Program-made: the position numbers and the translations under genes
In this document: positions 1 through 64,000 of the stretch, piece after piece
Numbering within the stretch: position 1 is the stretch's first letter
How the letters are laid out: every line of letters starts with the position of its first letter
Origin: Malania oleifera
Lineage: Eukaryota > Streptophyta > Magnoliopsida > Santalales > Ximeniaceae
Length of the DNA stretch: 64,000 nt
Reading direction: 5' to 3'
NCBI RefSeq assembly: GCF_029873635.1
Contig: NC_080419.1
Location: forward strand, 77,054,597 to 77,118,596
The notes under the pieces: model-generated
Told to the model about the DNA's origin: nothing
Database searches by the model: none
What the model saw: the letters and a program-made list of their open reading frames with translations, nothing else

Positions 1-44
1 ATACTTGAGTATTTGTCATAATCAAAACAGGGATATGACCAACA
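1..44 (-). repeat. LTR 5' end (element M), Sirevirus type
   Basis: Read on the minus strand, this begins TGTTGGTCATATCCC and runs into TTTTGATTATGACAAATAC. That matches the layout of the other Sirevirus-type LTR starts here, a TGTTG terminus followed about 20 bases later by a TTTTGATnATGACAAAT block. The LTR continues off the left edge. It abuts the gag remnant of element A, so I infer it belongs to an element inserted into A. The target duplication cannot be tested because the other end is outside the window. Confidence 0.6.
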
Positions 45-766
45 AGGTCAATAGAATCCATCGACACTTTATAAACAGAATTATCAATAGACGATTCCAC
101 ACATGTTTCATTACAAGCATTGTCATAATTTCCATCATTTGAATTATTGCAAGCATCAATAGCAATATTGTCACAAGGGACACTGCATGAATCATTATTA
201 GAATTATCTACATATGATTTAACACATGATTCATTGCATAATATAACGCAAGATTCATCACATGATTTTTCATAAGAATTATAGCAATATTTTTCATAAA
301 ACCATCACATAAATCAATAAATGAATCATTATATGAACTAGGCTGAGATCCATATACCTCCTCCTTGACTAACTCATTTTGCTTACAATTTGCCACGTCT
401 TGATCATTTGAGTTTGGCATTTCTAGATTGCTGGTTTCTTTCTCCTGGGTTTCTCCGTACTTCCTATCAAGTTCTTCCCACATATCTCTTGCACAAGTAC
501 ATGCTGAGAATTCATGAAGAATGTTAGAATCTAAAGCATGATAAAGCATATCCATGGCATTTGAATTTGCATGCATTAAACAAGTATCATTTTCATTTAT
601 AGACACACAAATTCCTTTAACTATTAACTGCCAAACCTTCCCGTTCATTGATTTTATAAAAAACACTCATTTTTAGTTTCCAAACTGAAAAGCTTTTATT
701 GCAAAATATTGGACGACTAAGATAAGATTGTCCCTCCCCGAATGGGGTTAAAATGATATGTGGCAT
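45..766 (-). pseudogene. gag remnant of Ty1/copia element A
   Basis: Decayed capsid gene of a Sirevirus-like Ty1/copia element. The ATG at 766 precedes a Pro-Phe-Gly-Glu-Gly-Gln stretch and 'SRPIFCN..FSVWK', which corresponds to the N-terminal 'PPIF.G..Y.FWK' block of the gags of B and J here. Next comes a UBN2-type segment with 'YHALDSNILHEF' and 'CARDMWEELDRKYG'. The central capsid region expected after this is missing, so there is an internal deletion near 430. Beyond about 300 the reading frame shifts and a Cys/Asn/Glu-rich tail follows, with repeated C-[DN]-E-[ST]-C units, down to 45 where LTR M interrupts it. No zinc knuckle remains in the window. The gene lies directly downstream of the primer site and 5' LTR of A, as expected for gag. 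Confidence 0.75.
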
Positions 767-807
767 GTGATCTTTTTACAAATAAACTATTAAGTCTATG
801 TAAACTC

Positions 808-819
808 GCTCTGATACCA
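808..819 (-). other. Primer-binding site of element A
   Basis: The minus strand reads TGGTATCAGAGC, the complement of the 3' end of plant initiator tRNA-Met, two bases after the 5' LTR ends. It sets the element's orientation and the LTR boundary. Confidence 0.92.
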
Positions 820-821
820 AA

Positions 822-3111
822 TGTTGATTAAGGTGTAATCCTAATAGGGGGGTGAATTGAGTATTTTAAAAAATTCTTTGTACCTATTTACTACTTAATC
901 CCTATTTGTATTTTTAACAAATCAAGTGCTGGGATTTATGACTCAATTAAATTTATTTTATCAATGAGTTCCTTTTACCCAATTAATTTTGTGTAAAGTA
1001 ATTCAATATCCACATGCAATGCAAATAATATAATGTAATGCGGAAAGTAAAGAGTTAAGAGAAGAGAGAAGACAAATGCAATTTTTACGAGGTTCAACCA
1101 ACTCGACCTACGTCCTTGCCTTAAGCAACTCACTCAAGGATTTAACTAAAATATCTGCTCCTTAAATTGGGACGGAGTTTCCCTTACAATTTGCTGTATA
1201 CAAGAGATACAACTCTCTCCTATTCTGCTATTTACAAGAAGTATAGCTTCCTCCTACTCCGTTGCTTACAAGAGGTACAGCTTCCTCCTAATCCGCTGCT
1301 TACAAAAGGCATAGCTTCCTTCTCACACCCGATTCACAAACCGAACCATGAATACAATGAATCTGTAAAACACTCAAAATTTCTTCCAACAAAAGCTAGT
1401 GAGTACAATTCAAATTCCTAATACATTAACATATGATTAAACTTGAAGCTCAGAATATATGAAATAATACAATCGTTTGTGTATTATATGCTTCCACACA
1501 AAAAATCCTTTTTAATAAAAACTCCCAAGTAAAGATACATTTGAAACGCTTTGGAGTATTTTGGGGTTCGAGTTCACTTTGTAAAGATGCACAAATATAT
1601 CTAATGTGAATTTATCAAAAGCTCTATCTTGAATATTATATTAATCAAAATCAAAATGCTTTCTTTCAAATATTGAATCATAACACGATCTTTGTAATAT
1701 GCAAATATATATATGATATGTATACCAAAGATCAAATCCCTAATGTAATATATTTCAGAGAATATCCTTCAATAATATATCGTTATGAACACCTAGAATA
1801 TCCATTTTAATATTAAAAATATCAAGTTTTTGAACGAAAACTCACTTGAACCAAAAGTATTTAATCAACAACTAGAGCTTTTTTCAAGTGGTAAATTTCT
1901 CAAAAATAATTAACTATACGCACACTCAAGATCAACTTCTTAACAAATATTCCAAAGTAGATTTTGTAATGATAAGCTCTATGAAAAATATATATATACT
2001 CTTGAATCAAACTATTCAACCAATAGCTAAAACCTTTCTTAAGTAATGATCTGGTCAAAAGCAATCTTTATATGTATAGGCACACTTAAGATCAATTTTT
2101 CAAACAATATTCAATAACAAGTGATGAGATGAGAGACTCTTGAAAATTTTAACTTAAATGATCAAACCTTAATACTAGAATGAAAAATTAGATGAGTAAA
2201 TGAGTTCCCTTTGAGATTCTGAGTTGATTTGCCCAAGTTCGATGAGTAGAAGTTGAAGTGTAGGCAATCGTATAGCAATAAGAGCAAGTTTCTCAATATT
2301 CTCTCAATAATATGTATTCTTCTCTATACATTGATCATCTCTTTTGTCTTCACTCACACTCGGGTTTAGATGATGTATATATAGGTGCTTTACCCTTAGA
2401 ATTGATCTCAATCGTTGGATCAAAGAGATAGCTCGCGAGTCCTTTTAATAAAAATCTGATTTTCAAGTTTTCCTGCAAGTTTAGGCTACTAAAATTGAGT
2501 TCAGCCTCCTAAAGTGCCAGTTTAGGTGCCTAAAGTTGGCTTCAGGCTATCGAAGTGCCTCCGCCGAGTTCTGTTTTTCACCATTAAATCTTCTGGCTAC
2601 CAAACTTAATCTTCAAGCTCCTAGAGAAATTCTTCAGGCAACTGAAGTTGAGTTTAGGCTACCGAAGTGTCCTTTTTCTCAATTTTTCCCTTCTAACTTA
2701 AAATTCTGCTTTGCATTCTTTCTTGGCACTTTTATAAAAACATTTTCCAAGGTTTTAACAATATTTCTAAGTCTATGAATGTCCCCTAATTATGTTCATG
2801 AAATGCATAAGTCCTAAATACATTCTAATATATATGTTGAGCCTCCAATTTAATCATACGAAAATGTAAATACATGAGATCTAAGTACCCATTCCCAAGT
2901 TGTTCTTGAACTTTGCCACTTGCATCTTGATTCTCGTACTCTTTGAGTTCCATGAATCTTGCCAAGATATGTATGCTTTACTTGATGGCTTCCATGACTC
3001 GTTATCCTTGCGTGCATACTTAAAATAGATCTTGTTCACAAACTCAATGCACAAATCAAATACCAAATGATTTTTCATTATCAAAACCGGATTGGACTCG
3101 TAAATTCAACA
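822..3111 (-). repeat. 5' LTR of element A (about 2.3 kb)
   Basis: LTR on the minus strand with TG...CA ends: it starts TGTTGAATTTACGAG at 3111 and ends CTTAATCAACA at 822, two bases before the primer site. The U5 end carries the CAATTCACCCCCC motif (846-860) shared by most LTRs here. A TATA-like box lies at 2374-2384. Upstream of it on the minus strand, around 2470-2680, are degenerate repeats of an AGGCTACCGAAGTG-like unit. The start resembles LTR H. It is inserted in older LTR C. The candidate right-hand target duplication is TGACT (3112-3116), but the left copy is off the window. Confidence 0.85.
2374..2384 (-). promoter_or_regulatory. TATA-like box in LTR A
   Basis: The minus strand reads CTATATATACA in the middle of the LTR, downstream of the short U3 repeats, where the retrotransposon promoter is expected. 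Assigned by position and sequence only. Confidence 0.5.
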
Positions 3112-3618
3112 TGACTTATCCCCAGTCCACCTCCTACCATTTGACTAATACCACCAAAGGATTCCCCTATTGCACTCATTTCCGAGTGGAGAAAACCATT
3201 ACAAGTGATACCTCACACTTAGCCACTCTTTCACTAGGCTAGAGCAACGCCTCTCCAAGTGATACCCCACACTCAGTCAACAATCCAACAACCTGCAATC
3301 GTCCAAGAACTACAAGAAACAAGAAATAATTTCTGCGTACAAGAATACTCTCACAAAGAGCAGATTAGTACAATATCAAACACTAGATACTTCAGTATTC
3401 AAATATCAAATTGAAATAAGATTGAAGCTTAAGTAAGAATTCACCAAGTTCCTTCTCCAGATGAAAAATTAGCAACGGGAACTCAAAGAATGGTGATCAA
3501 CAATATAGAGATTCAACAATTCAGTTGAGCAGAGATTTAAGCAAGAAAGAGCTTTGATAGCAAGATGGCTTTCAGTAGATTTTTCAATTCTTGGTATGAT
3601 TTGATTTGCAAAATCATG

Positions 3619-3628
3619 TATTTATAGG
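3619..3628 (-). promoter_or_regulatory. TATA-like box in LTR C
   Basis: The minus strand reads CCTATAAATA, just downstream of the GACTGAAC-type repeats at 3745-4015. Confidence 0.5.
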
Positions 3629-4131
3629 CTTTGAAAAGTGTTTTTCGTGTAACCCAAGAATACATAAGAGTATTTTCCATACTTTTAGAAAATTTGGGTC
3701 ACAAGAAACCATTATTTGGATTTTAAAAAATTTTAAAAATTTAGCCGTTAACGGTGTTTAGACGACTAAAGTACCAGGTTCAATCTTCTGATGTTCCTCT
3801 ACACACTAAAAAAATTTGAACTAGACACGGGGTCAGATGACTGAACTGGGGGTTTAATCTTCTGAAGTCCCGGATCAGACAACTGAACTAAGGGTTCCAT
3901 CTTCTAAGGACGTGCTGACTCTTTCCTTCAAAAAAATCTTCTGTAGACTGAACTAATTCTTCAGTCTTTGGAGGTACATCATCAATTTTTTGAGGGTGCA
4001 CCTCAGTCGTCTAGGTAAACCAAATTCAGATTTTTCATTTTATTTTTTCAAAAATATTTTTTGCTCTCTTGCTTTGATTTCTTATAAAACATTATCCGGG
4101 GTTTTGAAATAAGGACCTTAAGTTCATAATT

Positions 4132-4136
4132 AACCC
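4132..4136. repeat. Target-site duplication of element B, left copy
   Basis: AACCC immediately left of the LTR terminus at 4137. It is identical to the five bases right of the other LTR at 14561-14565, proving that 4137-14560 arrived as one insertion. Confidence 0.93.
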
Positions 4137-5880
4137 TAAAAATAGGATATTGTTCCCTAGAGGGGGGGGTGAATTGGGTTTAAATAAATACATGTTCTTC
4201 TTGAAACTTTTGTATTCCAACAATAAACACAACCCAAATACAATCACAAAGTACTTGTAAAATAATCAACCAAAATCAATACAAAATAACTAAGCACTTG
4301 ATGACAATAGCCCTTTAATAATATGCAATGCTTGTTGAATTTGGATAAGCCCGATGTTGAAATTCACAATCATACATCTTCCCAAGTGTCAGAATTTAAA
4401 TAAATCTCTAGTTCAATAAGTTTACAATGATCAACCAATGTAGTCCTTTTTGGTTTCCATAATCAATGCTGATTGAACCAAAACAAATTATCTTCTAGAC
4501 TATTTAATAACCAAATAGTCAGAATTCAAAAATTTTAAAGCATCCACGTAGTTTGTAAAGTATGCTTCAAAAATCAAGAGTAGGGAAGAGAGAGAGAAAC
4601 ACAGAGTTTTACGAGGTTTCGCTTATACCCAGCCTACGTCATCGCTTTTGGCAAACCACAAAATGACTCACTAGGTCAGTTCCTTTGTCGGGCCGAACAA
4701 CACTGTTTACAACACTCCTTCGATTAGGCTAGAGCCCGCCTCTCCAACAATATCCCCTTACTTGGCACGACAAACCAATAACCATGAATCACCTAGAAAC
4801 AAGAAACAAGTAGAGAGAAATTTTTGTACAAGATACACTCTCAAAACTGAGCTTGTTAGTACTATATTCAGCACAAATATACTTCAATATAAAGAGATTG
4901 AAGCTCAATTGACCGAATTTATTTTCTGTTGTGTTGAAAGATTCAGACTTTGATGACTCAAATTCGGAGTTGGGATCAGCAGCAATTCAGTAGTGAAAGC
5001 AAGATGAGCACAAGAGAGATTTAGAGCTTTGAGAGTTTTTTATTACTAGAAAATTTCTTAGTGTTTAAAATCATTATAGTTTGGGCTATTTATAGATGAT
5101 TAAAAGATAATTCCATGCCCCCTAATTTTTCTTTGAGTAAACATAAAGTTTTCAAAAGGAGTAGAGCCCAAGAAATCCACTTAAAAAATTTTTCCGTTGA
5201 GTTTTTTAAAAACCTATTCGAGTGGCAGTCGCTTGCCACGATCTGGAAGTCACCTACCATAGTGAAACTTCAACACACAGAAGGTTGGCAGTCACTTACG
5301 AAGACACAGATAAGTGCCTGGTTTGATCGCCCAGGCACCTGACAGGTCTTAGGTAGTCGCTTGGGACACTACTGCCTCCCAATTTTAAATCTTTTAATTT
5401 TGGCAGTCTACTACCTGTATTTGGTAGTTGCTCGGCTCTCAGAAAGTGGCTTTTTTACTTTGACAACTTCCTTCCTTACTTGAGACCTTTATCATTTTGA
5501 TTTTAAACATATTTTAATGTCTTTCAAAAATTTGTTTCTTAGTTTCTTTTTATTTGTAAAGGCTTCAATTCAATTTATATTGAGGTTTACATGAAGTACT
5601 TACATAGTGACATCCTTAAAACTCTAAACTTTTGATCTTCATGTAAATCTTTGCTTTGAAATCTTTCCTTGATCATATGTCATGTTTGAGCTTTCAATCA
5701 TATTTCATTCTTCAAGATTTTATAAAATATGTCCCTCATGAGCTTTATTAGCCCTTGAGTTTGGCTTTGAAATACTTGAGCTTTACCTGCTTCTTGAAAC
5801 AGTTCAACTTGAAAACCATATCAAACTTATCTTTATTTGTTATCATCCAAATAAGAATTGTAAGCCTTGTTAGGCCAACA
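4137..5880 (-). repeat. 3' LTR of element B
   Basis: Reads TGTTGGCCTAACAAGGC from 5880 on the minus strand and ends CCTATTTTTA at 4137, where the canonical terminal TG on the plus strand has become TA (compare TGAAAATAG at 12784). It carries the GAATTGGG C-tract motif at 4161-4178. It also has a set of GGCAGTCGC/GCCTGCCA-like short inverted repeats around 5221-5345 and a TATA box. Length 1744 bases against 1777 in its partner. Confidence 0.92.
5087..5095 (-). promoter_or_regulatory. TATA box in 3' LTR of B
   Basis: TATAAATAG on the minus strand, conserved at the equivalent place in the partner LTR (13765-13773). Confidence 0.55.
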
Positions 5881-5894
5881 ATCTCCCCCTTTTT
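5881..5894 (-). other. Polypurine tract of element B
   Basis: The minus strand reads AAAAAGGGGGAGAT directly before the 3' LTR, the plus-strand primer for reverse transcription. Further tracts of the same type lie upstream at about 5964-5975 and 6156-6168, a known Sirevirus trait. Confidence 0.9.
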
Positions 5895-6319
5895 AATGAT
5901 GACAAATCTAGAGCAAAAATGGGAAAATACTCCTTAAAGTACTTCCCTTTTACAATAGTCATAGCTCCCCCTTTCAATAAGCATGAATGAAAAATGTAGT
6001 AGAGTTTTCAAGCATCGAGTAAATTTCTCAAGCATTCTCATACTTAAGCATTAAGTAAAGAATAAAGTAAAGTTTTCAAGCATTCTCATACTTAAGTCAT
6101 AAAGTACCAAGCATTCTGGTAATCAAACATATTTTTCCTTTTTCTAGCTGAAGTACTCTCCCCCTTTGGACATCAATCAAAAAGGGAAAGAGGGTGATCC
6201 ATAATAAAGCATATTTAAGTTTGAACTACAAAGTACTTAAGGCCATCTAGAATATGATACAATCAAAAAGGCTGGCTGGTGAAATACATGGAAATATTAA
6301 GTACACATAAGATAAAGTA
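5895..6319 (-). other. Noncoding 3' region of B with extra purine tracts
   Basis: Sequence between the envelope-like ORF and the main purine tract. It contains two further GGGGGAG-type tracts and short repeated AAGTACTT and CAAGCATTCT-like blocks (for example at 6025-6120). No ORF of note. Confidence 0.6.
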
Positions 6320-7724
6320 TCAAAACACCACAAGGATCAAGGACTCATCCTTAGATGCACTCCCATCATCTTCATCTTTTTTTTCCTCATAATTTTTAGT
6401 AGATTTATTGTCACTAGATGGAATTGAGCTAATATTCATCGATGTTGTACTTTTAGAAGAGTTAACCAAATGTTTCTCAATTTTATCAACACGCTCAGGA
6501 AGGGTGGAGCAGTGAGTTTCCACCATGGTAACCTTCTCCTGAAGTGTACCAAGACTAGATTGCATCCCATCACTGAAGTTTAGATAGTTAGCGTAAAATG
6601 ACAAAAACTAGGAAGGGGTATCTAAGTCTGGCTGAACTGAATTAGCGGCATAGAAGGCTGAGGAGGATACTCAGATGTGAGGTGTCGACATCCTTTGTGA
6701 AACCAACTTTGAGTGGTTTTCTTGTAACCCATTTGCTTAAGAATTGTATCAAAAAATATGTCGTAGTGGGTTTTTCAAATGAATTTGAAAGATGGTGTGA
6801 GGATGTTATAATTTGCAAACACCATATTCAATATCCCAGCATATGGTAGAATAATTCAAGGAGCGTCAACTTTCATATTAATCCATTTGATAATAAGACT
6901 AAGAAGATCCAAATTTTTCCCTTTCAAAATACACCACATGATGAAACAATCTAGAAAGGAAACATGATCATATGAACTGGATCGAGGTAGGATATTATAA
7001 GCAATGAGTTTATGCAAAATTATGGCTTGAAGGTTAAGCTAATTATAGGTAGGTGGATTCAAAATAAGTGGGTTCATGATTCATCACAAGAGGTAAGAAT
7101 TCCTCTAGGGTAAACCCTTGTGCCATTATCCATTATTTTTCAACAATTTGAACTTCAAAATATCCCAGTTTAACACAAAAGATTTTTCCTAAAGATAGAG
7201 GAGTGAGGTGAATACTCTACCCTTGGAGGTCCATTTTGATCCCATCTTTTCGTTTTTCCATGTTAACATAAAAAATCCTTACAAAGTTTTGACAATGTCC
7301 TTTGGCCTGATAGGTGATAAATCTTTCCCAATAAATTTCTTTAAAAAGCTTTAAAATTTTAGGAAAGTCAGAATTGAAAAATTCAAAATCAATCACTTTG
7401 CCTAGAATTGGTTCCGATGAAGCGATTTGATTTTGATAAAGATGTTTGGCTTGAGGAGTAACTAACCATTTTTCGACTTCATCGTTGTTGATGCGTAAGG
7501 AGGAGGAAACACCCTTGTTTGCAATGGTCTTCATTCGTGGCATGTTTGCTTGAGATTTCAATCTGAGAAACCTTAGAAATTGGCGAGGATGATTTAGGTT
7601 TTGAGTATGGATTCTGATTTTAGATGGATTTGGAGGAGAAATAAGCTTGAATAAGAGTAGGATTGAAAAGATTTTGAGTGAGAGGAGAAGTGGCAGGTGC
7701 TCGAGGGCTGTTAAAATGAGACAT
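6320..7724 (-). pseudogene. Envelope-like third ORF of Sirevirus B
   Basis: Gene downstream of pol in the position of the Sirevirus envelope-like ORF. The likely ATG is at 7724 ('MSHFNSPRAP'). After a stop and frameshift the segment at 7217-7561 contains 'YWERFITYQAKGH' and 'FVRIFYVNM', resembling the FY-N motif of the domain annotated as putative plant transposon protein (PF20167). The following stretch holds 'ILPYAGILNMVF'. The last part (6320-6604) is rich in heptad-like Leu/Val ('LGTLQEKVTMVETHCSTL..RVDKIE') and ends in an acidic Lys/Glu/Asp tail, consistent with a C-terminal coiled coil. No convincing signal peptide or membrane span is visible. At least three disruptions separate the pieces. 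The label 'envelope-like' is positional; no entry or fusion function is shown. Confidence 0.68.
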
Positions 7725-7898
7725 AATGGGGTTTTAAACCCTTACCCGCTACGAGGTAGTTCCCTACCACGAAGAGGCAGGCGCCTGGTAACCCAAAAGG
7801 CACCAAGTCAGTAGCATGGCAGTCGCCTATCGAGCACAATTAAAAAAAAAAAGAAAACTTCTTCAAACAACATATCAAACATACATCATTCCTAATTC

Positions 7899-8500
7899 TC
7901 ATCTAATGAATATAAATTGATCCTCAGAGAGTAGTTTTGTGAATATGTCCGCTAATTGATCATTTGTATTAACGAATTCTAGGATTATTTCCTCATTTTG
8001 TACATGATCTCTCAAGAGGTGATGCCTTATGTCAATGTGTTTTGTTCTTGAGTGAAATACTGAATTTTTTGAAATATTTATGGCACTTGTGTTGTCGCAC
8101 TTTATTGGAATTGTTTGATATTGTATTTTGAAATATCTTAATTGTTGTTTCACATATAATGTTTGAGCACAACAACTCCCAGCTGCTATGTATTCTGCTT
8201 CAGCTGTGGATAAAGCCACGAAAGTTTGTTTCTTTGAAAACCAAGAGATTAGTGAGTGTCCTAGAAAATGACAAGTCCTACTAGTGCTTTTTCTATCTAT
8301 TTTACACCCAGCATAATCTGCATATGAATAGTTTATCATTTCAAAATCAGTTCCCTTTGGATATCACAAGCCTAGATCAAGTGTTCCTAGCAAGTACCTA
8401 AGTATTCGTTTAACTACTATTTGATGTGATTCCTTAGGTTCTGATTGAAAACTAGCCTACATGCATACACTAAACATAATGTCGGGTCTACTTGCTGTCA
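7899..8500 (-). pseudogene. Element B pol: RNase H
   Basis: C-terminal domain of the Ty1/copia pol polyprotein, which degrades RNA in the RNA:DNA hybrid. From 8500 the minus strand encodes 'YRGMIGSLLYLTASRPDI', a connection block with a stop in place of Trp, then 'YADYAGCKIDRKSTSRT', 'STAEAEYIAAGSCCAQ' and 'IKCDNTSAINISKN'. The catalytic Asp-Glu-Asp positions look kept. The C-terminus 'HLLRDHVQNEEI..ADIFTKLL' is typical, and the ORF stops at 7899 after 'SEDQF'. Several stops lie between this and the RT part. Confidence 0.9.
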
Positions 8501-9390
8501 GATATAATAGGCTTCCTATCATTCCTCGGTAATGTTTTGTGTCTACTTGTTTTTCTTTTTCATCTTTGTTAAGACTTGTTGAGGTGCTCATGGGGTTCCT
8601 ATGGGTTTGCTTTCTTCCATATCAAACTTTGGTTATCATATCCTTAAATTATTTAGTTTGATTTATGAATGTTCCATTCTTAGCTTGTTTAATTTGTAAC
8701 CCTAGGAAGTAATTCAACTCTCCCATCATACTCATTTCAAATTCTTTTTGCATACATGCAACAAATTCTTTACATAATTTATCAAGTGTTGAGCGAAATA
8801 TGATATCATCAACATAGATATGTACTATTAGCATATTTTTATTTTTAGTTTTTATGAACAGAGTGCTATCTACCTTTCCTCTTGAAAAATCATTTTTGAG
8901 TAAATATTTGCTTAATCTTTCGTACCAAGCTCTAGGAGCTTGTTTCAAACCTAAAATGCTTTTGTTAACTTGTATACATGATTAGGATTTTTCATGTCTT
9001 CAAAACTTGGAGGTTGTTTAACATAAATTTCTTCATTTATATATCCATTTAAGAATGCACTTTTTACATCCATTTGATATAGTTTAAAATCCTTATGGAC
9101 TGTATAAACTAGAAACATCCTTATTGCTTCAGTTCTTGCTACGGGCGCTAAGATGTCTTTATAGTCAATACCTTCTTCTTGATTATAACCTTGTGCTACT
9201 AGCATAGCTTTGTTTCTAATAACCACCCCATTTTCATCCTTCTTATTTCTAAAGACCCATTTTTCCTATGATTGAATGTTTTTTGGGTTTAGGTACTAGT
9301 TGCCATACTTGACTTCTTTCAAACTAATTTAGTTCTTCTTGCATAGCCATAATCCAAGATTCGTCATTTAAGGCTTCTTCAATGTTCTTG
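8501..9390 (-). pseudogene. Element B pol: reverse transcriptase
   Basis: RVT_2-type reverse transcriptase. N-terminal 'DESWIMAMQEELN' and 'QVWQLVPKP' lie near 9290-9380. 'VAQGYNQEEGIDYKDILAPVARTEAIR' (split here across the family motif) and 'QMDVKSAFLNGYINEEIYV' follow at 8951-9226. The palm motif 'IYVDDIIF' is intact at 8649-8948, followed by 'MSMMGELNYFLGLQI'. The two main ORFs are separated by a stop and frameshift near 8949. The YVDD motif is preserved although the reading frame is not, so decay followed insertion. Confidence 0.9.
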
Positions 9391-9664
9391 GGTTCATCTT
9401 GAGATAAAAATGCATAGTGGTTGCATATATTTTCCAATGATGCTCTAGTGGTTACTCCTTTTCATGGTTCTCCAAGAATTTGACCTTTGGGATGACTTTT
9501 AACATATTTCCACTGTTTTGGTAGTTCTTGGTTTTTTGTGAGGTTTTCATTTGAAGTTTCAGCATTGATTTCTTATTTCATTTCAAGATTTTATTCTTTT
9601 TTTGAGATATCTTCTCTTTCATTAGTCTTACTTTCTTTTGCAGAGTGATTTGATTCATCAAAAG
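9391..9664 (-). other. Element B: integrase-RT linker, degraded
   Basis: Region between the integrase C-terminus and RT, where Ty1/copia pol is poorly conserved. Translated fragments are Ser/Glu-rich and broken by stops; no domain is recognisable. Confidence 0.5.
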
Positions 9665-10438
9665 TTAATGCATGGATTCAACGATAATATGTGTTCTTTT
9701 ATTATAAACTCTATAGCCTTTACTATTTGTAGAATATCCTAAGAAAATGCTTTCATTTGATTTTGCATCAAATTTACCTAAATCATCTTTATTATTGAGA
9801 ACAAAGCATTTACATCCAAATACATGGAAGTAAGCTATGTTGGGTCTTCTATCTTTCCATAGTTCATAAAGTGTTTTATCTAGATTTGATCTAATAGACA
9901 CCTTATTTGTAACATAACAAGCTGTATTTACAACTTCAGCCCAAAAGTGCGTAGGTAATTTATTTTCATTTAACATGGTTCTTGCCATTTCTTGAAGAGT
10001 TCTATTTTTCCTCTCAACAACTCCATTTTGTTGTGGAGTCCTAGGTGCGGAGAAGTTATGGTTTATACCATGATCATCACAAAATTTTTCAACATCTTTT
10101 TTTTTTGAACTCTCTACCTTGATCACTTCTAAAGTTAGTTATGTTATAGCCACTTTCATTTTGTAGTTTCTTACATAGAGTTATTAACATGTTACAAGCT
10201 TTATCTTTATTTGCTAGGAACAATACCCAAGTATATCTTGAATAATCATCTACAATCACATAGGCATATTGTTTGCCTCCTAGGCTTTGTGTTCTACTAG
10301 GACCAAATAAGTCAAGGTGCAAGAGTTCTAAGAGTCTACTAGTTGATATGTACTTCTTCCTTTTGAAACATGTCTTGACTTGTTTTCCTTTTTGACATGC
10401 ATTTCAAATCTTATCTTTTATAAATATTGTGATTGGTA
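9665..10438 (-). pseudogene. Element B pol: integrase
   Basis: rve-type integrase that inserts the cDNA. 'MHLDLFGPSRTQSLGGKQY' and 'VIVDDYSRYTWV' start the catalytic core (10089-10322). 'NFRSDQGREF' holds the second Asp, and 'PQQNGVVERKNRTLQEMART' the Glu, so the DDE triad is present. The two halves overlap in different frames near 10089-10126, next to a run of T (A on the coding strand), the likely site of the frameshift. The downstream part with 'HVFGCKCFVLN' and 'SIFLGYSTNSKGYRVYN' is the usual copia integrase tail. The N-terminal zinc-binding part (10323-10438) is degraded. Confidence 0.9.
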
Positions 10439-10822
10439 TTATCCTTTTACTAAATTTTTCTTGGATAGTTTAGATAATAGGTCCATGCTTGCATGTCCTA
10501 GTTTCCTATGCCAAAGCCAACTAGTTTCATTCATGGCAGCCAAACATGTCACATTTTGATTAACTAGGTTATCAAGATTTATACAATATACATTATTTAC
10601 CATATGAGTCGTGAATAAGGCTTCATCATTCTTAGGATTTTGAATAATGCATTTGCTTTTCTTAAAACTTATTTCAAAACCTTTGTCACTTAATTGACTA
10701 ATACTCAAAAGATTATGTTTTAAACGTTCTACCAACAACACATCATTAATTGTAAAAGAGGGTTCCTTACTTATTTTACCAATGCCAGCAATTTTACCTT
10801 TGGCATTATCACCGAAGGTCAC
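10439..10822 (-). pseudogene. Element B pol: GAG-pre-integrase region
   Basis: Conserved region between protease and integrase: 'VTFGDNAKGKIAGIG', 'VLLVERLKHNLLSISQL', and 'LWHRKLGHASMDLLSKLSK', where the His-x-x-x-His block of the GAG-pre-integrase domain is visible. It is read continuously over 127 codons. Confidence 0.88.
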
Positions 10823-11390
10823 GTATCTCCAATCTTTTTTGTTTTAGTGTGGTGAACTTGGTCCTATCTTCGGTCATGTGTCTTGAACACTCACTGTCCA
10901 AGTACAACTTTTTCCTTGATGGTGTTGTACTAAAGCACACCTACAATGAAGGATTCATGGTGTTAGTTTTTGGAACCCAAAGTTTCTTTACATTATTTAG
11001 ATTATTTCTAGTTCCATTGTTTACTTTCCATTCATTTTGAACTTAACATATTTCTTTTTGAGTGGGCAGTTAAACATCACATGTCCTTTATTCTAGCACA
11101 TATAGAAAGTAGTATGTTCATGTATATTGGTTGAGGAAGTACTAGCATAGTACTTTGCTTCTTTAACAAAATACCCCATGAATAACTTCTTACTTCTTTT
11201 ATTTATTTTTCCATTATATCTGATTCATTCTTTATTTCCATGCACTCTTTGTTGGTCAATCATCTTTTCAAAATTTTCTTTACCTTTGGTAAAGTTATAA
11301 ATGATTCTCTTCATCCTCTATTGACTTCTTAAGTTCATTTATTTCTATATCCTTTTTATTTTGACGATCTACTTGTATTTTGACTATTTC
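10823..11390 (-). pseudogene. Element B gag-pol junction and protease remnant
   Basis: From high to low coordinates the minus strand encodes a decayed second zinc knuckle ('NKGHVMFNCPLKKK' near 11060-11110), the block 'KLWVPKTNT' near 10960, and the retropepsin active site as 'YLDSECSRHMTED' (about 10865-10915). The family has D-S/T-G, so here Gly appears as Glu. Frames shift several times. The order knuckle, WVPK block, protease is the same as at the gag end of element J. Confidence 0.75.
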
Positions 11391-12727
11391 TTAAATCATA
11401 TCTTTTATTTTCTCTTCTAACATTTCAATATGAGATTTTTTCTCCTTTTCAATGGATTTTGAAGATTGAAGTTGTTTCATTAGTTTTTCATTTTGTTCTT
11501 TCAAGGTTATGTTTCTTTTGGAAACTTTGATGAACCTTTTATGTAAGGCAAATAACTCAGCTTGTAGTTCTTCATAGGAGGGCATGCTATCACAAGATTC
11601 ATCACAAGATTTGTTACTAGATTTCGTTAATGATGAGTAGTAAGAATTTACCAGTTCATCATTTTCCATGAAGCACATATTCGTTATCTCTTGTTTGATT
11701 GACTCGTTCTCCGTTTCACTTGAGCTTGAATCATGCCATGTAGCTTTCATGGCTTCCTTCTTCTTCTTTTTATCCTTCTTAAGTAAAGGGCAGTCCAACT
11801 TGATGTGTCCTAGTTTCTTGCAATGATAACATGTAGGAGGGTCATTTTTACTTCTGTTTTCTTTCCTACTAGTTTCCCCTTTTTCAGATTTCTTTTTACT
11901 AAATTTTCTAGGGAACTTTTTATTTCTCCTATAGAACTTGCCAAGTCTTTTAGTGATGAATGCTAATTCATCTTGGTCCAGATCACTAAATTCACTTTCA
12001 TCTTCACTTGAGCTTTCACTAGTTGCTTTTAAGGCAATGAACTTCTTATACTTAGGTTCAGGATTTCTTTCTTTTAATGTCATTTCATAAGTGAGTAGTG
12101 AACCTATAAGTTCATCTAGTGAGGTAGTATTAAGGTTCCTACTTTTTTTTATTGTAGTGGCCTTTGGTTCCCATATGGAGGGAAGGCCTCTTAGTATTTT
12201 CCGAATCATTTCATAGGTGGTGTAGGTCTTTCCTAAGGCACTCAGTGAATTTATTATGTGAGTAAATCTAGTATACATGCTAGTGATTGTTTCATACGGA
12301 TTCATTTTGAAAGCTTCATACTCACTGGTTGGCATGTCAATCCTATTGTATCTAACATCTACCAATCCTTAACAAGTTACTTCTAACTTGTCCCAAATTT
12401 CTTTGGCCGTTCTGCAGGCCACGACTCTATTAAATTCATTAGCATCTAGAGCACAATACAAGGCATTTATGGCACTTGAATTTATTTGTAGCATTTGGTA
12501 TTCTATATCGGTCATATCCTTTTTCTCTTTAGGAATTTGTTTTCCATCCACTATTTTGATAGGAATTAGGTCTCCATCCTTGAAAACTTCCCAAGCTTTC
12601 CAATCCATATGTTGAAGATAGATTTGCATTCATTTTTTTTCCAAAAAGTATAGTTATGTCCACAAAAGATTGGTGGTTAGGTTGAGGATTGGCCTTCTCT
12701 GAAGGGAGCTGCTCCTACGTGTGCCAT
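11391..12727 (-). pseudogene. Element B gag
   Basis: Capsid/nucleocapsid gene. The ATG at 12727 starts 'MAHVGAAPFREGQSST', then a stop where Trp or Arg is expected, 'PPIFCGHNYTFWKK', a frameshift, and 'MQIYLQHMDWKAWEV' (12629). The UBN2 capsid core continues through 'CRTAKEIWDKLEVT' and, after another shift near 12366, 'NRIDMPTSEYEAFKMNPYET' and 'YEMIRKILRGLP'. The nucleocapsid knuckle 'CYHCKKLGHIKLDC' fits CX2CX4HX4C. The C-terminal third is Glu/Lys/Ser-rich with 'DESCDSMPSYEELQ' and a predicted coiled coil. The last 324 codons are open. Confidence 0.9.
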
Positions 12728-12769
12728 TCTATATTTTTATAGCTTTTTGTTAAGATTTACTATAACCTG

Positions 12770-12781
12770 CCTCTGATACCA
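12770..12781 (-). other. Primer-binding site of element B
   Basis: The minus strand reads TGGTATCAGAGG, matching the initiator tRNA-Met complement except for the last base, two bases after the LTR end. Confidence 0.9.
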
Positions 12782-12783
12782 AT

Positions 12784-14560
12784 TGAAAATAGAATATTGT
12801 TCCCAATAGGGGGGTGATGAATTGGGTTTAAAAAAAATATGTTCTTTTTAAAACTTTTGTATTCCAACAATAAACACAACCCAAACACAATCACAAAGTA
12901 CTTGTAAAAAAATCAATCCTAATCAACCACAATCAAAACAAAATAACTAAGCACTTGATTATTGTGGTAATAGCCCTTTAGTAATATGTAATGCTTGTTG
13001 AATTTGGATAAGCCCTGTGTTGAAATTCACAATCACACTTCTTCCCAAGGTTCAACTTTTAAATAAATCTTCTGTTTAATAAGTTTAGAATGATCAACCA
13101 ATGTAGTCCCTTTCGGTTTTCGAAATCAATGTTGATCAAACCAAAAAAAATTATCTTCCAGTCTATTTAATAACCAAACACTCAGAATTAAAAAATTTTA
13201 AAGCATCCACGCAGTTTGTAAAGTATGTTGAAAAAATAAAAAGTAGGGAAAAGAGAGAGAAACACAAAGTTTTACAAGTTTCAGCTTCTACCCACCCTAC
13301 GTCCTCACTTTTGGCAAACCACAAAAGTACTCACTAGGTCAGTTCCTTTGCTAGGTGGAACAACACCATTTACAACACTCCCTCGATTAGGCTAGAGCCC
13401 GCCTCTCCAAATGGTATCCCCTCGCTTGGCACGACAATCCAATAACCTTGAATCGTCTAGAAATAAGAAACAAGTAGAGAGAAATTTGTGTACAAGAGAC
13501 TCAAAACAAAGCTGGTTAGTACAATATTCAGCACAAATATAATCCAATGTAATTCAATATAAAGAGATTGAAGCTCAATTGAATTTAGATCACCAAATTT
13601 ATCTTCTGTGTATTGAAAGAGTCAGACTTTGAATACTCAAATTCAGAGTTGGGATCAATAGCAATTCAGTAGTGAAAGCGAGATGAGCATAAGAGAGATT
13701 TTGAGCTTTAAGAGTTCTTGATTGCTAGAAAATCTCTTGGTGTTCGAAATCATTATAGTTGGGGCTATTTATAGATGATTAAAAGATAATTCCTTGCCCC
13801 CCAAGTTTTCTTTGAGTAAACATCAAGTTTTCAAAAAGAGTAGAGCCCAAGAAATCCATTTAAAAAATTTTCTCGTTCAGTTTTTTAAAAACCTAATCGA
13901 ATGGTAGTCGCCTACCACGATCCGGTAGTCACTTGCCATAGTGAAACTGCAACACACAAAAGGTTGGCAGTTGCCTACCAAGACATAGGCCGGAGCCTGG
14001 CTTGACCACCTAGGCACTTGGCAGATCTCAAGCACTTGCTTGGGACCCTACTGCCTCCCAATTTTAATTCTTTTAATTTTTGGAAGTCTACTGCCTGTAT
14101 TTGGCAGTCGCGTAGCTCTCAAAAAGTGGCTTTTTCACTTTGACAACTTCCTTCCTTACTTGAGACCTTTATCATTTTGATTTAAAACATATTTTAAGGT
14201 CTTTCAAAAAAAATTTTCTTAGTTTCTTTTTATTTGTAAGAGCTTCAATTCAATTTATATTGATGCTTACATGAAGTACTTACATAGTGACATCCTTAAA
14301 ACTCTAAACTTTTGATCTTCATGTAAATCCTTACTTTGAAATCTTTCCTTAATCATATGTCATCTTTGAGTTTTGAATCATCTTTCATTCTTCAAGCTTT
14401 TGTAAAATATGTCCCTTATGAGCTTTATTAACCCTTGAGTTTGGTTTTGAAATACTTGAGCTTTACCTACCTCCTAAAACAGTTCAACTTGAAAACCATA
14501 TCAAACTTATCTTGATTTGTTATCATCAAAATAAGAATTGTAAGTCTTGTTAGGCCAACA
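12784..14560 (-). repeat. 5' LTR of element B
   Basis: Starts TGTTGGCCTAACAAGAC at 14560 and ends CTATTTTCA at 12784. It carries the C-tract motif with a three-base insertion (GGGTGATGAATTGGG, 12808-12826), a TATA box at 13765-13773 and GGCAGTCGC/GCCTGCC-like U3 repeats around 13905-14110. Flanked by AACCC on the right. Confidence 0.92.
13765..13773 (-). promoter_or_regulatory. TATA box in 5' LTR of B
   Basis: TATAAATAG on the minus strand; the promoter position for element B's genomic RNA. Confidence 0.55.
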
Positions 14561-14565
14561 AACCC
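14561..14565. repeat. Target-site duplication of element B, right copy
   Basis: AACCC, identical to 4132-4136. Confidence 0.93.
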
Positions 14566-14922
14566 TAAAAGAGCTTCAAAATATTTCATAAGATATTCAA
14601 ACATGACGTACTTACAATATTGCCCTTTAAAGCCTAATACTCTACTCTTCAAGCCTTTCATTGTATTTTGCTTTAAGTTCCCTTTGACTTGAGCTTTGAG
14701 TGAACTTTAAGTGTCCACATATTTTGCTCATGTTGGTGTTGCTTTGAGCTATTGTTTGGATCACTCTACATATAAATGCGGCTCTATGAATCCTTAAGCT
14801 TTCCATTGCTTTTGTTTTGAACTTTGTTGTTCCTAAAACATCACCACTTAACGAACACATATTAAATTATCCTTCAATTTTTACAATCATAACAATATTG
14901 AAAAGCCATGTTTAGGCCAACA
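14566..14922 (-). repeat. LTR C, second part (5' end)
   Basis: Continuation of the LTR broken by element B: joining 4136 to 14566 removes B plus one AACCC. On the minus strand it begins TGTTGGCCTAAACATGGC at 14922, and the early LTR shows the usual TGATTGTAAAAATTG-type AT-rich block. The next bases (CATAA, 14923-14927) are the candidate right target duplication, whose partner is off the window. Confidence 0.72.
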
Positions 14923-14929
14923 CATAAAA

Positions 14930-15960
14930 TCACCATCTTGCATCTGATTCACATATGTCCAGGTGGCGCAATTGCGATTAAGACTTCAATCATCTCGATG
15001 TTGCCTAACTTTCATAGGAACTCTACTAAAAATCCTTATCAGCATCAGGATAAGTTCTTGGAAATTTGTTCCACCATCTGCATTCCTAATTTTAGTAACA
15101 ATGCTCTCCATATTAGGCTTTTCCCGTTCTCCCTGAAGGATAAGGCCAAATATTGGCTGACGTCCTTAGAACCAAACTCGATGACCAACTAGGCCACCAT
15201 GCAACATAAGTTTCTTAAAAAGTCCTTTCCAATTAGGAAGACTAATCAGTTTCGGAGAGCCATCACAAGTTTCTCACATATGAATGAGGAACTCTTTTTC
15301 GAGACGTGGGAGAGATTTATGGACCTGCTCTGTAAATGTCAACATCACCAAGTCCCCAAGTGGAAATTAGTCCAAACCTTATATAAAGGGTTGGCTGAGA
15401 GAGATAGGTATATTGTTGATGCGTCGTGCGGAGGTACTTTCCTCACTAAGCACGATAATGAGGCTTGGACTCTCTTTGAAAGTTTGGAGGAAAATTATCA
15501 ACAACATATGACTGCCACTCGTAGACTACCTAATGCCTCGAACTCTAAACCAAAAGTAGTTTATGAGTTGTCCAATGGCCAAGATCTAGCCCATACCCTG
15601 CATGCCACATCCAAAAAGTTAGATCAATGTCTGCCATTAGGACTGCAGACAACAGCGTGTGCAGAGGTTTGTGTAATCTACTCTGACCATTCCTATACAT
15701 GTTACAATTGCCCTCATGCGCATTCCAATCTTGAGTTTGTGTAGGAGGAAGTAAAGACCACTCAAAACTAGTACAATAAGTTGTCCAATAACCCTTACTT
15801 GAATACCTACAACTCTGGGTGGAAAAAACATCCTAACTTCTAATGGAGGCCACAAGCTTCGGGTTTTCAATCCCAAATACATCCACAAGTTCTCAGAACC
15901 TAGCCCCCATACTCATACCTAAACTACCCAATTCATCTTGATTTAGCTTCTAGCTCTCCA
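14930..15960 (+). pseudogene. Athila-like Ty3/gypsy gag remnant
   Basis: Capsid gene of an Athila/Tat-type gypsy element. Recognisable blocks are 'IISMLPNFHRNST', 'QHQDKFLEICSTI', 'RLFPFSLKDKAKYWLTSLEP', a stop in place of Trp at about 15190, 'QHKFLKKSFPIRKTNQFRRA', 'FFETWERFMDLLCKCQHH' and 'DASCGGTFLTKHDNEAWTL'. The C-terminal 'NTYNSGWKKHPNF' follows near 15800, past the stop at 15744. The N-terminus is missing upstream of about 14960. The gene is on the opposite strand from the elements to its left. The protease that should follow is absent. Confidence 0.85.
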
Positions 15961-16189
15961 ACTGGGTAGCCACCATCCGTGAAGGTCTAGTACAAGATGC
16001 ATCCCCGACTTCATCCAATGAACCCCCTGAGAAGAATTATCCAAGTGATCAACCTTCCACAGTAAGTTCAGAGGATCCGTGCAACCGAATTCCTGCTTCC
16101 AACAAGCCTCTATGATGGGAGGGAGACCTTGGAAAGCATAGTTTGAAAGACTTCCTACGCTCTCTAGTATACCAGCACGACCTTCTATT
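15961..16189 (+). other. Athila gag-RT junction with internal deletion
   Basis: Only about 230 bases separate gag and RT fragments, where the protease and linker should occupy far more. I see no protease D-S/T-G motif. An internal deletion is the simplest reading. Confidence 0.5.
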
Positions 16190-16775
16190 GAGGTCCATCC
16201 GGTGCTTGAATTAAAACCTCTGCCACCCTCACTCAAGTATGCTTTTTTGGGCCCTCAAGAAACCGTGCATGTAATCATACCATCTAGCTTGGATCACTCA
16301 CAAGAGTCGAGGCTCGTTCAAGTCTTACAAAAACATATAAGAGCAATAGGATGGTCAGTAGCTGATCATATGGGAATTGCCTTATCAGTTTTCATGCACT
16401 AGATTCACCTCGATCCAAATGCTAAACCCATCTGAGAGATGCAGTGGAGACTCAACTCGAATATAAAGGAAGTGGTTCTAAAAGAAGTAGTTAAACTCGT
16501 AGACGCAAGGATCATATTCCCTATATCCAAAGAAATCTAAAATTACTATTGTTAAGAATGATAAGGGTAAAGGCATTCCTACTCGTGTTGCTAGTGGGTG
16601 GAGAGTGTGACAATAGGAAACTCAACAACCTCACCCAAAAGGACCATTTCCCATTACCATTTAATGACCAAATCCTAAAGATATTGGCAGGACAAAATTT
16701 TTATTGCTTCTTGGACGGGTACTCAAGGTACAATCACATCGCAGTCCACCCAAATAATTAGGAAAAGACCATGTT
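16190..16775 (+). pseudogene. Athila-like reverse transcriptase N-terminal remnant
   Basis: Begins 'VLELKPLPPSLKYAFLGPQE' with 'AIGWSVADHMGI', the block upstream of RT in Athila-type elements, then 'EVVKLVDARIIFPIS'. A short deletion removes the next motif, after which 'TRVASGWRV' and 'KDHFPLPFNDQILKILAGQN' plus 'CFLDGYSRYNHIAVHP' follow in changing frames. It ends abruptly at 'EKTMF', exactly where a Tekay-type LTR begins. The YxDD palm, RNase H and integrase are absent. Confidence 0.85.
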
Positions 16776-16882
16776 TGTAGAGACCCGAAGAATTATAGTA
16801 ATTAAATTATAAAAGAAAGGAGAGAAATGGAGAATTCCAAGGGGGACTTAGCAGGGTCTCATCGACGAGCACAGAGTGTAGT
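16776..16882 (+). repeat. 5' end of a Tekay-type gypsy LTR, truncated
   Basis: Starts TGTAGAGACCCG and runs with the same landmarks as the G 3' LTR start at 56996 (TGTAGTAACC, then ATTAAATnATAAAnGAAAGGAG, then AGGGGGACTnAnnAGGGT and TCnnTCGACGA). Only about 107 bases remain before copia integrase sequence begins, so the rest of this LTR or element was deleted. The start coincides with the break in the Athila RT. This marks an insertion followed by deletion. Confidence 0.75.
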
Positions 16883-17520
16883 GTTATGCATTTGTTATTG
16901 TTAATGATTACTCTAGATTCACATAGGTTATATTTCTAGCATATAAGGATGAAACATGTGAGAGACTTGTAAAATTGTGTACGAAAATACAGAATGAAAA
17001 GGGCTATACAATCACACATATCCGTAGCGATAGAGGAAGAGAATTTCAAAATAAGGATATGGAAAAATTTTGTGATTTACATGGCATATCTCATAACATT
17101 TTCTACACCTAGGACTCCATAACAAAATGGAGTAGTTCAAAGAAAGAATAAATCCCTACAGGAAATGGGTAAACTATGTTAAATGAGCACAATCTTCCTA
17201 AATATTTCTGAGCTAAAGCGGTAAGCACCGCTTGCTATGTCATGACTAGAGTATTAATTAGGCTCACTCTTAATAAAACCCCTTGTGAATCATGAAATGG
17301 TCATAGACCTAATATTTACTATTTTCACATGTTTGGGTGTAAATGTTATGTTTTAAGAGATAAAGATAACCTAGGCATGTTTGATGCAAAATCTGATGAA
17401 GGAATATTTTTAGGTTATGCTTTAGATAGTAAAGCCTACAGAGTGTTTAACAATAGAACTTAACTATTATAGAATCCATCCATGCAGTGTTTGATGAGTC
17501 AAATTCTTTCTCTAAAATTT
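16883..17520 (+). pseudogene. Sirevirus D pol: integrase remnant
   Basis: Truncated at its 5' end inside the integrase core: 'YAFVIVNDYSRFT', stop, 'VIFLAYKDETCERLVKLCTK', 'THIRSDRGREFQNKDMEKF', then after a frameshift 'QNGVVQRKN'-like sequence with a stop, and 'HMFGCKCYVLRD', 'GMFDAKSDEGIFLGYALDSK'. Glu in the QNGV-E motif appears as Gln. Gag, protease, primer site and 5' LTR are missing, lost at the junction near 16883. The 3' continuation of this element is LTR H far to the right. Confidence 0.85.
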
Positions 17521-17769
17521 TTGATATGATCTAGAGATTAGAAAAGGGTTAGAAAAATTGTTTATTGAAAATAATGATGAAAAGAGCACTGAAATTAAAG
17601 AAACATCTATTGAGGACAACCAGATAGAGAGTGAGGTTCATTAGCTACCTAAGGAGTGGAAATTTTTGAAGAATCACACCAAAGATCAAATTATTGGTGA
17701 ACCTTTACATGGAGTAGCCATTGTTCATCCTTTAGAAACATGTGTAGTCACATGACATTCTTGTCTCAG

Positions 17770-18560
17770 GAAGGGCCTTAGAATGTGAATGAGGCCACAA
17801 AGGATGAATCTTGGGTGATGTCTATGAGTGAAGAGCTAAACCAGTTTGAGAGAAATAAGGTTTGGACCTTGGTTCCTAGACTGGATGATCATACTATCAT
17901 TGGAACCAAATGGGTCTATAGGAACAAGAAGGATGAATATGGGATTGTAATTTGGAACGAAGCCATATTAGTAACCCAGGGATACAACCAGGAGGAAGGA
18001 ATAGACTTTGAAGAAACATATGCTTTTGTGGCTAGAATGGAATCCATTTGTATGTTAATAGCCTATGCATCTTTTAAGGACTTCAAGTTATATCAAAAGG
18101 ACATTAAAAGTGCATTCTTAAATGGCTACATAAATAAGGAGGTATATGTTGAGCAACCTCTAGGTTTTGAAACAACAATTGACCAAATCATGTATTTTAA
18201 TTGTCTAAATCATTGTATAGCCTAAAGCAAGCTCTTAGAGATTTGTATGAAAGGTTTAGTGGTTTCCTCTTTGATCAGGAGTTCACTAGAGGTAAAATTG
18301 ACACAACTCTCTTTATAAATTCTACAAATGAAGATATGCTCCTAATGCAAATATGTGTAAATGATATCATCTTTGGAGCAACTAACTAAGAGATGTGCAA
18401 TGAGTTCGCCACATGCATGCAAGATGGATTTGAGATGAGCATCATGGGAGAACTTACTTTCTCTCTAGGAATTCAAATAAAACAAACTAAAAATGGAAAA
18501 TTTGTTTGCCAATCAAAATATGTAAAGACCGACTCAAGAAATTCAATATGGAAAATGACA
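17770..18560 (+). pseudogene. Sirevirus D pol: reverse transcriptase
   Basis: RVT_2 domain: 'ESWVMSMSEELNQFERNKVW', 'HTIIGTKWVYRNKKDEYG', 'TQGYNQEEGIDFEETYAFVA', 'DIKSAFLNGYINKEVYVEQP', then a frameshift near 18215 and 'LYSLKQALRDLYERFSGFL'. The palm motif reads 'ICVNDIIFGAT' where the family has YVDD, so one catalytic Asp is replaced by Asn. 'IMGELTFSLGIQIKQ' follows after a stop. Confidence 0.9.
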
Positions 18561-19290
18561 AAATTTTAGGAACACCTATGAGTACTTCCACTAAATTAGA
18601 CAAAGATGATCAAGGTATACAGGTAGATGTTAAGTTCTACTGAGGTATGACTGGTACTCTACTATACCTGACTGCTAGCAGACTAGACATCATGTTTAGT
18701 TTATGTATGTGTGGGAGATTTCAAGCTACACCAAAAAAGTCACACCTACTAGCAGTTAAGAGGATACTTAGATACCTCATTGGGATCATTGATTTAGGCT
18801 TATGGTACCCTAAGTATACCTTTTTTGAGATTGTCAACTATTTCAATGCTAACTTTGCCGGTAGCAAAGGTGAACAGAAAAGCACGAGTGGTACATGTCA
18901 TTTCTTAGGACAATATCTGGTTTCTTGGTTTTCCAAGAAACAAAACTCAATTGCACCGTCCACAGCCGAGGCTAAATATATAGCAATTGGAAGTTGTTGT
19001 GCTCAAACGCTTTATATGAAACAACAACTTATGGACTATAAATTGCACTACATTACTGTTCCCATAAAATGTGATAACACTAGTGCAATAAATATTTCAA
19101 AGAATCCCATTTCATACTCACGAACTAAGCTTATTGAGATTAGGCATCACTTCATTTGTGATTATTTGCAAAAGGGGGACGTAGCACTTGAGTTTGTATG
19201 CACTGATAAACAATGCGCCAATATATTTTATGAAACCACTTCAAGAGGATAGACTTATCCAAATTAGATGTGAATTAGGGTTATTGTACA
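18561..19290 (+). pseudogene. Sirevirus D pol: RNase H
   Basis: Open from 18647 to 19252: 'MTGTLLYLTASRLDIMFSLC', 'RILRYLIGIIDLGLWYPK', 'FNANFAGSKGEQKSTSGTCH', 'STAEAKYIAIGSCCAQTLY' and 'IKCDNTSAINISKNPISYS'. The second RNase H motif has Lys in place of the usual Glu (AEAKY). A frameshift at 19230 separates the tail 'PLQEDRLIQIRCELGLLYT'. The domain order integrase-RT-RNase H confirms Ty1/copia. Confidence 0.9.
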
Positions 19291-19697
19291 CTAGGGAAGT
19301 TGCCTAGAACTACTTAAGTAATCATATGAGGAATCAAGCCTATCTCATGATGATGAGTAGGGTGCATAACTGAGAAGGAGCATATCTCTTTGTAATTTCA
19401 TGGTTTCGAAAATTAAATACTCTAACAATCTTATCTTGTTTTATGCTTATATGTTTTTGTGAGAACAACACTACAACTTACTATCCATAATACACTAAAT
19501 GCTTAAATTTTTTTTATGGATGGTGATTTTTTGTTAATCTGGTATAATGAACTATTATTGGTAATACTGAATGAATTGATACTATCTGCATGGTCGATGC
19601 AAAATGCATGATGATAGTTGATTAGGAGATTTGCATGCCATTATAACTAAATGCCAACCGCATGGTTGATGCAGACATTATGAATGCATACTACTAG
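19291..19697 (+). other. Sirevirus D 3' region before the LINE
   Basis: Downstream of pol, no ORF. It contains short repeats of GCATGGTTGATGCA/GCATGGTCGATGCA type (about 19590 and 19660). By position it is the start of the untranslated 3' part of the D/H element, which resumes near 38548. Confidence 0.5.
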
Positions 19698-20249
19698 TTT
19701 TTTTTTTTTTTCTTTTTTTAGAAATGACCGAAAGCCACCCACATAGCGGCCCCATCCCAAATTTATTAATGAATCTCACTTATGGCAGAGCAAAATCGTG
19801 TTATAAGCAAAGCCTCTAGGAGATTACAAATAAACACAAAAAAAACTCTCCCAAAAACTAACCACAAACCAAAAAAAAACAAAAAAACAAAAAAACCAAA
19901 TCTAAACAAACCTAACCAAACGGCCAAAACTAAGTTTGCCTAAATCAAACAGCCAAGCAAACTACACAACCTAACATCTAATGCTAGGGAATCTAAGACT
20001 ATCAAGTCTCAATATGCCTCTAAGCTTCTTCAAAAGTTCATCCCCTTCCTAAAAACTATATATCATACCTTCTTCACCTTGATGAGCAAGATAATATGCC
20101 GCTTGATTAGTCTCTCTATAAATGTGTGGAATAAAGAATCGGAGACCTTTAAGCTCCAAAGCAATCTTGTCCTAAAAATCCCATAAATACCATATTGTGC
20201 ATTCATCATTATTGATCCAATCAACAATCAGCTTAGAGTCACATTCAAT

Positions 20250-20520
20250 AATAATACTATAAAAGCTCAGATCCTTACATAACAACACCCCCATGTGCAA
20301 AGCATGAAACTCAGCTTCATTATTCGTACCTTGTCCAAAATAAGAAGAAAAGCACCTTTAAGATAGCCATAGGAATCCTGAATGGTGCCTCCACCCTCAC
20401 ACAAACCCACATTACCTCTACAACTTCCATCAACATTCAACTTCACAAAACCCATTGATGGTTTCTCCCAAACAACCATTCGCTGTCTTCTAAGATTACG
20501 AGGCACTAATCGAGGTATAT
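20250..20520 (-). pseudogene. LINE RNase H (RVT_3-like)
   Basis: 'PSMGFVKLNVDGSCRGNVG' with 'GGGTIQDSYGYLKGAF' is the N-terminus of the plant RVT_3-type RNase H found at the C-terminal end of some plant L1 elements. The catalytic Asp of 'NVDGS' is present. The rest of the domain (aHxAE and later blocks) is frameshifted: 'HALHMGVLLCKD' can be read around 20275-20300 and 'IVEC DSKLIVDWI'-like residues around 20215-20260. Confidence 0.82.
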
Positions 20521-20699
20521 CAAATAAATCAAACCCCTCGGACCCGAATTGTAAAATAGAATGCTTATCAAAATGCGCCTAGTCCAAAAACAAATGGATC
20601 TCCAAACCCCCTCCTTAGACTCCACCGTATTTTCCATCCTAACTTTGCACAAAAATTGCCAAAGATGCCAAGTGATTGTAGAGGGAATTAGCCCAATAA

Positions 20700-21082
20700 T
20701 AATGCCATGTTGAGACATTTTTTATTTTTTCTAAATAAAACCAATGAAGGACATGCCCCCACCATGTTCCCGCAATGAATTTCAGCAAGCCCAAAATACA
20801 AACAACTCTATCCCAAACAAAAGAAGCTACCTCCCCTGCACTCAAAACATGATCAAGCGTTTCAATCTTCCTATTAATACAATAGTCACATCTTGATGCA
20901 AGATAAATACCACAATGTTGGAGGCTTATATCCACTGACATACAATTGAACCAAGCCTTCAACCTACACACTGAAATTTTTTTTGGGAGAAAATTATGCC
21001 ATATCCACTCCATACCTGGGTAATTGTCTTGCTTTAATTTGGTAATTTCCCAAGTACCAGATGATGAAAAACTTCCATCCAA
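20700..21082 (-). pseudogene. LINE zf-RVT domain
   Basis: 'WIWHNFLPKKISVCRLKAWF', 'CDYCINRKIETLDHVLSAGE' and 'VASFVWDRV' form the zinc-binding zf-RVT segment located between RT and RNase H in plant LINEs (Cys-x2-Cys then His, with the family's last Cys replaced by Ala-Gly). The ORF continues to 20639 out of frame with the RNase H. Confidence 0.82.
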
Positions 21083-21389
21083 AGTTCGCTTCCATATTAG
21101 AACATCTAGACCCTATTTCTTAATAGGCAATGGGAGCAAAATGTCACCCAACATAATAGGACAAATAAGATATTGCATTAGCTCATAATTCAACCCATTA
21201 TGATCCCTGCAATCCCTCACCTAGATAAGAGGATAAGAGATGTCCTCCACCCTTAAACAAAGAGGCCCTAAATTCAGCTAGCGATTGAACCAAAAGGAGA
21301 CTCGTCCATCATGAACTCTCCAAATGGTGTTGCCACAGACAACTAGCAAAACCTGCATTAAGGACTTCAAAAACCTCGAACAACCTGAA

Positions 21390-22245
21390 TAATTTCTAGC
21401 AAGAGCAAGATGACACTTTTTTAACATATTTAGCTTTAAAAAATCTCATCCATAAATGATCCATTTTCAACAAATGCCAAACAAACTTCATATGAAGAAA
21501 TCTTTGCACCGCCATAAAATCTCTAATTCCCAAACCTCCTTCCAACTTGGGAATGCATAATTTCTTCCAAGCCCGCCATTTACACTTAAACTTTCCATTT
21601 TCCTCTCCCCAAAAGAATGAGGATAAAATAGAGTTTACCTTCTTCAAGGTAGAACAAGGTACATCAAGTACAGCCAACAAGTGAATTGGCATAGATGACT
21701 ATACATGTTTCAACCGAATTAATCGACCACCTTGCGACAAAATCTTAAGCTCCCAACCTGCCACCTTTGATTGAATTTTATTAACCAAAGGTTTCAAAAT
21801 TCTTGCTTTAAGTCGACTAGGCACAAGCGAGATGCCCAAGTATGTTGTAGGAAAGGATCCTTCAAGAAGACTTGAGGTCCTCCTAATCTCATGATGCATT
21901 GATATATTAAGGAGCTTATAAAAATACACAGCAGATTTCTCCATACTAATATGCTGTCCCGACCAATTTTAATACACCTCAAGAGTGTTCAACAAGTTTT
22001 GAAATGACCTTGCATATCTATCAGAAAAAATCAATAAATCATGTGTATAAAGAAGATGTGAAACAATAGGAGCACCGGCAAGATGGAAATATCTACCAAT
22101 CTTGCACGACCTAAAATTATGATGCAGCAACCTGGACAAGACTTCTGCCATCAAAATAAAAAAGGTAAGGCGAGAGAGGATCCCCTTGATGCAATCCCCT
22201 TGTTGGTTTAAAAAAACCTTTGAATGAGCCATTTAGCATAACATT
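21390..22245 (-). pseudogene. LINE reverse transcriptase, C-terminal part
   Basis: Starting at the CACTA boundary and reading minus: 'INVMLNGSFKGFF', 'PTRGLHQGDPLS', 'LMAEVLSRLL', 'VSHLLYTHDLLIFSD' where the family palm motif F/YADD reads YTHD, then 'FPTTYLGISLVPSRL', 'GWELKILSQGGRLIRLKHV' and 'FFWGEENGKFKCKWRAWKKL'. At least three frames are used. The upstream part of the same domain is at 38182-38542. Confidence 0.88.
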
Positions 22246-22250
22246 AATAC
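22246..22250. repeat. AATAC direct repeat flanking the CACTA insert, left
   Basis: AATAC occurs on both sides of the insert (again at 38177-38181). Counting it once restores LINE coding sequence. CACTA elements normally duplicate three bases, so part of AATAC may belong to the element. Confidence 0.6.
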
Positions 22251-22257
22251 AAAAAAT

Positions 22258-22655
22258 CAGGGTATTAGTAAAGGATCAAATTCGTCACTAATACTAGTGA
22301 AGGATCAAATTTGTCACTAATACTAATACATTCGTCACTAATAGTATTAGTGACGAATTTATTAGTATTAGTGACGGTTTTAAAATAGTTGCTATATCTA
22401 CTGTTACTACTAACTATTAGTGACGAAGTCTAAATTCGTCACTAATAATGGAGTATTTGTGACGGATTATAACTGTCACTAAAATCTTAACACCGTCACT
22501 ATAAATTCTACATCGGTTCAGCTCAAATTCGTCACTAATAGTAGGGTATTAGTGACGAATCTAAAAACCGTCACTAATACTCCACTATTAGTGACAAATT
22601 TTAATCCTTCACTAATACTTTATTATTAGTGACGAATTTGAATCCTTCACTAATA
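22258..22655. repeat. CACTA left subterminal repeat array
   Basis: About 400 bases of alternating TATTAGTGACGAATTT and AAATTCGTCACTAATA units, giving many short palindromes. Shorter and less regular than the right array. Probable transposase-binding region by analogy with En/Spm TNPA sites. Confidence 0.88.
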
Positions 22656-23909
22656 ATAATTTAAAAAATTAAAAAAAACCTTTAATACTAATTTTTTTAA
22701 TCATCAATTCCTATAAAAATATGTAATTACATTTTCACATGCATAACCGGAAACCATATTTACTACAAAATTCGTAAATCATTCAAAATTTCTAATTCAA
22801 ATACAAATTCAATTAAAATAAAGAAATAATCAGATAACAAAAAAAATTTCAAAATATTCAAAATTCAAATACAAATACTAGTACAAATTCAAATTAAAAT
22901 ACAAAAATTCCATTTGTTCAAACAACAATATAAATTACAAAGAAATAATAAAAAAATTGCATCAGACGACTATAATGCATGCATGCATGGCATCGTGCTA
23001 ATGTTATGACAGCCGTGAACCCTACAAATTAAGAGTCATAAAAAAAAAAAAATATTAGTATGCAAATGGAGAGCTGACACTTAGTATAATAAGGAAAAAA
23101 AATTATATGATATAACAAATTCGCAAAGATTTCATAATCATACATATTACACAATTTGTATGGTAGTAATATTAATAATGAAAAAATATGTCAGTATTTA
23201 AAGCTAAACACTTAGTTCACATATTTCCATTAAGTTTCACACTTGAAAGTTAATTTTGTGCTACACTAATATTATCTCTATTATATTAATATAAGCATAA
23301 AATCGAAGTTGAGAAGATAACTTAGTAAAGTAGAACATGAGACTTATTTCTTTTAGTACTTAATATAAATACTCTCAATCACAAGATTATAAATTGAATA
23401 TTGATAATTATGGAGAGAAAAAAAATGTGTCCATGTTATGTTTGTCTTATAAGGGTGAACAATCTTGATTCACATGAATAGAAGCATGGAGACAAACATG
23501 ACAATGCTTGGTAGAAAATGGGTATACTAAAGGTGACCATGTTTAAGATATTTGAATGCAATTTACCACATGTCATTTAAATATTCTCAATTATAAGTAT
23601 ATGAATATCCATAGGTAGACTGACGCTTCATAGTTGTGTTGTATATATAAGCTTCTAAAGGTCGGGTCGACACTATGCAATGTGTTTCTATTCTCTTAAG
23701 AAACTTAAACATGTATGAATTGGGTTTAGTAATTTGAGTATGGCAGAAGATGGAGCACGACATGCATATGATCTTTCACTCCGAGGGATTGTTTGGAACC
23801 ATCTAAGAAAAATATGGGACTAAAAAAAGTGTTATATTTTATGAGTGCTAAAAGTAAGTGTTAGCTACAAAATTGTTGAAACTCACTAGTACTATTTGAT
23901 TTTCTAAAA
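22656..23909. other. CACTA 3' side, noncoding
   Basis: AT-rich DNA without ORFs. It contains AAATTCAAATACAAAT-like imperfect repeats at about 22790-22920 and a GCATGCATGCATGG block near 22978. No recognised feature. Confidence 0.5.
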
Positions 23910-24385
23910 ATAAATTTTGTTGATTAATATGATTCAACATTATTATTTTCTTATCAACAAAAACGTATTACAATAGATAATAAAATAGTATATGATCATT
24001 AATTTATGTTAATAATAATATTACTATTGAATTAAAAATTTTAATTAATTATTTTCTAATTTTAATATAATCCATCATTATTGTCTTCCAATTAACAATA
24101 ATGCATTACAATACATAATACAATAATATTATTATAATTTCAATGTTAATTATATTATTATTAATTTAATTAATAGTTTTAATTACCATTATCGAATTAC
24201 CATAATTCGTCATTATAGAATGTTAGTTAACAAGAATATATCACAAAGCATATAATAAGTAAACAATTTTAATTAGCTAATATAATTCAGCATTATTATT
24301 TTCTCATTAATACTAATATAATACATTATAAAATGATATATAATTATTTATTTTAATAATAATATTACTAAATTTCTATTATGCA
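23910..24385. repeat. AT-rich tandem repeat, about four degenerate units
   Basis: The phrase TTAATATnATTCAnCATTATTnTTTTCT recurs near 23925, 24062, 24198 (degraded) and 24277, each followed by AnAATnnATTACAATA-like and TTAATAATAATATTACTA-like blocks. Spacing is about 137, 135 and 80 bases. No coding potential. Confidence 0.65.
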
Positions 24386-25266
24386 TGAACAATATTTGCT
24401 TTTAGGTCACAAAAAGTAATGTTACTTTACTTCTCAAAATCCACTTAAAAATTATTCTTTTTTGGTAAAATATTTTAATAAGTACTTTCTTTGGGAACAT
24501 GCTAAACAACATTCCTTATACAAGCACTAATTTAAGTCATAAGTACCATAAGCACTAATTTTAAGTAGTAGCAAATAGTATCTTCACTAAGAGTAAATAT
24601 CCTATGATTCTTTGCTTTGCAAAATCAATTTAATAGGTGTTTTTTTGTGAACATGTCAAACAACACTTTTGCACAAGTACTATGTTAAGCCATAAGTACC
24701 ATACATACTTTTTTAGGGCTACCAAAGTAATGAAAGGAAATATCCTAAACTTCTATATCCCTTTTTAAGATACGAGTCAAAGAAATCCTTCACCAAGGTG
24801 AAACAGTGATCGAAAAATGAATTATAATCCCATTTAAAAAGTCATACTTATTATAGTTAGACATAAAAATAGAAAGAAATTTCTTTTGGTTCAATTTATT
24901 TACATCATTTAACAAAGGGACCATATGGTAACTTGAATAGGATAGTTTTCCTTGCAATAGGTATCCCCTCGTGAATAAACAATGTTGTGTGTGTGTGTGC
25001 GCGCGTGTGTGTATAGGAGAGACATGTGATAATAGGATGGTTTTAGAGAAGTAGATAGAGAATTTTCAAACCTAGCTAGGAGACTTCATCACCTAATCCC
25101 TACTTTCGTTTGTTCCCTCCAACTTGGGTTTTCTAGCCATGCAGGTTGCAGCTAGCTAGCGCAATGCGTTGATGTTGTCCTTTTCTTTAAAGTTTCTGTA
25201 ATTTGATTCCTAACTACTTATTAAGAATTAGATGCTCACTACAAGATGATGCTCACTGTAGGTCAT
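24386..25266. other. CACTA internal noncoding with short duplications
   Basis: Contains two versions of a 'CAAGTACTATGTTAAGCCATAAGTACC' theme (split in the family; near 24514 and 24665), the second repeated almost exactly at 28268. A (TG)n tract also lies here. No ORF of interest. Confidence 0.5.
24986..25012. repeat. (TG)n/(CG)n microsatellite
   Basis: Alternating TG run interrupted by GCGCGC, 27 bases, purine-pyrimidine alternating throughout. Confidence 0.9.
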
Positions 25267-25808
25267 CTTTTCTAATTTTCAAATCCTTAGCTAAGTGTTT
25301 TTAAGATTTTCAATGATTTAGGCTCGGCAATAAATGCTTTAGGCTTACCTAACCAAAAATATAAAAATGAATGCTTCTTTAAATGAACTAAGCCTACATT
25401 GCCTCCTTTCTTATGATACCTAACTTTCACTCATCATTTCAAAAATATTTTAACATTTATTTTATCATAATTATCATTGTACATGATTTTTTTTGTGAAA
25501 ATTTTAACGAAATTTCAGCAACATGTCGTCTATAAATTGGACATTTTCCCATAAAACATGTACTTGATAGGTTCAAATAAGTCATTTATAATTCAGTTCA
25601 AGGCACACGAGAACCTATATCCGCTACCAGCATGGAATACACATCAACTGCATCCACTATGCAGGAGGCATTCTAGACTAGCATGCAATTAGGTAGTAAT
25701 CAACAAATCACAATATATAATCTATCCATTAAATTAAGAATATAAATAGCAGAGAACAATGGATAGTATTGAGTTCAGTGTAGTATTGTTATTTATCTAA
25801 GCATATGG
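25267..25808. repeat. CACTA internal direct repeat, copy 1
   Basis: About 540 bases beginning TTTCTAATTTTCAAATCCTT and ending GCATATGG. Repeated at 25899-26441 with the same order of landmarks (AGGCTCGGCAAT, CAACATGTCGTCT, CACGAGAACCTATAT, CATGCAGGAGGCATTCTAG, ATAAATAGCAGAGAA). A more diverged third copy lies at 34466-34880. Confidence 0.88.
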
Positions 25809-25898
25809 ACATGAATGTTATGAGATGATGAGAGCATTTAATATAAAGAATTATAAAGGTGATGCTCCCTCTGAGTTATGTATATATTCAACTTATGT

Positions 25899-26441
25899 CT
25901 TTTTCTAATTTTCAAATCCTTAGCCAAGTGTTTTTTAATACTTTCAATGATTTAGGCTCGGCAATGAATGCTTTAGGATTACCGAACCAAAAATATATAA
26001 ATGAATGCTTAAATGAACCAAGCCTACATTGCCTCATTTCTTATAATTCCTAACTTTCACTCATCCTTTTAAAAATATTTTAACATTCATTTAATCATAA
26101 TTATCATTGTACATGGTTTTTTTTTTTGGAAAAAGCTTAACGAAATTTCGACAACATGTCGTCTGTAAGTTGGACATTTTCCTAAAAAACATATACCTTA
26201 TAGGTTCAAATAAGTCATTTATAATTCAGTTCAAGGCACACGAGAACCTATATTCACTACCAGCATGCAATACACATTAACTGCATCTGCCATGCAGGAG
26301 GCATTCTAGACTAACATGCAATGAGGTAGCAATCAACAAATCACAATATATAATCTATCCATTAAATTAAGAATATAAATAGCAGAGAATAATGGATAGT
26401 ATTGAGTTCAGTATAGTATTTTTATTCATCTATGCATATGG
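25899..26441. repeat. CACTA internal direct repeat, copy 2
   Basis: Same orientation as copy 1 and separated from its end by about 90 bases. It differs by scattered substitutions and small indels, for example a nine-T run against eight T in the same place. Confidence 0.88.
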
Positions 26442-26890
26442 AATATGGTGAGCCACCACAAGGTCAGTACACATCCTTATTCAAATAAAGATTTCAATAC
26501 TTAACACATGTTGTCTTACATGTATGCATGATCATAAGGTGCATGAACACACTCTTTATTCAAAACAATATGCATGAACACACTCTTAATTTTAGGCAAT
26601 TTATTCATCTAAAGTGACCATCACATGACATTAAAATAACATACATTTACACTTTTTCTTTCCAAATATAGCATGTTATCCCAACTAAGTGCACATTTTA
26701 TCTCAACAAGTGCCAAATTCCAGCTTTCCTAACCACCGCTTAATGCATAAATGCCAACAAGTCAAGCTATCATCCATACAAGATGAATATCTATCATATG
26801 AAAATTTCCTAACTAAACAAGATATACAACTATGATAACAAAAAAAAAAACATGTATGCATTATGCAACCATATCAAGTAATTAAAGATA
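26442..26890. other. CACTA internal noncoding
   Basis: AT-rich, with a short ATGCATGAnCACACTCTT repeat at about 26540-26592. No feature recognised. Confidence 0.45.
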
Positions 26891-27087
26891 ACAACATCCA
26901 AAAGTAGGATGGATCCATAAGGAGGATGAATTTAGAAGGAGGACACATCCAAAATGAAGACGCATTCAAAAGGAAGTCGCATCCAAAATGAAGATGCATC
27001 GACAAGCAGGATGCATCCAAAAGGAGGTTGAATCTGCAGAAAGGATGCATAGGCACATCCACAAGGATGATGCATCCAAAAAGTGCA
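26891..27087. repeat. 17-bp minisatellite in CACTA
   Basis: Tandem units of GATGCATCCAAAAGGAG-like sequence with starts at 26908, 26925, 26942, 26959, 26976, 26993, 27010 and 27027, all 17 bases apart, then less regular units. The open frames across it are a by-product of the repeat. Confidence 0.9.
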
Positions 27088-28267
27088 ACATTGATGGAGC
27101 TTTCTGAAACAACAAAGATCAAAAAATAATATTATTCGATGAAAAAATATTAATTATAAGCTTGAATTTAAAATATATGCATCATGTCATTGAATTGGTG
27201 AAATTGTAATTCAATATGGGCAAGGTGTTCGATAAGTAAAGCAATTTCAAAGAACCCAAAACCTAAAGCAGCCATTTATTTATTGTCAAAAGTCTCAATG
27301 TTTTTTTTGAAACATAAAATCTTGCAAAATCAAGTTTATTTTTTTGAAACACTAAAAAATTTCATCTAATTCAAGCTATCATTTTCAATGAAATTCTTTG
27401 AATATGTTAAATTTACATATACATTATTGAAGCTTCTATACAATTGGAAGATATCAAACATGACATTTACTATATTGAGTTTTAACGTCAAAGAGCATTT
27501 CTACTCAAAATTCCCATTTTTATGAAATATTGTCTCATATTCAAAATTTTGATTGAAATTTTGATAAGTTTCACTAATGCTTCAAGATTTTGATAAAATT
27601 TGATGATCTGTGGACATCTCGATGACAATTTTGTAAGACATAATTGGCCTTTTTTGTTTGATGATGGTGAAAACTGGAAACTATAGTAGAAATTTTGACT
27701 TGTTGAAATTTAAAACCATATTTATACATGGTTCTATTTTGGATAAATTACTTCCATCCCTTTTGGCTATAATTCTATATCTGTCCTATGATTTTGAAAA
27801 CTATAACTCCCAAACTCTGTTGCAAGCAATGCAAAAACATCCAAAATGGATTCAAAATTTGAAAATTACTAAGTGGCACCATTCATACTGAACTATTCAG
27901 GAGTCAATATGCTTATCATATAAGGATAAATGCGTTTGTTATCATTTATAGCTCATATTCAGTCATATGTATCATATTAGTCAAAGACACACCTGGCCTT
28001 ATTCTCTTACCATGTGCTACATTTAGTTTACAAGTTGACTCTTAAATTGGCTTGTATTGGAATATATATTAGATGGGGTATTATGGCACCTAGAATCAAG
28101 TTAGTTAGTTTGTTTTTATCATTGTCAACTTGAGATTTAAAATGTGAATTGAAATCCCAATTTTGAGAATCAAGAATTAAGTCTTAAAGATTTAGTACAA
28201 GTTTCAAAAATTGATTCCAAATTAGATGCATATATTGCTATACATAAAACAAACAAAATCATAAAAT
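27088..28267. other. CACTA internal noncoding, downstream of tnpA remnant
   Basis: AT-rich, rich in AAATTTTGAT-like words. It could include the 3' untranslated part of the tnpA-like gene. Nothing specific is seen. Confidence 0.4.
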
Positions 28268-28317
28268 ACTTTTGCACAAGTACTATGTTAAATCATAAGT
28301 ACCATACATACCTTCTA

Positions 28318-29901
28318 ATGAGAGGAGCTACCTACATCATCTGGTCGAGATTGGCGCATCATTTGCTTGAGCTGCGCTTGCCTATTCACCATGTCTTGTT
28401 GCTAGGCTTAAAAGGTGGACATTGTGTCTTTCAATTGCTGCTTCTCCATTTCCACCATTTGCATCAATCGAGCCATCTCCTCCACACGAGACTCGGTGTC
28501 TCGACACGCTCGTTCCATGTCTGCACGAGCTACCGCACCCATGGATGATGATGTTGTTAGGGCGATGTATCCACTTCCAAGACCTTTCACCCAGCCCCCC
28601 GCTCGTTCCCCAAGCACTTGGGAAGTTATTTAGAAATTTGTCATTTTTTGATTCCCCTCTGAAACAGGTGCATCCCTCAGCTCGACCATCAATGCCTAAT
28701 TTCAGTCATGAAAATGATAAAAGGGAATAAGTGTTCACTTACATGTTTGCCCTGCGCACCCTCGCACCACTCCCCCGATCACCATTGGTGTGTTCTTTGA
28801 TAAAGATGCAACGGCTCCTCTATGCCAGTCTTAGGATCATGCTACATTATCATATAAGACATCATTAGTATTAAGTCATGTAATGATCAAATAGTTTTAT
28901 ATATAGTAATTACCCATCGATGATTTACGAATAACCTCGATCCACCACAATGCATCGTAGGACATTTTCTGTGGTTTGTAGCATTTGTTTCACATATGGC
29001 CAACAAGGAAGATGTAATGACAGTTTATTAACGACATCAATGTAAACAATTAGTGATTATAATACAAACACATCATATGATAGTGTGGCTCAAGTAAATG
29101 GCGACACACCACCTCCCAATCCTCCTGGAATATCTTATCGTATGGCCGCGCTTTTGCTTGATCTCCCATCAACCAAAAATGCACCCGAAATGCTTGTGCA
29201 TTTACGAGCGATAGCTCTTAAATTTACTACACAATTGGATGTCCACTGCCCTCTTCACATGGTCAGCCTCGAGGATCTCCATATCGAACTCCTCCTACAT
29301 AGGTAATACAATTAGAATGTTAGATAGTTGTTAATTATCTAGTATATTAAAAGTAAAAATAAAAAGAACCATGCGCTGCTCTTAAGTCACCTGCGGCCAG
29401 CTAAAGGCCGTTATTGGAGCATACTGTCTACAGATAATGTCGAGCTCCCGGGACAATGAGGTGCACCAATCGTTAAGCAGGATCGTGTAGCCTGGAGGAA
29501 TTTCGATCCGAATCCGCTGCTTAGTACTCTCCAGGTGCTTCTTCAGTGACATGTTCTTCGCTGCACCATGGCCTGACCTCACCGTGGATGTAGATGCTGA
29601 AAGCAAAGTTAAATTTAGAACAACATTATAATCATACACGTGAATAACTAACATCAATAGTTGAAATGTAAATAAATTAATCGTATCCTTACCAACACTA
29701 CTCATCATGGTCGGCAACTCACCCTACGTATCAGTCACATCTGTGGTATCCATGTCTTGTCGAGGTCTAGATGGCTCAGACAATGATGGTGCCGCACCAC
29801 CACCGACATAGTTCTCTAGTCTGAAGGCCGCCGGATTAACCTCGTGTGATGACGTAGTCGATAGCGTGGAAGGAAGTCAGCCACGATGGCCTCCTGGTGC
29901 C
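28318..29901 (-). pseudogene. CACTA tnpA-like gene (Transposase_24 family)
   Basis: Second gene of the transposon, expected to encode a DNA-binding protein that binds subterminal repeats. Reading minus: the ATG at about 29901 ('MAPGGHRG') is followed by a Ser/Pro/Thr-rich N-terminus. Then comes the exon at 29382-29717 with 'RSGHGAAKNMSLKKHLES', 'IRIEIPPGYTILLNDWCTSL' and 'IICRQYAPITAFSW'. A further exon around 29085-29300 encodes 'VDIQLCSKFKSYRS', stop, 'MHKHFGC'. 'PKTGIEEP' sits near 28830 and the C-terminal 'ADMERACRDTESRVEEMARL' helix at 28408-28617. Introns are likely between these blocks. Stops occur inside blocks. The family assignment rests on block order and motif similarity. Confidence 0.75.
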
Positions 29902-30150
29902 ATGTCTGCAAAATATTAGATAAGTATAAAAAGTACGAACCATAGATGGATGCATAATAAATATATTTTTAGTTATTTACATGTTTCAGATATATGGCGA
30001 CAACCTTCACTTGCTTACCCCCTACACATCCTCAATATCGGTATCATCCTCACTTTCTAAATTGTCTTCATGTTCACTACAATACTTGACCCCTATTTTA
30101 TCCTCCCCATTAGTTTCTTCATCATCGATGAAGTGAACATCTACAAAGGG
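29902..30150 (-). other. Spacer between tnpA-like and TNP2-like genes
   Basis: Contains an acidic stretch on the minus strand ('ESEDDTDIEDV'-like, about 30020-30065) that may be the C-terminal tail of the transposase gene or the tnpA leader. Not resolved. Confidence 0.4.
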
Positions 30151-33100
30151 TTAAATTGTAATGTCAGCAGTCTTTACAGCTTCAGCTGTGGCACCAACCC
30201 TATGCAATGGTATAAGATCAAGACCTTTTTTGACAACATTGAAAGAAGATTGCGGTGTTGCACTAACAGATGGCTCATCTTCTTGGAACACAGCCTCACT
30301 GGAACTCATCTCCCCATCTAAAACTTTTGTAATAGCGTACAATCTTCGGGGAGGAATCTTTTGGGCCATATGCCATTCACCCTTTAATTTTGTGTGTTTA
30401 AGATAAAATACTTGTTCTAACTGCGTCGCTAGCACAAAAGGGTCATTTTGATACGATGTCTTACTAAAATTGACGCTAGTAAAGTAGGAATCCATGTTTA
30501 TCCCAGTCTTTTTATTGCCAATGTCCCACTAGGTACACTTGAACAGGTGGCCAAGTCTGTTGGCTGCATAGCTAAGCTCTATAATGTCGTCCAACACACC
30601 AAAGTAGTCAATTTCTTCATCTCCTTTTGTGCCTAGCACCGCAACCTCATAATTTTGGGTTCTTCTATGCAGTTTGAGGGACTTTGTATGAAATCGTAAC
30701 TCATTGACAATGCAACCGCGGTAGTGGTTAACTCGTTGATTGGGGCCACATGCCAATGCGTAGAAATCTTTACTTGTCATTAGTTCCTTATTGTAATACA
30801 TGACTTTCATGTACTAAATAAACAGGAGTTTAGAAGAATAAACCATCAATAGTAAAAGCATACATTGCTTCTCACTCAAGCAGTATTTGTTACTTACACG
30901 ACTCCCAAACTAATTGATAAATTCCTTCTTATGTCTTTCGTCAACATTCTGTTCATTTTGGGCCAAAAGGTCAGCTTTATGTTCGCTATATGCATCAGTA
31001 GTACATATTAATGTCAACTAAGTATATAAATATGCATATGTAAATACAATGCAAAGTAAGGAGTTTGGAACCACGTACTCAATATATGGAACAATTTCAT
31101 TACAATTATTGAGGACGTAAAAATGAGCCCTTTGTAGGTGATGATATCAATGAAATCGTAAACTCGTGCATCGAGAGGCCAAATATTTTCTCGAAATATA
31201 GAGCTCCTTGGTTCTTCATCTTCGGCATTAATAGCACGAACGTCTGCATTTTCCTCCTCACGAGTGAACCTTGTGTCAATATCATGTAGATACATTGAGC
31301 AAAATGCAGGACAATCACTGTCAATGTATGCTTCAATGATTGAACTTTTTGGTCGTGCCTTATCGTGCACATACCCCTTCAAAGTGGACAAGAACCTGTG
31401 CATTTTACATAGCATTATAAACTTATAGACACAAAAGAGAAAAACTAAACAAGGAAATCACGTGACCATTATACAAGGACTTTATAATTTACCTCTCAAT
31501 AGGATACATCCAACGATATTGAACCGGTCCTCCAATTATGGCCTTCCTTGGTAAATGAATGGCTAGGTGGACCATCACTTCTAAGAATGCTGGCGGAAAT
31601 AATTTCTCTACCTTGCATAGTATGATCACGATGTCATCCTCTAACCATTCAAGTACGTTTACGCTCAATTTTTTGGAGCATAATTATCGAAAAAAGATCC
31701 CCAACTCAACCAGCACTGAGCGAACATCTTCAGTCAATTTTCCACGAAGGAAAACAGGTAAAACCCATTGTAGAAGGTTGTAACAGTCATGACTTTTCAT
31801 TCCTAGCATTTTCCCTTCCTTCGTGTTTATGCATGGAACTATGTTCGATGCATATCCATAAGGGAACTTCACTGATTTCAACCATTCAAAGAATTTATTC
31901 TTCTCATCCTTCGAAAATGTGTAACAAGCTAATAGCATAAGAATTTTGTCCCCATCATGAAACAGGTGCAACTCAGGCCGTATTCCCATATCATCCATAA
32001 CCCGGTGAGCATTTGCGGTGTCCTTTTTCTTCCCATTTATATCCAGCAATGTACCAATGACATTCTCACAAATTTTCTTTTCGATGTGCATGACATCCAA
32101 GTTATGGCATAGTGGAAGATCTTTCCAATATGGCAACTTGAAGAAGATGCTTCTCTTTGTCCAATTCAACTCCCACTCAACGCATTTTCTTTTTCTACTG
32201 GTCTGTGGTTTCCCAAATTTCACATCTTCGATCAACCTTAGCTGGTTTAATATCCCTTCCCCACTTATTCACTTTGGCTGCGACCTTCATTCAGGTGTTC
32301 CATTAAAGCTTCTGACGCCACGAGTCCTCTAAGGATGTCCAGTTCATAGAAAATGATGATGAAACATAAAGCATAACTTGCGCCCATGCTTCAAGGATAA
32401 GGACCCAGCATCCTTATTACATATTGGGCATGTTAAGTAACCTTTTGTGCTCTGACCTAATAGGTTGCCGTAAGTAGAGAAATCATTAATTGTCCACAAC
32501 ACTACAACATGCATCCAAAATGTTGTCTCGGTTTCCACATTGAATAACTCCACTCTTTTTTCCTATAGTTATTTCAACTCGTAAATTAACGGACGTAGGT
32601 AAACATCAATATCATTACCAAGTGCCCTCAGTCCAAGAATGAGTAGAGACATATAAATGAAAGGTTCTTTCATACATCACCATGGCGACATATTGTACAG
32701 CATCATCATAACTAGCCACATGATATACGGGTTGTTCATGTTACCAAAAGGATTGAACCCATTTGATGCAAGACCAAGTCTGATGTTGTGAGGATCATTA
32801 GCAAACCATGGATGCATTTTATCAAAATCAACACAAGTTTTGAAGTCCGCTAGATAGCTAAGGGTGTTTCCATTTTGAAGATGTTTCTTTTGATGTCATC
32901 TTATATCTATAGCAGCCTTTTTGCACATATACAATCATTGCAGTCGCGGGATTAATGAACAATATCACAAAACTTTTTTAGGGATCTTTTTACCCTTCTT
33001 TTGATTAGTTGTATACCTCAGTTCACCACATTCTAGGCACTCATTTGCATTTTCATGTTCACTATAAAAGAGTGCACAATCATACCTACATGAATGTATT

Positions 33101-33786
33101 AGAGTGTAATCGAGACCCAATTCACGCATGTATGTCTTCGCCTCATAAAAATACTTTGGAAGTGTTTCACCATTAGGAATTGCCACCTTAATGAGGTTTA
33201 AATGCATGTTGAATGCACTCCAAGATAACCCATGCATTGTCCTTGCATGAAGCAACTTTATCAGAAACTCTAATTTTGAGAACTTTTTATAGTTTGGATA
33301 TATGGGCACCTGTGCATCCCTAATGAGATTAGAAAATGGTTTATCGAGTCGATTCAACGTACTAGGATCGCAAGGTATGGTACCTGCTAAAGTAGATTCC
33401 TGACCAGTACGCGACACACCGACATCGCCCATGTCCACTGCAATCCCCCTTTACAAGTTACCTAACATTTCAATTAACCCTTCCAAACATGTATCACCAT
33501 CTACTATATTTGCCCCCTCATCTTCATCGTTATCATCATCACTCTGAACTGCATAATCTTCACCATGGAACACCCATGTTGTGTACCTTTTCTCCATTCC
33601 AAAGTCTAATAAATGTGAATGGACCAAATCAATGTGTTTGAATGTTATGTTTTGCCATTTCTTGCAAAGACACCTTATTCTACTGGCTTTGTCTGTACGA
33701 GGACTCGCGAACTCTATGAAATCATGTACCCCTTTCACGTATTCTGGCAAAAACCTACCCCGAGTATTTATCCAACTCTTATCCAA
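30151..33786 (-). pseudogene. CACTA transposase (TNP2/TNPD type)
   Basis: The En/Spm-type transposase, which cuts and joins the element ends. In order on the minus strand: a Transpos_assoc domain (33451-33786: 'DKSWINTRGRFLPEYVKGV', 'HLLDFGMEKRYTTWVFHGE'); the TNP2 core (33438 to about 31700) with 'SCRYDCALFYSEHENANEC', 'HPWFANDPHNIRLGLASNGF', 'DIDVYLRPLIYELK', 'INDFSTYGNLLGQSTKGYL' and 'LPLCHNLDVMHIEKKICENV'; a DUF4218 part ('MKSHDCYNLLQ', 'NVLEWLEDDIVIILCKVEKL' and, in a later exon at 31415, 'YVHDKARPKSSIIEAYI'); and a DUF4216 part (30529-30810 'DYFGVLDDIIELSY'; 30151-30495 'DPFVLATQLEQVFYL'). The first codon is TTG where family members start ATG-Asp. One in-frame TAA separates the first two ORFs. 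Further stops and frameshifts lie at 32344-32965. Confidence 0.9.
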
Positions 33787-34465
33787 GTTTATTAATTACC
33801 CTATAACATGTTCAAGTAAATGGTGTTCATTACATTCTCATAATGTTTATAAAGCATGCATCGTGAATCCTATAATCAACCATCATACTCTAAAGGGTAC
33901 GGATCCTATCCCATTCAGGAATGTTGCATTTACATTGCAATAAATCGCTCAAATTCCTTCGTCGTAGTCATTATAAATTTAGGCAGCATCTCCCCATGGC
34001 TCTCCAAGTACACCAGATGGGGGAAGTAAACATGTTGCTAGTTTTCCATCACCAACAAATTGTCACGATGCCCGATTATGCTCTTAGAGAACACAAGTAA
34101 AGACGCGCTCGAAATATATAATGACAATTGACAAAGCGTGAACGATGACAATAATGTAAATACAACTTCCTGAACTGTCCACATTGGACAATCCAAGAAT
34201 GGTTAAAATACAAACATTACTAATCATAAGTGAAACAAATAATTAACATATTCAAGTGATTATTAGTCAACATAGTATGACTAATATTCAATTGAATTAT
34301 AAGAATTGATTTGTCTCACATGTACGATTAGGTATGAATGTAGAGTAACAATTCTTGGACGGGTCTAAGCTTCCATGAATACAAGAAATGACAGTAATTA
34401 ATTTGGCATTTTACTACATATGGCATTTAGTTCTTAACCTTTCACTGTACGCTTAAGATTGTTGT
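33787..34465 (-). other. Leader region upstream of TNP2-like gene
   Basis: Without a sizeable ORF. It lies between the transposase start and direct repeat copy 3 and may hold the 5' untranslated exon or intron. No splice site can be assigned with confidence. Confidence 0.4.
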
Positions 34466-34880
34466 TCTTAGCCAAATGTTTAGATTTTCAATTATAAGCC
34501 TAAGATTGCCTCTTTTCTTACAAATTTCAACACATGAGAGGCGCGAGTTAGAATGACTTTAAGTTTTAACTGATCATGCATACATTTCTTTGCACATAGT
34601 TTTATTATGGAAAAACTTTCACAAAATTTTGGTAGCATGCCATCTGTAAATTTGACATTTCTCAAAATCTTCCTGCACTAAAACCTGATAGATTCAAGCA
34701 TACAAATCACAATAGTACGCATGATGCAGATACTGGTGAGTTTGAGCATGCGAGAACCTAAATCCACTACTAGCATGCAATTCACAATGTATTGCATCGG
34801 CCATGCAGTTGGCGTTCAACACAAGCATGTATTTCAGTAGTTAAATTTACAATTCATATCACATAATACCATCCATCAAG
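34466..34880. repeat. CACTA internal direct repeat, diverged copy 3
   Basis: Carries the landmarks of copies 1 and 2 in the same order and orientation: GCATGCCATCTGTAAATTTG, GCATGCGAGAACCTAAATCC, CACTACTAGCATGCAATTC, TGCATCGGCCATGCAGTTGG. It lies on the other side of both transposase genes, about 8 kb away. Confidence 0.75.
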
Positions 34881-35805
34881 ACAAGATGGCATGCTGCTGA
34901 AATTTTGTTTATCATTTCCTTATAAATAAAAAAGAAAATGTTAGTTTGTTCTTAAAGCAAGTTTTACATTAAAGTCAATTGTTGTTCTTGAATCATGTTT
35001 TGCAGTAAGGATTCACTACTCGAATATGTACTTTAATTACTGTATATATTTTTAATAAATTAGTATAAATATAAAATAAATGAAAGAGCAATTAAATTAA
35101 TGATAAATTATTGTATTCAAAATTTTTATCATGGTAAATAATTAATATAACTTTAAAAAGAGTATTAATTATATTCCTTAAAAATTCAAGTGATAAATTT
35201 GATTCCATTATACTCATTCCTATTCCATTCCTACGTAACAAATGTGTAGAAAATGAAATCTGATATTATATTTTATGTTATCTAGAATCAAGAAGCAACT
35301 AAAAAACTAAGAACCCTAAGATAATGTTCAACAAATTTATGAAAGAGCTTATGGGCTAAAAAAGCAAAAGGTGCACATAATTATTTGTTCACTTGTGTAT
35401 GAGCAATATTGATATATAAGGATGAAAAATATACCATATCGGACCAATAAAGCCTTTATAAATGTGGACACACAAAACCATATCTTACACAAACCAAAAT
35501 TAGGTTTCATAGTATACTTAAAGTAACTTTAAGAACAAGCCATAGAAAAAAGAAATGGACAAAAACAAAACAAAACAAAAGGTGGACCTCTAAAAATCAA
35601 CCCTCAAGTAATAAACTTGTAGCTCCGGTGGCTTCAACAATCCATGAGCTTAAAAACTCTAAAATTTTAATTTATTTAGTAAACTTAACACGTTTGAAGG
35701 ATATGATGAATATTAAAAAAATATAGAATCCCTAAGTTTGCACGCAAACTTTTAATTTATTTAATGCTTTGTGTAGGTTCTACATAAAATGACAAATTTA
35801 CCCCC

Positions 35806-35857
<52 letters not shown>

Positions 35858-36624
35858 ATTGCAAATAATATTTTCTTTTTGTGTGCCCATAGTGTCTCCT
35901 TTTAGTTTAAATTATATTAATCATTATTGTATCATGTGCAATGGTAGCTAGCTTTAGAAAAATAACACTCATAGGCACGAGACGAGCTTGATTTTGAGTT
36001 CCTGGCTGGTCCTACTTTTTTCCTACAAACTAATGTGTATGCTAATGATTTTGGAGGTAGAGAATAAAGGACTCTTCTTTAGTTTGATCCAACAATAGAT
36101 TTCCATAATTATTCAATCCTTTGGAATCCAGAACAAATAGTGTATGAATATACATGATACCTTTTAACGTATCTAATTTCCTTTTCTTCTTTTACCCATT
36201 TTGATTTCCCAGGATTTTTCTTTGACTAGGTTTTTTTTGGATGATACTCCAATTAGAGTGTTTAGAAACAATACAAATGTTGGATTCAAGAAATACCTCT
36301 TAACACCAATGAAGGTAAAAGCAACCATATGGTAGACAGATTGGGTACTACCTAAAGGAGCCAAAATGAATTGAAAAAATGAACCCTTCCTTGCTCAATA
36401 TAAAGGATTCAACAACATAGATGCTTGCCCTCCTAAGGGTTGTCAGCCTACCCGTTCTTGGTGGAACCAAAAAAAATATTGGAGTCTTACTCCTCCTCAG
36501 AAAAAAATAATATAAAAATGTGCAAAAATATTTAGTTTATAACTACTATACAGATAGAAATAGATACCCTAAAGCACCGCCATAATGCAAAATATTTTTG
36601 GAATACAAAATAGGCGTATAGGTC
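34881..36624. other. CACTA 5' side, noncoding
   Basis: AT-rich, no ORF with recognisable domains. It holds the (TC)22 tract. A 63-codon minus ORF at 36173-36364 has no family resemblance and I do not call it. Confidence 0.45.
35811..35854. repeat. (TC)22 microsatellite
   Basis: Uninterrupted (TC)22. On the strand of the transposase genes it is (GA)22, upstream of the coding exons. Confidence 0.95.
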
Positions 36625-36875
36625 TCAAGAGATGCCTGGGAGCAGCAAGAGTCTAGGACAGGAGTTTGATAGGGGTCGCGAGTCGGCTAGGGCTCCGACG
36701 AAGCCTAAGATATCTGGCGAACAGAGCGTGCTACGTCGGGAGCAACAGTAGACTGAGAGAGAGGTTTGACGAGAGTAGGAAGGGAGGAGGAGGAGCCAGC
36801 TGGAGTAGGAGGGAGAAGCAAGGAGCAGGGGAAAGTGTGGGAAAATATGCTGCGAGAAGGGATTAGAGATTTTGG
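36625..36875 (-). promoter_or_regulatory. GC- and CpG-rich patch next to the CACTA right array
   Basis: In contrast to the AT-rich surroundings this stretch is GC-rich, with six CpG in 36661-36720. It lies between the subterminal array and the transposase genes, the place where En/Spm has its GC-rich untranslated first exon (downstream control region). ORFs on both strands here are unremarkable. Role inferred from position and composition. Confidence 0.5.
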
Positions 36876-38165
36876 TATTAGTGACAGTTTCAAAACCATC
36901 ACTACTACTCTCCTTCTATTTTTTTAAAAAAAAAAAATAATAATAACATAGCATCATTAGTGACGGTCAAAAATTCGTCACTAATAATGGCCTAGTAGTG
37001 ACAAATTTCTAGATTCGTCACTAATAAGGGACCAATAGTGATGAATTTACAAGTTCATCACTAATACTCTGAACTTAAATTTTTTTTTTCAATGAAGTAG
37101 TAGTGACGGTTCTCCAATCCGTCACTAATAAGGGACCAAGAGTGACGACTTTCAAAATTTGTCACTAATATTCTGAACTTAAATTTTTTTATTTTTTTTT
37201 AAAAAGGAAGTATTAGTGACAGTTCTCAAATTCATCACTAATAAGGGACCAATAGTGACGAATTTACAAATTCGTCACTAATATTCTTAACTTAAATTTC
37301 TTTTTTTTTAAAGGAAGTATTAGTGACGGTTCTCAATTCTGTCACTAATAAGGGACCAATAGTGACGACTTTCTAAATTCATCACTAATACTTTGAATTT
37401 AAATTATTTTTATTTTTTGAAAGGAAGTATTAGTGACGGTTCTCAAATCCGTCACTAATAAGGGATAGTGACGAATTTACAAATTCATCACTAATACTCT
37501 GAACTTAAATTTTTTTATTTTTATTTTTAAAGGGAAGTATTAGTGATGGTTCTCAAATCCATCACTAATAAGGGACCAATAGTGACGACTTTCTAAATTC
37601 GTCACTAATACTTTGAACTTAATTTTTTTTTATTTTTTATTTAAAAAGGAAGTATTAGTGACGGTTCTCAAATCTATCACAAATAAGGGACCAATAGTGA
37701 TGACTTTCTAAATTCGTCACTAATACTCTAAACTTAAATTCTTGTTTTTTTTTTATAAATGAAGTATTAGTAATGGTTCTCAAATCCATCACTAGTAAGG
37801 CACCAATAATAATGAATTTGTAAATTCGTCACTAATACTCTGAACTTAAAATTTTTTAATTTTTTTTTAAAAAATAGTAGTGACAGTTATTTAATCGTCA
37901 CTAATGTTTATCTTTTAGTAACGGATTTAATTCGTCACTAATAGCATAGAAATTGACGCTAATATTTTCCCGAGATAATTTATGGGCGAAAAATGTTTTT
38001 GCGCGATATTTTTCGATTTTTAGTGACAAACATGTTAGTGATGAATTCAATTTCGTCACTAATAGTGTCATATTAGTAACGGTAACTAAAACCGTCACTA
38101 ATACCCCTGCTATTAGTGACGATTATGAATCCTTTACTAATAATTTTGTCACTAGAAACCAGTTT
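36876..38165. repeat. CACTA right subterminal repeat array
   Basis: About 1.3 kb. From 37094 the unit GAAGTATTAGTGACGGTTCT recurs at 37206, 37313, 37423, 37533, 37648, 37761 and about 37874, a period of 107-115 bases. Each unit has CCGTCACTAATAAGGGACCA, then AGTGACGAATTT...AAATTCGTCACTAATACT and a T-rich spacer. Units contain paired inverted copies of ATTAGTGACG, so each can fold as a hairpin. The last 250 bases are less regular. Confidence 0.93.
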
Positions 38166-38176
38166 TTTCGTCACTG

Positions 38177-38181
38177 AATAC
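38177..38181. repeat. AATAC direct repeat flanking the CACTA insert, right
   Basis: Same five bases as 22246-22250. The LINE resumes immediately after. Confidence 0.6.
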
Positions 38182-38542
38182 ACTTTGCTATAATCATGCA
38201 AAATATTATCACCAAAACCAAAAGCCGCCGGGACATCTAAGAGAAAATGTCAATTAACTCGGTCATAAGCTTTGGCCATATCAATCTTGAGCATTACATT
38301 GCCACCCTGATTTTTCCTGTTCATCGAATGTACCATCTCCTGGGCCAAAGTAATATTCTCATAAATACTACATTCTGGAATAAAAGCTCCTTGTTCCCGA
38401 GATATCATCTTATGCAAAACTCCCATCAGCCGAGCATTTAAAAACTTCAAAAAAAAAAATTTATACACTATGGAACACAAATTTATAGGTATAAACTTAT
38501 AAAAACTCTTTGGATCCAACACTTTAGGAATGATGGTAGTTG
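38182..38542 (-). pseudogene. LINE reverse transcriptase, N-terminal part
   Basis: Upstream half of the LINE RT. The minus strand encodes 'STTIIPKVLDPKSFYKFIPI', 'LMGVLHKMISREQGAFIPEC', 'SIYENITLAQEMVHSMN', 'NVMLKIDMAKAYDRVN', then a stop in place of Trp and 'HFLLDVPAAFGFGD'. The first catalytic Asp (KIDMAKAYDR) is present. Joined across the CACTA with AATAC counted once, and allowing one base of indel, the frame runs on into 'IAKCINVMLNG'. The LINE is 5'-truncated near 38542; its endonuclease and ORF1 are absent. Confidence 0.88.
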
Positions 38543-38547
38543 ACTAG

Positions 38548-39113
38548 GGCATTGCATGTTGAATTGAATGATCTAATACAGTCACACATGTTGCTTAGTT
38601 GACTTCAATTATGATTTCATAAGACTCTTTTTAAACTTGAAATATGTTTTATTAAGTTTTATGTAGTATCAAAGTAGTGGCCATGTTTAACATATTATTT
38701 TGATCTTAAAAGGCCACTTCTACTGTTATTTGTGTACAAAAATGCAAACTTTTACGAATAACTATATTACTACTATCTAAAACCATTTTTATGTCAAAAA
38801 GGGGGAGCTTTTCAAGCTAAGGATTTTTTTATGCTTACATGATTTTGTGCTTAGCTTAGCCTTTTTGTTGATGCCAAATGGAGGAGAAAGAAATGAGCAA
38901 AATTGTGAGAGAAAAATTGAGGGAGAAATATCTGAGCTATATTGCTACTAAAACTAAATGCATACTGAGCTAAAATTCAAAACTTCTCAACTTGAAATTT
39001 CAATGTCTTCTTTCTACATATGCTTGGATTACATTGTCTTTTTTAAAAAATGCATAGTATAAGGGGGACCCTTGTAAGGCTAACCTCATTTTTTCTCTTG
39101 TATTTGTCATCAT
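38548..39113 (+). other. Sirevirus D/H: 3' noncoding internal region
   Basis: Plus-strand region that precedes LTR H. It has repeated purine tracts (AAAAAGGGGGAGC at 38796-38808, GGAGGAGAAAG at 38880, AAGGGGGACC at 39061) each followed by a pyrimidine-rich stretch, the same organisation as upstream of the 3' LTRs of B and J. No ORF. Confidence 0.7.
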
Positions 39114-39128
39114 AAAAAACGAGGAAAT
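39114..39128 (+). other. Polypurine tract of Sirevirus D/H
   Basis: AAAAAACGAGGAAAT directly before the TGTTG start of LTR H; the AAAAAGGGGGAGAT of B and J has decayed here. Confidence 0.75.
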
Positions 39129-40385
39129 TGTTGACTTTATGAGTTCGAAGCCATTTTGATAATGACAAATCATATGTATTTCATTTGTGCATTTAGTGTA
39201 TGAAGAGATGTATTTTTCAGAAGGCACAAATGTTCATTGCAATATGGAAGCCATGAGGTTCTTAAAGCTCTTATCACTTAGCCTATTCCATGGCAACTTG
39301 AAGAGCAAAGGATGAAGACACATAAATTTTCAATTGTAGTGCTTTTAGTTTCAATTGTAAATGCATGCCTTACATGATTTGATTGAGAAGCTCCGTAATG
39401 ACCATAGACTGACACTAGGAACTCAGACTTTTCATGGAAAACCTTTCACTTAAAAAGCTAAACTCAACAAAGGTTTGAAAAGATTTTGGAGTTCAAAACA
39501 AGGCTAAAATGCATGTTTTCAAAGAGCCCAGTCAACCAGATCATAAGCCTGGTCGACCAGCAATCATGCAAGGAAGATCTGGTCAACCAGATAGTAAGCC
39601 CAATCGACTGAACCGCACTAAAAGTGTTTTCACCCTTGGGCAATCGATCGGACCATGGGTCAGTCAACCGAAACTCTCGAGTTGTGACCACTTTGAGTAG
39701 AAAACGGCCATAAAATTTAAAACTAAATTATTATTTTATTCTCTATGGCCATAAAATGGTCATATTTTGAAAATGCCTATAAATACATTGCCCAAAGCAC
39801 TTAAAATAACTTTTTTTAATCTTGAATTATACTCTTGAATATTTGGGCATTGTTTTCACTTACCCTTTCAAAATCAAGGTGAATTTTACTCTCATATACT
39901 CTTTCATTTGAAAATCCTTTCTTCAGAGCAAAAACCAAGTTTCTCCAAGCATCATTTATTGAAAAAGTCTTTGTTGGGGAAAGCATTTATTGATCATAGA
40001 TCTTTGAAGCATTTATTGCATACCTAATTTTTAAATAAAAATTACCTACTCTCAATTATTTCAAAAATATTTTTGAAAGAGAAACCCTAACACTACTGAG
40101 CTCAAATCTTATCTTTTGAGAGTGCATATTTATCATTGTAAAAATTAGATTTTGAGAAGCATTTCCTTGTACGCAAAAATCTTTATTCCATTTGTATTTG
40201 CAGTTTGGGTATAGAACCATGTCAAATGTGAGGTATCGTTTGGAGAGGCAGCTCTGCCTAGAAGGAGTGGTGTAATGGAGGGCTTCGCCCAAGTGAAAGA
40301 GTGTGTATAAGTTCGCTCTGCCTTGTTTAAGGAGTTGAATAGTGGAATCCTCAAGCGGGTTGTCTTGAGGTGAGAACATAGGCTA
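39129..40385 (+). repeat. LTR H (3' LTR of Sirevirus D), first part
   Basis: Starts TGTTGACTTTATGAG and, like LTR A, continues with TTTTGATAATGACAAATCAT and TTTGTGCATTTAG. U3 holds GGTCAACCAG/GGTCGACCAG/AATCGACTGA repeats (39528-39672) followed by a TATAAATA box. The transcribed part has the familiar 'gagaggcagctctgcct' and 'gaggtgagaacataggct' blocks. It breaks at 40385 where chromovirus G begins, and resumes at 59256. Confidence 0.85.
39778..39785 (+). promoter_or_regulatory. TATA box in LTR H
   Basis: TATAAATA about 100 bases after the last TCGAC-type repeat. Confidence 0.55.
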
Positions 40386-41954
40386 GTAAATTATAGTCGG
40401 TAAATTACGAGTATGTAGGTTTTGGGAAATATAGACAATTTATTGGAAATATATATTATTTCAAGATTTAGGGAATAGTACACCGTGACCGTGAGGATAA
40501 GTTAGAGGCGAGCCTCCCATCTAGTTAGGTAAGGAAAATATGCTATGCTAGTAAATTCAAAAATATTATTAGTAAATTATAGTATTTGTTTATTAAGGTA
40601 CAGGGCATAAATTATACAGGTTCACAGATTTTAGAACATGAGTTTTATTAATTGTGCGGCCTGAGTAAGTATTTGTTAAGTACAAAATTTATATAGTTTT
40701 TTAAAATATCATGATTTACAGTGTATATATAGATAGATATATTTTACAGACAGATATTTACCAGGCATATATTTTACAAATATTATATGAACAAGTATTT
40801 TATAATATTTATAGAATGACATGCTTTCCAAAACCATAACACTTAGACATTAAAGATTATTCAATCAGAAATGACAGTTAGATATTACAGTTATTACAGT
40901 TAGATATTATAGTTATTTTAGTCAAATGTTATAGTATTTTCAGATCAGATTTATGGTGTTATGGTCATTTTAGAAACATGATGAAAGTAGTAGGATATCT
41001 ATAGAAAGAGTATATACAGTATAAGAACCGGATGAATCAAGTTATGTTCAGTTAGCAGAGCGTGGTACCATTGCTAATATAGATCAGAGTGCAACCACAC
41101 ATCTTAGATAGTGTGTGGATGTTTTTTGTCAACCGTGCTAGGAGGGATTGCAGACTCCCCAAAAGACTAAGTTGAGGTGGCCTGTTTGACTAGGTAGTTA
41201 CCAATTCTGTGCATAGGAGATGTTGCAGTTTGATCGAACTGAGGATTGGTAAAGTTACAGTTGACCTACCTAGTAGGCCAACTAGGATTAAGTCCCGTAT
41301 ATGGGCCGCACAACCCAGTCACGAGGGGTTAAATCATGATGTACATTTTTCCAAGTTAAGCACCTCGGCTTTGTATATATAAATAGATTTATAAAACATC
41401 AATAGATATAGTATGATACTAGTAGCATGAAAAAGTAGAAAACTCAAATATTACAGTTATACTTTAAACTATGATAGATGCAAGTTATACTGTATATTAA
41501 TTTACCAGCTTTCAGTTTCAGATATTATTAGTATAATATTTACGGAACTCAGTCGCCACACACTAGTAATAGCATATTTCCTCTTACTAAGCATTGTATC
41601 ATTCCAGTAATTTAACATTTCCAGTTAGGCGAGCAGATCAGGCTTGTAGATAGAGAGATCTTTTGTACTGTCCTTTTTATGGGGTAAGTATATTCAAGTG
41701 ATTGTATTTTTGAGTAGAAGATACTGGGGTGATGTGTAAATGTGTATGTACGATTTGAAAACACTAAATTTTGATATTGTAAATATGGGTGTGTGACTTT
41801 ATGATTTTCGCTGTATAAGTGTGCCATTTTGTGTACAGGGATGCCTCAGTGCCCATTTGGGGCCTGAGATGTTATAGCAGGTATTACAGGGGTATCAAAG
41901 TAATTTATATTTTTTAAATTAAATGAAAAATGGTGGAATTTATGGGTCGTTACA
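40386..41954 (+). repeat. 5' LTR of G, 5'-truncated
   Basis: Matches 57693-59255 of the 3' LTR from GTAAATTATAGTCGG to GGGTCGTTACA. The part corresponding to 56996-57692, including U3 repeats and TATA, is absent, so this copy has no promoter. Confidence 0.92.
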
Positions 41955-41956
41955 AT

Positions 41957-41969
41957 TTGGTATTAGAGC
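41957..41969 (+). other. Primer-binding site of G
   Basis: TGGTATTAGAGCC, the tRNA-Met complement with one C-to-T change, two bases after the LTR. Confidence 0.85.
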
Positions 41970-42298
41970 CTAGGTTGCTAAGTTTTGTAGATTCTATATT
42001 ATAGTGGAAAACAATACCAGAATAAAGGAATGGAATTTTAAGAAGAGTGGAATAGGATATCAAAGAGTTAATGTTAGGGAAATTATTATTAGAATTTAGG
42101 GTTCTATTATGCGGTCTGGAGGTAGAGTGTCGGGGTGGTTTCTATGTGTTTCTTGGGGTGACGATTTTAGGAAAACCATAGTAAACTATCATCGAATTTT
42201 ATTTCCGTATGGTAGAGCCAGACCTTAAATTAGTAATAAGAGCTAAGGGGTATTTTAGTTAGTATAGCATTGTAAGGTTCGGATTCTCAAAATAATTT

Positions 42299-42590
42299 GA
42301 TAATAATACAGGATTGACCCAGGAGGTAGTAGCGCTCACGCTAGTGGCGACGACCGAGTAGGGCCTTCTGGTTTAGGAGGTGGGAATTTAGACGCTGTGT
42401 TACGTAGTGTGGTTCAGAAGGTAATGACTGAGATTCCCTGAAGCTCCAGGGAGTAGGGCGGTCCATTTAGAGCTTAGCAGTGCACGATAGAAAATTTATG
42501 AAGATGAACCCAAAAAAGCATTTTCAGAAGCGGCGGACCCTATAGTTACGGAGAGTTGGATGCAAAAGATAGAGAAGATTTTGATGGTTT
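42299..42590 (+). repeat. Tandem duplication in G gag, copy 1
   Basis: 292-base unit starting GATAATAATACAGGATTGAC, repeated directly at 42591. It covers the start of gag ('RIDPGGSSAHASGDD' to 'MQKIEKIL'). Confidence 0.93.
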
Positions 42591-42878
42591 GATAATAATA
42601 CAGGATTGACCCAGGAGGTAGTAGCGCTCACGCTAGTGGCGACGACGGAGTAGGGCCTTCTGGTTTAAGAGGTAGGGATTTAGACGCTGTGTTATGTAGT
42701 GTGGCTCAGAAGGTCATGACTGAGATTGCCTGAAGCTCCAGGGAGTAGGGAGGTCCATTTACAGCTTAGCAGTGCACGATAGAAAAATTTATGAAGATGA
42801 ACCCACAAGCATTTTCAGAAGAGGTGGATCCTGTAGTTACAGAGAATTGGATGCAAGAGATAGAGAAGATTTTGACGC
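42591..42878 (+). repeat. Tandem duplication in G gag, copy 2
   Basis: Second copy; after AGAGAAGATTTTGA it continues into the rest of gag ('LFDCTDEQRVLYATYKLK'). Confidence 0.93.
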
Positions 42879-43570
42879 TGTTCGACTGCACCGATGAGCA
42901 GAGGGTTCTTTATGCCACATATAAGCTGAAATGAGAGGTCGAGGTATAGTGTATGACCACTAGATTACTGGAGGAGCAGAGATCCATTCTAGTGCTGATG
43001 ACTTGGGCCTAATTCAGGGATGTATTCTTTGACAGATACTATCTTGCCTCGGTTAGAAAAGCTAAAGCACAAGAATTTTTTAGCTCGTCCTAGGGATCGA
43101 TGATAGTCTAATAGTACATAGAGAAATTCATTGCGTTGTCACACTTCTGCCCTTATATTGTCCTAGATGAAGCTAAGAAGGCCAAGATGTTCTAGGGAAA
43201 TTTGAGGTGGGAAGTTTATAAATAGGTGGCAGTTCTTAAGATATAGGTTCTCTCAGAGTTAGTGGATAGGGCCATTGTAGAAGAGGGGACTGAGTAGGCA
43301 GATGATAGTACTGAGCCAGAGGAAGAGGCCCATGCCTTCAAGTTTTCAGATCGGGCATAGTCGAGGCTCATGGAGAGAAAGCAAAGCTGGTGTGGGTCAG
43401 AGGCAGACAACAGGACATAGTGGGTATCAGGGTGGGCAGACTTATCCCACTTGCCCCAAGTGTGGTCAGAGACATCTGGGTGAGTGTCGGTTGGGTGAGA
43501 ATGTTTGTTATTGATGTGGGAGACCCGACCATAAGGCTTGATCATGTTGGGGACCATCGAACTATGCACC
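42591..43570 (+). pseudogene. Chromovirus G gag
   Basis: Retrotrans_gag-type capsid followed by nucleocapsid. Capsid blocks 'MNPQAFSEEVDPVVTENWMQ', 'CTDEQRVLYATYKLK' and 'FRDVFFDRYYL' are read in one frame with several stops. The knuckle region is 'CPKCGQRHLGECRLGENVCY' and, after a stop, 'CGRPDHKA', the two-part Cys pattern of Tekay-type gags. The gene body also includes the upstream duplicate copy at 42299-42590. Confidence 0.85.
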
Positions 43571-43599
43571 AACTCTAAAACCATTTTGGGGTGGTTACT

Positions 43600-44130
43600 A
43601 GGAACCCCATGGAGGCTAGAAAAGGAACACAACACCAACGAGGGTTTATACTTTGACATCAGGAGATGCCGAGGCTGCTGGAGATGTTATTACAGGTATA
43701 CTTACAATTTTTACCATATAAATTTGTTGTTTTACTTGACACAGGTGCCACCTATTCCTTCGTATCAGTGGGGTATGTTAAAGTAACTAGTGTAGAGGCA
43801 CAATTATTAGATGTCGAGTTCTCTATAGTTATGCCGACAGGGTTTATGGTGAGGTGTAGGAAGGTACTTTGGGACTTTCTAGTGAGCATTCAGGAGAAAG
43901 TATTGCTAGCTGATCTTGTGGTACAAGATATGTAGGGGTTTGATGTACTATTGGGTATGGATTGGCTGGCAGCTAATCACGCCAGCATAGATTGCCATAA
44001 AAAAGAAGTGATTTTTAGACCCTCGAGTGAGCAAGAATACCGATTTGTGGGTTCACGTGTACGTGCCTCGCCATAGCTAGTGTCAGCTATTCAGGTAAGG
44101 TGACTGCTATAAGGTGATTGCCAGGGGTAT
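43600..44130 (+). pseudogene. Chromovirus G protease
   Basis: Retropepsin with the active-site motif 'VVLLDTGATYSFVS' intact, then 'PTGFMVRCRKVLWDF' and 'FDVLLGMDWLAANHASIDCH'. One stop lies between at 43933 and the frame changes upstream near 43700. Confidence 0.88.
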
Positions 44131-44179
44131 GTTGCCTACATAAAGGAATTGCCAAAAGAATAATTAAAACAGGCTAATA

Positions 44180-44994
44180 TTTCAGTAGTTAGAGAATTTT
44201 GAAATGTTTTTCCAGAAGAATTGCCTAGCTTACCACTAGACCAAGAGATTGAATTTACCGTGGATCTGCTACCAGGGTCGGCACCAGTATCTAAAGCACC
44301 ATACCATATGGCTCCAGCTGAATTGAAGGATTTGTAAGATCAGTTGCAAGAGTTACTTGATAAAGGATTTATCAGGCCCAATGTGTCGCCGTGGGGGGCC
44401 CCAATCCTATTTGGGAAAAAGAAAGATGGGACCATGAGGATGTGCATAGATTATAGGGAGATAAACAAATTGAAGGTCAATAGTAGATATCCTCTTCCTA
44501 GGATTGACAACTTATCTGATCAACTTCAAGGGACCTAGGTCTACTCTAAACTTGATTTGCGGTCGGGTTATCATTAGGTAAAAGTTATAGCAGAGGACAT
44601 TTCAAAAGCAGCATTACAAACCAGATGTGGGCATTACAAATTTTTGGTGATGTCGTTTGGGTGGACTAATACACCAGCAGTATTTATGGATTTAATGAAT
44701 CGGGTGTTCCATTAGTATCTGGACCAGTTTGTTGTGGTTTTCATTTATGATATACTGGTTTATTTGAGGAGTTTTGAAGAGCACGAGCATCATTTGAGGC
44801 TAGTGTTGCAGATATTGAGAGAAACAAAGTTGTATGCAAAATTCAAGAAATTTGAATTATGGTTAAGGGAGGTTAGTTTCCTTGTGCATGTGATCTTCAA
44901 GGGTGGTATATAGGTTGACCCAAATAAGATAGAGGCAACGGTGAGTTGGGTGAGGCGAGGAAATGTCTAGGACGTCAAGAGTTTTTTTGGGTTT
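44180..44994 (+). pseudogene. Chromovirus G reverse transcriptase
   Basis: RVT_1 domain: 'FPEELPSLPLDQEIEFTVDL', '[20 protein letters not shown]', '[20 protein letters not shown]', '[15 protein letters not shown]', 'SKLDLRSGYH', '[20 protein letters not shown]'. The palm reads 'VFIYDILVY' against the family FIDD, so the first catalytic Asp of that motif is Tyr. The domain runs to 'VKSFFGFGN', where element J is inserted. Stops occur at several conserved Trp/Gln positions. Confidence 0.9.
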
Positions 44995-44999
44995 GGCAA
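44995..44999. repeat. Target-site duplication of J, left
   Basis: GGCAA, identical to 52586-52590. Confidence 0.95.
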
Positions 45000-47276
45000 T
45001 GTTGGTCTTATAAGGCTTAAAATCTTGTTATCTTGTTTTGATGCTAACAAACAAGTGGAATTTAACGTATTTGTGTGAGTAATGCTATCTCAGGGCTTTT
45101 ATATGAGAAAGCAAGGTCAAAGTGCTCACAAGGATGAAATGAAGCTTAAAAGAGTCAAAACATGGATTTAAAGATGATATTTTAAAGCTTGAAGAAAATG
45201 ATGACATGGATGATAAGCCAAAGAAAAGTTAGAAGTCAAAAGAGTAAAAGAAAAGCAAAGAGAAAGAGCTCAAAGAAAGACAAAGCATGAAGACTCAAGA
45301 AACCTAGAATGTGCAAAATCTTATAAGTCTTTATGTAAGTACTTTAATGTTTAAACATGGTTTGAAATATTATGAAGCTCTTAAGTTAACTTCTTGGACC
45401 TAAAAACCTTTTAACATATTTGGAAAATATTTTTATAAGGTCAAAAATTGTTTCAAAAAGGTTAGAATCATTTTTGGAATGAAAAACACCAAAAAGAGGA
45501 CTTCCCAATTGCTGCAATTTTTTCATACATCCGCATTGAGGTGCAATTTTCCCTATCAAAAAAACCTTATTTTAAAAAATGTTCAACATGAAAATTGTAG
45601 GATTTCTCATAGCTTTCGTTTGACATCAACAATACCTAATTTGGAGTTGTATAGAAAATGGTAAGACTAAACTACTAAAGCAGGGTTGAAGTTGTCAACC
45701 AATTGAACATTGTTCATAGCGGAACATCAGGAGATTGAACTGGACACTTCGATCGACTGACCCTTAAACCTCAGTAATATGAAGAATATCTTCAGTTGAC
45801 TAAAGATTAAGTTCAGTCAATTAAAGATTCTACTGAAATTTTTTTAAAGAGGCAGAACCACCTTAAACGTCAGAACACTTTTAACGGACATATTTTGCAA
45901 AAAATTTACATTTTAAATATTAGTTGCTTGGGCTCTAAACTTTCTAAAAACTTGGGAAATACTCTAAGTAAACTTGGGCAACAAGAAAACCCTTTTGAAT
46001 GCCTATAAATACATGGTTTTGCAAATCAAAATACACCATGAATTGAAAAATCTGTTTGATAAGTTGAAAACACTCTTGTTCTTACAAAGTTCTCTTGTTC
46101 ACTCGTTGAAAAACTCTTTTGCTGAGATATTCTGAAGTGCTGATCATTCCTCCTCTGAATTCCTACTGCTAATCCTCATCTAAGAAGGATATTGGTGAAT
46201 TCTACACTTGAGCTTCATTCTATTTCATATTGATATTTCTACATTGAAGTATATAGTGCTGAAATTGTACTAACTTGCTCTTTGTGAGAGTATATTTGTA
46301 TGCAGATTATATCTTGTTTCTTGTAGTTCTTTGACGTTCAAAGGATTTTTTGGATTGTTGGCTAAGCAAGGGGATATTGCTTAGAGAGGCGGGCTCTTGC
46401 CTATTTGAAGGAGTGACCGAACGAGGGGACATCGTTTGGAGAGGCAGCCTCTAACCTACTGAAGGAGTGTGTAAAGGTATTGTTCTGCCCATTAGAGGAA
46501 CATGTTTGGTGAATCCTTTGGTGGTTTACCAAAGGCGAGGACATAGGCTGGGTATAAGCCGAACCTCGTAAAAATCTGGTCTCACTCTCTCTTCCCCTTA
46601 CTCTTTTTATTTTCAGTACATATACAATTTCCTGGATGTTTAAAATATTTGAATTATATACACTATATGAATTAGATATTAAATAAACTTAAAGCTTAAT
46701 TTGCTTTTGGGATTGCAGAAACCAAAAGGGAGTACGCTAGTAGATCAATCTTTTGGGGAAACTATATAGTAGTACATTGATTGATTCAACACCCCAAGAC
46801 TCTTTAACTTAAAGTTTGTTTAAAGTCTAAGTATTTGGAAAGAGTGATTGGATGTTGTATTGAATATCAATTTGAGAGACAAATTTCATATATACAGGGC
46901 TTGATTCAAATTGATATACCCAGGGCTGACAATGAAAGCTATATTGTGATTGAATGGTTTAAAGTTTGATATTAAGTGGATAGTGTTTATATTCCAAAGA
47001 GTGCCGAATCTTGCAAATCTATATAGTGCTATAGTTAACTTGTACTAGGGAAATTTCTTGGTTGTTTGATTTCAAATTTTGGTTGATTGATTACTTGAAA
47101 GATTGAATAGTTGTGTGGTTGTGGATTAAAAGAACTAAGTTCTTGTATGATTGGTAAATCAAACAAACAGGACAAGAATTAGTTAAAAGAAATAAAAAGA
47201 ATTCTTCAAAAGAATTAAAAGAAATTGTTAAAATCCAATTCACCCCCACCCTCTTGGGACTACACCTTGCTTTTCA
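45000..47276 (+). repeat. 5' LTR of J
   Basis: TGTTGGTCTTATAAGGC to CACCTTGCTTTTCA. It contains GACTGAnC-type U3 repeats (45690-45830), a TATA box and the CCAATTCACCCCC motif at 47235-47247. Landmarks match LTR C. Confidence 0.93.
46004..46011 (+). promoter_or_regulatory. TATA box in 5' LTR of J
   Basis: TATAAATA, conserved in the 3' LTR at 51316-51323. Confidence 0.6.
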
Positions 47277-47278
47277 AT

Positions 47279-47290
47279 TGGTATCCGGGT
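47279..47290 (+). other. Primer-binding site of J
   Basis: TGGTATCCGGGT two bases after the LTR. Only TGGTATC agrees with the tRNA-Met complement used by A, B and G. Confidence 0.7.
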
Positions 47291-47329
47291 GGGATTATAA
47301 CAAATCCTAACAAGTAGTTATAAAAAGAT

Positions 47330-49217
47330 CCTAACGGCTAACTTAGGCGTAGCTCCCTTCAGAGAGGAACAATCTTCAACTAGGCTACCAATCTTTTGTG
47401 GACACCACTATACATTTTGGAAAAAGAGAATGCAAATATACCTTCAAACCATGGATTGATAATCTTGGGAGGTTGTCACAGATGGTGATCTAATTCCTAC
47501 CACATTAGTAGATGGAAAACAAATACCTAAGGAAAAGAAGGACATGACTGAAAGAGATTATAAAATGTTGCAAATAAACTCTAGTTCTATAAATGCTCTA
47601 TACTGTGCTTTACATGCCAATGAATTTAATAGAGTAATGGCTTGCAAATTAGCTAAGGAAATATGGGACAAGCTACAAGTCACCTACCAAGGCACTATAG
47701 ATGTTAGGGATAATAGGATCGATATGCTTACAAGTGAATATGAAGTTTTTAGGATGAACTCGGATGAATCCATAACTAATATGTTCACTAGGTTCACTCA
47801 GATAATAAATTCCTTAAATGCACTAGGAAAAACCTATACTACTTATGAGATGACTAGGAAAATTCTTTGAGGGCTACCACCAAAATGGGAACCAAAAGCC
47901 ATTGATATAACTGAAGAAAGAAATCTAAAAAAAAATTCCTTAGATGATTTTATGAAATGCCAATGAATGAAAAGAATGTAAAACCCAAAACCCAAGAATC
48001 AATAGCCTTCAAAGCCTTAAAAGACAACTCAAGTAGTGAAGAAGAAATGGATGAAGGTGAAGTAGCCTTCATATCTAAAAATCTAGCAAGAATACTAAGA
48101 AGGTGAAACAAATTGAAAAGAAAATCTGAATCTGAATCAAATGAAGAAGAAGAAGTTAGCAAGAAATCAAAGAATAAAACTCTCATGTGTTACAATTGTA
48201 ACAAAGTTGAACACATAAACCACAATGTCCACTACTAAAGAAAAAGTATAAAAAGAAAAAGGCCATGAGAGCCATTACTTAGGACAACATGAGTACAAGT
48301 AGTTCAAAAAATGAATCAAGTGACCAAAAGGTTGCTTATACGTGCTTTATGGCCTGGGACGACGAGGAAAGCTCCTTATCTAAATCTTTAAATAATTCTT
48401 GTAGTGATGAAACTAATGATGAGCGTATGCCATCTTATGAAGAACTTCAAAATGACTTATTCAAGGTGCATAAGATGTTAATTAAAGTAACTAAATAGAG
48501 TACTTCATTGAAAAATAAGAATGAAAGTATGATGAAAGAGTTAGAATCTCTTAGAACTGCTAAAAGAGAAAAGGATCCAGGAATCAAGAAAATAGAAAGT
48601 AAGAATGAAGCTATGACAAAGGAGTTAGAAGCTAAAAATCCTACTGAAAATGAAAAAGATTTAAAAATAAAAGAATTAGAAAGCAAGAATGAAAAAATAA
48701 TAGAAGACCTTCGATCCCTATCCTTTATAGAATATAAGAAAATATATATATTTTTGAATTAGATGATAAGATAAGAAAACTATCTCTAGAATTAGAAAAA
48801 TAGCTGAAAAATGTTGACAACAAGAAAGAGATAGAGATAAAAGATCTAAAAAATCAGATTGAAGATAAAGAAAATATCATTAATAACTTTACAAAAGGAA
48901 AAACAAACTTTGACAAGATGATAGACTCACAATGGATGCCCTTAAATAAAGAAGGCATCGGTTTTAATGGAATTAAAAATATAAAGAAAAAGAATCTTTA
49001 TATGGGTTATTTTTCGAAAGCCTCCAAAGACTATGCTACCACATCTAGTAATGCCTACACTAATACACCATGCTATCGATGTAAGAAAAAGGGGCATATC
49101 AAGTTTGAATATCCATTGAAGAGAAAGGGTGTAAAAACTAAACAAGTATGGAGAATAAAAGAAAAATCAAGTCTTATGAAACCTTATCGACCCAAGAAAG
49201 TATGGGTACCTAGATAA
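47330..49217 (+). pseudogene. Element J gag and gag-pol junction
   Basis: Homologous to element B gag from 'GVAPFREEQSSTRLPIFCGH' (about 47345) through 'MQIYLQTMD' (47431), two stops where Trp-Lys is expected, and 'VDGKQIPKEKKDMTERDYK'. The capsid core is open at 47544-47870 ('CKLAKEIWDKLQVTYQGT', 'NRIDMLTSEYEVFRMN'). The first knuckle near 48187 is damaged ('CYNCNKVEHINHN', lacking the Gly and last Cys). 'MPSYEELQNDLFKVHKMLIK' and a long Lys/Glu coiled-coil region (48508-48900) follow, then a second knuckle 'CYRCKKKGHIKFEYP' (last Cys as Tyr) and 'KKVWVPR' at 49195-49217. A stop follows; protease, integrase, RT and RNase H are absent. Confidence 0.9.
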
Positions 49218-50276
49218 AAGGTCTTAAAAATCTCAAAGTGTTTATTGAAACACATAAAAAAAAATATTAAATAACATTGTTGGCCAAAATCATAGAATGA
49301 TTCATACAAGCTTAAAATAGAGAGTTTTAAAATTTGGAAAGAAAATTCATATGAAAGCAAAAATAAGCATATTACATGAAAGTTTTGATAAGAAACATTT
49401 TAAGAATGAGATACTTGTGTTAATTTGCTATATATACTACATGTGTAATCATGACTTGACTCATATTAATAATGTACGGTTCATTATATTGCAAACTTAA
49501 GCATGATTATGAAGCTAAATCTTGATATAAGAAGTATAGAGTTTGAGCATTAGATTATTGAGCATGAGCATGAATCTTGATATAAAATTAATTTTTGACT
49601 ATGCATGCTAATAATGAATCAAGTGGAAAAATTTGTCTTGTGTTGCTCTTTATATTGGTATCCAAAGGGTCAATTGGTATCACAAATTGATATTTAAGAA
49701 TGATAAGCATAATTAAACTCATGAGCATGTTATGATATTGATGATAACATTATATTGGTATTTGACGAGTGTGTTCACGAGAAATACAAGATATGAATCA
49801 ATATATGAAGCATGGATAATAAACTTAAAAGTATAATTGGTATCAAATCTGAATGTATTAAATTCAAGGGGAGTATTATGACTTATTGCTTGTATCATGT
49901 TTCTTCCCTAATTATTAAATTGGAATCATGGAATAAATAATTGGTATCATGAATTATTATGCATGCTGAAGTTTAAAGAACTAGACTTTTTATTGTTGCT
50001 CATAGCCTTAGTATTTAAAGTCTAACTCTTTTTGATCGATGTCAAAAAGGGAAGAAGTTTTAGGTAGCAAAAATCAAGCATAATATTAAAAATTGGAAGC
50101 TTATTGAAATGATATATCAAAAGGAGGAGAAGTACTTGATTTTGATATATGAACATGATAGTAAAAGAGTTTTTGAAATTGATCATGATATTGTCAAGTT
50201 TGTCAATATGATGCTTATTGAAAGGGGGAGCCTTTTTAAGGCTTACTCAAATTTTTGCACCTTGTTTGTCATCATC
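49218..50276 (+). other. Element J 3' noncoding region
   Basis: Replaces pol. Rich in repeated ATTGGTATCnnn words and TGAATCTTGATATnAnAn-like phrases (49480-49990). It carries purine tracts near 50045, 50119-50130 and 50221-50232, each followed by a pyrimidine-rich run. Confidence 0.75.
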
Positions 50277-50290
50277 AAAAAGGGGGAGAT
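50277..50290 (+). other. Polypurine tract of J
   Basis: AAAAAGGGGGAGAT immediately before the 3' LTR, identical to that of B. Confidence 0.93.
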
Positions 50291-52585
50291 TGTTGTCCTT
50301 ACAAGGCTTAAAATCTTGTTTTTTTTTTTTTGATACTAACAAACAAGTGGAATTTAACGTATTTGTGTGAGTAATGCTATCTTAGGGCTCATATATGAGA
50401 AAGTAAGGTCAAAGTGCTCACAAGGATCAAATGAAGCTTAAAAGAGTCAAAGCATGGATTTAAAGATGATATTTTTAATCTTGAAGAATATGAGGAAATG
50501 GATGATAAGCCAAAGAAAATTTAGAAGTCAAAAGAGTAAAAGAAAAGCAAAGAGAAAGAGCTCAAAGAAAGACAAAGTATGAAGACTCAAGAAACCTAGA
50601 ATGTGAAAAGTCTTGAAGTCTTTATGTAAGTACTTTAATGTTTAAATATCGTTTGAAATATTATGAAGCTTTTAAGTTAACTTCTTGGACCTAAATACCT
50701 TTTAACATTTTTGGAAAATATTTTTATAAGGTCAAAAATTGTTTCAAAAAGTTTAGATTCATTTTTGGAATGAAAAACACCAAAAATAGGATTTCCCAAT
50801 TATTGTAATTTTTCATACATCCGCATTGAGGTGCAATTTTATCTATCCAAAACTCTTTTTTTTTAAAAATGTTCAATATTAAAGTTGTAGGATTTTCATT
50901 TAGATTTCGTTTGACACCAAGAAAACCAAATTTGGAGTTGTATAGAAAAAGTGATGACTAAAATACTGAAGTAGGGTCGAAGTTGTTAGCCAACTGAACA
51001 CTGTTCACGGCGGAACATCAGAAGACTAAACCGGACACTTCGGTTGTCTGACCCTTAAACCTCGGTCATCTAAAAAATATCTTAAGTTGACTGAAGATTA
51101 AGTTCAGTCATCCGAGGATTTTGCTAAATTTTTTTTACAGAGGCAGAACACCTTAGATGACTGAACTCAAAAGTTCAGACATCTAAACACTATTAACAAG
51201 CATATTTTTCAAAAATTTTACTTTTTAAATATTAGTTGCTTGGGCTCCAAACTTTCTAAAAACTTGAGAAATACTCCAAATAAACTTGGGCAACAAGAAA
51301 ACCCTTTTGAATGCGTATAAATACATTGTTTTGCAAATCAAAATACACCATGAATTGAAAAATCCGTTTGAGAAGCTGAAAGCACTCTTGTTCTTACAAA
51401 GTTCTCTAGTTCACTCATTGCAAAACTCTTTTGCTGAGATATTTTGAAGTTATGATCCTTCCTTCTCTAAATTCCTACTACTAATCCTCATATAAGAAGG
51501 ATATTGGTGAATTCTACACTTGAGCTTCATTCTATTTCATATTGATATTTCTACATTGAAGTATATAGTGTTTTAATTGTATTAACATGCCCTTTGTGAG
51601 AGTATATTTGTACGTAGATTATATCTTCTTTCGTGTAGTTCTATTACTTTCCAAGGATTGTTTGGATCGTTGGCTAAGCAAGGGGATATTGCGAAGAGAG
51701 GTGGGTTCTAGCCTATTTGAAGGAGTGACCGAACGAGGGGACATCGTTTGGAAAGGCAGGCTCTAGCCTACTGAAGGAGTGTGTAAAGGTATTGTTCTTC
51801 CTATTAAAGGAACATGTTTAGTGAATCTTTTGGTGTTTTACCAAAGGCGAGGATGTAGGCTGGGTATAAGCCGAACCTCGTAAAAATCTTGTCTCACTCT
51901 CTCTTTCCCTTACTCTCTTTATTTTTAGTACATATACAATTGCGTGGATGTTTTAAATATCTGAATAATATACACTACATAAATTAGATATTAAATAAAC
52001 TAAAAGCTTAATTTTCTTTTGGGCTTACGGAATCTGAAAGAGAGTACGTTAGTTGATCAATCTTTTGCGGAGATTGTATAGTAGTACGTTGATTGATTCA
52101 ACACCCCAAGATTCTTTAACTTAAAGTTTTTTTAAAGCCTATGTATTTGGAAAGAGTGATTGGATGTTGTATTGAATATCAAATTAAAAGACAAATTTCA
52201 TATATACAGGGCTTGATTCAAATTGATTTACACAGTGCTGACAACAAAAGCTATATTGTGATTGAATGGTTTAAAGTTTGATATTGAGTGGATATTTTTT
52301 ATATTCCAAATAGTGCTGAATCTTACAAATCTAAATAGTGCTATAGTTAACTTGTACTTGGCAAATTGTTTGGTTGTTTGATTTCAAATTGTGGTTGATT
52401 GATTACTTGAAAGATTGAATAGTTGTGTGGTTGTGGATTAAAAAACCTAACTTCTTGTGTGATTCGTAAATCAATCAAATAGGATAAGAATTAGTTAAAA
52501 GAAATAAAAAGAAGTCTTTAAAGGAATTAAAAGAAATTGTTAAAATCCAATTCACCCCCCTATTGGGACTACACCTTGCTTTTCA
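50291..52585 (+). repeat. 3' LTR of J
   Basis: TGTTGTCCTTACAAGGC to CACCTTGCTTTTCA. Same features as the 5' LTR, with TATAAATA at 51316-51323 and the C-tract motif at 52547-52564. Confidence 0.93.
51316..51323 (+). promoter_or_regulatory. TATA box in 3' LTR of J
   Basis: TATAAATA. Confidence 0.55.
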
Positions 52586-52590
52586 GGCAA
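52586..52590. repeat. Target-site duplication of J, right
   Basis: GGCAA, the partner of 44995-44999; the G coding sequence continues from here. Confidence 0.95.
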
Positions 52591-53190
52591 GCTACTATTG
52601 ACGCTTTGTAGATGGTTTCTCTAGATTATCGTGTCCACTAGCTCGACTCGGGAGGGAAAATGTGAAGTTTTATTGGACCAATCATTGTGAGTAGAGCTTC
52701 CAAGAGTTAAACCTATGGTTGGTTTCAGCACTAGTACTGGCTATTCCATCAGGGGAGGATGAATTTGTGATATATAGTGATGCATCTTTAAAGGGACTCA
52801 GACGTGTGTTAATGCAGTATGGAAGAGTCATCGCCTACGCATCTAGACAACTTAAAGAATATGAAAAAGAACTACTTTGTGCACAATATAGAATTAGCAA
52901 CAGTGGTGTATTCTTTGAAAATCTAGAGGCATTATCTTTATGATGGGAAATGCAAGACTTTCACTAATTATAAAAACTTTAAGTAATTCTTCATGTATAA
53001 AGATTTGAATATGTGGCAGATAATATGGTTGGGGCTCATCAAGGACTATGATTGTACTATCAGCTACCACCCAAGGAAAGCAAATGTGGTGGCTGATGCA
53101 TTGAGCTAGAAAACGGCAGAAGCAACGGTGTCAGTAGTGGTGGTTGAGCACCCTATTCGGATGGATTTGGAGAGGCTAGGCATGGAGTTG
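52591..53190 (+). pseudogene. Chromovirus G RNase H
   Basis: Gypsy-type RNase H after the J insertion. 'FVIYSDASLKGLRRVLMQYG' with 'RVIAYASRQLKEYEKE' is the open block at 52719-52943; the first catalytic Asp (YSDAS) is present. After that the frame shifts, and 'HPRKANVVADALS' near 53070-53105 is the usual end of the domain. Broken by solo LTR I at 53190. Confidence 0.87.
53186..53190. repeat. Target-site duplication of solo LTR I, left
   Basis: AGTTG. The right-hand copy AGCTG (55240-55244) differs by one transition. Confidence 0.75.
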
Positions 53191-55239
53191 TGTTGACCCC
53201 ATAGGTCACACCCAGTTTTCATAATGACAAATACTCTTGGTATTTAACGTTTGCCAAGTTTGTGTGCAGGACCATATTAGGAAAATCAAATTGATGGCAC
53301 ATGGAAGTAAAGCATGAAGACCCTCAAGACTTTAATTTCTATTGTCAAATTAATGATGGTAATATGGGTCTGTAATAGTAACTAGGTATATGGTCTGTAA
53401 TAATCTCTGCATGTCATGCATGTAGGTTCTTGTAAACTCAAAAATGCCATAGACTAACCATAGAGACCAAATGACCTTACGGTCGACCGACGTTAGGTTT
53501 TTGGGCGTACTTGAAAAGACCCTAGGTCCCTACACTTAGTGCACATTGTTCCCACGAACACATATTTTATCTGGGGAATTAATTGAAGTAAAATTGGGCA
53601 AAATTGCAAAAATATGTGAGAGGTCAAGCGATCGAACCCCAGGAGGTCAAAACTCCTCGGGCGCTCGAACTGTTGGAAAGTCAGCAGTTTGACCAGACTT
53701 TAGGCGACCGAACCTGTATTAACCCTATCTTCCCTGGTCGACTGAACCCATGTCAAAATACTTTTCACCAACCCAGGCGCTCGAACCTTCGCATTCAAAA
53801 AGCCTTCAGCCGACCGAATTGCATGTTTCGGTTAACCGAATGTAGCATCGGGCACCCGAACCGCGCACCAATGGCTGCTGACTTTGATTGAGCCACTCGA
53901 GCATAATTTCGGGCACCTGGACCCTTTAATAATTATTTTGTCACTAAGTCTGTTTGGGCGATCAAACCTCGGCGGGTTAAAATTAATTTAACTGTGGTAA
54001 AATCGGATTAAGTTGGGTTAAGTGTGTTTAAACATTTTGAATCTTCTCTAATAATTCCAAACCTATCCAAAATGGTTATAATTTTACCCCTGCCTATAAA
54101 TATGGGTTCATTTGTGAGGATTAGTAAGAGATTAGCCAAAATAATTAGCAAAAATCCTCTCTATCTCAAAACCTCATTTTGCCCAAAATACTCTCAAATA
54201 TTTATTCCCTTGATATATCTTGATATTGTGAGAGTTTATTGAGTGGTCTTGTGTTTATTAAATAGTTCTAATACTCCCATTCGATTGGTTGATTGTCATA
54301 TTATTTTTGGGGAGTTTTGCTTAGTTTTATCCCACAGATTTCAATATTATAAATCTTGTGTTAGGATAAACTAGCAAGCTTAGGATATTTGCATTGTCGT
54401 TGCAAGTATCCCATAGCTTTGATTTTTTTGTGCAAAATATTTTTCTACGAGCTAAAATATTTTCAAACTACTCTTGTGCTCATTACGTTGAAGGAAAATA
54501 TTTTGAGCTAGTTTGAATACTTGATTAACTTCTTTGAAACCTTGATTTGCTATTGAGATTTCGTTTAGCTTGTTTCAAAGATACAACTTGTTTAGAACAC
54601 TCTTGAGCATACTCGCGATCATATATTGTTGAGTGTAGCTTGCAAGAAAATACACATCACTGAGCTTACATTTACCTACATTGTTGATGCATATGTGATT
54701 GCGCGTATTGGGTACATATCAGCTTTACATGAAAGCATAATCACTGTACCATTTGAGTGAAAATACTGTTGTATTTCCAGGTGTGGCCTGAGCGGTTTTG
54801 ATCTAGCCCAGAAGGATCAGGTTAGGGTCAGCCCTGTGAATTTGACCTAGGGCCTTCTCCGCCCTGCAAGGAGAGTTTGTAAAGGTTGAGGTCAGCCCTG
54901 TACTAATTGACCTGGTTGTATTAGGTGCTGCTCCACTTGTTAAATGAGCCATTAGTGGAATCCTCGAACTTGCGAGCTAGAAGTGGAGACGTAAGCACAG
55001 TTGGCCGAACCCGGATAACATATCATGTGTCTGTTTATATTTTCGCACTTTATATTTACTGCACGTGTATGTTATTGTGTAAATGATGCACATGATTTAA
55101 ATTCTGCATATTATACTTACTTGTGCATTTGGGTAAATAGACATAGGTTGTGAATGTATTGCTGCTATTTAGGTCAAACATAGGAAAAAAGTTTTAAATT
55201 CTAATTCACCCCCCTCTTGGGAATACACCAAATTTAACA
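53191..55239 (+). repeat. Solo LTR I, Sirevirus type
   Basis: A single 2049-base LTR with TGTTGACCCC...AATTTAACA ends, near-identical 5-base flanks and no internal region: the product of LTR-LTR recombination. It holds at least ten GGCGACCGAAC/GGTCGACTGAAC-like repeats at 53624-53962, a TATAAATA box and the AATTCACCCCCCTCTTGGGA motif near its end. LTR L belongs to the same family. Confidence 0.9.
54095..54102 (+). promoter_or_regulatory. TATA box in solo LTR I
   Basis: TATAAATA, about 130 bases after the last U3 repeat. Confidence 0.55.
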
Positions 55240-55244
55240 AGCTG
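55240..55244. repeat. Target-site duplication of solo LTR I, right
   Basis: AGCTG, one base different from AGTTG at 53186. Confidence 0.75.
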
Positions 55245-56550
55245 ATAGAGGGTGATCACCAAGCACTTATTGCCAACCTAGTGTTAAAACCTACATTGCA
55301 AAAGAGGACTAAAACTGCCTATAGAACTGATCTAGAGTTAGCAAAGTTGATAGAGAAAGTGCAAGACGGGCATGAGGAGGAGTTCAGCATATCAGATGAT
55401 GGAGCTCTGCGGTTCCGTACTAGATTATGTGGCCCTAGAGATGTTGAGATCAGAAGGATTATCTTAGAGGAGGCACACAGATCTTTATATACCATACATC
55501 CAAGTAGTACTAAAATGTATCAGAATCTACAAGAATCCTTCTGGTGGAGGGTATGAAGAAGGAGATTGCTGAATTCGTAAAGCAATGCTTGATGTGCTAG
55601 TAGATAAAGGCTGAACACCAAAAACCCATAGGGCAGTTCTAGCCACTCTACATTCCTAAGTGGAAATGAGATAACGTCTCTATGGATTTTGTGACAGGGC
55701 TACCACCAGCGTGACAAGGGCAAAATGCTATTTAGGTGGTAATAGATCAATTGATGAAGGACACTCACTTTATCGCTACTAAAGTCAACTATACTATGGA
55801 CAGGCTAGTAGAGTTTACATTCAGGAGATAGTTCACTCTCACGGAGTGCCGGTATCCATAATTTCAAACCGTGACCCCCAATTTACTTCATGATTTGGGA
55901 AGAGTTTTTAGGAGGTCGTGGGGTCACAATTAGCATTCATCACAATTTTTCATCCTCAGACTAATGGGTAGACCAAGAAGGCAATCCAAATACTTGAAGA
56001 TATGCTGCAAGCTTGTGTACTAGATTTTGGGGGTAGTTGGACCCAATATCTACTACTGGTTGAGTTCGCATATAATAATGGCCATTAGGCCAGCATTGAC
56101 ATGACACTATATGAGGTGTTATATGATAGGAGGTGTCATTCTCCACTATACTAGGATGAAGTGGGTGAGAGGCAAGTTCTAGGACCATAATTGGTGCAGC
56201 ACGCATACGATAAAGTCCGACTAATTAAAGATAGAATTAGTGCAAGTCAGAGTCGATAGAAAAGCTACGCAGAAACTTGCCACCGAGATTTAGAGTTTGA
56301 TGTGGGAGATCACGTATTTTTTAGAGTAGTTCCACTGAGAGGAATTATGAGATTTGGAAAGAAGGGTAAGCTGAGCCCTAGGTACATTGGCCCATTCGAG
56401 ATACTTGAGAGAGTGGGGTCATTTGCCTACAAGCTAACTCTACCACCAGCCCTATCTAGAAATCACTATGTATTTCATGTTTCTATATTGAGAAAATATG
56501 TCCCAGACCCATCCCACGTGATCAGTTATGTAGAGATAACTGGCATATGA
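55245..56550 (+). pseudogene. Chromovirus G integrase
   Basis: Zinc-binding N-terminus 'EEAHRSLYTIHPSSTKMYQN' with 'FWWRV' and, after a shift, 'KQCLMC'. The catalytic core begins 'SMDFVTGLPPA'; 'IISNRDPQFTS' holds the second Asp. The motif with the catalytic Glu (family QTER) reads 'TNG' stop 'TKKAIQILEDMLQA', so Glu is Lys. The C-terminal part 'GDHVFFRVVPLRGIMRFGKK' and 'LSPRYIGPFEILERVGSFAY' to 'FHVSILRKYVPDPSHVI' is open over 82 codons (56302-56550). Confidence 0.9.
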
Positions 56551-56725
56551 GGAAGCACCAGTGCAGATCTTAGATAGGAAGGAACAAGAATTTCACACCA
56601 AAAAAATTCAGTTAGTGAAAGTTTTGTGGAGAAATCATGCCAGGGAAGAAGTTTCGTGGGAGTTTGAAGAAGATATCAGATAGAAGTACCCACATTTATT
56701 TAATGGGTTACAGTATAAGTTAGTA
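56551..56725 (+). pseudogene. Chromodomain at the integrase C-terminus of G
   Basis: 'APVQILDRKEQEFHTKKIQL', 'VKVLWRNHAREEVSWEFEED' and, after a stop, 'KYPHLF'. This is the chromodomain that chromoviruses use to target heterochromatin, with the Val-Lys-Val-x-Trp and Trp-Glu motifs present. One base shift separates it from the integrase ORF. Confidence 0.87.
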
Positions 56726-56995
56726 TTGTTTAGATGAAGACAATTTTTATTTATTCAGTATAGAATGATAAATGTATAGTTGTATTTTAGATTATAGGAT
56801 AGGTAGTGTTTCGGTTTTAGGAGAATTTTTATTTCAGGAGTATGTCTGTAATCTCCCAGAATTGTAATTGTAACCACGGTATTCCTCCGCCATAAGTGAG
56901 GGTAAGTAATAAAATAAGTAGCCCATTTTCCTTAAAGGATGGTGTTCGATATATATAGTAAATTTCAAGGACCAAATTTTATAATGAGGGGAGAA
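56726..56995 (+). other. Chromovirus G 3' untranslated region and purine tract
   Basis: Noncoding, ending in AATGAGGGGAGAA directly before the LTR, the polypurine tract. Confidence 0.75.
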
Positions 56996-59255
56996 TGTAG
57001 TAACCTTTCTAAATATAGAAATTAAATAATAAAGAAAGGAGGAAGAAAATGAAAATTTAAGGGGACTCAATAGGGTTTCGTTGACGAATGCTCCACACTC
57101 GTCGATGAATCGCCTTCTTGGGCTTGTTGATGTGGACGTGTGTCTCATCAATGAGAACTTATCGAGAGGTATGTTTTCAGGGTATGAAACTCATTGATAA
57201 GGGTTAAGTGCTCATCAATGAACCTCTTTCATGGACTCGTCGACAGGGTGACGTGGCTCGTCGACGAGGCCACGTGGACAAGCATTCTATATAAGGCCAA
57301 AAATCATTTTTTTCTTGTGAGAGAAACACAAGCAAAGCTCCTTTAATCTCTAGAATTTGCCATCCTCCTCTTCTATTTTCAATTTTCATCTCATTCTTTG
57401 CCGGTTCGATGATCGGAAGCCACCACGCTACTCTTGCTAAGTTTTTCGTCAAGTCAGTTAGAGTAGTTTGTTGGTTTGGCCAACTTGGACACCATCCCAA
57501 AATTTTGGTAAGTAGATTATTTTGGTATTTTCAGTATTAGCAGGTTTATTTGAGTTCAAATTTTATATTATGTGAGAGTATATCGGTGTTTTGTGGAGTA
57601 AAATTAGGGTGTTATGTTTTCAGGGTTAGGGTATTTTTCGGACCCTGCAAGCATAGGTTGAGGACCCCAACAGATATTTTCGAGGAGACCAGGTAAATTA
57701 TAGTCGGTAAATTACGAGTATGTAGGTTCAGGGAAATATAGTCGATTTATTAGAAATATGTATTATTTTTGGATTTAGAGAATAGTACGCCATGAGCGTA
57801 AGGATAAGTTGGAGGCGAGCCTCCCAGCTAGTTAGTTATGGGAAATATACTATACAAGTAAATTCAGAAATATTATTAGTAAATTATAGTATTTTTTTTA
57901 TTAAGGTACGTGACATAAGTTATACAGTTTTATAGATTTCAGAACATGAGTTTTATTAATTGTATAGCCTGAGTAGGTATTTGTTAAGTACATAATTTAT
58001 ATAGTTTTTCAGAATATCATGATTTACAGTATATATAGAGACAGATATATTTTACAGACAAATATTTTACAAATATCATACAGACAAGTATTTTACATTA
58101 TTTACAGAATGTCATGCTTTCCAAAACCATAACACTTAGATATTACATGTTATTCAGTTAGATATGACAGTCAAATATTACAGTTATTACAGTTAGATAT
58201 TACAATTATTTTAGTCAAATGTTATAGTTATTTTAGATCAGATTTATGGTGTTATGGTTATTTTGGAAATATAATGAAAATGGTAGGATATTTATAGAAA
58301 TAGTATATACAGTATCAGACCTTGATGAATCAAGTTATGTTCAGTTAGCAGAGCATGGTATCGTTGCTAATAAAGATCAGAGTGCAACCACACATCTTAG
58401 ATAGTGTGTGGATGGTTTCCATTAACCATGCCAGGAGGGATTGCAGAGTCCCCAGAAGACTGGGTTGAGGTGGCCAATTTGAGGAGGTTATTACTTGTTC
58501 CATGCATAGGAGAGGTTGCTGTTTGGCCAGACTAAGGATTGGTAGAGTTATAACTGACTTACCTGGTAGTCCAACCAAGATTAAGTCCTACCTATGGGCC
58601 GCATAACCCAGTCATGAGGGGTTAAATCATGACATATAGTTTTCAAGGGTAAACACCTCAGCTATGTATATGTAAACATATTTACAGAACATTAGCAAAT
58701 ATAGTATGATACTAGAAATATGAAAATGTAGAAAACTCAGATGTTACAGTTATACTTTAAACTCTGATAGATGCAAACTATATTGTATATTAATTTACCA
58801 ACTTTTACAGTTTTAGATACTGTTAGTATAGTATTTACGAAACTCAGTCACCACACACTACTAATAGCATATTTCCTTTTACTGAGCGTTGTCTCATTCC
58901 AGTGATTTAACATTTTTCAGGTGATCTAGCTAGGTGAGTAGATCAGGTTCGCAAATAGAGAGATCTTTTGTGCTACCGAGTTTATAGGGTAAATATATTC
59001 AGGGGATTGTATTTTTTAGTAGATGATACTAGGGTGATGTGTAAATGTGTATGTATGGTTTGGAAACACTGAATTCTAGTATTGTAAATATGGGTGTATG
59101 ACTTTATGATTTCCGTTGTATAGGTGCGTCATTTTGTGTACAGGGATGCCTCAATGCCCATTTGGGGCTTGAGATGTTATAGCGGGTATTACAAGGGTAT
59201 CAAAGTAATTTAAATTATAAAAAATAAAAAATGGTGAAATTTTCGGGTCGTTACA
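56996..59255 (+). repeat. 3' LTR of chromovirus G
   Basis: Full-length LTR, TGTAGTAACC...GGGTCGTTACA. The U3 has at least eight degenerate copies of CTCGTCGACGAG between 57078 and 57268, then a CACGTG G-box (57271-57276) and a TATATAA box. It is followed by CTCAT and the rest of LTR H. Confidence 0.92.
57271..57294 (+). promoter_or_regulatory. G-box and TATA box in 3' LTR of G
   Basis: CACGTG at 57271-57276 and TATATAA at 57288-57294, directly after the CTCGTCGACGAG repeats. A likely core promoter; missing from the truncated 5' LTR. Confidence 0.55.
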
Positions 59256-59497
59256 CTCATTCCCTACACTACTTATTTTTCTGCACTTGTATGTTTATAT
59301 TTTATTTATTGTGATTATTGTATATGTGTTAAATATTTGCACACTTAAACATTTGTAATGTTTGAGATTGCTTGAGGAACCCTAGGTTTGAGACATTCAA
59401 TTTGTGTTTTTCAAAATTTGATATAAACTTTACCTATAATTTTAAAATAACCAATTCACTCCCCCCCCTCCCTCTTGGGATTACACCAAAAATCACA
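59256..59497 (+). repeat. LTR H, second part (3' end)
   Basis: Continuation of LTR H after chromovirus G. It has the usual late-LTR layout: a TTCCCTAC...TTTTTCTGCACTTG block, then CCAATTCACTCCCCCCCC, CCTCTTGGGATTACACC and the terminus AAAAATCACA. A stretch of probably a few tens of bases between 40385 and here is lost. Confidence 0.82.
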
Positions 59498-60533
59498 CTA
59501 GGGTCCAAGGACCCAATAGTCTATAGTCTATATTCCATATCCGTATTTTGGGGCGTTCAAACATTAATAAAAAAATGTCTTTGATTCTTGGTCAATTAAA
59601 TGCTTTTCATTTAAATATTATTCCATATTACATTCATCAGGTACCCTTTTAGAGTTTTAAAGCTTCCCTCACCTCAAAAACCACATGAACAACAATAACA
59701 TGCCATTTTGGGGATCTACCATCAGATTCATTAATTAACGTTTATAATTTTCAAATTTCCATTCGTCCATTCTATTCAAAATTCAAATAAGGAATCAAGA
59801 ACTATTTTACCAGGGATTCAAATCACATCACAGGAAAAACAACACCATATATCGTTGAGAATGGATGAATGGAAATTTGAACTAACATGGTATACATAAT
59901 TTGAACTAACATGAACATCTCAAAATAATTCAAATAGGAGTGCTTTTTCATGTGAAGAAGCTACATTAAAGCCCAATTTTACAATCTCACATCCACAAAT
60001 ACAAACTTGTATGCAAAATAAAAAGCTAGGTGCCCCTAAAGTTAATCCTTAGTGTTTTTTTAACCCTCGTAGTCAGATTAAGATACAAACAAGGTCGGAT
60101 CACTTTAAAAACATAAAAATCACATTAGGAACTGCGAGGGAAATTTTTTTGTATCCATATAATGATTTTTTTTTTTACAATTCTTTTATTTTTTAAACAA
60201 TTTTCGAAGGATAAAAACAACTAAAAATACAAAAAAAATCAATAAAGATAACTACGAAGGGCCAAAAAGACCTTAAAAAACCTAAATCCTATGAATTGAT
60301 CCTCTAAAATGTAATGTAGGAAACTAAGTAAAAACATAAAAGAAACTAATTTTTTAATTAAAGAAAGATATATTAAATAAGAATAAAAATAAACCAATCA
60401 AAATAATCCTTTTTTTTCTATGCGAACCAAACCTTACTATAATGAAACAATAAGTCTATGCCCAAAAATCCAATCTATTTATAATAACAAGAAAAAAAAA
60501 AAACTCTAGTTTTGAAGCACCTTTACCCTTATT
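59498..60533. other. AT-rich interval without recognised genes
   Basis: No TE protein, no ORF with a recognisable domain. It contains a 23-base inverted repeat (59750-59772 and 59859-59881). It is the only stretch of about 1 kb that I cannot assign to a transposon class, and is a candidate for the original host DNA or an old MITE. Confidence 0.6.
59750..59881. repeat. Inverted repeat, 23-base arms
   Basis: TTCAAATTTCCATTCGTCC plus ATTC at 59750-59772 pairs with GAATGGATGAATGGAAATTT plus GAA at 59859-59881, with one G:T-type mismatch and an 86-base loop. A MITE core or hairpin; no target duplication identified. Confidence 0.7.
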
Positions 60534-61999
60534 GTTGGCCTAACAAGGCTTCATCTCATTGTGATGATAACAAATCAAGGTTACTTAACATGTTTATGCA
60601 AGTTTGAATTTTTGGAATTAAGTGATCTTATGATTTCAAGTGAACATACTTGAAGAATCTGAATGGAAAATTACACTTAAGGCAATGAGACATGATAAAC
60701 ATGAAGGTTCAAGTCATGTGAGACATGAAGCTCGTTGAAGTAGTGCATAAAGTTCAGAAGGCATAATGGAAGCTTAACAACATGAAAACTTAGACACTAA
60801 GATAGGAAAATCATATGAAAGTCTCATGTAAGTACTTCAAAACTCGATACTGATTGATTGAAGCACCTAGGAAATCTCCTTGGACTTAGATACCATATTT
60901 TATTCATGGAAAATATTTTCTCAAAGTCCAAAATGAGTTTTCAAATATATGAATTAAGTTTGGAACAAAAAATTATTGAAAAACAAGTTTGCTGAAAGGA
61001 CAGGCGACTGATGATAAATCATCAAGCGATTGTGGTGCTTCTGTGTTTGAAAATATTTAAAGAAAATAGGCATACACAATTGAGCAATCAGGCATAGTCG
61101 ACTGACCTCATTATGACTTTCAGAATACGTTGACTTTAAAGGAGCACAGGCAACTGACCCTTCAAGGACAGGCGACTGATGCGAGTGTTTAAACGTTAAA
61201 CAACATTGATCTTATTTCCAAATCTTGTGTAAATGGTTTCCAATTAAAGAGAAAATTCAAGGGAAAGTTTTTGAAATGCTAGTGCTCTATTTAAACATAT
61301 TATTCTCGCACATTAGGTAATGAACATGAATTGAAAAGCAACAGCACGCACAACTCTCTTATATTCTTTCTCTTGAAAGGCTACTATTGTGTTCTTGATT
61401 CTTTCACTTGGAAAAGACATATTTGATCTTTAAAACTCACATCTTTCAATTTGTTCTAGTGATACACTTTGAGCTTCCACTTTCATATTATTTTTGAAGT
61501 ATTATTTTTGAATCTAACATGTACTAATATGCTCGGTTAAGGAGCCTTTTCTTGTACAAGCAAGTATTTGTTGTTTCTTGTATTTTAGACAGTTCAGGGG
61601 ATTGAATCATTGCCTGGCAGGATGGAATTCTCATTAAAGAGGCAAACTCTACCTTTGAGGGGAGAAAGGGTGTAACTTCACCTGCTAACGAAGTTGGTAA
61701 TGGAAATCCACGCAGCGTGTTATTGGAGGAAAGGACATAGGCTACGGTCGAGCCTTATAAAAACAACTGTTTTCAGCTTCCTTTTCCCTACTCTTTTTAT
61801 TTTACACAAGTTAAAATCTGCGTGCATGATTTTACTTTTGTAAGAACATGCTGAATATTATCTTGTGCTCAATATTAAATCTTGTTGACCATTTAAGGTT
61901 GAGCTAAATATTTGAAAATATGTTGAAAAGAGGAATCTTGTTAAACATAGTGAACATGCTAAACATATTTTGTTTGAGATCAAATATATATCAGTTATA
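60534..61999 (+). repeat. LTR K, Sirevirus type, interrupted by L
   Basis: Starts TGTTGGCCTAACAAGGC, followed by a TGATGATAACAAATCAAGG block. U3 has CAGGCGACTGA-like repeats (61003-61190), a TATTTAAA box at 61288-61295, and the transcribed part shows 'aaagaggcaaactctacctt' and 'ggaaaggacataggct'. It is cut at 61999 by LTR L, so its 3' end is off the window. The start is close to that of LTR B. Confidence 0.82.
61288..61295 (+). promoter_or_regulatory. TATA-like box in LTR K
   Basis: TATTTAAA at the promoter position. Confidence 0.45.
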
Positions 62000-64000
62000 T
62001 GAGCAAAGAGGGGGTGAATTGGAATTTTAAAACTTATTCCTAGGTTAAACCAGATATTAGCAGTATTACCCAAACCTAGGGTCTTTCTATGTAAGTATAC
62101 ACCCAATAAAGTATTCAAATAAAAAACATACAGGTGCAGAAAGTAAATTGCGGAAAATAAAATTAACACTAGACATGTTATCGGGGTTCGGCCAATACTG
62201 TTTACATCCCTACCTCTAGCTCGCAAACCTGAGGATTCCACTAATGCTCACTTAATGGGTGGAGTAGCACTATTTTCAACCAGGTCAATTCACGGGGTTG
62301 ACCTCAACCTACGCCTTACTAGGATGGTGCACCTAGCTTTTCTAACTGGGTCAAAGTCAATATGGGACTAGTCAATAGGGTTTGTCTCCCTCTTCAGACC
62401 CACACCTGGAATACAACAAATGTATAAATATTTACATACATGTAAATGCTTCTTACACAAGCTTATATGAATCAATATAATCAACACACTACTAAATGAT
62501 GAGATATGATAAGCTCAGTGTAGTCTTAGTGTCAACTGTCAAAGATTTATGCAAATATTGCAATCAGCATGTGAGTGTGTAGGTGATAGGATCTTTATGT
62601 CAAAATAATAGTCTCAATCACTAAGCGGCAACCAAGATCACAAGCACACTTCAAATATCTTAACAAATTGTTTTCTCAAATAAACCACAAGAGATATTAA
62701 AAAAATGTTAGTAAAAATTATTTGATATTTGTAACAAGATAATAATATCAATCAAAAGATATAGCAACATAGATCTTCAAAACACAAGCAAATATCCCAT
62801 AAGTATTTTTCTCAAAAATAAGCATAAGAGATATATGAAAACGGTTCGTAAAAAAATTATTTCACAAACAAAAAATAATACGAACTCTTGAGTATTGCAA
62901 TGATGATGCAAAACTCACAAGCTCTACGAAGTCTTCCTACAGAAGACTTATTAATGAAGTATGCTAGAAAAACTGAAGCTTACTCTCGGATAAAAATATA
63001 TCTCAATCAACAAGGATTAACGAGAATGTAAGCTTAGCTAGAAACTCACAATAACACTCTAACTTAGCGAGATTTGCAATGAGGATGAGTAAGAACTAAA
63101 GAATGAAGCTTGAATGTGAGAAATAAAGCTTTTGAAAATTAGAGTAAATTTCCTAATTGTTTTGCTAATCTTCTACTAATCTTTTGAAACGAGTGGGCAT
63201 ATATAGAATTCCCCAAAAATATAGCAAGTCAGGACATATTAGTCATTTTGGAAAAAAATTAAGTGAGGTTAATAAAAATAATAGTGTTTTTAACCTCGGT
63301 AATTTTTGCTAACCCGAGTGCACTGGTTGACCGTACTTAAGGTTCGGTTAACCGAGTGTCTGAGTTCAGTCGATGAGGAGTATTTTGAACTAGAAAGATG
63401 GTCAACCGTACTTAAGGTTTCAAATGCAATTTTCCAAATTCGCGCGGTTCGGTTGACCAGATCAATTTGAACTAGGGGGTTTGGTCGACTGGTCGGTTCG
63501 AAATTTCCATATGGGGGTTTGGTCAACCAGGGCATTGCTTATATGTTTCTAATCGATCGACCAAGTGGTCAACTTGTTGACCCAGGGAGGTTCGGTCGAC
63601 CAGGGCTTGCTTATATTTTTTTAGTCAGTCGATCGAAGGGACAACTTACTGACCCGGTGGGGTTTCAATCGACTGAAGATCTCAGTGTAACTGAGCTCGG
63701 TTGACCGAACATGCCATCCTTGGGCATTTCAGTCTTTTCCCTTTATTAAATTGTCCCAATTTATATAATGATTAATTTTAAACTAATAGGGCATATTTTT
63801 ATTCCAATTTAGGGTCCTAAAGACAATCTATGGTCTTTGTGAGTTAACCCCAAAAGTTTGGCATCGGTCAAGCGTTGGTGGACCTAAGGGGATCCCTAAG
63901 GTCATTGAATAATCCTTTAAGCTTATCTACCCTATTATGCATGTTATGCATTGATTATTATAGACCATTTCCTATATACTATTACAGACCCCAACAAAAC
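62000..64000 (-). repeat. LTR L, Sirevirus type, runs off the right edge
   Basis: On the minus strand it ends CCAATTCACCCCCTCTTTGCTCA at 62000 (given here in parts: motif at 62010-62022). Going outward it has the 'cgggttcggcc', 'gaggattccactaatg' and 'gggttgacctcaacct' blocks of solo LTR I, a TATATAT box at 63199-63208 and about twelve GGTCGACC/GGTTAACC/GGTTGACC-type repeats at 63318-63712. The 5' start lies beyond 64000. Same family as I, opposite orientation. Confidence 0.82.
63199..63208 (-). promoter_or_regulatory. TATA-like box in LTR L
   Basis: The minus strand reads TATATATGCC, close to the U3 repeats of this LTR. Confidence 0.45.

What the first reader, a model, noticed from the sequence alone, without database searches (positions are those of the whole stretch)
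16883..59497. One ancient Sirevirus split over 42 kb by five later insertions
Plus-strand copia pol D (16883-19290), the purine-tract region 38548-39128 and LTR H (39129-40385 plus 59256-59497) have the order and orientation of one element. A LINE carrying a CACTA lies between pol and the purine tracts; chromovirus G, carrying J and solo LTR I, lies inside the LTR. This gives a relative time order: D/H, then LINE, then CACTA; and D/H, then G, then J and I. Domain identities are seen. That D and H are one element is inferred from orientation, spacing and lineage.
Basis: partly seen in the sequence, partly recalled or inferred. Interest (0 to 1): 0.75.

Follow-up and report, generated by a model that had tools for sequence, protein, structure and literature searches.

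The report
Old plant retrotransposon, nested by others
The pieces do belong to one old, half-lost plant retrotransposon into which five other mobile elements later landed, which is an ordinary sight in large plant genomes.

Summary
The best evidence comes from copies elsewhere in the same genome, compared piece by piece. In 4 of 4 copies read across the site, sequence matching the left flank of the LINE runs straight into sequence matching its right flank, with no LINE between. This is an empty site, with a decayed 10-bp target duplication in the window (19688-19697 / 38530-38539). One C1 locus holds pieces matching 16885-17109, 18587-19692, 38548-39500 and 40218-40383 in order and near the expected spacing.

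J (GGCAA/GGCAA) and solo LTR I (AGTTG/AGCTG) do. The kind is already known; interest is low.

The parts
16885..19279 (+). Sirevirus D: 3' part of pol (end of integrase core, SH3-like domain, RT, RNase H), broken by stops, 5' half absent
   Evidence: Pfam pieces; homologues; extent against element C; sharp 5' edge
19253..19697 (+). sequence after the first stop of D up to the LINE: end of pol and the part of the linker left of the LINE
   Evidence: matches L041, L042, L043 and (from 19425) L044; 19564-19697 aligns to L040
19688..19697 (+). left copy of the LINE's target-site duplication, ATACTACTAG
   Evidence: at the empty site L043 and L044 read ATGCTGGTAG, L042 ATGCTGGTAA, L041 GTGCTGGTAG
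19698..38529 (-). 5'-truncated LINE (poly-T from 19698; zf-RVT 20642-21112; RVT_1 in the frame 38253-38543), split by the CACTA element
   Evidence: absent from the homologous place in L041-L044
22262..38186 (-). CACTA-type DNA transposon inside the LINE; Transpos_assoc 33454-33795, Transposase_21 pieces within 32347-32895; ends approximate, read by eye
   Evidence: Pfam; LINE frame stops and resumes near these points; subterminal repeats
38530..38539 (+). right copy of the LINE's target-site duplication, ATGATGGTAG
38530..39128 (+). linker, part right of the LINE, with purine tracts (exact octamer 38800-38807; terminal degenerate 39119-39126)
39129..40383 (+). 3' LTR H, first part
   Evidence: start by TG, PPT and inverted repeat; copies of 38548-39500 across the genome; right limit
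40384..59255 (+). Ty3 chromovirus-type element G with LTRs about 40385-41954 and 57692-59255 (86.8% identical)
45000..52585 (+). Sirevirus J inside G: LTRs 45000-47276 / 50291-52585 (90.6% over 45003-47276 / 50293-52585), TSD GGCAA 44995-44999 / 52586-52590; gag-like region, no pol seen
53191..55239 (+). solo Sirevirus-type LTR I inside G, TSD AGTTG 53186-53190 / AGCTG 55240-55244
59256..59497 (+). 3' LTR H, last part, with C-rich stretch near 59458-59479

Best explanation
An ancient Sirevirus (Ty1/copia) inserted here and later lost its 5' LTR, gag, protease and the front of integrase; what remains runs from 16885 to the 3' LTR end at 59497. A LINE inserted by target-primed reverse transcription into its linker, making a roughly 10-bp target duplication, and a CACTA transposon then jumped into the LINE. 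Independently, chromovirus G inserted into the 3' LTR, with about 40 bp of that LTR lost at the junction, and Sirevirus J and an LTR element now reduced to solo LTR I inserted into G. Shown: order, orientation, the empty LINE site in relatives, the TSDs of the LINE (decayed), J and I, and the nesting. Inferred: how the bases at G's edge and the 5' half were lost, and that the LINE used the usual LINE mechanism.
For: The own-genome search with 38548-39500 scored 40 of 6341 candidates and lists 50 matches, the window itself among them. Of the other 49, 30 cover at least 740 of the 953 bases (72-81% identity), 24 of these at least 887 (73-79%). The stretch upstream of the four best was fetched (L041-L044): in 4 of 4, matches to the left flank (up to 19686-19692) and to the right flank (from 38528-38530) end and begin on neighbouring bases, overlapping by 1, 5, 5 and 5 bp, so no LINE is present (alignments). 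The end of pol D is matched directly upstream in L041, L042 and L043. On C1 one strand holds 16885-17109 at 88% (L049), 18587-19692 at 79% (L042), 38548-39500 at 78% and 40218-40383 (L046); from the printed coordinates, 16885 to 18587 is 1702 bp in the window and 1673 on C1, and 38548 to 40218 is 1670 and 1736. L040 on C4 carries D-linker, H-linker and an H-like LTR in order. In a more distant family, D-pol matches at about 75% in 9 of 9 loci (L014, L024-L031), D-linker 3-47 in 8 of 9 (not L024), H-linker 313-358 in 7 of 9 (not L024; L014 not at E 0.001, though it aligns) and the H LTR start 1-56 in 8 of 9 (not L025). LTR distances: G 0.149, J 0.101.
Against: In L044 the left match begins only at 19425; its first 802 bases do not match 18300-19424, so pol is not directly upstream there. 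L041 has about 56 extra bases inside the linker. G has no target duplication in H, and 41 bp (L045), 40 bp (L046, counted in the printed sequence; the alignment itself left 56) and 41 bp (L047) present in relatives are absent; L048, the fourth copy, did not match there. The LINE's two TSD copies agree at only 6 of 10 positions, and before relatives were seen a TSD scan was not significant (312 of 1000 shuffles reached it). The right LINE flank finds its counterpart in L040 under one scoring only (4 of 300 shuffles); under the other its best match lies elsewhere (16 of 300). L040 shows no D-like pol.
Confidence: 0.97

Rival explanations
1. D and H are parts of two different Sireviruses, brought together by recombination between two LINE copies or by chance.
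For: D and H are 19 kb apart and no partner LTR of H was found in the window. The D linker showed no consistent similarity to eight other stretches of Sirevirus linker and LTR in the window: the best was reached by 2 of 200 shuffles under one scoring and 74 of 200 under the other.
Against: 4 of 4 same-genome copies have both flanks directly joined without a LINE, and the LINE is bordered by a decayed duplication of the same 10 bp; L040 has both linker parts too.
Confidence: 0.02
2. H-left and H-tail are two different LTR fragments with G between them, not one LTR split by G.
For: No TSD for G; about 40 bp missing. Of eight other LTRs or LTR pieces compared, only three (J's 5' LTR, K, I) place the two parts 36-39 bp apart once unaligned ends are allowed for; C's 3' LTR places them about 2 bp apart, and in four (J's 3' LTR, M, C's 5' LTR, B) the tail aligned elsewhere.
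Against: In same-family copies L045 and L047 the H-left match ends and the H-tail match begins 41 bp apart on one LTR, and in L046 40 bp by reading; L015 gives 41 and L017 45.
Confidence: 0.05
3. D/H was a pol-less element and pol D is a separate fragment next to it.
For: Relatives with H-like LTRs can lack pol (no D-like pol found in L039 and L040), and L044 has no D-like pol directly upstream of its linker.
Against: Pol and linker are contiguous in the window and in L041, L042 and L043, and on C1 pol lies at the expected distance upstream of the H-type linker.
Confidence: 0.01

Closest known systems
Sirevirus genus of Pseudoviridae (SIRE1-type Ty1/copia elements)
   Same: copia domain order, long LTR, linker with the purine octamer AGGGGGAG, AT/TG attachment site, inverted repeat around the terminal PPT, C-rich stretch near the LTR end (features as described in PMC2829016; abstract and passages seen)
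   Different: only the 3' half remains; one exact octamer left, the terminal one decayed; frame broken
Nested retrotransposon blocks of large plant genomes, as treated by LTRtype, REANNOTATE and similar tools (search listing only)
   Same: elements inside elements, relative dating by nesting and LTR divergence
   Different: nothing of principle; the mixture here is a LINE with a CACTA in the linker and a chromovirus with two Sirevirus-type insertions in the LTR

Membership tests
Sirevirus | copia-type integrase, RT, RNase H order | tested here: met
   Pfam pieces in order; homologues of the last piece
Sirevirus | several AGGGGGAG octamers clustered before the 3' LTR, the terminal one 10 bp from the LTR | tested here: inconclusive
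   one exact octamer at 38800-38807; 39062-39069 one mismatch; the terminal one is in the right place but matches 5 of 8 (read)
Sirevirus | AT/TG attachment site | tested here: met
   39127-39130
Sirevirus | inverted repeat around the PPT/LTR junction | tested here: met
   arms about 39103-39118 and 39155-39171
Sirevirus | C-rich integrase signal near the LTR 3' end | tested here: met
   near 59458-59479, about 20 bp before the end at 59497
Sirevirus | paired LTRs, PBS and gag | tested here: inconclusive
   absent from this remnant, which is cut at 16885; the 5' ends of its relatives were not read beyond the 501 bases of L049
Chromovirus (element G) | chromodomain at the end of integrase | tested here: inconclusive
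   Chromo E 0.0013, 19 bits against a cut-off of 25.1
CACTA | tnp2-type transposase | tested here: met
   PF02992 and PF13963
CACTA | CACTA terminal inverted repeats and 3-bp TSD | tested here: inconclusive
   subterminal repeats present; exact CACTA termini were not found by reading

The most novel reading that the evidence does not exclude
G integrated with a concomitant loss of about 40 bp and no target duplication, an aberrant integration for a chromovirus, rather than losing its flank later.
Probability: 0.2. Interest if true: 0.25.

Novelty: already known. Interest (0 to 1): 0.12.

Why it matters
It is a clean worked case of relative dating by nesting, and shows that an element can be followed across 42 kb of later insertions once same-family copies are compared. 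It changes nothing in what is known of these elements.

Tried and rejected
Searches that gave nothing: viral contigs with the D piece, with a PPT pattern, and with a protein alignment (28 stretches matched a pattern, none a relative by tblastn). A TSD scan of the LINE flanks without relatives was not significant (312 of 1000 shuffles). A phase test for a tandem repeat running across the LINE failed (105 of 480 join points scored as high); it also used a left end two bases too long. A match of about 30 bp between the flanks (19608-19637 / 38530-38558; 1 of 2000 shuffles; 0 of 1086 plus-strand and 1 of 1100 minus-strand window pieces) first looked like part of a TSD of about 90 bp. Its extension was not significant (40 of 500 shuffles, 8 of 104 control starts; 182 of 2000), and I now read it as a repeat of the linker, with a 10-bp TSD instead. 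The eight RVT_2 loci cut showed no match to D or H.

Considered and set aside: an env-like gene in the linker of D/H (none noticed; C has a 174-aa frame without a Pfam match); dating D/H itself (no 5' LTR).
Full report
Setting. The window lies at C3:77054597-77118596 of a genome of 1,494,336,490 bases in 510 contigs; it is plant DNA, judging by the named relatives. It is packed with transposable elements. Self-comparison shows three LTR pairs: C on the minus strand (4139-5881 / 12786-14561), G (40386-41954 / 57693-59255) and J (45000-47276 / 50291-52585).

The pieces of the finding. D carries copia integrase, SH3-like and RT domains in separate broken frames and ends in an RNase H-type stretch with plant copia relatives. 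To its right, poly-T at 19698 opens a minus-strand LINE (zf-RVT; RVT_1). Its frame is interrupted by an element with tnp2 transposase domains and, by reading, resumes near 38190. From 38530 follow a Sirevirus-type linker and LTR H: octamer at 38800, AT/TG at 39127, inverted repeat. The features are those described for Sireviruses in PMC2829016, of which I saw the abstract and passages. That paper gives mean identities between Sireviruses of 34.1% for gag/pol, 4.8% for linkers and 3.9% for LTRs. A relative with a different linker and LTR, such as C of this window, therefore does not refute the link; only a copy of the same family can.

The decisive test. I did not excise the inserts and rejoin the element. 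Instead pieces were compared apart with copies in the same genome. (38548-39500) scored 40 of 6341 candidates and lists 50 matches, the window among them; of the other 49, 30 cover at least 740 of 953 bases (72-81%) and 24 of these at least 887 (73-79%). I fetched the stretch upstream of the four best (L041-L044). In 4 of 4 the matches to the left and right flank of the LINE end and begin on neighbouring bases, overlapping by 1, 5, 5 and 5 bp, and no LINE lies between (alignments). The end of pol D lies directly upstream in L041, L042 and L043; in L044 the match begins only at 19425. At the site itself L043 and L044 read ATGCTGGTAG, L042 ATGCTGGTAA and L041 GTGCTGGTAG, where the window has ATACTACTAG to the left of the LINE and ATGATGGTAG to its right: a decayed 10-bp target duplication. 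On C1 one locus holds matches to 16885-17109 (199 of 224 aligned bases identical), 18587-19697 (915 of 1076), 38530-38616 (74 of 86) and 40218-40383 (136 of 163) in order on one strand.

Independent support. L040 on C4 has matches to D-linker 218-423, H-linker 309-357 and 434-581 and an H-like LTR in order on one strand. The stretch 19564-19697 aligns to it with a score reached by 0 of 300 shuffles, or by 2 of 300 under the stricter scoring, where the match ends at 19675; 19608-19697 alone aligned best in another register. The right flank found the homologous place under one scoring only. In a more distant family D-pol matches at about 75% in 9 of 9 loci (L014, L024-L031), with D-linker 3-47 in 8, H-linker 313-358 in 7 and the LTR start in 8. 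The next family out (pol about 68%: L011, L021, L032-L035) matches the H linker only near its terminal PPT, in 4 of 6 loci (not L011, L033), and the LTR start in none.

The other insertions. J has identical 5-bp duplications GGCAA, and I has AGTTG/AGCTG; by reading, G's coding sequence can be followed across both. G splits H: in L045 and L047 the two H parts match one LTR 41 bp apart, in L046 40 bp by reading; L048 had no such match. The window lacks these bases and shows no duplication for G. L015 and L017 give 41 and 45 bp. More distant LTRs of the window are divided: J's 5' LTR, K and I give 36-39 bp, C's 3' LTR about 2, and in four others the tail aligned elsewhere. Kimura distances between LTRs are G 0.149, J 0.101 and C 0.113, consistent with G before J. 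The end of H at 59497 is confirmed by three copies.

What is missing. The match of D stops at 16885 against L049, although L049 has 277 more bases on that side; C and L021 show the same limit and L036 16886. To the left lie a filler that resembles L028 853-951 and a Ty3-type gag remnant (PF03732). So this is the 3' half of an element.

Verdict. It is a common kind of structure.

Noticed in passing
14902-16873: Remnant of a Ty3-type element (Retrotrans_gag) and, at 16776-16873, a filler that matches L028 853-951 at 72%, directly abutting the cut 5' edge of D.
   Followed up: partly
45000-52585 and L039 about 1116-4110 (minus): Sirevirus-type elements with about 3 kb between LTRs and no pol found; gag-like region in J. 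Possibly pol-less, non-autonomous families.
   Followed up: partly
3022-4138, about 60531-62005, about 62005-63995: Further Sirevirus-type LTR pieces: B (minus), K (plus) and M (minus).
   Followed up: no
37079-37873: Array of about 7 copies of a 112-115 bp unit near the right end of the CACTA element.
   Followed up: no
40384-40386: The left edge of G's LTR lacks a clear TG start, which would fit a loss of bases at this junction.
   Followed up: partly
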